The notes under the pieces are model-generated. The model was not told where the DNA came from. It ran no database searches and was given only the letters and a program-made list of their open reading frames with translations. A program made the position numbers and the translations under genes. Below are positions 1-31,871 of a stretch of DNA of 31,871 bases, piece after piece. The stretch lies in contig JACOWJ010000018.1 of the NCBI GenBank assembly GCA_016176845.1, forward strand, positions 1 to 31,871, written 5' to 3'. The stretch's first letter is position 1, and every line of letters starts with the position of its first letter. Origin of the DNA: Nitrospinota bacterium. GTDB lineage: Bacteria; 2-12-FULL-45-22; JACOWJ01.

Positions 1-2
1 GA

Positions 3-122
3 ACAGACATTCGCACCATCCAGGCGCTGCTTGGACACAAAGATGTTTCCACGACTATGATCTACACTCATATCTTGCAACAGGGCGGGCAAGGTGTTAT
101 GAGCCCCCTCGACGATCTCTAA
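3..122 (+). CDS. Tyrosine recombinase, integron-integrase-like, C-terminal end (5' part outside window)
   Basis: Only the last 39 residues are visible, and the reading frame is open from the window edge. They carry the end of a tyrosine recombinase catalytic domain: the [10 protein letters not shown] box with its conserved His, then TMIYTHIL with the catalytic Tyr that forms the DNA 3'-phosphotyrosine. The tail [12 protein letters not shown] matches the GG.GV.SPLD ending that is characteristic of integron integrases (IntI) rather than XerC/D; this is family knowledge recalled, not searched. The enzyme would recombine attI and attC sites. Cassettes normally lie on the other side of attI from the integrase, so any array would be left of this window. 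No convincing attC site was found to the right. It could also be a solitary integrase of a mobile element. Confidence 0.8.
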
Positions 123-454
123 ATCGAGCGTATTCTTTTTCAGACTCTTTGTCAATATTTTTTCATACTCGAAAAATCGGACAATTCGGATATTTTTAGT
201 CGTGTTCTCTCATTTGTTCAACTCTCTTTTAAGCTTCCCCTGCCGGGGCAAACCGTCAGCCTTCGGGGGAATCGGGTACGCTCCAGCACCCTGGTGGTTG
301 GGCAATGCTTCCTGCTTTTGTGGAAATGGGATCATCTCGGGCCGGGCCTTGACCCTAAGGGGATCGGTGCTGTGGTGGAGGGCATAGACATGGAAAGGCC
401 TTCACCCCTTCGTCGCGGGTTTGGGTGGTGATGCGGTTGTTCAGATTTTGATCT
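123..454. other. Gene-free spacer after the integrase
   Basis: No supported gene. The first 100 bases are AT-rich and the rest is GC-rich. Isolated matches to integron core sites occur (GTTCAAC at 216-222, GTTGGGC at 297-303) but the DNA between them is not palindromic. Short open frames here have no ribosome binding site or recognisable product. Confidence 0.5.
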
Positions 455-796
455 TCAGCACTTCGTCCATGGATTTCCTGCTCGAAGGGGTGGAGCTGGG
501 CTCGCGAGTGGCCGAACCTCACGCTCTAGCCGATCACCCAAGGACTCTTTTTGAACCTCCAGGTCGTAGTGGTTCTGGAGGTTTAGCCAGGTCTGCGGCG
601 AGATACCGAAGAAACGCCCCAGGCGCAGGGCGGTGTCTGCGGTGATCCCGCGCTCCCCCCGTACAATGGCATTGATCCGGGTAACCGGGATCCCCGTCTC
701 CCGCACGAGCTTGTGTTGACTGATGCCCAGGGGAACCAGGAACTCCTCTAAAAGGATTTCTCCTGGACGCACGGGTAGCATTTTGTCGATCGTCAC
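455..796 (-). CDS. higA: HigA/VapI-type XRE-family antitoxin, orphan
   Basis: A 113-residue helix-turn-helix protein. The opening MLPVRPGEILLEEFLVPLGI and the HTH QHKLVRETGIPVTRINAIVRGERGI followed by TADTALRLGRFFG are diagnostic for the HigA/VapI antitoxin group, which bind their toxin and repress their own promoter. The family usually ends around EREVRPLA; here about 15 extra Pro/Ala-rich residues follow, suggesting a read-through into foreign sequence. HigB-type toxins normally precede HigA, but the gene immediately upstream, 17 bp away on the same strand, is a large glycosidase and no toxin-sized gene is adjacent. It may therefore be a solitary regulator or a remnant of a lost toxin-antitoxin cassette. 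Identity of the family is firm; function as an antitoxin is not. Confidence 0.85.
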   Translation of the reverse strand: MTIDKMLPVRPGEILLEEFLVPLGISQHKLVRETGIPVTRINAIVRGERGITADTALRLGRFFGISPQTWLNLQNHYDLEVQKESLGDRLEREVRPLASPAPPLRAGNPWTKC

Positions 797-813
797 GATG
801 AATCTTCCTCTCC

Positions 814-3800
814 CTACCCGAACACTAGCAGCATCCGTTCCACCTGATATCCGACTGCCTCCGCAGCGCTCAGGATCTCTTTAAGGTTTTGGTAGCACGC
901 CAGAATTTCCGCCTTACGTGCGCTCTCATCGAGCTCCGGGTCGGTCATCCGCTGAGCGACGGAAGCGAAGAGCAGCCAGTACATTAAGGACTCCATCTGC
1001 TCCTGGTTGATCCAGAGGACGCCGTCGTAACGATGGACGTGCAGGTAATCCCCCACCGCGGGGTCATCTAACATCGCCCGCAAGCGCGCGCTCTTTTCGG
1101 CGGCGGTTCCTGCGGCCAGCACTTCTGCGTAGCCCACCATACTCTGGATCAACCGGGCGTCCAGATGCGCCTGCCAGGGGTCGCGATCCAGCTTGGCGAA
1201 GGCCCGGGCGACCACCGGAGTTAAGAGCCACTCCTCCATCCAGCGCGCGCCCGGCCCTTCAGGGCCCCGGCCGGAAAACACGCTGCCCAGGTGCCGCAGA
1301 ATGACCCAGAGGATGGGGATATGCCAGAAGGAGAAGAGGGCCTGGGCCTGCGGGGGAACGCGGGAGAGGAGATGGTCGCGTACGGGATCGATCTCGGGGA
1401 GGTTCGTGATGGCCTCCTCGAAGCGCTGCAGAAAGTCCAGCCCGGCGTGCATCGGCCCGAGGATCTCCTCCCGGGGAACCGGGGGACATCCTTTTGTCTG
1501 GGCCGCGCGCAACAGCCCATCCACAGTCCCCTCCAGGTATCTCCAGGCCTCGGCGGCATCGGACTCCTCGACGCAGGCCCAGGCCAGGGATCGCAGCATT
1601 TCGCTGTTGATCATGGATGCGAAAGGCTCCAGGATGGCTGCCAACCGGATCTCTTGGTAGGCCGCATCCATGCTGGGAACCCCTTTGCCGCCCAGCTTCC
1701 CGGCCAGTTGGCCCCAGGAGCCATCGGCATCGTAAATCTGGTGGAAATCGAGAAAGACCTGATATTGATACGCGTTGAGCTCCGCATAGAGCCCCTGTTC
1801 GGCGATCTGTCGAGCCGGGCGAATATACTCCAAACCCCCTTGATGATCGCGAAATACCCAGTAATCCCGATCATCCGTCTTCAATGACAAGGCCTCGGCC
1901 AGGGTCTTGTGGATAAAAAAGGGACTATCCGGCTTGCCCGCATTGATGGCCGTCGATCGGCGAATCCATCCCCGCGTCGTGTTGTAGGCATTGTTATAGA
2001 GGATGATTGCGCGTTCATTGCCGGCACGGTTGGAATAGACGAAGACATCTTCGTTGACATGGCCCTCCGGAGTGTAAAAGTCGTAGAGGGCGAAGTTTTC
2101 CACACTACTGAAGAGATAACGCTTGCGCATCAGGGGAAAGATCTCGGCCTCGTGCCGCCGAACCATCTCCTCATCGACCGGCTCATCCCAATAGGCGCGC
2201 CGGTATTCCATGCCGTATTTCTCCGTGTAACCCTCGATCTGTCCATGACCGAACATGGGCAACCCCGGCATGGTCACCATCATCACGGCCACCCCGAAGT
2301 ACTTGTCGCCTTTGCCGAATTGTTCGACCGCCGTCCGCTCGTCCGGGTTGTTCATAAAGTTGACGAAGCGCTTCAGAACTTCGGGACTGAATTCCAGGAC
2401 ATTCTTCACCGTGGTGCGATAATTCGCGTTCTCTTCCATTTTGAGCATGTTCATGAATGCGCTGTTATAGACCCGATGCATGCCGAGGGTTCGCACAAAG
2501 TATCCCTCCATGAGCCAGAAGGCCTCCGCCAGCAGGAGCGTCTCGGGCGCTTCCTTAGCCACCCGGTCTACCACCTCGCGCCAGAACTCCTCCGGCACGT
2601 GCGCATTGAACCGCTCCCGGGTCATGCCATGCTCCGCTCGAGAGGGAATGGCCCCTCCCTCGCCGGGCCGGGGAAACCATAACCGCTGATAGTGCCGCTT
2701 GGCGAGGGTCATGGCCGCATCAAAGCGAATGATCGGAAACTTCCGGGCGACTTGGAGGATGGTCTGGATGACCGCCTCGCGGACCTCCGGGCTCAGGTAG
2801 TTCAACTGCGCCGTGTCGTTCCAGGGCATGTGGGTGCCGTCGTTGCCGTGGTAGAGGTATCTGACGCCTCCGGTCCATCGATCGACCCGCTGAAACACCA
2901 CCGCCGCATCGGTGTGGCTCCAGTACCCGTCCTCGATAAAGATGCCGACCCGCGGGTCCCCGGAGAGGTCCGGCCCGTTGAACCGATAGTTCGGGAAGGG
3001 GAGATCGTCGCGCTGAATGAACCATTCCGGATGCTCGATGACCCAACGGGAGTAAATGCCCACATGGTTGGGCACCATGTCGCTCGCCAGGCGGATGCCC
3101 CGCCGCCACGACCGCTCCCGGAGATCCTGGTAAGCCGCCTCTCCTCCCAGGTCATCGGCGATGACATAATCGTACAGGGAATAGGCCGAGGAGACGGCCT
3201 CAGGGTTGCCCATCTGTTGCTTGATCCTCTGCGAGGCCGGGGAACGCTCCCAAAGCCCGATGAGCCACAGCCCGGTAAATCCCCACCGGGCAAGCAGGTC
3301 CAGCTCCTCATCGGGGATCTCATCCAACCGCACGATCGCGCGCCGGTACTTTTTGGATAACTGGTCCAGCCAGACATAGGTCGATTTGGCCATCAACACC
3401 ACGTTGGACATCCAGTCCCGGTCCTGGCTGAACCGTTCCGCTTCGAGGTCGTCCAGCCCATCGTCCAGGCCGTCGCTCCGGCCAAAACGGAGCACCTGGG
3501 AAGAGCTGACCACATGACCCCGCCCCCGGGTTTCCTCTCGAAGGATATCTTTCATGAGAAGAAGTCTTCTCTTCAGAGAGTCCGGAAGCCATGCGGACCA
3601 GTATTGGCTGATGTAATCCAGTTGTCCTTCCAGCGAATAAGGACTTGCACGCATGGGCGCCCGCAGCGCGTCGAACAGTGTCTGCCCCAACGCAAGAAGC
3701 GGGGGTTGGGCGTTGAAAAAATCCTCCAGACCCTCCACCAGATCGATATACGGGGATTGTTGCCGCAATTCTGCATCGTCGAATAGCTCTCGAAACGGCT

Positions 3801-4299
3801 CGAACGCAGGATTGATGGTGGACAGATAAAGCAGCATGACCTCGGACACCACCTCCAAAAGGTTCGGTTTGCCTTTCATGCTGCCGGCCAAAAAATCGGA
3901 TTCAGACTGGCGCCCTGCTTCTACCTTCTGGGGTGGAAAGAACCGTACGAACCGTTCGACAGACCGATCGACCCCCCAGGGGTCCCCTTTACGCAAACCG
4001 GCCAGGCCGGTTTCCAGGGAGCCCGCATGTTCCTCCATGCAATATCGGTCGATGACGTAGCGCAGGACCTCCACGATGAGCCCCATGGTCATCATCTGGC
4101 CCGAGGAAATCTGTGGCTTGCCGGAGGGCCGCGTAGCCCGTCCCTCGTTGATCCGATCGGCCAATACTCGCACTGCGTAGATCTCCGACGGGGAAGGCTG
4201 TTGCCTTGCCACTCCCAACAGATCGGATACTTCATAGCGATCCCGTGCCTTCCGCGAGATGAGGAAGCCAAAGGGGAAATAAGAGGATAGTTGGTCCAT
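814..4299 (-). CDS. Large GH13-like alpha-amylase family protein (1161 aa)
   Basis: The centre of the protein (about residues 310-750) is an alpha-amylase (beta/alpha)8 barrel. DMVPNHVG gives the conserved region I. RFDAAMTLA supplies the nucleophile Asp (about residue 527), LLLAEAFW the acid/base Glu (about 592), and MNNPDERT the third Asp (about 653, NHD in most members). All three catalytic carboxylates are thus present and in the usual order. The barrel is flanked by roughly 300 residues N-terminal and 400 C-terminal that I cannot assign. No signal peptide is seen at the start, so a cytoplasmic alpha-glucan or trehalose/glycogen-type enzyme is likely, but the substrate cannot be read from sequence. 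The start lacks a strong Shine-Dalgarno sequence. The downstream higA-like gene follows after 17 bp and may be co-transcribed. Confidence 0.85.
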   Translation of the reverse strand: MDQLSSYFPFGFLISRKARDRYEVSDLLGVARQQPSPSEIYAVRVLADRINEGRATRPSGKPQISSGQMMTMGLIVEVLRYVIDRYCMEEHAGSLETGLAGLRKGDPWGVDRSVERFVRFFPPQKVEAGRQSESDFLAGSMKGKPNLLEVVSEVMLLYLSTINPAFEPFRELFDDAELRQQSPYIDLVEGLEDFFNAQPPLLALGQTLFDALRAPMRASPYSLEGQLDYISQYWSAWLPDSLKRRLLLMKDILREETRGRGHVVSSSQVLRFGRSDGLDDGLDDLEAERFSQDRDWMSNVVLMAKSTYVWLDQLSKKYRRAIVRLDEIPDEELDLLARWGFTGLWLIGLWERSPASQRIKQQMGNPEAVSSAYSLYDYVIADDLGGEAAYQDLRERSWRRGIRLASDMVPNHVGIYSRWVIEHPEWFIQRDDLPFPNYRFNGPDLSGDPRVGIFIEDGYWSHTDAAVVFQRVDRWTGGVRYLYHGNDGTHMPWNDTAQLNYLSPEVREAVIQTILQVARKFPIIRFDAAMTLAKRHYQRLWFPRPGEGGAIPSRAEHGMTRERFNAHVPEEFWREVVDRVAKEAPETLLLAEAFWLMEGYFVRTLGMHRVYNSAFMNMLKMEENANYRTTVKNVLEFSPEVLKRFVNFMNNPDERTAVEQFGKGDKYFGVAVMMVTMPGLPMFGHGQIEGYTEKYGMEYRRAYWDEPVDEEMVRRHEAEIFPLMRKRYLFSSVENFALYDFYTPEGHVNEDVFVYSNRAGNERAIILYNNAYNTTRGWIRRSTAINAGKPDSPFFIHKTLAEALSLKTDDRDYWVFRDHQGGLEYIRPARQIAEQGLYAELNAYQYQVFLDFHQIYDADGSWGQLAGKLGGKGVPSMDAAYQEIRLAAILEPFASMINSEMLRSLAWACVEESDAAEAWRYLEGTVDGLLRAAQTKGCPPVPREEILGPMHAGLDFLQRFEEAITNLPEIDPVRDHLLSRVPPQAQALFSFWHIPILWVILRHLGSVFSGRGPEGPGARWMEEWLLTPVVARAFAKLDRDPWQAHLDARLIQSMVGYAEVLAAGTAAEKSARLRAMLDDPAVGDYLHVHRYDGVLWINQEQMESLMYWLLFASVAQRMTDPELDESARKAEILACYQNLKEILSAAEAVGYQVERMLLVFG

Positions 4300-4356
4300 A
4301 ATTATTCTCGAAAGGAGCTCTTCTTGGGGGAAAAGGAAGAGATCGCGCCTTTTGAG

Positions 4357-4454
4357 GCCAGTCCTGGCAGACAGGCTCGGTGCCGGGGAGCCCTGCGAAA
4401 AAAATCAGCCAGGCAATAGGCAGAGGACCCCGGCATCTCGCTGCCAGGACTGGC
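4357..4454. repeat. 98-bp nested palindrome
   Basis: Perfect 14-nt inverted arms (GCCAGTCCTGGCAG at 4357-4370 and its complement at 4441-4454) enclose a second inverted pair (TGCCGGGG at 4381-4388 and CCCCGGCA at 4428-4435). It lies in the spacer between the zinc-finger regulator and the glycosidase, both on the minus strand. No coding sequence overlaps it. It could be a non-autonomous element or an intercistronic RNA fold. Confidence 0.7.
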
Positions 4455-4467
4455 TTTAGGTCATGAT

Positions 4468-4509
4468 CCCTCAATCCTCCCCAAGGCGAGCTCCAGGGAG
4501 GATTGAGGG
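4468..4509 (-). terminator. Perfect 14-bp hairpin behind the zinc-finger gene
   Basis: CCCTCAATCCTCCC (4468-4481) and its exact complement (4496-4509) enclose a 14-nt loop. The hairpin starts about 15 nt after the stop codon of the minus-strand regulator gene, a position suited to transcription termination or 3'-end protection. No T-run follows on the minus strand, so an intrinsic terminator is only a possibility. Confidence 0.4.
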
Positions 4510-4524
4510 TTAACCGCGATTGGA

Positions 4525-5013
4525 TTAAGCGCCGGCCTCGGTCTGGGCGGCGATCTTTTCGGCGGCCTTTCTTCTCCTGGCCTCGACCAATTTCTTTCCC
4601 AGCCCCTTCTCGGTGGCCACCTTTCTCCTCTGTTCGGAGATCGCTTTGGCTGCCAGGGCTTGCCTCATGGAAAAGCCATACTTCTTCTTATACTCTTTCG
4701 GGGTGAGCCCATGGCCTTCCAGGTGCCTGCGGCTCAGTTGCTTAAAGGCCTGCCCGCATTCCAGACAAGTGATTCGATTCTTCTGAATGGAGCCTTTGGG
4801 AGTCATCTCTCGTCTTTCTCTTCCTTCTTTCTCTTCTTCGCGTTCCTCTCCCCTTTCTTCAAAGCCAGTTATTCCCTCTTCGTCGGCCCTGGCCCTTTTT
4901 AGGGCCTTGAAGACCGTGGAGATCGCCTCGGAAACCTCTTGGGGGTTCATCTTGCCATGGGTTGCCTGGGCCCCCACAATTTCAGCAGCCATTTCTACCA
5001 ACGTTTTGGCCAT
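4525..5013 (-). CDS. Ros/MucR-type zinc-finger transcriptional regulator
   Basis: A 162-residue protein. Residues around 80-115 carry CLECGQAF followed by RRHLEGH (C-x2-C-x10-H-x3-H) and LTPKEYKKKYGF, the prokaryotic Ros/MucR zinc-finger module that binds DNA. The first 45 residues (MAKTLVEMAAEIVGAQ... EVSEAI) resemble the family's N-terminal oligomerisation region. A highly charged Glu/Arg linker joins the two, and the C-terminus is Lys/Arg/Ala-rich. The start is well supported by AGGAGA nine bases before ATG. The long AT-rich leader upstream holds a plausible promoter. The gene is transcribed away from the dehydrogenase operon; targets are unknown. Members of this family in deltaproteobacteria are usually less studied than alphaproteobacterial MucR. 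Confidence 0.85.
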   Translation of the reverse strand: MAKTLVEMAAEIVGAQATHGKMNPQEVSEAISTVFKALKRARADEEGITGFEERGEEREEEKEGRERREMTPKGSIQKNRITCLECGQAFKQLSRRHLEGHGLTPKEYKKKYGFSMRQALAAKAISEQRRKVATEKGLGKKLVEARRRKAAEKIAAQTEAGA

Positions 5014-5140
5014 TGTTACATCTCCTCTTTGCTTGCTCTTATGGCAAGGCCGATGGATTAGAAGGAAAACACTTTACGCACTCGCGTGATCACAACCCCT
5101 TCCAATGTTCCCCTCCCGAAAAACTTTTACCTTATTGAGC

Positions 5141-5170
5141 ATATTAGCATAGATAAGACAGAAATTTCAA
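5141..5170 (-). promoter_or_regulatory. Candidate sigma-70 promoter for the zinc-finger gene
   Basis: On the minus strand TTGAAA (5170-5165), an 18-bp spacer and TAATAT (5146-5141) form a -35/-10 pair in a very AT-rich tract about 130 bp upstream of the start. Four of six bases match the consensus in each box except -35, where TTGAAA also matches five. Confidence 0.45.
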
Positions 5171-5556
5171 CAAAAATATTTTTACATCATACGATTTTTT
5201 TCTAATTTTTTTTATCTGCTCTCTTTCTGACTACCCCATCGAAACTTTTCCCCGCCGAAAGGGCGTAAGCTTTCGATAACTTTGCCGAAAATTTGCTTCC
5301 CCTTTTTAGGAGTAGGGCAGCTTTCTGAAACCGTCGAGATCCCCTCTAAAAGGCCTAAAAATTGGATATCCGAACCCATCCAAAGAGGATCAGGATATTC
5401 ATGGAAGCAAATGGTTTGCGTATTTTACCCACTCCATACTCCTGTCCTCGTTAAGAAACATCGAATTATTGGAAGGCCCTTTTTCTCGAGATTCGTTCAA
5501 GGTGACCTGATTGTGAGAAGCTCACCTTTCCAAACCCTCTGGCCGTGGAAATCCCC

Positions 5557-5585
5557 TTGTCCTTATTTCCCTGTCCTGTTATAAT
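5557..5585 (+). promoter_or_regulatory. Sigma-70-type promoter of the dehydrogenase operon
   Basis: TTGTCC (5557-5562), a 17-bp spacer and a perfect TATAAT (5580-5585) lie upstream of the first structural gene. The predicted leader is about 230 nt and contains a hairpin with arms CTATCCGTAAAC (5605-5616) and GTTTCCGGATAG (5661-5672), one mismatch. Confidence 0.6.
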
Positions 5586-5823
5586 CCTTTCAGCTTTTTA
5601 GAGCCTATCCGTAAACCTTCCAAAAGGCCTTCCTTGACCTAAAACAAAGGAGAAAGGAGAGTTTCCGGATAGACAGTTCATGGGGTTGCTCACAGAAATT
5701 TTTCCGGCGTAAGCTATGATGTGCTCAACTCTGTTCAAGGCGAGCGACCATGCAATGGCAAGGGAGAGCCCATGGCTCTCTGCTTTCCCCCTGCCGCTTG
5801 CCGCACCCCAGGGAGGACTTTCG

Positions 5824-6786
5824 ATGGAGCTCGATCGGGAACAACGGGTAGGGTTGCTCAAGACCATGCTGACCATCCGGAACTTCGAGCTGAAGTTGGC
5901 CGAGCTGTTTGCCGCGGGGAAGGTCCCGGGCTTTGTCCACCTCTACGCAGGGCAGGAGGCCGTGGCAGCAGGGGTCTGCGCCAATCTTCGTCGGGATGAT
6001 TACATCACCAGCACCCACCGGGGCCACGGCCATTGCATCGCCAAGGGGGGTGATCTCCGGCGGATGATGGCGGAGCTTTACGGCCGCGCCGCCGGTTATT
6101 GCAAGGGAAAAGGGGGCTCGATGCACATCGCCGACCTGGACATCGGCATCCTGGGCGCCAACGGGATCGTGGGCGGGGGCCTGGCGATCGCGCCGGGGGC
6201 GGGCCTCTCGGCCCGGCTGCGCGGGACCGACCAGGTGGTGGTCTGCTTCTTCGGGGATGGGGCCTCCAATCAGAGCACCTTCCACGAGGGGATCAACATG
6301 GCCTCCATCTGGAGACTGCCGGTAATCTTCGTCTGCGAGAACAATCTCTATGGCATCTCCACCCCCCAGAGCCGCCACCAGAACATCCGGGATGTCTCCG
6401 ACCGGGCCCGGGCCTACGGCATCCCCGGGGTTACGGTCGATGGCAACGACGTGATCGCGGTCTACGAGGCAACCCGCGAAGCGGTTCGTCGGGCCCGGGC
6501 CGGAGAGGGCCCAACGCTCCTCGAATGCAAGACCTATCGCCACCGCGGCCACTTCGAGGGGGATCCCATGAGTTATCGGACCAAGGAGGAGATGGAGGAA
6601 TGGCGGAGGCGGGATCCCGTGGAGCGCTTCTGGGGCAAACTCAGGGAGATGCGGCTCCTCACCGAGACGGACTACGCCGAGTTGGATCGGCAGATCCGCG
6701 CGCAGATCGATGAAGCGATCCGCTACGCGGAGGAAAGCCCTCTGCCTGATCCGGCAGAGATGATGGAGGATGTGTACGCTTTTTGA
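5824..6786 (+). CDS. pdhA: 2-oxoacid (pyruvate/acetoin) dehydrogenase E1 component, alpha subunit
   Basis: The 320-residue product is the thiamine-diphosphate-binding subunit that decarboxylates the 2-oxoacid and passes the acyl group to E2. It shows FVHLYAGQEAVAAGV, the STHRGHGHCIAKG box, and the ThDP/Mg motif GDGASNQSTFHEG ... CENNLYGIST (GDG followed by NN about 30 residues later). An upstream in-frame ATG at 5716 would add 36 residues unlike the family; the ATG at 5824 has GGGAGGA seven to eight bases ahead and yields the normal N-terminus MELDREQ. First gene of a three-gene operon. Whether the substrate is pyruvate, acetoin or a branched acid is not resolvable from sequence; the close resemblance to AcoA-type subunits keeps acetoin open. 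Confidence 0.9.
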   Translation: MELDREQRVGLLKTMLTIRNFELKLAELFAAGKVPGFVHLYAGQEAVAAGVCANLRRDDYITSTHRGHGHCIAKGGDLRRMMAELYGRAAGYCKGKGGSMHIADLDIGILGANGIVGGGLAIAPGAGLSARLRGTDQVVVCFFGDGASNQSTFHEGINMASIWRLPVIFVCENNLYGISTPQSRHQNIRDVSDRARAYGIPGVTVDGNDVIAVYEATREAVRRARAGEGPTLLECKTYRHRGHFEGDPMSYRTKEEMEEWRRRDPVERFWGKLREMRLLTETDYAELDRQIRAQIDEAIRYAEESPLPDPAEMMEDVYAF

Positions 6787-6982
6787 GGGACTAGGGACTA
6801 GGGACTAGGGATTAGGGGTTAGTAAAAGCACAAGAGCACCAGGCCAGTCTCTGGAGCCAGATGGATAATCCCTAACTTGATCGACTAGGAACTTCCATTT
6901 TTGAGGGGCTAGGAACGAGGAACTAGGGACTAGTGAAAGCTCTTTTTACTAGCCCCTAGCCCCTAATTCCTAATCCCTAACT
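6787..6982 (+). repeat. Heptameric repeats filling the pdhA-pdhB spacer
   Basis: Directly after the pdhA stop codon come copies of CTAGGGA (6787-6823), then a second block (6904-6935), and finally the complementary series of CTAGCCC/CTAATCC units (6947-6982), ending a few bases before the pdhB ribosome binding site. The period is 7 nt. The two ends can pair into a long imperfect hairpin in the mRNA. Confidence 0.85.
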
Positions 6983-6998
6983 TGAAGGGGGGAAGCCG

Positions 6999-7970
6999 AT
7001 GCGTGAGATCAGCTATGCCGAGGCCTTGAACGAGGTCCTCCGGGAGGAGATGAAGCGGGACCCCACCATCTTTGTGGCCGGGGAGGACGTGGGTGCCTTC
7101 GGGGGAGTCTTTGGCGTGACCAAAGGCCTGCTGGAGGAGTTCGGCGAGGAGCGGGTCCGGGATACCCCGATCACCGAGGCCGCCATCGTCGGGTGCGCCA
7201 TCGGGGCGGCAGCGACGGGAATGCGGCCGGTGATCGAGATGATGTTCATGGACTTCATGGGGGTCTGCGTCGACCAGATCGTCAACCAGGCGGCCAAGAT
7301 GCGTTATATGTTCGGGGGGAAGGCCCGCTTGCCCATGGTGATCCGGGCCTGCTGCGGGGCCGGCGTCAGTGCGGCGGCCCAACATTCCCAAAGCCTGGAG
7401 GCCTGGTTTGTCCATACTCCCGGCCTCAAGGTGGTCATGCCCTCTACTCCTTATGATGCCAAGGGGCTGCTGCGCTCTGCGATCGCCGATGACAACCCGG
7501 TGATCTTCCTCGAGCATAAGCTGCTTTACGGGAAGAAGGGCTCCGTGCCGGAAGGAGCCTTTACGATTCCCCTGGGATCCGCCGAGGTCAAGAGGCCGGG
7601 GCAGCACGTGACGTTGATCTCCTGGTCCCGCATGGTGGATGTGTGCGTCTCGGCGGCCCAATCCCTGGCTCAGGAAGGGATCGAGGCGGAGGTGATCGAC
7701 CTGCGCACTCTCACTCCTCTGGACAAACCGACCCTTTTTGCCTCGGTGGAGAAGACGGGCAAGGTGGTCATCGTTCACGAGGCCTGCCTCACGGGGGGAT
7801 TTGGAGGCGAGGTGGCCGCCTTGATCGCCGATGAGGCCTTCGATTGCCTGGATGCCCCCATCAAACGGGTGGCAGCCCCGGATGTCCCCGTCCCGTTCAG
7901 CCCGGTCCTGGAGCGGCATTACATCCCCAACGAACTGCAGGTCCTGCGGGCAGTTCGGGAGATCGTTTAA
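6999..7970 (+). CDS. pdhB: 2-oxoacid (pyruvate/acetoin) dehydrogenase E1 component, beta subunit
   Basis: 323 residues, the usual length. [58 protein letters not shown] and [19 protein letters not shown] are typical of the pyrimidine-domain beta subunit, which completes the E1 active site at the alpha/beta interface; the C-terminal transketolase domain carries [19 protein letters not shown] precedes the ATG. The product should assemble as an alpha2beta2 tetramer with the neighbouring subunit in the cytoplasm. The gene follows a 212-bp repeat-filled spacer and its stop codon abuts the E2 start codon without a gap, implying translational coupling. The segment [13 protein letters not shown], where many relatives have Gly-rich sequence, is somewhat unusual. 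Confidence 0.92.
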
Positions 7971-9197
7971 ATGAATAGAATTATAATGCCCAAATTGGGC
8001 ATGACGATGACCGATGGCAGGGTGGTGGAATGGTTGGTCCAGGAAACCTCCAGGGTGGAGAAAGGGCAGATCGTCCTGCGGATCGAGTCGGATAAGATCG
8101 AGTACGAAGTCGAGGCCCCGGCCTCGGGGACCCTGGCCCGGATTTATGCGGTGGCTTCGGAGGAGGCCCTGCCGGTGGGAAGGCTGCTGGCGGTGATCCT
8201 GGCCGAAGGCGAGGCCCTGAACGAGGAGCTGTTGGCCTCGGAGCTGTCTGCGTTCCCGCCCGTGGCCGACTCCCTGCGTCTTCCCGCCACCTCCTCCGCC
8301 AGCGCCATGACCTCCAGTTCCCGGCCCATCGGGGCCGAGCGGATGAAGGCCTCCCCGGCAGCCCGCAAGCTGGCCGAGGAGAAAGGGGTGGACCTCTCCC
8401 GGGTGGTGGGCACGGGTCCAGGAGGCCGGATTACCCGGGAGGACGTCCTCGCCGCACTGGAAGCCAGCCCTGCCGCTCCATTCCCCGGGGCAGCTCGGGA
8501 GCCCACCCTGGGGAGCTCCATCCCTTTAAGCCGGATGCGAAAGATTATCGCCCAGCGGCTCACGGCCAGCTCCTCCCAGACGCCCCACATCTACCTCTTC
8601 TCGGAGATCGATGCGACCGAGCTCCAGGCCTCGCGGGCCCGCCTGCTCCCCCGGATCGAGGCGGAGACAGGACAACGACTTTCTTACAATGACCTGCTCA
8701 TTCAGGCCGTAGCCCACTCCATCCAGCGCTTCCCGCTGTTCAATGCGACGCTGGAAGGGGAGGTCATCCGGATCCCCGAGGAGATCCACATCGGCCTGGC
8801 CGTGGCGGTAGAGGGGGGGCTGATCGTGCCGGTGATCCGGGGGGTCCATCGGAAGTCCCTGGAGGCGATCGTCCGGGAGCGGGCCGACCTGGTCCAGCGG
8901 GCCCAGAACAAGCGGCTCACGCCCGATGACCTCCAGGGAGGCACCTTTACCCTCTCCAACCTGGGGATGTACGAGGTGGATTATTTTACCGCCATCATCA
9001 ACCCGCCCCAGAGCGCCATCCTCTCCGTGGGCCGGATGGCCCAGCGGCCCCAGGTGGTCGATGGAGAAATCGCGGTCCGGACCATGATGTGGCTGGGGCT
9101 CTCGGCCGACCATCGGGTGGTCGATGGGGCCCAGGCGGCCGAGTTCCTGCAAGAGATCAAACGCGGGCTGGAGAAGCCAATGGAAGAGCAACCCTGA
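7971..9197 (+). CDS. pdhC: 2-oxoacid dehydrogenase E2 component (dihydrolipoyl acyltransferase)
   Basis: 408 residues with classic E2 architecture. Residues 1-80 are one lipoyl domain; ESDKIEYE places the lipoylated Lys at about residue 42. An Ala/Ser/Pro linker follows, then the peripheral-subunit-binding domain (about 125-160: SPAARKLAEEKGVDLSRV, GTGPGGRITREDV). The catalytic acyltransferase domain ends with DHRVVDG, His about 381 and Asp about 385 being the catalytic pair. It accepts the acyl group from E1 and transfers it to CoA, forming the oligomeric core. The start codon follows the E1 beta stop immediately. No E3 (dihydrolipoamide dehydrogenase) gene follows, so the complex must borrow E3 from elsewhere. 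The operon ends convergently with the copper/haem cluster. Confidence 0.92.
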   Translation: MNRIIMPKLGMTMTDGRVVEWLVQETSRVEKGQIVLRIESDKIEYEVEAPASGTLARIYAVASEEALPVGRLLAVILAEGEALNEELLASELSAFPPVADSLRLPATSSASAMTSSSRPIGAERMKASPAARKLAEEKGVDLSRVVGTGPGGRITREDVLAALEASPAAPFPGAAREPTLGSSIPLSRMRKIIAQRLTASSSQTPHIYLFSEIDATELQASRARLLPRIEAETGQRLSYNDLLIQAVAHSIQRFPLFNATLEGEVIRIPEEIHIGLAVAVEGGLIVPVIRGVHRKSLEAIVRERADLVQRAQNKRLTPDDLQGGTFTLSNLGMYEVDYFTAIINPPQSAILSVGRMAQRPQVVDGEIAVRTMMWLGLSADHRVVDGAQAAEFLQEIKRGLEKPMEEQP

Positions 9198-9238
9198 CCT
9201 GGAGAAGGGGTAAGGGAGAAGGGGGGGATGGGTAATTT

Positions 9239-9739
9239 TTACTTGATCTCAAATTTGACATCCGCCGGCCTTAACGCCTTCTTTAACTCGGTCTCGATCT
9301 GCTCTCTTCCGGTAAAACCGATGAAGATATGGGTCACGATTCCCTTCGGATCGATGACGAAGAGCCAGGGCTCTCCGATGACGCCATAGCGCTGGCCTAA
9401 AGCGACCGCCTCGCTTTCCGGCCCCCAAAATTTGGCGGCCCGATGGATCTTCAGAATAGCGGCCATATCCTTCTCATAGTGAGGCCAGAGGTCATGAATA
9501 TTTGACCATACCTTCTCGCAGTAGATGCAGTGGTCTGGATTTCCGAACATCAGGAGAATTACTTTTCCTTCCTCATGAGCCTTTCGGAGATCCTCCGTAT
9601 CTAAGGGGGCTTTGCTCCCTACCTCCACCCGGGGCTTCCCCTCAGGCATCCCTCTTAAGCCTGCATAGGCAGTAGCGGGAAAAACCATCCCGGCCCAAAG
9701 GCACAGAGAAAAAATGATTGGAGTGAAAATTTGTTTCAT
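9239..9739 (-). CDS. Secreted thioredoxin-like protein, second copy (CIYC)
   Basis: 166 residues beginning with a signal peptide (about residues 1-26, ending ATAYA). The thioredoxin fold is indicated by GKVILLMFGNPDHCIYCEK, where C-x-x-C follows a beta strand as in TlpA/DsbE-like proteins, and by the late segment GEPWLFVIDPKGIVTHIFIG, where EPW takes the cis-Pro position. It is clearly paralogous to the thioredoxin-like protein encoded at 10924-11466: both share KVG/EVG-K-APL...DL-KAHE-GKVI-LM. The start overlaps the stop of the preceding multicopper-oxidase-like gene (ATGA), so the two are translationally coupled. Probable periplasmic disulfide reductant or copper-loading partner of the oxidase (inference). 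Last gene of the cluster. Confidence 0.85.
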   Translation of the reverse strand: MKQIFTPIIFSLCLWAGMVFPATAYAGLRGMPEGKPRVEVGSKAPLDTEDLRKAHEEGKVILLMFGNPDHCIYCEKVWSNIHDLWPHYEKDMAAILKIHRAAKFWGPESEAVALGQRYGVIGEPWLFVIDPKGIVTHIFIGFTGREQIETELKKALRPADVKFEIK

Positions 9740-10785
9740 GGTCTTTTCTCCCCTGGCTCTATTTTACTGAGATGATCCATCTTCACATCCAGAACAAAGA
9801 TTACCTCCTCTTTCGTTAATTGAATCGCATAGGAATTTCCATTTTCAGCTTTCCCTGGATCGCCGGGCACCAGCCCGGCCTTCACCTTTTGCGTACCCTC
9901 ATGGTTCTGCTTATCGTACCCCTCTTGATGGGACTCGCGTTCTGTAAACGATGGGGGAAAAGTCACGCTGTGATAAAATGGGAATTTCCCCGGTCGATCG
10001 GGGGTTATGGCGATATCATGTCTCTTGCCGGGATAAAGGGTGATCGAGGATTCTTTCCGGGGCTCGGAAATTGGATAGCCATCCTCATGGGTGAGGGTGA
10101 AACCTTCCGAGAACCTCACCGTATGGGGGAGATGACCGATGTTGGCGAGTCGGATCTTGACCCTTTGACCCTCTTTGACATCCATGATGATCGGATGATC
10201 CCCGGCGACCGCCTTGTCGTTAATGGTCGTGATATCGTTGTCCATCATGGTTTGTGGGTGGCCCGTTTCATGGTGCCCCTCCCCTTTTAGATCCTTGCTA
10301 TTCCAGTCGCTCAGCACATAAACGAATTCTCGATCAAATTTTTGCTCATTCGCTGCCTCCACAATAAAGACGCCATAGAGGCCCCGGCTGATGTGCTCGG
10401 CCATATTCCAGCTGCAGTGATAGAGATGGGTTCCGGCCGGCCTGGCGATAAATTCGTAGGTATATTCATGGTCGGGATCAACGGGAACCTCTTCCTGGAG
10501 TGCAACCCGGGGAGGCAAATGGAGTCCGTGAAAAAAAAGCCCATGTTTGGCCCCGCTTTGATTCCTCAAACGAATCTTCACCGTATCCCCTTCCCTGACC
10601 CGGATCTCAGGCCCCGGGACCGTCCCGTTATAGGTCCAGGCCATGAATTTTGTGCCATTGAGGACGATGGCTCCTTCAGTTACAGTGAGAGTGATCTCGC
10701 GGGTTTCGGCAAGAGCATTGCTGAAAGGGAGAAGAAGGACAAAAGCAGAAAACAGAAAACACAAAACGGATATCATGGATATCAT
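9736..10785 (-). CDS. Two-domain multicopper-oxidase-like protein with degenerate copper sites
   Basis: About 349 residues when started at the ATG that begins a good signal peptide (cleavage near NALA); a longer TTG-started frame exists to 10809. The two cupredoxin domains align with the complete oxidase of the neighbouring gene. Domain 1 reads FFHGLHLPP where the family has HWHG, and THLYHCSWNMAEH where the family has HCH, so it keeps the type-1 Cys and flanking His but loses type-2/3 ligands. Domain 2 reads PHTVRFSEGF and FPFYHSVTFP in place of HLHG and WHCHFVPH, losing its Cys and most His ligands. It is unlikely to reduce oxygen; a type-1 copper electron carrier or copper-binding role is more plausible. 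Coupled by ATGA overlap to the following thioredoxin-like gene. Confidence 0.85.
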   Translation of the reverse strand: MISMISVLCFLFSAFVLLLPFSNALAETREITLTVTEGAIVLNGTKFMAWTYNGTVPGPEIRVREGDTVKIRLRNQSGAKHGLFFHGLHLPPRVALQEEVPVDPDHEYTYEFIARPAGTHLYHCSWNMAEHISRGLYGVFIVEAANEQKFDREFVYVLSDWNSKDLKGEGHHETGHPQTMMDNDITTINDKAVAGDHPIIMDVKEGQRVKIRLANIGHLPHTVRFSEGFTLTHEDGYPISEPRKESSITLYPGKRHDIAITPDRPGKFPFYHSVTFPPSFTERESHQEGYDKQNHEGTQKVKAGLVPGDPGKAENGNSYAIQLTKEEVIFVLDVKMDHLSKIEPGEKRP

Positions 10786-10810
10786 GGAGCAGAACCCCCT
10801 TTGTATCAAG

Positions 10811-10883
10811 CTAAGTTTTAAGTTTTAGGTGTTAAGTTTTAGGTTTCTTGCTTAACACTTAAAACCTAAAACTTAAAACTTCC
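10811..10883 (-). repeat. Heptameric inverted repeat (AAGTTTT / AAAACTT units)
   Basis: Units of AAGTTTT/AGGTGTT (10814-10848) are followed by their complement CTTAACACTTAAAACC... (10851-10881). Both halves have strict 7-nt spacing. The pair forms a long A/T-rich hairpin between the two thioredoxin/oxidase gene pairs. Confidence 0.85.
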
Positions 10884-10923
10884 CGGAAATCCTGTAAAAA
10901 AAGGAAATTCCTATACGATCTAG

Positions 10924-11466
10924 TTACTTTACCTGAGTTACTTTACTTTCTCCTAAGAGCTCTGTAATATTTTGTTTAAAGATCTCGCTGGGAACGAAGA
11001 CCAAATAGATAAACCGCACTATGCCTCGTTTATCAATAATGAATAGCCAGGGCTGTCCTTCCGCCCCGTAGGCTGCTTTCAATTGAACTCCCTCCGGATG
11101 GGGCAAAATCATCTTGGCATGTTCGGTCTGTCTCTGAACAAAAACCGCGCGATCATCAAAATTTTTCGTCTCTTTCATGATTTCATCGATATACCGATCC
11201 ATCCTGTCACACCAGGGACAGTGGCTGGGATACCCCAGCATCAAGGCGATGACCTTCCCCCCTTCATGGGCCTTGATCAGGTCGGGAACCAACAGAGGGG
11301 CCTTATCTCCTACCTTGATCCTGGACTCACCCCGGGCAATCCCCCGGATCGGCAACTCTGTGCCATAGGCGGGGGATAGAACCCTCGATCCATAGATGGG
11401 TCCAAGGGAAAGAAGAAAAAGGGAAACCCCGATCTCCATCCGGCCCATAAAAGACTTTGCTTTCAT
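10924..11466 (-). CDS. Secreted thioredoxin-like protein, first copy (CPWC)
   Basis: 180 residues. A hydrophobic segment at about 11-30 acts as signal peptide or anchor. GKVIALMLGYPSHCPWCDRM gives the thioredoxin-type C-x-x-C with the reactive PW pair; GQPWLFIIDKRGIVRFIYL gives the strand pair around the cis-Pro region. This resembles TlpA/peroxiredoxin-like periplasmic proteins that work in cytochrome maturation or copper-centre assembly. GGGAGGAT seven bases before ATG supports the start. It is preceded by the complete multicopper oxidase gene and one 81-bp repeat and followed by the degenerate oxidase gene, so the oxidase-thioredoxin order occurs twice. A helper role in copper insertion or cysteine reduction of the oxidase is inferred from this pairing. 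Confidence 0.85.
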   Translation of the reverse strand: MKAKSFMGRMEIGVSLFLLSLGPIYGSRVLSPAYGTELPIRGIARGESRIKVGDKAPLLVPDLIKAHEGGKVIALMLGYPSHCPWCDRMDRYIDEIMKETKNFDDRAVFVQRQTEHAKMILPHPEGVQLKAAYGAEGQPWLFIIDKRGIVRFIYLVFVPSEIFKQNITELLGESKVTQVK

Positions 11467-11516
11467 CGGTTTATCCTCCCGACCATCACGACCTATCAGT
11501 GTGGGTTACCGGAGAT

Positions 11517-11597
11517 TTACCGTGTAAATGCCCGAACCTCTCAGGAGTCCATTTTCATTTCCGGGGGCGGCCAACTCTGCTTGGCCATGTCGGTTTT
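11517..11597 (-). repeat. 81-bp intergenic repeat, copy 3
   Basis: Aligns without gaps over 81 bases with the copies at 12961-13041 and 16581-16661, differing from the former at about 9 positions. The core GGGGGCGGCCAACT..GCTTGGCCATG forms a GGCCAA/TTGGCC hairpin, and TACCGT at one end can pair with the ACGGT-like other end. Here it lies between the oxidase stop and the next gene. Confidence 0.85.
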
Positions 11598-11659
11598 CAC
11601 GGTACCCGCAGGGAGAGGGCCAGCCGGACTGGCCCCTCTCCCCTGCATCCCGATACAGC

Positions 11660-12934
11660 TTACTTCTTCCGGGAGACCTTCTCCTTCTCCGATGGGTTCT
11701 CGCTCGTGATCTTGGTGGGCATCCCCAAGGGATACGCATCCAGGTCGATTCCTTTGGGATAGAGATTGCCTTTGTCATCCTTTCCCAAATAGACGACGGC
11801 CATCAGCAGCCCGCCGTGATAGACCCCGTCATTGGTGGCATGGGGAACGAAGTGGCAATGCCATACCCATCTTCCCTCCTGATCCGCGATAAAGATATAG
11901 TCTTTCCTTTCGCCGGGCAGGATGGAGACCGAGTCCGAGCGCATATCCTTATTGGAGATCGCTCCATCGTAGGGATAGACATTCCGGCCGTCCCAGGCGA
12001 TCCAGTGGAGCGTGTGGCCATGAAGGTGCATATTATGGGGCCAGCTGCCGAAGTTGATGAACCGGACCCGGATCTTCTGGCCCTCCTGGGCCAGGATCAC
12101 GTTGGGGTATTCGTCGGTCCAGGCGTTCCCATTGATGGTGAACAGGTTGTAATGGGCGATATTCCTGGGATGACCGACTTCTGCGCTCTGCTTCGTTTCG
12201 GCAGAGGTGGGCTTAAACCCCTCCTCCTTGGAGAACTTGGAGTCCCACTCATCCAACAGGACCAGCAGGTCCTGGTCCACCTTCTCCTCCCCCTTGCCAT
12301 GGATGACAATGCCGCCGTACAGCCCCATATCCATATGCTCATTGGCGTTCACGTGGCAGTGATAGATGTGGGTGCCCACGGGAGAAGCCACAAACTCATA
12401 GGTAAACATCTGGTCGGGCTTGACCGGCACCTGGGCCACGTTCATCGTGCCGTCCTGATCGTACCGGAGGAACGTCGGTCCGTGGATGTGGATGGTGTGG
12501 TTATTCTTGCTCAGGTTCCTGAAGAGCACCCGGACCAGGTCGCCTTCATCGGCAATAATGGTGGGACCGGGGACCGGCCCCTGGGGATAGGCCTTCGGCT
12601 TGCCATGGGGGACGAAGGCCCATACGGGAAAATCCACGCCTGCGATGTCCTGGGTGGCTTCAACGGAATCGATCTCGTAGACGAGGGTCCGGCCGCTCAG
12701 GGGGACTCCGAGCTTTTTCGCCTGGCCGATGGCCCATGTCCCCCCGGAAGTCTGAGGATCGACCTTATTAATCACCTTGACCAGCCCGTTCTTCACGTTC
12801 ACATCCACGCTGCTCACATCGATCAGCGTCCGGACCTCTTTGATGGGCAGGCCGATCGTTACTGCACGGGCAGGGGCTGTAGCCAGGGCCAAGATAAAGG
12901 CCATGGCCACGAGAATGAATGTTGGTTTCTTCAT
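11660..12934 (-). CDS. Periplasmic multicopper oxidase, two cupredoxin domains, complete copper ligands
   Basis: 424 residues from an ATG with AAAGGAGG eight bases upstream and a clear signal peptide (MKKPTFILVAMAFILAL..., cleavage near ARA). A longer frame exists but begins inside a repeat. Copper ligands appear in pairs: NHTIHIHGPT and THIYHCHVNANEH in domain 1, PHNMHLHGHT and WVWHCHFVPH in domain 2. These provide the HxH/HCH sets of a trinuclear cluster plus type-1 sites, so an oxygen-reducing oxidase of metals, phenols or another donor is expected; two-domain oxidases of this kind usually act as trimers. Oxygen use by a probably anaerobic host is notable. The gene sits between the cupredoxin-like gene and a thioredoxin-like gene within the sigma-54-linked cluster. 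Substrate not determinable. Confidence 0.9.
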   Translation of the reverse strand: MKKPTFILVAMAFILALATAPARAVTIGLPIKEVRTLIDVSSVDVNVKNGLVKVINKVDPQTSGGTWAIGQAKKLGVPLSGRTLVYEIDSVEATQDIAGVDFPVWAFVPHGKPKAYPQGPVPGPTIIADEGDLVRVLFRNLSKNNHTIHIHGPTFLRYDQDGTMNVAQVPVKPDQMFTYEFVASPVGTHIYHCHVNANEHMDMGLYGGIVIHGKGEEKVDQDLLVLLDEWDSKFSKEEGFKPTSAETKQSAEVGHPRNIAHYNLFTINGNAWTDEYPNVILAQEGQKIRVRFINFGSWPHNMHLHGHTLHWIAWDGRNVYPYDGAISNKDMRSDSVSILPGERKDYIFIADQEGRWVWHCHFVPHATNDGVYHGGLLMAVVYLGKDDKGNLYPKGIDLDAYPLGMPTKITSENPSEKEKVSRKK

Positions 12935-12960
12935 CTGGACAGCCTCCTTTCTTACCGTTC

Positions 12961-13041
12961 TTACCGTGAAAATGCCCGAGCCTTTCCGGAGTCCATTTTC
13001 ATTCTCGGGGGCGGCCAACTTTGCTTGGCCATGACGGTTTA
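12961..13041 (-). repeat. 81-bp intergenic repeat, copy 2
   Basis: Same length and orientation as the other two copies, about 84-89% identical. In the transcript direction it begins with the TAA stop codon of the cupredoxin-like gene and ends just before the ribosome binding site region of the oxidase gene. Arms GAAAATG/CATTTTC, CCCGAG/CTCGGG and GGCCAA/TTGGCC are all present; the first two interlock as in a pseudoknot. Confidence 0.88.
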
Positions 13042-13914
13042 CTTCAGTTCAAAGTTCACCCGGACCATGCCCTTGGTGGGTACTTCTATCTCCTGGTTGA
13101 GGACGACCGACTGCTCGTAAATCGGCCTCCCATCCTCATCCTGTCCCTTCACCTTCCAGCTCTCGTGCCACAGCTTCACGGTATATTTCCCCGGGGGGAT
13201 CTGGTCGAGGGTGAATGTGCCCTCCGGTCCCGTGACCGCATGGTAGGGGTGATCGAAGACCATAAAATGTCCCTCCATATGGGGGTGGGAATCGCAGGTC
13301 ACCTCGACCAGGCCCGTCTTCCGCACCCGCTTGATGATCACCTGGTCCTTCTTGGGCTGGCCGAAGTTGAACATCTGGATCCCGTTCACCGCCATGTTGG
13401 CGTTGTGCAAGAAGGGGTCGGCGTTCTTCACCGACAGGTCGGTCCCCTTCACCATCGTGAAGACATGGGGACCGAAGTGGCATTTCTCCTGGGTCAGCCA
13501 GGTCTCCTTCGTCCGGTCGATCTTCTTGCCCTGGGAGATCCCCTCCAGGAAAACCACGGCATACCGGACCTCCCCGTTGGCCGAGATGAGCAGGGTCTCG
13601 GAGGGGGCCTCCTTTCCGCAAAGGTCCGGGTCCTTGGTCACCTTGAGAGGGGCTAAGGTCTGGGCCGGACCAACATACTTCACCTGTCCCGTGATCGTCC
13701 CTCCATCGGGGACCTCGACCTCATCGTAAGCCTGGCCGATACCCCCCAGCCCGACCGCGAGGGCCAGGGTTGCCAGAAGGCCCATACAGCCTCGCTTCGC
13801 GAGGATTGAAAATTGAAAATTGAAAATTGAAAATTGAAAATTTAACATCCAATTTCCCAACGATTTAACAAATCGTTTTCCCCTGGAGGAATCTTCGCGT
13901 GTTCTTCGAATCAT
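13039..13914 (-). CDS. Cupredoxin-like periplasmic protein (plastocyanin-type copper site plus carboxypeptidase-regulatory-like fold)
   Basis: The mature part (about 225 residues) starts after the signal sequence MGLLATLALAVGLG...QAYDE. It holds GGTITGQVKYVG, then FLHNANMAVNG and VTCDSHPHMEGH. One His, then Cys, His and Met resemble the type-1 copper ligands of plastocyanin-like proteins. A C-terminal beta-sandwich follows (GPEGTFTLDQIPPGKYTVKLWHES), typical of carboxypeptidase-regulatory-like domains. The chosen ATG has GGGAGAAAA upstream. It gives a 291-residue precursor whose leader includes a repeated NFQFSIF heptapeptide encoded by 7-bp tandem repeats. An internal ATG at 13785 directly starting the signal peptide is an alternative. 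Probable periplasmic electron carrier or copper-binding protein for the cluster. Confidence 0.8.
   Translation of the reverse strand: MIRRTREDSSRGKRFVKSLGNWMLNFQFSIFNFQFSILAKRGCMGLLATLALAVGLGGIGQAYDEVEVPDGGTITGQVKYVGPAQTLAPLKVTKDPDLCGKEAPSETLLISANGEVRYAVVFLEGISQGKKIDRTKETWLTQEKCHFGPHVFTMVKGTDLSVKNADPFLHNANMAVNGIQMFNFGQPKKDQVIIKRVRKTGLVEVTCDSHPHMEGHFMVFDHPYHAVTGPEGTFTLDQIPPGKYTVKLWHESWKVKGQDEDGRPIYEQSVVLNQEIEVPTKGMVRVNFELK
13805..13841 (-). repeat. Heptameric tandem repeat ATTGAAA inside a leader-coding region
   Basis: Five near-perfect ATTGAAA units. Because three units make 21 bp, in the minus-strand frame they encode a 7-residue peptide repeat (NFQFSIF) without a stop codon in the long frame of the cupredoxin-like gene. 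Confidence 0.85.
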
Positions 13915-13933
13915 CTTTTTCTCCCTGTTCGCC

Positions 13934-13974
13934 TTGCAAGAATTGCAAATTGGAAAGTGCAAATTGCAAAGTGC
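13934..13974 (-). repeat. Heptameric repeat TTGCAAA / GTGCAAA
   Basis: Units TTGCAAG, AATTGCAAA, TTGGAAA, GTGCAAA, TTGCAAA, GTGCGGG follow each other at 7-nt steps just ahead of the ribosome binding site of the cupredoxin-like gene. Confidence 0.7.
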
Positions 13975-14005
13975 GGGAACTGCAATTTTTAAAATTTCCA
14001 ATTCA

Positions 14006-14068
14006 CTAACCCCTAACCCCTAACCCCTAACCCCTAACCCCTAACCCCTAATCCCTAATCCCTAACTT
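14006..14068 (-). repeat. Nine heptameric CTAACCC units at the cytochrome gene end
   Basis: Six CTAACCC, two CTAATCC and one CTAACTT in perfect 7-nt register. The stop codon and last residues (KLGIRD) of the cytochrome are encoded by the first units, read on the minus strand. Confidence 0.92.
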
Positions 14069-16030
14069 GATTTCAGCCCAGGACGAGATGGACATCATCA
14101 GCCCCGCCTCCCCATTTGAGCCATCCCATACGTTGAGGGCCAGGGGGATCGTCCCTCCCGGCTCAAACTGTACATCCAGGTCGGACTCCCCCGTCTTGTG
14201 GGATCGGAGCAAGACCACCTTCCAGGTCCCATCCTCCCAGACTCCCTTCCCTCGTACGCTTTGGCTCGCCGGAGGCTGAGGGGAGAGCGGTGAGTCGGGA
14301 CCGGCCTGGTTGACCTCCTCGATGGAAAGGCCTCGCTGGAGATCCTCCTGCCGGTCGGCCCTCCAGATCCAAAGGTTGACCGGCCGACGCGGATCGCCCC
14401 GGAAGAAGGGGGGCCGTTCTTTGCCCCGGCCGACCATTACCGGGAACTGTAGGGCAACTGCATCATGAAGGGCCTTGGGCTTCTTGCCTTTGGAGGCCAA
14501 TGGGCGGGCATATGTCCCATCAAGCAGGCCGTCCTCCTTCCCTTCCCCCTCCGCGGGCAAGACGTCCTTAAAGCGGTCATCCCATTCCAACCGGAAGCCG
14601 ATCTCCTGGCCGTTATCCAGGGCCCGCATCTCTACCTGGTCCACCGAAGGATTCTGCCAGCGAGGCCTGACGAAGGCCTGCCCCCCCAAAGGGATGTTCA
14701 GCGCCGGGGCCTGCTGCCAGCGGGGGTCGTTGGGATCCAACGGGAGGGAACCTTCCACCCGCTTCGGCCGCAAGACCCTTTCCTCTCCCCTTTCCGGCCG
14801 GATCAGGGAGGTGACATAGTTGACCAAATGCCAGCGTTCCTCCACGGTGAGGGAGTCCGCGTAGGAGGGCATAGGCGTGCCATTGAGGCCGGTGGTGAAG
14901 CGCAGATAGATCTCCTGGGCATTGTGTCCCCCCTTGTACTGCCAGCCCTTGGTGAGGTTGGCCGGCAGGATGGGAAACTCCCATTCGTCCTTCAGGGTGG
15001 CGGCATTGGCCCCATTGCCCTTTCCTCCCTTCCCATGGCACTGCCAGCACTCCATCATCTGGAAGATCTCCTTCCCCTTGGCAAGGCTATCGGGGGTGGA
15101 CGGGATGGGATGGCTCATGGGAACGACCGCCTGATAGGGATCGGAGTCGGGGTCGGAGAAGGCCAGGGCGAAGGATTTGAGGTATTGGATCACCTCCCAG
15201 CGCTCCCGTTCCGTCAAAAGCCCTTTCCATGCAGGCATACTGGTTCCCGAAACCCCCTGGCTGATCGTCTGAAAGAGGTCCTCATCGGTGGGGAGCTCGC
15301 CGGAACCGGTGGTACGGAACTTAAAGAGGCCTCGCGTGAAGTCTCGGGGCCGGGGGTTCAGGTAATCGGCCACAGGGCCATCTCCCTTCCCCTCGGGGCC
15401 ATGGCAAAACCTGCACCGCTTCGCATACACATCCTTGCCGGCTGCGCGAGCCTCCCGGGTTGCCGGAACCTTCCCCTCCCCTCCTTGGCCCTCTTTGGAA
15501 GCCCCGGGGTGGGCCAGCTCCTCCAGGGCCAGAAGGACCTTCCAGATCCCCTCCTTCCCCAGCTCTTTCTCCCAGACATGCAAGACGGCATCCGAGGGAG
15601 ACACCCCCGTGGAGGCTCCCATCGCCCCCCCGGCCAAGCGCTCGAAGACGGTTGGCTCCTTTATCCGGGCCAGGGTTTCCGGAGCGGTGAGGTCCACCGG
15701 CCCCGGTCGAAACGCTTGGGACATGGGACCATCCCCTTTGCCACCGACTCCGTGGCAGGGTCGGCAGTTAAGCTGATACAGGACCTGCCCCTCCTCCCGG
15801 TACCTCTCGACCAGTAGTTCCCTGGCCCTATCCAGGTTGATCTCCTTTAGCCCGGTCCGCTGGATGAGCTCCTGGACGGCCTCCTGGCTTGGATGGTGCA
15901 GGGGATTGATCGACCCCTCGGGCCACCCCCCCATCTCTGAGGCGGCCCAATCCAGCCCTCCCCAGCCAATCAGCAGGAGAGCAGAGATGAGGATCAAGGC
16001 CATCCCCTGCGCTTTTCTCTTTTCAAACAC
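14048..16030 (-). CDS. Triheme cytochrome c with C-terminal ethylbenzene-dehydrogenase-like haem-binding domain
   Basis: About 660 residues from a GTG start that has AGGAGG five bases upstream; an ATG at 16081 would add 17 residues with no ribosome site. A hydrophobic segment near the start (MALILISALLLIGW) is a signal anchor. Three cytochrome c domains follow, each with CxxCH: CRPCHG, CRFCHG and CWQCHG. Each is followed by a G-K-G-[DN]-G loop, and the second and third by Met ligand candidates (GTSMPAW, GTPMPSY). The last 220 residues (RPRWQNPSVDQVEMRALDN, IGFRLEWDDRFKDV, RRPVNLWIWRADR, ISSWAEIKLG) resemble the haem-b gamma subunit domain of the DMSO-reductase/ethylbenzene dehydrogenase family. 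The fusion suggests a periplasmic electron relay. It is the first gene behind the sigma-54 promoter and probably the electron partner of the oxidases. Confidence 0.88.
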   Translation of the reverse strand: MFEKRKAQGMALILISALLLIGWGGLDWAASEMGGWPEGSINPLHHPSQEAVQELIQRTGLKEINLDRARELLVERYREEGQVLYQLNCRPCHGVGGKGDGPMSQAFRPGPVDLTAPETLARIKEPTVFERLAGGAMGASTGVSPSDAVLHVWEKELGKEGIWKVLLALEELAHPGASKEGQGGEGKVPATREARAAGKDVYAKRCRFCHGPEGKGDGPVADYLNPRPRDFTRGLFKFRTTGSGELPTDEDLFQTISQGVSGTSMPAWKGLLTERERWEVIQYLKSFALAFSDPDSDPYQAVVPMSHPIPSTPDSLAKGKEIFQMMECWQCHGKGGKGNGANAATLKDEWEFPILPANLTKGWQYKGGHNAQEIYLRFTTGLNGTPMPSYADSLTVEERWHLVNYVTSLIRPERGEERVLRPKRVEGSLPLDPNDPRWQQAPALNIPLGGQAFVRPRWQNPSVDQVEMRALDNGQEIGFRLEWDDRFKDVLPAEGEGKEDGLLDGTYARPLASKGKKPKALHDAVALQFPVMVGRGKERPPFFRGDPRRPVNLWIWRADRQEDLQRGLSIEEVNQAGPDSPLSPQPPASQSVRGKGVWEDGTWKVVLLRSHKTGESDLDVQFEPGGTIPLALNVWDGSNGEAGLMMSISSWAEIKLGIRD

Positions 16031-16070
16031 GCCTGCCTCCTCTCGCGAGCAGTAGGGCAGTAAGCCATTC

Positions 16071-16140
16071 ATTCGTGTCAACTTAACCCCTGGGCCAAGA
16101 TGGCCGCGCTCCCAGGACCAAACCTTAAGTTGTCACGAAT
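16071..16140 (-). promoter_or_regulatory. Leader hairpin upstream of the cytochrome gene
   Basis: Arms ATTCGTGTCAACTTAA (16071-16086) and TTAAGTTGTCACGAAT (16125-16140) are complementary except one pair. An inner CCTGGG (16089-16094) / CCCAGG (16111-16116) stem adds to it. It lies in the predicted leader transcript between the sigma-54 promoter and the GTG start, so it could act on RNA stability or translation. Confidence 0.6.
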
Positions 16141-16206
16141 GGTAAGCCATTGCTCCGAAAATCCAGGTGTGGGAAACCCCTTCCGGAAGGTTTTCCTGTA
16201 AAGGAA

Positions 16207-16222
16207 AGCAATCCTGGTGCCA
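16207..16222 (-). promoter_or_regulatory. Sigma-54 (-24/-12) promoter of the copper/haem cluster
   Basis: The minus strand reads TGGCACCAGGATTGCT, matching the sigma-54 consensus TGGCAC-N5-TTGCW with the required GG-N10-GC spacing. It points at the cytochrome gene 165 bp away. An activator of the matching class is encoded close by. Confidence 0.85.
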
Positions 16223-16341
16223 GGTGGGCTAGAAAAATGAAAACCCTAAGAATATTTCTCTTCCGGGGCCTGGAGCAATGGTTAACGGGGAGCTCCTCCC
16301 CTCCCCTCGCCGGCCCCAAAGGAAGAGGGAAAGTGCTAGAG

Positions 16342-16391
16342 TGTTGCAAAAAACCCTGGATGCAACAACCATGTTGCGAGGTGTTGCAACA
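16342..16391. promoter_or_regulatory. Activator binding region: five TGTTGC half-sites
   Basis: TGTTGCAA at 16342, TGCAACA at 16361, TGTTGC at 16372 and the perfect palindrome TGTTGCAACA at 16382-16391 lie 130-185 bp upstream of the sigma-54 promoter, the usual distance for enhancer-binding proteins. The first two form a dyad with a 12-bp centre. Predicted target of the adjacent sigma-54 activator (inference). Confidence 0.7.
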
Positions 16392-16497
16392 GTGTTCCGA
16401 GAGCTCGCCTCGAAATGTCCGATTTCGGAATTTTGAAGATCAAAGAGAGTAGCTGTTAATCCCAACAGCCTCGGATGCAGGCGCAGGAGGAGGGCTA

Positions 16498-16662
16498 ATG
16501 ATGGAAGTAAAACATTACGAAGAGGAGCTTCTGCAAGAAATTAAGAGGCTTCCTGCCGTGCTCCCTGTTATTGTAAACTTTTACCGTGAAAATGCCCAGG
16601 GCTCTTGGAGGCCCATTTTCATTCGCGGGGGCGGCCAACTTGGGTTGGCCATGTCGGTTTAG
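16498..16662 (+). CDS. Small open reading frame (54 aa) ending in the 81-bp repeat
   Basis: ATGATGGAAGTA follows a strong GGAGGAGGG ribosome binding site. The first 27 residues (MMEVKHYEEELLQEIKRLPA...) look like the N-terminal helix of DUF2281-type antitoxin proteins (EELLKEI..LP). From residue 28 on, the frame is entirely encoded by the 81-bp repeat (YRENAQGSWRPIFIRGGGQL...). This suggests that repeat insertion truncated a small antitoxin-like gene and supplied a new C-terminus and stop codon. It overlaps the 3' end of the convergent DUF1264 gene by four bases. Protein production is plausible from the ribosome site but unproven, and function is unknown. A remnant of a gene is the main alternative. 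Confidence 0.45.
   Translation: MMEVKHYEEELLQEIKRLPAVLPVIVNFYRENAQGSWRPIFIRGGGQLGLAMSV
16581..16661 (-). repeat. 81-bp intergenic repeat, copy 1
   Basis: As in copy 2, the element begins in the transcript direction with the TAA stop codon of the upstream gene, here the DUF1264 gene. It has the longest GGCCAAC/GTTGGCC hairpin of the three. It differs from copy 2 at about 13 of 81 positions, with no gap. Confidence 0.88.
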
Positions 16663-17192
16663 GGTGCAACAGGACCGGGTCCTTCCGTCCGGTGCTTATG
16701 GCCGACGGACTGGGGATGTCCCACCTCGCCGTTGGGCGGATTGGCACCGCGCGGCCGCCAGAGGTCGAAGATGATCCCGTCGGTCTTGGCAGCCGCCTCA
16801 GCCAGGGCCTTGGCCTTCTCCTCGGGCACATCCAAGATTTTCACCCGGCCTGTGGCGATCTCCATGGCGTGGTCGTGATAGTACTTGTTCCAGATGTCCA
16901 GCCGCACGTTCGGCCGGGTCAGGGATTTGGCGATGAAGTACTCCACGCCAACCAGCAACGCCTTGGGATCGGTGGACTCGTAGAGCAGACACTCCATGAC
17001 ATCGTCCGAGACGGGTTTACAATAATGATGAAACGGCCCCATCACGACGCCGTCTACCACATGCGGGGCCACGATGTGGATATCGTGACCATCGGCTGGC
17101 GATGCCTTCTTGGCTTCCTGGGCCATCGCCATGCAGGACAGCAAGATCAGCACGCCGAATGAGCCGACGGCGTGAATACGGAGACGGAACAT
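16659..17192 (-). CDS. Secreted DUF1264 (oil-body-associated-protein-like) protein
   Basis: 177 residues starting with a signal peptide (GVLILLSCMAMAQ). The body contains MGPFHHYCKPVSDDVMECLLYES, ALLVGVEYFIAKSL and WNKYYHDHAMEI, the conserved blocks of DUF1264, known in plants as oil-body-associated proteins and of unsettled function in bacteria. Conserved His/Cys residues (HHYCK, YYHDH) hint at metal binding, but that is inference. GAGGGAG before the ATG supports the start. It lies 92 bp downstream of the sigma-54 activator gene on the same strand and its stop codon forms the first bases of an 81-bp repeat. A Pro/Gly/His-rich tail (VGHPQSVGHKHRTEG) follows the domain. It may belong to the regulator's transcript rather than to the sigma-54-driven cluster. 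Confidence 0.85.
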   Translation of the reverse strand: MFRLRIHAVGSFGVLILLSCMAMAQEAKKASPADGHDIHIVAPHVVDGVVMGPFHHYCKPVSDDVMECLLYESTDPKALLVGVEYFIAKSLTRPNVRLDIWNKYYHDHAMEIATGRVKILDVPEEKAKALAEAAAKTDGIIFDLWRPRGANPPNGEVGHPQSVGHKHRTEGPGPVAP

Positions 17193-17284
17193 GGCAATCT
17201 CCCTCTCATGGAAAACGAAGCTTTCCCCCCTCTTTCTGCGGTCGACGGCGAAAAAGGCGGCACGGGTTTATGGGCGCTTACCGC

Positions 17285-18751
17285 TCACGGTCCCTTGATC
17301 TGGTACTCCTTCATCTTGCGCCAGAGGGTAGTCCGATCGATCCCCAGTAATCTGGCTGCCCTGGAGCGGTTCCACCCTGTCTCCTTCAAGGCCTCCAGGA
17401 TCCCCTTGGATTCCGGAGCTGCGGGTGCGGCGGTCACCGGCCTTCGGCGGCCCGGGCAATCGTCCCCCTTCTTGTCCTGCAATAGGGTCAAGGGGAGGTG
17501 CTCGGGCTGGATGGTCCTGCCGCGGCACTTCACGAAGGCATGCTCGATCGCGTTCTGCAACTCCCGGATGTTCCCCCGCCAATCATAGTCCAATAACCGG
17601 CCCAAAGCCTCCTGGGAGATCCCGTAGATTTTGTTCTTGGCCTCCCGGTTGAACCGTTCGATAAAATGTTCCGCCAGCAGGGGGATATCTTCCCTTCTCT
17701 CCCGCAGTGGGGGAAGAGAGATGGGGACCACGTTGAGCCGATAGTACAGATCCTCCCGAAACTTGCCCTGGAGCATCAACTCCCGGAGGTCCTGGTTGGT
17801 GGCGGCAATGACCCGGACATCTATTTTGCGCACCCGGGTCTCTCCCACCCGTTCGATCTCTCGATCCTGCAGGACTCGGAGCAACTTCAGCTGGATGACC
17901 GGGCTGATCTCTCCGATCTCGTCCAGGAAGATCGATCCCCCGTGGGCCAACTCGAAGCGGCCGACCTTGTCCTTGATGGCGCCCGTAAAGGCCCCCTTCA
18001 CATGGCCGAACAGCTCGCTCTCCAGAAGGTTTTCGGAAAGGGCAGAGCAATCGACCTTGATAAATGGGCCCTCAGCCCGCGGGCTGTGATAGTGGGTGGC
18101 GCGAGCAACCAGCTCCTTGCCGGTGCCTGTCTCTCCCTCGATGAGCACCGTGGCATCGCTGTCCGCTACGGCCTCGATCAGCTCATAGACCTCCTGCATC
18201 CGGTGGTTCTTGCCGACGAGGTTGCCGAAGCCATATCGGCCTTTTAGCTCCTGCCGGAGGGAGGAGATCTCGGTGATGTCTCGGAGGACAGCGATTGCCC
18301 CTCGGATTCGTCGCTCTTTGTCCCGCAGGACCGCGGTGCTGAGCAGCACCAACCTGGACTCCCCGTCCCTCCGCCGGATCGCGACCTCGCGATCTCTGAG
18401 CCCCATCTTATTATCCAACGACTGACAGAGGGCGCACTCCTCCCCGCAGAGTTTCACCTGAAAGAGGTCCGTACATTTCTTCCCGATGGCCTCCTCCTGG
18501 GAGAAACCCGTAATCCCCTCGGCAGCCTTGTTGAAATTGGTGATGGTCATCTCCAGATCGTGGGCGAGGATCCCATCGGTTACGCTGTCGAGAATCGCCT
18601 CCAGGTTCTCTTTTTCCGCCAGCAGCCCCTCGATTTCCCTTTTGGACTCCTCCAGTCCCTTAAGAAGGGAAGCTTCCGCGCGTCGACTCAGGTCTATCCC
18701 TTCGATGAAGGACTTGATCGGCGCTGGCTTTTTGGACTCCTCTAAAAGCAA
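17285..18751 (-). CDS. PAS-domain sigma-54-dependent transcriptional activator (NtrC family)
   Basis: 488 residues. Order: helical linker (25-55), PAS domain (about 52-160) and AAA+ domain (about 175-405). The AAA+ domain has Walker A GETGTGKE at 206-213, the sigma-54 contact loop GAFTGA at 253-258 and Walker B FLDEIG at 275-280. A Fis-type helix-turn-helix closes the protein ([21 protein letters not shown]). There is no receiver domain, so the PAS domain is the likely sensor; it contains four Cys (C93, C102, C106, C109 in KKCTDLF...LCGEECALC), suggesting a redox, Fe-S or metal signal. The start is TTG, supported by AGGAGA seven bases upstream. It most likely binds the TGTTGC cluster at 16342-16391 and activates the copper/haem operon (inference from position and class). 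Confidence 0.92.
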
Positions 18752-18773
18752 AGCCTATTCTCCTGCCGGAAAA

Positions 18774-18849
18774 AGTTTTAAGTTTTAGGTGTTAGGTGTT
18801 AGGTGTTAAAACCTAAAACCTAAAACCTAAAACCTAAAACCTAAAACCT
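18774..18849 (-). repeat. Heptameric inverted repeat (GTGTTAG / AAAACCT units)
   Basis: Left half: AAGTTTTAAGTTTTAGGTGTTAG... to 18808; right half: six AAAACCT units to 18849. Both have 7-nt period and can pair. It spans the spacer from just after the DsrE-like stop codon to just before the ribosome binding site of the sigma-54 activator. Confidence 0.92.
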
Positions 18850-18851
18850 CT

Positions 18852-19211
18852 TTATAAAGTGATCGTTGTCGTCTCAGCCATCAGGCTTGCCAAGGTGGCT
18901 ACCCCGGCCACCTCCGCCCCATCGATCAAGTCCGTTTGGTCGGCCTTGAAGATGGCGGCGCAGTTGCCTCAGAGGTAGACCTTGACCCGCGCCTCGGCGA
19001 GCTTATGGACCATCTCTTTGACCGGGGGGAAGGGCGGGACATGAAGCCCTTCAATCGCCCTCTTTTGGCCCAACAGGACCCCTTCGTTGAGCAAGAAGAT
19101 GATGATTTCGGAGCCCTGGGCGAGCATCGCATTAGCCAAGGCCAGCGCCGAGCTGGCCCGGACCACATCATCGGTGGAGTGAGTGATCGCTAGAAGGAAC
19201 GGCTTGTCCAT
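18852..19211 (-). CDS. DsrE-like selenoprotein with in-frame UGA (Sec81)
   Basis: The frame opens MDKPFLLAITHSTDDVVRAS, a DsrE/DsrF-like sulfur-relay fold, and continues GQKRAIEGLHVPPF...EARVKVYL, then meets TGA (18971-18969). Reading through as selenocysteine gives U-G-N-C-A-A-I-F followed by a sensible domain end (LIDGAEVAGVATLASLMAE) and TAA: 119 residues, a normal DsrE length. DsrE family proteins have a Cys near this point, and a redox U-x-x-C pair results. The next gene upstream, 28 bp away on the same strand, is selD, itself read through a UGA. A probable cytoplasmic sulfur- or selenium-transfer protein. The SECIS hairpin was not folded; a nonsense mutation is the alternative, made less likely by the conserved C-terminus. 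Confidence 0.8.
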
Positions 19212-19239
19212 ATCCCCTCCTTTGAATTGAGGTACGATG

Positions 19240-20283
19240 TCAAGGGCAGACCCAGATCTTTCCCTGTGGGTCCTCCACCACCTCTCCGACCTCGGCCGCC
19301 TCGGTTACCCCAGCTTCCCTCAGTCGGGCCAGAAGCCGATCCTTCCCCTCCCTGGGGGCACTGATCAATAGTCCTCCGGAGGTCTGGGCATCGCAGAGGA
19401 CCAGCTGGGCCTCCTCGGAGATCGAAGGATCATAGGTCACAAACCCATCAATAAACTTGTGGTTGGAGAGACTGCCTCCCGGAACGACCTTCTCGCGCAC
19501 CAGTTCCCAGGCCTCGGGCAGCACCGGGACCTGGGAAAGGTAAACCATGGCCCCTACGCGGCTAGCCGCGGTCATCTCGTGGAGATGTCCCAGGAGCCCG
19601 AAGCCCGTCACATCGGTAGCCGCATGGACTCCTATCTCTCGCATGACTTCCGAAGCGGCGCGATTCAGGAAGGTCATGAGGCGCGTGACCTTCGCGATGG
19701 TCTCCGGGCTCACCCGATCCCGCTTGATCCCGGTGGTAATGATTCCGATCCCCAAGGGTTTGGTCAGGATCAGGACGTCCCCCACCCGGGCGGCAGCATT
19801 GGAGATGACCTCTCCGGGCCGGGCCAGCCCAATCACCACCAGGCCGTACTTCGGCTCCGGGTCATCGATCGAGTGGCCGCCCACGATGGAGATGCCGGCC
19901 TCCCCGGCCTTGGCGGCCCCCCCTTTCAAAATCTCGGCCAGGGTATCCAGGGATAACGTCCGCATGGGGAAACCGACCAGGTTCAAGGCCACCAAGGGTT
20001 TGACCCCCTTGGCGTAGACATCGCTCAGGGAATTGGCCGCCGCAATGGCCCCGAAGCTATAGGGATCATCCACCACGGGAGTAAAATAGTCCACCGTCAT
20101 GACCAGCGCCAGCTCATCGCTGATCCGGTAGACCGCCACGTCATCCGATGTATCGAATCCCATCAAAAGGTTGGGATCGCTCACCACGGGTAGCTGGCGC
20201 AGGACCTGCGCCAGGTCATTCGGACTGAGCTTGCAGGCTCAGCCGGCCCCATGGCTTAAGGCGGTAAGCCGAACCTTTTCCAT
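19240..20283 (-). CDS. selD: Selenophosphate synthetase SelD, selenocysteine form (Sec15)
   Basis: 347 residues when the in-frame TGA (20241-20239) is read as selenocysteine. The N-terminus is MEKVRLTALSHGAG-U-ACKLSP, with Sec at the position of the catalytic Cys17 of E. coli SelD (HGAGCGCKISP), followed by the Gly-rich and Asp motifs MGFDTSDDVAVY, TVDYFTPVVDDPYSFGAIAAANSLSDVYA and GGHSIDDPEPKYGL. It makes selenophosphate from selenide and ATP for Sec-tRNA synthesis. AAGGAG seven bases before the ATG fixes the start; a caller that stops at TGA would begin at 20187 and lose the active site. CCTGC/GCAGG and CAG/CTG pairing just after the UGA is a possible bacterial SECIS. Together with the downstream selenoprotein this implies a functional Sec-decoding system in the organism. 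Confidence 0.93.
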
Positions 20284-20296
20284 GTCCATCTCCTTA

Positions 20297-20330
20297 TTAG
20301 CTCATAGCTCGTAGCCTATAGCTCAAAAGC
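20297..20330 (-). repeat. Heptameric AGCTCAT-type repeat in front of selD
   Basis: TTAGCTC, ATAGCTC, GTAGCCT, ATAGCTC units at 7-nt steps end at the ribosome binding site of selD. They are complementary to the repeat at the end of alaS (20560-20583), so the two can bracket the spacer as a hairpin. Confidence 0.85.
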
Positions 20331-20403
20331 GTAGTCCCAATCCCCTTCTCACCGTAACTTCCATGGCTCCTCATCTTACAGTGACCTGGTAAATTAAGGA
20401 CTT

Positions 20404-20487
20404 AGATTGCTTCGTCGCTACCGCTCCTCGCAATGACATGGAAGGCCAACCTTGTCATTGCGAGGAGCGGTAGCGACGAAGCAATCT
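20404..20487. repeat. Perfect 35-bp inverted repeat
   Basis: Arms 20404-20438 and 20453-20487 are exact complements around a 14-nt loop. The sequence type (ATTGCTTCGTCGC...CTCCTCGCAATGAC) recurs widely in unrelated bacterial genomes as a dispersed palindrome. It lies between alaS and selD and could act as a strong RNA hairpin or a small mobile element. Confidence 0.92.
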
Positions 20488-20559
20488 CAAAATGGAAATT
20501 CCTTACCTTGGACTTATCGATCCAAAAGATCGCCACAGGTTTGAAAATAGACCCTTCCA

Positions 20560-23364
<2,805 letters not shown>

Positions 23365-23366
23365 TC

Positions 23367-24341
23367 TTATTTTCCTTGTGAAGAATACTGCCCCTCGAAA
23401 TGGTGAGCCGTGAGGGCATGATACGATTCCCCGGCCTTTTCGATCGGATCCACGTGCACGATGGCCTGATTCAGACTCGGGATATGATGGAGCAGCTCGT
23501 GACGTACCTCCTCGGACAGATTGTGACCCGCGATCACCGATAGGTGGCCATCCACACTGATGTGAAGCTCGACCAAAACGTGATGGCCCACCCAGCGGGC
23601 CCGGATATCATCGACCCGTTGGACGCCCGGGATCTCCAGGGCTACCTGCTTGATCTTCTCGATCGTCTGAGGCTCAATGGCATCCATCAAACGAGACAGG
23701 ATCTCCTTCCCGACCTCCAAGACAATGAAAAGGATGGCCACGGTAATGGTCAGGCCGGCGATCGGGTCGGCCAACGGGTAGCCCAGACCCACCCCCCCCA
23801 GTCCCGCCAAAGCGGCCAGGGAGGTCAACCCATCGATCCGTGCATGCTCTCCATCCGCCACCAGGGCGGCGCTGCCAATCTCCCGGCCCACCCGCATGCG
23901 GTACTGGGCCACCGCCTCGTTTCCCAAGAAACCCACCCCGGCCGCTCCCATGGCCCACCCCAGGTGATCGGGGGCCTCGGATCGAATCAGCTTGAGGCAA
24001 GACTCGTAACCTGCGACCACCGCGCTGAGGACGATCACGATCAAGATGATCACGCCGGCAATGTCTTCGGCCCGATCGTACCCGTACGTGAACCTCCGGT
24101 TAACCTGGCGCCGGCTTAACCCGAAGGCAAGCCACAGCGGCAGAGCGGTAAAGGCATCGGCCAGGTTATGGATGGTATCGGCCAACAGAGCGGCGCTACC
24201 ACTCAGGGCGACCACCAGGGCCTGCAATAGGCCCGTGGCCAACAGGACCACCAGAGAGACCTTCAAGGACCGCAGCCCTTTTTGAGTGTCCGCCAGGGTA
24301 TTTCCTGCCCAGTCAAGCTCTTGATGCGTGTGCTGCAACAT
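23367..24341 (-). CDS. Cation diffusion facilitator family transporter
   Basis: 324 residues with about six membrane segments (for example LVVLLATGLLQALVVALSG, IAGVIILIVIVLSAVVAG, LTITVAILFIVLEVG). ADTIHNLADAF supplies the H-x3-D and DGEHARIDGLTS the second metal-site Asp/His/Asp of the transport centre. The C-terminal cytoplasmic ferredoxin-like domain (VQRVDDIRARWVGHHVLVELHISVDG, then HLSVIAGHNLSEEV and IVHVDP) matches the CDF regulatory domain. It exports divalent metals such as Zn or Fe in exchange for protons; the metal cannot be named with confidence. It ends two bases before alaS. Its start is preceded by heptameric repeats rather than a normal ribosome binding site, so expression may depend on coupling with smpB. 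Confidence 0.92.
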   Translation of the reverse strand: MLQHTHQELDWAGNTLADTQKGLRSLKVSLVVLLATGLLQALVVALSGSAALLADTIHNLADAFTALPLWLAFGLSRRQVNRRFTYGYDRAEDIAGVIILIVIVLSAVVAGYESCLKLIRSEAPDHLGWAMGAAGVGFLGNEAVAQYRMRVGREIGSAALVADGEHARIDGLTSLAALAGLGGVGLGYPLADPIAGLTITVAILFIVLEVGKEILSRLMDAIEPQTIEKIKQVALEIPGVQRVDDIRARWVGHHVLVELHISVDGHLSVIAGHNLSEEVRHELLHHIPSLNQAIVHVDPIEKAGESYHALTAHHFEGQYSSQGK

Positions 24342-24380
24342 AAATAGCTCATAGCTCGCGGCTCATCGCTCAACGCTCTT
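24342..24380 (-). repeat. Heptameric TCATAGC-type repeat in front of the CDF gene
   Basis: AAATAGC, TCATAGC, TCGCGGC, TCATCGC, TCAACGC units begin at the base next to the CDF start codon. They are complementary to the block at 24452-24486. Confidence 0.85.
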
Positions 24381-24451
24381 AATACAACTCCACATAATGC
24401 TGTTCCAATCGTTCTTCACGAGTGCAAAGGGGTTTGTACCCAGGAATCAAC

Positions 24452-24486
24452 CATGAGCTTTGAGCTATGAGCCATGAGCTAATAAG
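24452..24486 (-). repeat. Heptameric CATGAGC-type repeat at the smpB stop codon
   Basis: CATGAGC, TTTGAGC, TATGAGC, CATGAGC, TAATAAG units. The TAG stop of smpB lies inside the outermost unit. Partner of 24342-24380. Confidence 0.85.
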
Positions 24487-24955
24487 ATTCCCGCTTCATA
24501 CGCTGGTGCAAGACCCTTTCCAGTTCCTTGCGGCTCTCCTCCCGTCGCATATCCTCCCGCCTGTCGTAGAGCTTCTTCCCTTTGGCCAGCCCCAACTCCA
24601 CCTTGGCCACCCCATGGGTAAAATAGACCTTCAATGGGATCAGGGTCAGGCCTTTTTCCGTAGTCTTTCCGATGAGTCGCTTGATCTCGCTCTTGTGGAG
24701 CAGCAGCTTCTTCTTCCTCAAGGGCTCATGATTAAACTGGTGGGCGTGGGCAAAAGGGCCGATGTGGAAGTTAAGCAGGTTGACCTCTCCTCCTTCCACT
24801 TTGGCGTAACTATCTTGCAGGTTGCCCCTTCCATCCCGCAGGGACTTGACCTCCGTCCCCAGTAAGGCGATCCCCGCCTCGTAGGTCTCCAGGATCTCGT
24901 ACTCGGCCCGAGCCCTTTTATTGCTGCAAACCAGTTTATCCCCTGCCTTGCTCAC
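24479..24955 (-). CDS. smpB: SsrA-binding protein SmpB
   Basis: 158 residues when started at GTG with AAAGG seven bases upstream; a longer TTG start at 24979 would add eight residues and has no clear ribosome site. KLVCSNKRARAEYEILETYE, GIALLGTEVKSLRDGRGNL, FAHAHQFNHEP, RKKKLLLHKSEIKRL and the Lys/Arg-rich C-terminal tail (GKKLYDRREDMRREESRKEL) are the conserved SmpB blocks. It binds tmRNA and brings it to stalled ribosomes for trans-translation. A sigma-70-like promoter lies 180 bp upstream. No tmRNA gene was found in the window. It heads a minus-strand run with the CDF transporter, alaS and the selenium genes. Confidence 0.95.
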   Translation of the reverse strand: MSKAGDKLVCSNKRARAEYEILETYEAGIALLGTEVKSLRDGRGNLQDSYAKVEGGEVNLLNFHIGPFAHAHQFNHEPLRKKKLLLHKSEIKRLIGKTTEKGLTLIPLKVYFTHGVAKVELGLAKGKKLYDRREDMRREESRKELERVLHQRMKRESY

Positions 24956-25025
24956 CGTATGGCCTTTACTCGCAATCAACCGCCCAAGATGGATGGGGCC
25001 TTACTTTAAGGCAAACTTTTCATAG

Positions 25026-25108
25026 GCGCGAAAAACCGTTGGGATGGGGACGGGCGGGATTTATCCCGCCCCTACATTGCCGTTGGTCATCCCAACGCTT
25101 ATTCGCGC
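25026..25108. repeat. Nested palindromic element upstream of smpB
   Basis: Outer arms GCGCGAA...GTTGGGATG and CATCCCAAC...TTCGCGC enclose an inner perfect GGGCGGGAT/ATCCCGCCC hairpin. The arrangement resembles a small non-autonomous element. It lies in the predicted smpB leader transcript. Confidence 0.8.
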
Positions 25109-25137
25109 TAACAACTTTTCCCTTCGTAACTAATGTT

Positions 25138-25166
25138 ACTATACTTGATGGCTTTAGAGATTGCAA
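25138..25166 (-). promoter_or_regulatory. smpB: Sigma-70-type promoter for the smpB-alaS-selD run
   Basis: On the minus strand TTGCAA (25166-25161), a 17-bp spacer and TATAGT (25143-25138). It is the only promoter-like sequence seen ahead of smpB and may serve the following same-strand genes. Confidence 0.55.
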
Positions 25167-25232
25167 GGAGATCGGGGAGGAGAGAGGAAAGGATGGCTTG
25201 GTATAACTCCACGCAATAAAGTACCCATTTAC

Positions 25233-25292
25233 CGCGGAGAGCGCAGAGGCCGCAGAGAAGAGGGAAAGCGGGTGGTCTCTGCGCTCTCCGCG
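25233..25292. repeat. Inverted repeat with 16-bp perfect arms
   Basis: CGCGGAGAGCGCAGAG (25233-25248) and its complement (25277-25292) flank a purine-rich centre GCCGCAGAGAAGAGGG. This CGCAGAG-type repeat is common in many environmental genomes. It lies just behind the stop codon of the pbpC gene and could end its transcript. Confidence 0.85.
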
Positions 25293-25311
25293 TCCTTGAA
25301 CGATGCGGATA

Positions 25312-28069
25312 TCACCGCACCTTGACCGTGACTGGACGCGAGCTGGTCTCCGCGGAGGGAAGCCGGACCTGGAAGCTGTGCTCGCCCGGTTTCAGGGGCC
25401 AACGGGTCGCATACGGATAGTCCACCACTTTGAACGGCTCACCGTCCACGTACCAGACCACCTGCTCCACGGGCGGGTCGACAACCGCCTCCAGCGCCAG
25501 GGACGCCAGGTTCGGCGGCATCTCGGGATCGTGCAGCAGCCGGGCGCCGTTTTCGGGCGCCACCACGCTCAGGCGCACCTCCCGCGCGGCGGACCCCCGG
25601 GCCTCCTGCATGCCTGTCCTGAGCGAAGCCGAAGGGCCTGTCCTGGACCCCGATCCAGGAGTGGAAAGAGGGATCTCCGGCCCGATGGCCGGTCTGATCT
25701 TCTTCCCAGCGGCGAAGGACGGCTTGCCCGGTCCTCCTAATCCCGAAGCCGGGAACGCATCGGGTCCCGGAGTCTTGAACGCATCGGGTCCCGAAGCCGG
25801 GAACGAATTGGGTCCCGATGCCGTGAACGAATCGATGGCCGGCGGCCGCGGGATCCCTTCCGCCGCCGCCCAGGCAGCATACCGGGGGTCGAGGTCGGCA
25901 TAGGTCCGCGTCTCCACGTATTGGCCGGGAGTCGCGGGAGAAGCGGGCTGGCCGGTCCGGACGTCGATTGCCATGCGCCGATGGGCGCGGCAAGGGACCA
26001 CTGGCTCTCGCCCGGGCGGAAACCATTCGAGGAAGACCCGGTTGCACGCATCGGCCGACCGCTCTCCGGTGAGGGCGCAAAGGTTGACGGGCCCGTAACC
26101 GCGCGGAGCAGGAAAGGCGTGGTCATCGAGCCCGCCCGCCTGGCCGGCGTGAAGAAAGGAGACCGCCTCGTGGGCGAGGACGGCGGCGGCGGCGAAGCCG
26201 CTCAAGCCCTTCATCGGCGTAGCGTCCGCGTTGCCGACCCAGACGCCGACGACATATTTCGTCGAATATGCCACGGTCCAGGCGTCCCGGTAGCCGGCCG
26301 AGGTGCCGGTCTTGACCGCCACGGGAAACGGGAACTCGCTCGCCCCCATCCTCGGGAAGCTGGGAAGGCGCGCCATGGGATCGGAGAGAAACAGCGTGAC
26401 CTGCCGGGCCGAGGCCTCCGAAAGCACCGGGCGGGGAAACGAAGGCCTGCGCGGCTCGCGCATCCGCTTCGGTGCGACGTCTCCCGGATATCCCGGCATG
26501 CGATTGCCGTTTGGACCTGTCATGACATCCACGAGACGGGGTTCTCGCTTCTGACGTATTCTTCCATTTGGAAGATACCAAACCAGGTCTCCCGCCTCGC
26601 CGTCGGCGGCCAGCGCCGAATAGGCCCGGACCAGGTGCTCCAGGGTGACGGGGAGTGCCCCGACGGCAAGCCCGGCGCCGTAGCGGCTGGAAGGATTCTC
26701 ATACCGGTGGAGCCCCAGCCGGCCAAGGAAGGCATATCCGTTCTCGAGGCCGATCCGCGTAAGCAGATGCACCGCCGGAACGTTCCGCGAGTTGGCCAGC
26801 GCCTCGCGGGGCAGCAGGGGGCCGAGGAACGCGGCGTCCGCGTTCTCGATGGAGCCGGGCCCGCGCCGCAGGTCGTCCAGAACGGTGGCGGGGGTGATGA
26901 CACCCTGGTCCAGAGCGTAGGCGTAGAAAAACGGCTTGAGCGTACTTCCTGCCGGACGTGCGATGCGGGCGAAATCGATGGCGCCGAAGCGCCGCCCGTC
27001 GAAATAGCCGGAGGAGCCGACCCACGCCAGCACCTCGCGCGTGTTCCGATCGACCACGACCATCGCGGCGTTCCCGGCGGCCTTATCTTCCCAGGACCGG
27101 AGCGCATCCCCGACCATCCGGACCGCCTGCCGCTGGAGATCGAGGTCGATGGACGCCGTTACCAGCGGCTGATGGCGGAGCGCTCTTCGTGCCCGGGGAT
27201 CCTTCCATTGAGCTTCCATGCGAAGGATCGCATGGATCGCCTTGACCGGGCGCCGGGCAAGAGGCCGAAGCTCCATGCGGTCGATCTGGTAGCGGGCCAG
27301 CTCGTATTCATCCTTCGTGAGGGCCTTCTGTTGCCGAAGGATCTGGAGGATCGATCGGCCCCGCCGAACCGCATCCCGCAGGCCGCGCGGGGAGCAGGGA
27401 TTCATTCGTCCCGGAGCCTGTGGGATGGCCGAGAGGAGCGCGATCTCGGCCCAGCTCAAATCTTCCACGGGTTTGCCGAAATAGCGGCGGGCAGCGTAGG
27501 CGATGCCGTGGATCCGGTTGCGTAGGGAGCGATCCTCAAGTAGTGGGCCAGGAGCGCCTCGCGGCCGTACCGCCGGATGAGGGCGAGTGCCGTCAGCGCT
27601 TCGCGCACCTTCTTCTCCATCCGTCCGGGGGCCGGGCTCCTGCATCCGGGCCACCTGCATGGCCAGCGTGGACGCCCCCCGAGAGGCGCCGGCCGCTCTG
27701 CCAGTTCTGAAACGCCGCCCGGACCACGGCCAGCGGGTCCACGCCGGGATGAGAGAAGAAGCGCCGATCCTCGGCGGCCGTGGTAGCGGCGACGACCCGA
27801 GGGGGAAGGGCCGCAAGCGGCCAGTAGCCGAGCTCCTTCCCCTTCGCGCTCTCCATCTCGTCCAGGAAGCGCCCCTGGCGGTCCAGGACGAGAAGCGACG
27901 GCTCGGGGGCCGCCAGCCGCGCATCCGGCAGGACCTCGGACAACAGCCACACCGCCAGCAGGGCCGCGATGCCCAGGCAGAGCTCGACCTTCAGGGACAG
28001 GAAGGTCAGCTTCTCCCGGAGCCACCGGTCCGCCCGGTTGATCCACGATCGGGAAGGGGTCTTTTCCAT
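25312..28069 (-). pseudogene. pbpC: Penicillin-binding protein 1C, frame broken by three single-base shifts
   Basis: The reading frame starts MEKTPSRSWINRADRWL with one membrane segment and the glycosyltransferase motif TAAEDRRFFSHPGVDPLAVVRAA. It then breaks three times: an extra base in the C6 run at 27675-27680, an extra base in the G5 run at 27627-27631, and a missing base near 27521. The parts GASTLAMQVARM, MEKKVREALTALALIRRYGR and HGIAYAARRYFG lie in different frames but join into one normal domain. Afterwards an uninterrupted frame carries the transpeptidase domain (RPAGSTLKPFFYA with SxxK, VKTGTSAGYRDAWTVAY) and the C-terminal PBP1C domain. It would polymerise peptidoglycan at the inner membrane. 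Two shifts in homopolymers suggest sequencing error; recent decay is the alternative. A dispersed repeat sits in frame at 25612. Partner of the macroglobulin gene, as pbpC-yfhM in E. coli. Confidence 0.85.
25612..25645 (-). repeat. Short dispersed repeat inserted in frame in pbpC
   Basis: GCCTGTCCTG-AGCGAAGCCGAAGG-GCCTGTCCTG: the core is the same as in alaS but in the opposite orientation, with a 10-bp direct repeat at its ends. It adds residues (SASLRTGMQ) in the linker before the C-terminal domain. Confidence 0.85.
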
Positions 28070-28082
28070 CCTGACCCCCACT

Positions 28083-28433
28083 TCAAATCCCCAGGGCCTG
28101 CCGCAGGCGGGCTTTCACTTCAGCCATATCACGCGCCGACAACTTGCCGGCCTTCACGCCCATGCTTGAAGTTGACAGGGTGATGAGGTGTGAGGTGACC
28201 ACAGAAGTGATGGCTAACCCCGCTGCCTGCCAGTCTTGCAGTTCATGGCAGGTAGGGTGCCCCGTGTGCGCGGCAACTTGCCCCGTTATGGCAGCAAGGA
28301 GGTAATCGCCTTCGCAAGCAGTGAAGGCAGGCGTGGAGATGATGAGGGCAGGACGAGTCTTGCCCCCGGAAAAGTCGGAGGAAGTAAAGGGGACCAAAAT
28401 GACCTCTCCACGCCGGTACTTACGCTTTGGCAC
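28083..28433 (-). CDS. PemK/MazF-family toxin (mRNA interferase type)
   Basis: 116 residues from a GTG start. KYRRGEVILVPFTSSDFSGGKTRPALIIS is the signature opening of the MazF/PemK fold, followed by DYLLAAITGQ, LQDWQAAGLAITSVVTSHLITL and LSARDMAEVKARLRQAL. Such enzymes cut mRNA at short sequences and are held inactive by the antitoxin. The gene overlaps the upstream antitoxin-like gene by 14 bp, the expected antitoxin-toxin order, and ends just before the pbpC start. Function is well supported by family and context. It sits between two genes that are adjacent in other bacteria, so it is probably an insertion. Confidence 0.9.
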   Translation of the reverse strand: MPKRKYRRGEVILVPFTSSDFSGGKTRPALIISTPAFTACEGDYLLAAITGQVAAHTGHPTCHELQDWQAAGLAITSVVTSHLITLSTSSMGVKAGKLSARDMAEVKARLRQALGI

Positions 28434-28743
28434 GTTTTCCCGTTCTCCAGTCTATGGTGTCGTAAATGGCATCCACCTCATTGTCCCAGATCTTCCCCAG
28501 TGCTTCCGTATTCAACGCCGCCCGGTCATGGTCCTCGCGCTCGGACTTTGTCCGCATCATACTGCCCAGGAGTGTGATGATCTCCTCCTCGTTGACAAAA
28601 ACGTTGGGCTTGCCGACGGAAAATCGCTTCAGCCGAAGCAGTCCTTTTCGCTCCCACAGATAGAAGCTCGCTCGTGCCTGCCCATATTTCTCAGAGGCCT
28701 CCTGAAGCGAAATCCAACCTTCATTCACCAGGGGCTTGGCCAT
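28420..28743 (-). CDS. Antitoxin with winged-helix-like DNA-binding domain
   Basis: 107 residues. The N-terminal half (WISLQEASEKYGQARASFYLWERKGLLRLKRF) is a MerR/excisionase-like helix-turn-helix. The C-terminal tail EALGKIWDNEVDAIYDTIDW resembles the toxin-wrapping segment WDNE-D-YD of antitoxins paired with MazF-like toxins. AAGGAGGG before the ATG marks the start. It should neutralise the overlapping downstream toxin and bind its own promoter region; an inverted repeat at 29070-29100 is a candidate site. This HTH type differs from the classical AbrB-fold MazE, which makes it a less common antitoxin class. Confidence 0.8.
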   Translation of the reverse strand: MAKPLVNEGWISLQEASEKYGQARASFYLWERKGLLRLKRFSVGKPNVFVNEEEIITLLGSMMRTKSEREDHDRAALNTEALGKIWDNEVDAIYDTIDWRTGKRAKA

Positions 28744-28770
28744 GCCTATTTCCCTCCTTTCTTGCGATGG

Positions 28771-29001
28771 TCACCTGGCTGCCATTTCGCGCACGTGAGA
28801 AAGGTCGCGTTGATTCACCGGGCGCAATTGGGACGCTTGCACGGTGGCCACGGCCACCGTGTGGCCGGTCAACGTGACAAACTCGACCTCATACGCTGCA
28901 CCGCCTTGATGGATATGCACTACTGTGCCAACATCGCCGGCTTGCAATTTCTCTTCGAGAAGGTCTTGCGTCAACACAATGCAATCATGTTCTTTGATCA
29001 T
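28771..29001 (-). CDS. DUF4926 domain protein
   Basis: 76 residues matching the small DUF4926 family: MIKEHDCIVLTQDLLEEKLQAGD, then VGTVVHIHQGGAAYEVEFVTLTGHTVAV and a Val/Gln-rich end. These SH3-like small proteins are often near toxin-antitoxin or restriction genes, and their role is unsettled. GGAGG five to six bases before the ATG supports the start. It is the first gene behind its own promoter and is followed 27 bp later by the antitoxin gene, so the three form one small operon. Confidence 0.85.
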   Translation of the reverse strand: MIKEHDCIVLTQDLLEEKLQAGDVGTVVHIHQGGAAYEVEFVTLTGHTVAVATVQASQLRPVNQRDLSHVREMAAR

Positions 29002-29069
29002 GATTCCTCCAAAGGATAAGCAGTGATGAGTCGTGGTGCAATCTGCCCTTTGTCCATGTTTGATTTCGT

Positions 29070-29100
29070 CGGGTGTGTGGTATAATCCGGCTCACACCCG
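29070..29100. promoter_or_regulatory. Inverted repeat operator at the toxin-antitoxin promoter
   Basis: CGGGTGTG (29070-29077) and CACACCCG (29093-29100) are perfect 8-bp arms, 15 bp apart, directly next to the -10 box and over the expected transcription start. The position suits repression by the antitoxin. Confidence 0.7.
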
Positions 29101-29129
29101 ATTATACCGATACGGCGGTAGCATTACAA
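29101..29129 (-). promoter_or_regulatory. Sigma-70-type promoter of the DUF4926/toxin-antitoxin operon
   Basis: Minus strand: TTGTAA (29129-29124), 17-bp spacer, perfect TATAAT (29106-29101). It lies in the short spacer behind the macroglobulin stop codon. Confidence 0.75.
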
Positions 29130-29150
29130 ATTGACCCGAAGGACTGCCCG

Positions 29151-31871
29151 TCACTCCTTCCGTTCGATCACCACGCGGGCTCCCGCCGAGCTCCCGCGGA
29201 TGGCGCCGTCGTACATCATCTCCGCCAAGGCCGGCGGCTGGATGAACCGCCCCGGCGTTGTGGTCCGGGTGCGGAAGTAAAAATCGTAGGTCCCCTTCGG
29301 CAGGGTTTCGTAGTAGAAGGTGACCTGGTCGTCCAGATAGGCCGCATAGGTCGGCGCCTGGGTGAGCTTCCCGGCGGTCTTCGCCTCGGGGGGAGCGGTG
29401 GTCAGGTTGGGGTTGAGCGGCTCCATCCCCGCCGCCAGCGGGACCGAGACGGCCACGTAATGCCGGTCCGTCGGGTTGATGACCCGCACGTGCTCCTCCA
29501 CCACTTCGCCCACGCCGAACGCGACGCGGCTTCCCGCCTTGTCGAGGGGAACCCTTTCCTGCAGCCGGTCGGCGGGGGCCAGCCCCATCCGGAGAAGCTC
29601 CCGGGTGACGAAGAACCCTTGCGACTCGGGCGTCGCCTGGCTGCCGTCCGCCAGCGGGACGTAGAAGGTCTCGGCCCGCAGGACAACCGGTCTCGGTCCC
29701 GCCTCTTGGAGGAGCACCTCGCCGGGCAACGCGCTTTGGCTGATCAGGGTTCCCGTGGGCGACTTCGGCCCCAGCGACAGGGAATGCCCCCCCTCCTTCC
29801 CGAACGTCACCCGGACGGTATGGCTCGCGGCCCCGTGGAACGGCGGCCGGAGAACCTCGGACAGGGCGAGCAGCGCCGAGGCGTTGGCGTTGGTCGTCCC
29901 CCATCCATCTCCCTTCCCCAGCGTCACCAGCGCCTCCACCAGGAGCGGGAAGCGCGGGTTCTTCGGGTCGGCATACGCCAGCGCGCGGACTATGTCGGCC
30001 AGGGTGCGCGTCTCGCCCGGTAGGATGAGCCCGTTCCTCCGGCCGGGGCGGTCCTGCAGCCCACCGTAGACCTCCCGGCCCTGGTAGAGGCGGATGACGA
30101 GACCGTCCCACATCTCCTTGGTCAGGCCGCCGACGCCCGGTGACGAGAGCTCCCCGGCCCGCGCGAAGGAGGTCAATACCTCCGCGACCCCTTCGAGGTG
30201 CAGGTACTTCGACTGGCGCAGCAGCTCGGCGGCGTAAGGAGCGTCGAACTTGCCCGCTGAGGCCAGGGCGCTTAAGGCGAAGGAGCGCTCGTTGAAGGCT
30301 TCCCCGTCGATGAAGTGGCGATAGTCGGAACGCAGCGATTGCGTCAGCGACCGGGTCAGGGTATCGAACAGCTTCGTGTCCACCGGGTATCCGGCGCCCT
30401 TCGCTTCCACCAGGAGATCGAGCACCCAGGCGGTGAGCGTTACCCGCCCCTCGGAGCCGGGCCAGAACGCCGCCAGCCCGTTGCCATCGACCACCAGCGG
30501 GATCCAGGCCAGCGTCTCCTGGATCGAGCGGTCCAGGTCTTCGGCCGCCCCTTCGACGCCGCTCAGGACAGGCCCTTCCTGGTGGAGGGAGCTCCGGAAC
30601 TTCCGGAGCGCCAGTCGCGCGCGTGCCTGGCTCAGCTTCTGCTCGGTGCAGCCGTACGGATAGCCGAGGAGAAAGTCGAGCCCCGCCGCCATCCGCACCA
30701 GCCCGGCCTGGTCGGAAACCAGGACGCTGCGGCGGATCGTTCCCGGCCGCGCTTGCTCCGGGAGGTCTGGGAGCCCGACCGGCACGCCGGGCGTCAGGTC
30801 CCGGAGGAGCCGGTGGGTCACCGGGTGCCGGTCCTCGCGCAGCGGGATCTTCACCTCGAAGGCGTCCCGGGCCTGGTCGGAGCTCCGCTCCACGGCCACC
30901 CGGAACGTGGCCGCCCGCCAGGCGGGCTTCCCGTCTTTGCCCAAGGGAGGCGTAGGGATCTCGACGGGGAGCTCGATCCGCTCCGGCCGGTTCGGGACGA
31001 AAGAAAGCTCCCGCGTCGCGGGCGCCGAAAGCGTCGCCCCTTCCGTCTGCACCTCCGCCTTGCCCGGTCCGCCTTCCCCCTCCACGATCCGCCCGATGGC
31101 GGCGGCGGTGAAGGAGTCGCCGGGACGAACAAAGCGGGGAAGCGCCGGCTGCACGATCACCGGGAGGCGCACGGAGATCTGGCCGACGGCGAAGCCGAAC
31201 CGGTCCCCGCCCCTTCGACAGGGCTCAGGACAGGCGCTGACCGCCTTGGCCCGCACCTTGAAGTTGGTGAGGTTGTCCGGGAGCTCCACCGTCACGACGG
31301 CGGTCCCGTCGGGCCCCACGGGGATCGCGGGATTATAGTACGGGACCGTCTTGAAGAGCTTGCGCACCGTGGCGCGCTCGAACAGCTCGCCCTCCTCGCC
31401 CCCGTCGCCCCCGGGGTTTTCCGCGTAGGGCAGGAAGCCGAAGGCGAGGTTCCGGGTGTCGCGGACGGCCAGGGCCGAATGGACCGGAGTGATGAAATCG
31501 GGCAGCGGGTCGAGCCGCTGCTCCTTTCCCAGGGAGAGCACGGCCTGGTCCACGAGCCACAGCGTCACTTCGCCGGGGAGCGGTTTCCCCGGGCCGTCCC
31601 TGGCGGGCTCGGCCAGGCGGATCTTCACCTGGATCTTCTGGCCCGGGCGTGCCTTCTCCGGGTAAGCAAGCGTCACCTCCATACGGTTCTCCACGGGGTT
31701 GACGCGGACCCACGTGGTGGTCGCCAGGGTGGCCGGCTTCCCCAGGTCGGTCGCCTCCCCGGCAACGGGCGATACGCCCGGAAGGCGTCCCCGCATCAGG
31801 ATGAAATGGACGGGGATGCGCGGCGTGTAGCGGTTGAGGAGGGGCAGAGGATAGACGGCGCTGCCCCCCTT
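29151..31871 (-). CDS. Alpha-2-macroglobulin family protein (YfhM-like), N-terminal part outside window
   Basis: 906 residues are visible; the frame stays open to the window edge, so the start is missing. Macroglobulin beta-domains come first, then the bait-region surroundings (PYYNPAIPVGPDGTAVVTVE, LPDNLTNFKVRAKAVS). The thioester motif YPYGCTEQ follows, with Cys and Gln (codons 30639-30653) forming the bond that traps proteases; E. coli has CLEQ. The C-terminal alpha-alpha barrel and receptor-like domain end the chain. Bacterial homologues are periplasmic protease traps guarding peptidoglycan repair, and the partner pbpC follows downstream. Two copies of the short dispersed repeat are inserted in frame (30548 and 31211). 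A toxin-antitoxin operon now separates the two partner genes. Confidence 0.92.
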   Translation of the reverse strand, partial: KGGSAVYPLPLLNRYTPRIPVHFILMRGRLPGVSPVAGEATDLGKPATLATTTWVRVNPVENRMEVTLAYPEKARPGQKIQVKIRLAEPARDGPGKPLPGEVTLWLVDQAVLSLGKEQRLDPLPDFITPVHSALAVRDTRNLAFGFLPYAENPGGDGGEEGELFERATVRKLFKTVPYYNPAIPVGPDGTAVVTVELPDNLTNFKVRAKAVSACPEPCRRGGDRFGFAVGQISVRLPVIVQPALPRFVRPGDSFTAAAIGRIVEGEGGPGKAEVQTEGATLSAPATRELSFVPNRPERIELPVEIPTPPLGKDGKPAWRAATFRVAVERSSDQARDAFEVKIPLREDRHPVTHRLLRDLTPGVPVGLPDLPEQARPGTIRRSVLVSDQAGLVRMAAGLDFLLGYPYGCTEQKLSQARARLALRKFRSSLHQEGPVLSGVEGAAEDLDRSIQETLAWIPLVVDGNGLAAFWPGSEGRVTLTAWVLDLLVEAKGAGYPVDTKLFDTLTRSLTQSLRSDYRHFIDGEAFNERSFALSALASAGKFDAPYAAELLRQSKYLHLEGVAEVLTSFARAGELSSPGVGGLTKEMWDGLVIRLYQGREVYGGLQDRPGRRNGLILPGETRTLADIVRALAYADPKNPRFPLLVEALVTLGKGDGWGTTNANASALLALSEVLRPPFHGAASHTVRVTFGKEGGHSLSLGPKSPTGTLISQSALPGEVLLQEAGPRPVVLRAETFYVPLADGSQATPESQGFFVTRELLRMGLAPADRLQERVPLDKAGSRVAFGVGEVVEEHVRVINPTDRHYVAVSVPLAAGMEPLNPNLTTAPPEAKTAGKLTQAPTYAAYLDDQVTFYYETLPKGTYDFYFRTRTTTPGRFIQPPALAEMMYDGAIRGSSAGARVVIERKE
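30548..30578 (-). repeat. Short dispersed repeat in the macroglobulin gene, copy a
   Basis: CCCTTCGACGCCGCTCAGGACAGG plus second CCCTTC. It encodes GPVLSGVEG in the same frame as in AlaS. Confidence 0.85.
31211..31239 (-). repeat. Short dispersed repeat in the macroglobulin gene, copy b
   Basis: CCCTTCGACAGGGCTCAGGACAGG. Here it is read in another frame (SACPEPCRRGG), introducing two Cys in an extracytoplasmic domain. Confidence 0.8.

What the first reader, a model, noticed from the sequence alone, without database searches (positions are those of the whole stretch)
6787..24486. Strict 7-nt tandem repeats fill many gene-to-gene spacers, with a different heptamer in each
Heptameric arrays occur at 6787-6982 (CTAGGGA), 10811-10883 (AAGTTTT), 13805-13841 (ATTGAAA), 13934-13974 (TTGCAAA), 14006-14068 (CTAACCC), 18774-18849 (AAAACCT), 20297-20330 with 20560-20583 (TAGCTCA) and 24342-24380 with 24452-24486 (TCATAGC). 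Only the period is shared, not the sequence. Most occur as two complementary blocks, the first starting at or within the stop codon of the upstream gene and the second ending at the ribosome binding site or start of the next. This suggests a process that copies 7-nt units and then inverts them, giving intercistronic hairpins that could couple translation or process mRNA. Cyanobacterial heptanucleotide STRR sequences are the nearest known analogue; the inverted stop-to-start placement is not something I know from them.
Basis: partly seen in the sequence, partly recalled or inferred. Interest (0 to 1): 0.8.

Follow-up and report, generated by a model that had tools for sequence, protein, structure and literature searches.

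The report
Seven-base repeats inside mobile-looking hairpin elements
The gaps between genes in this uncultured bacterium are littered with short hairpin elements whose stems are built of seven-base repeats. They look like copies of a few modular dispersed DNA elements, some with ends shared by very distant bacteria, and not like a signal grown separately between each pair of genes.

Summary
The period-7 arrays are real and genome-wide. In 1.518 Mb of the window's own genome there are 391 intergenic arrays of period 7, against 5-16 at each other period from 5 to 11 and 3 in shuffled spacers. "A different heptamer in each spacer" is wrong: about six heptamer families recur (GTTTTAR, YTAGGGR, GAGCTAT, ACAGGGR, ATTGNAA, ATGNAAA). 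The "copy then invert" idea is not supported. Paired arms keep one polarity per family (153 pairs in one order, 1 reversed), loops recur, and arms of one element match each other no better than arms of different elements.

Many arrays are payload stems of ~100-bp modular dispersed elements. These have a conserved left end, TAAYTTRAT-CGYATAGGAATTTCCWTTTT (208 copies), a variable hairpin, and a right end YTAAYTTRA. The same ends with other hairpins occur in the sister genome (73 copies) and in genomes outside its phylum. RNA-level selection was not detected. Arrays often overlap stop codons (38 genes) and spare ribosome-binding sites, as insertions filtered by selection would. Inverted heptamer pairs are already known in Xanthomonas and heptamer elements in Geobacter. 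What is new here is the modular ends, the swapping of unrelated heptad hairpins, and the fixed polarity.

The parts
6786..6822 (+). YTAGGGR array starting in the stop codon (TGA 6784-6786) of the E1-alpha-like gene; first of two chained elements, its right arm reduced to AATCCCTAACTTGA (about 6869-6881)
   Evidence: sequence read
6873..6901 (+). Left end of second element: TAACTTGATCGACTAGGAACTTCCATTTT
   Evidence: left-end PWM score 34.9
6906..6985 (+). YTAGGGR hairpin payload and right end CTAACTTGA (6977-6985), just upstream of the RBS/ATG at 6999
   Evidence: fold -35.9 kcal/mol, z -5.7; sequence
9817..9845 (+). Another left-end copy (TAATTGAATCGCATAGGAATTTCCATTTT) inside the 3' part of the ORF 9736-10785 (-)
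   Evidence: PWM score 48.3
10806..10885 (-). GTTTTAR hairpin (arrays 10812-10827 and 10851-10881) with right end TAGCTTGA at 10806-10813
   Evidence: fold z -5.0
10898..10926 (-). Left end TAACTAGATCGTATAGGAATTTCCTTTTT; its TAA is the stop codon of the gene 10924-11466 (-)
   Evidence: PWM score 49.6; spacer print
13805..13842 (+). ATTGAAA array (5.4 units), not paired with 13941-13974
13941..14003 (-). ATTGNAA-family hairpin: arm 13941-13974 pairs with 13985-14003
   Evidence: structure
14006..14066 (-). YTAGGGR array of 8.7 units, unpaired; encodes the last residues (LGIRD) and the TAG stop of the cytochrome-like gene 14048-16030 (-)
   Evidence: C23 14048
18773..18849 (-). GTTTTAR hairpin, arms almost adjacent
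   Evidence: fold -38.9 kcal/mol, z -8.8
20298..20325 (+). Degenerate ATAGCTC-type arm
   Evidence: score 35
20405..20486 (.). GATTGCTTCGTCGC...GCAATGAC palindrome (another dispersed repeat, 38 copies) lying between the two GAGCTAT-family arms
20560..20582 (+). GAGCTAY-type arm overlapping the end of alaS; it encodes the AlaRS C-terminus and TAG stop
24344..24481 (-). GAGCTAT-family hairpin (arms 24344-24372 and 24453-24481) between smpB and a cation-efflux gene; the smpB stop abuts the array
   Evidence: fold z -5.7

Best explanation
The arrays are stems of dispersed, modular, palindromic intergenic elements. Shown: one large group has a fixed left end (TAAYTTRAT-CGYATAGGAATTTCCWTTTT), an exchangeable hairpin payload and a right end YTAAYTTRA, about 100 bp in all. 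A second element type has CAAATAACTTTCCCAT-like inverted ends. The ATTGNAA and ATGNAAA families lie outside both, some beside GC-rich mini-palindromes. In most payload families the stem is a run of heptamers with fixed polarity, and copies differ by whole 7-nt units. Inferred: the elements spread as units (copies in trans, chaining and nesting included). Unit number then changes by replication slippage, for which heptamers are the favoured long unit in bacteria (Mrazek 2007, as cited in PMC4679880). Selection removes insertions that hit promoters, RBSs or gene bodies and tolerates those at gene 3' ends, where a heptamer holding TAG, TAA or TGA supplies a stop in all three frames within 21 nt. 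The moving enzyme is not identified; a Y1/HUH transposase acting in trans, as for REPs, is a guess. Any effect on RNA is secondary.
For: 391 intergenic period-7 arrays. Polarity 153:1, recurrent loops, unit numbers 2-8, no within-element arm correlation. Left end 208 copies, 2 expected in shuffled sequence, conserved position by position, with six or more payload types behind it. Left-end intervals hold 137 of 391 arrays but only 9.8% of intergenic bases; the second element type holds a further 31. Left end with <=2 mismatches: 73 copies in the sister genome, 15 in G337, 15 in G274, 0 with reversed control patterns. Right-end word behind 11 of 34 of these against 3.8% at random positions, and the same payload plus right end in G001 and G066 with 2 mismatches in 33. 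A left end in the sister genome carries heptad arms of a different heptamer, CAGAAGT (L260). Insertion-like filtering: RBS zone spared, stops overlapped; 38 genes take their stop from an array, TAG 58% against 29% genome-wide. 22-28% of intergenic bases lie in dispersed repeats.
Against: No target-site duplication (left and right ends uncorrelated, p = 0.24), no usable empty site, no Y1 transposase or reverse transcriptase found in the own genome, which is only 68% complete. About half of the arrays lie in neither element type. Loop lengths of ATTGNAA and ATGNAAA pairs vary widely, so those families may not spread as whole units. Slippage is inferred from copy comparison, not from strains.
Confidence: 0.68

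Rival explanations
1. Functional intercistronic RNA hairpins: heptamer stems are selected in mRNA to couple translation, stabilise or process transcripts.
For: Strong predicted hairpins: median z -5.8 for array segments against -0.9 for array-free spacers; most arrays lie in same-strand spacers; clear hairpins in the window.
Against: No sense/antisense difference (48 vs 42), although G-U pairs would favour one strand; no orientation preference (69 vs 58); same frequency in convergent spacers; arms do not covary within elements. Any inverted repeat folds.
Confidence: 0.12
2. Per-locus tandem duplication of a chance heptamer followed by inversion or hairpin-templated copying.
For: Period-7 slippage is generally favoured in bacteria (PMC4679880, PMC4692102); variable loops in ATTGNAA and ATGNAAA.
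Against: Fixed polarity 153:1, few families, recurrent loops and ends, arm identity not above permuted pairs.
Confidence: 0.06
3. Telomere-like addition: a templated 3'-end extension adds a G-rich heptamer to both ends of a double-strand break, which are then joined, giving G-first inverted pairs like fused telomeres.
For: G-first polarity in five of six families here and in 16 of 18 scorable pairs in other phyla.
Against: No RVT_1 reverse transcriptase in the assembly; conserved loops and ends; GAGCTAT family has the other polarity.
Confidence: 0.04
4. Protein-binding sites (global regulator sites made of heptamers), as proposed for Geobacter metallireducens.
For: Geobacter has multicopy sites of four or five tandem heptamers, mostly in pairs (PMC2700814).
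Against: Six or more unrelated heptamers in one genome, placement at gene 3' ends, no promoter preference (divergent spacers 0.84 arrays/kb against 2.2-2.4 in the others).
Confidence: 0.07

Closest known systems
Heptameric GGGNATC repeats of Xanthomonas and Nostoc (Rehm et al. 2015, PMC4692102)
   Same: Intergenic heptamers, preferably between aligned ORFs and close to stop codons or starts, unit number varies, 70-75 convergent (inverted) pairs per Xanthomonas genome.
   Different: One heptamer type per genome and a G-quadruplex reading; no shared element ends or exchangeable payloads described in the passages read. Here ATTGNAA and GTTTTAR lack the GGG tracts.
Multicopy heptanucleotide elements of Geobacter metallireducens (PMC2700814)
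   Same: Several heptamer families in one genome (GGGACCG, 49 copies; MTYCTGA sites of five tandem units, mostly in pairs). The sister genome G001 carries CAGAAGT/MTYCTGA-like arms behind the left end.
   Different: Described as regulator sites; modular ends and fixed polarity not mentioned in the passages read.
TAACTGA direct repeats of Beggiatoaceae (MacGregor 2015, PMC4679880)
   Same: Heptamer arrays in spacers, spread over distant phyla.
   Different: One heptamer, direct (one indirect set only), just upstream of start codons; here the zone next to the start is avoided.
Cyanobacterial STRR heptamers
   Same: Short tandem heptamers, several per genome.
   Different: From general knowledge, not inverted element stems.
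MITEs, REPs and REPINs (PMC10969869, PMC3116915, PMC2817692)
   Same: Short dispersed intergenic palindromes, mosaic and chained, probably moved in trans.
   Different: No GTAG/GGAG-tagged REP structure was noticed, no transposase identified in this genome, no TSD, and payload hairpins unrelated to each other share the same ends.

Membership tests
Long simple sequence repeats of heptamer type (STRR/LSSR) | Tandem 7-nt units beyond chance | tested here: met
   391 intergenic arrays, 3 in shuffled spacers
Long simple sequence repeats of heptamer type (STRR/LSSR) | Unit number varies between strains | not testable with these tools
   No second strain held; copies within the genome differ by whole units
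Xanthomonas/Nostoc GGGNATC type | G-tract heptamer able to form a G-quadruplex | tested here: not met
   Only YTAGGGR and ACAGGGR have GGG; GTTTTAR, ATTGNAA, ATGNAAA and GAGCTAT do not
MITE | Terminal inverted repeats | tested here: inconclusive
   Second element type has inverted ends; main type has direct, not inverted, end words
MITE | Target-site duplication | tested here: not met
   Left and right words uncorrelated in isolated elements, p = 0.24
MITE | Parent transposase in the genome or relatives | tested here: inconclusive
   PF01797 absent here, present in six of six other left-end-bearing genomes, but no left end beside those genes
REP/REPIN | GTAG/GGAG (or CGTC) tag at the foot of a 20-40 bp palindrome, with RAYT | not tested
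   No systematic tag search was made; no Y1 transposase in the assembly
Known structured RNA | Match to an Rfam family | tested here: not met
   No Rfam match in the window

The most novel reading that the evidence does not exclude
A previously undescribed, cross-phylum family of payload-swapping mini-elements (left end YATAGGAATTTCC, right end TAAYTTRA) carries unrelated hairpins, most often heptad-stemmed ones with a G-rich arm first, and is moved in trans by an unidentified enzyme that recognises the ends, whatever the hairpin sequence.
Probability: 0.4. Interest if true: 0.75.

Novelty: new variant of a known kind. Interest (0 to 1): 0.55.

Why it matters
Heptamer excess in bacterial spacers has been noted for decades without a settled explanation. 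Here one genome holds six unrelated heptamer families, and four of them recur behind one left end. This ties the heptamer puzzle to modular palindromic elements that also occur in distant bacteria, and makes it testable: find the enzyme, test slippage by unit length, test why polarity is fixed. It also shows short non-coding elements supplying stop codons and C-termini to dozens of genes.

Tried and rejected
TSD test: none. Empty-site search by flank joining: only chained elements, nothing usable. Y1 transposase and reverse transcriptase in the own genome: none. Left end beside Y1 transposase genes of other genomes: none. Left end in plasmids: only chance-level hits; in viral contigs: mostly chance-like matches, one AT-rich element-like set. 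Literature search for the left-end string: only unrelated papers. G-quadruplex as common cause: rejected, several families lack G tracts. Stops in all frames as the reason for period 7: only partial. Two-strand stops are over-represented (15 classes against 9.4 expected), but any period not divisible by 3 would do.
Full report
Setting. The window is contig C23 (31,871 bp) of a fragmented assembly (61 contigs, 1.53 Mb, 68% complete) with one other genome of its order in the sample searched (G001). I took 1,518,260 bp of it in stretches and called genes with a simple script (coding 82%). Gene ends rest on that script.

Noticed in passing
window 21737-21759 (-), also 25613-25635, 30550-30572, 31212-31234: A short dispersed repeat (CCTGTCCTGAGCGGAGTCGAAGG-like) sits in frame inside coding sequence, including alaS (peptide GPVLSGVEG).
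   Followed up: partly
window 11563-11589, 13007-13033, 16627-16653: Three copies of a GGGGGCGGCCAACTTNGNTTGGCCATG repeat (76 copies in the genome) at the edges of the multicopper-oxidase/cytochrome cluster.
   Followed up: partly
window 16072-16139: Inverted repeat TTCGTGTCAACTTAA...TTAAGTTGNCACGAA (48 hits genome-wide) flanking a GC-rich core; another dispersed palindrome family.
   Followed up: no
window 20405-20486: GATTGCTTCGTCGC...GCAATGAC palindrome (38 copies), which also occurs as payload behind the YATAGGAATTTCC left end.
   Followed up: yes
own genome, e.g. C16 near 20300-20336; G274 loci L305, L311: GACAGGATTGACAGGATTTACAGGAT-like payload (about period 9) behind left ends in this genome, G001 and G274.
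   Followed up: partly
window 25741-25834: 24-bp tandem repeat (3.9 units) inside the penicillin-binding-protein-like ORF, coding for a low-complexity stretch.
   Followed up: no
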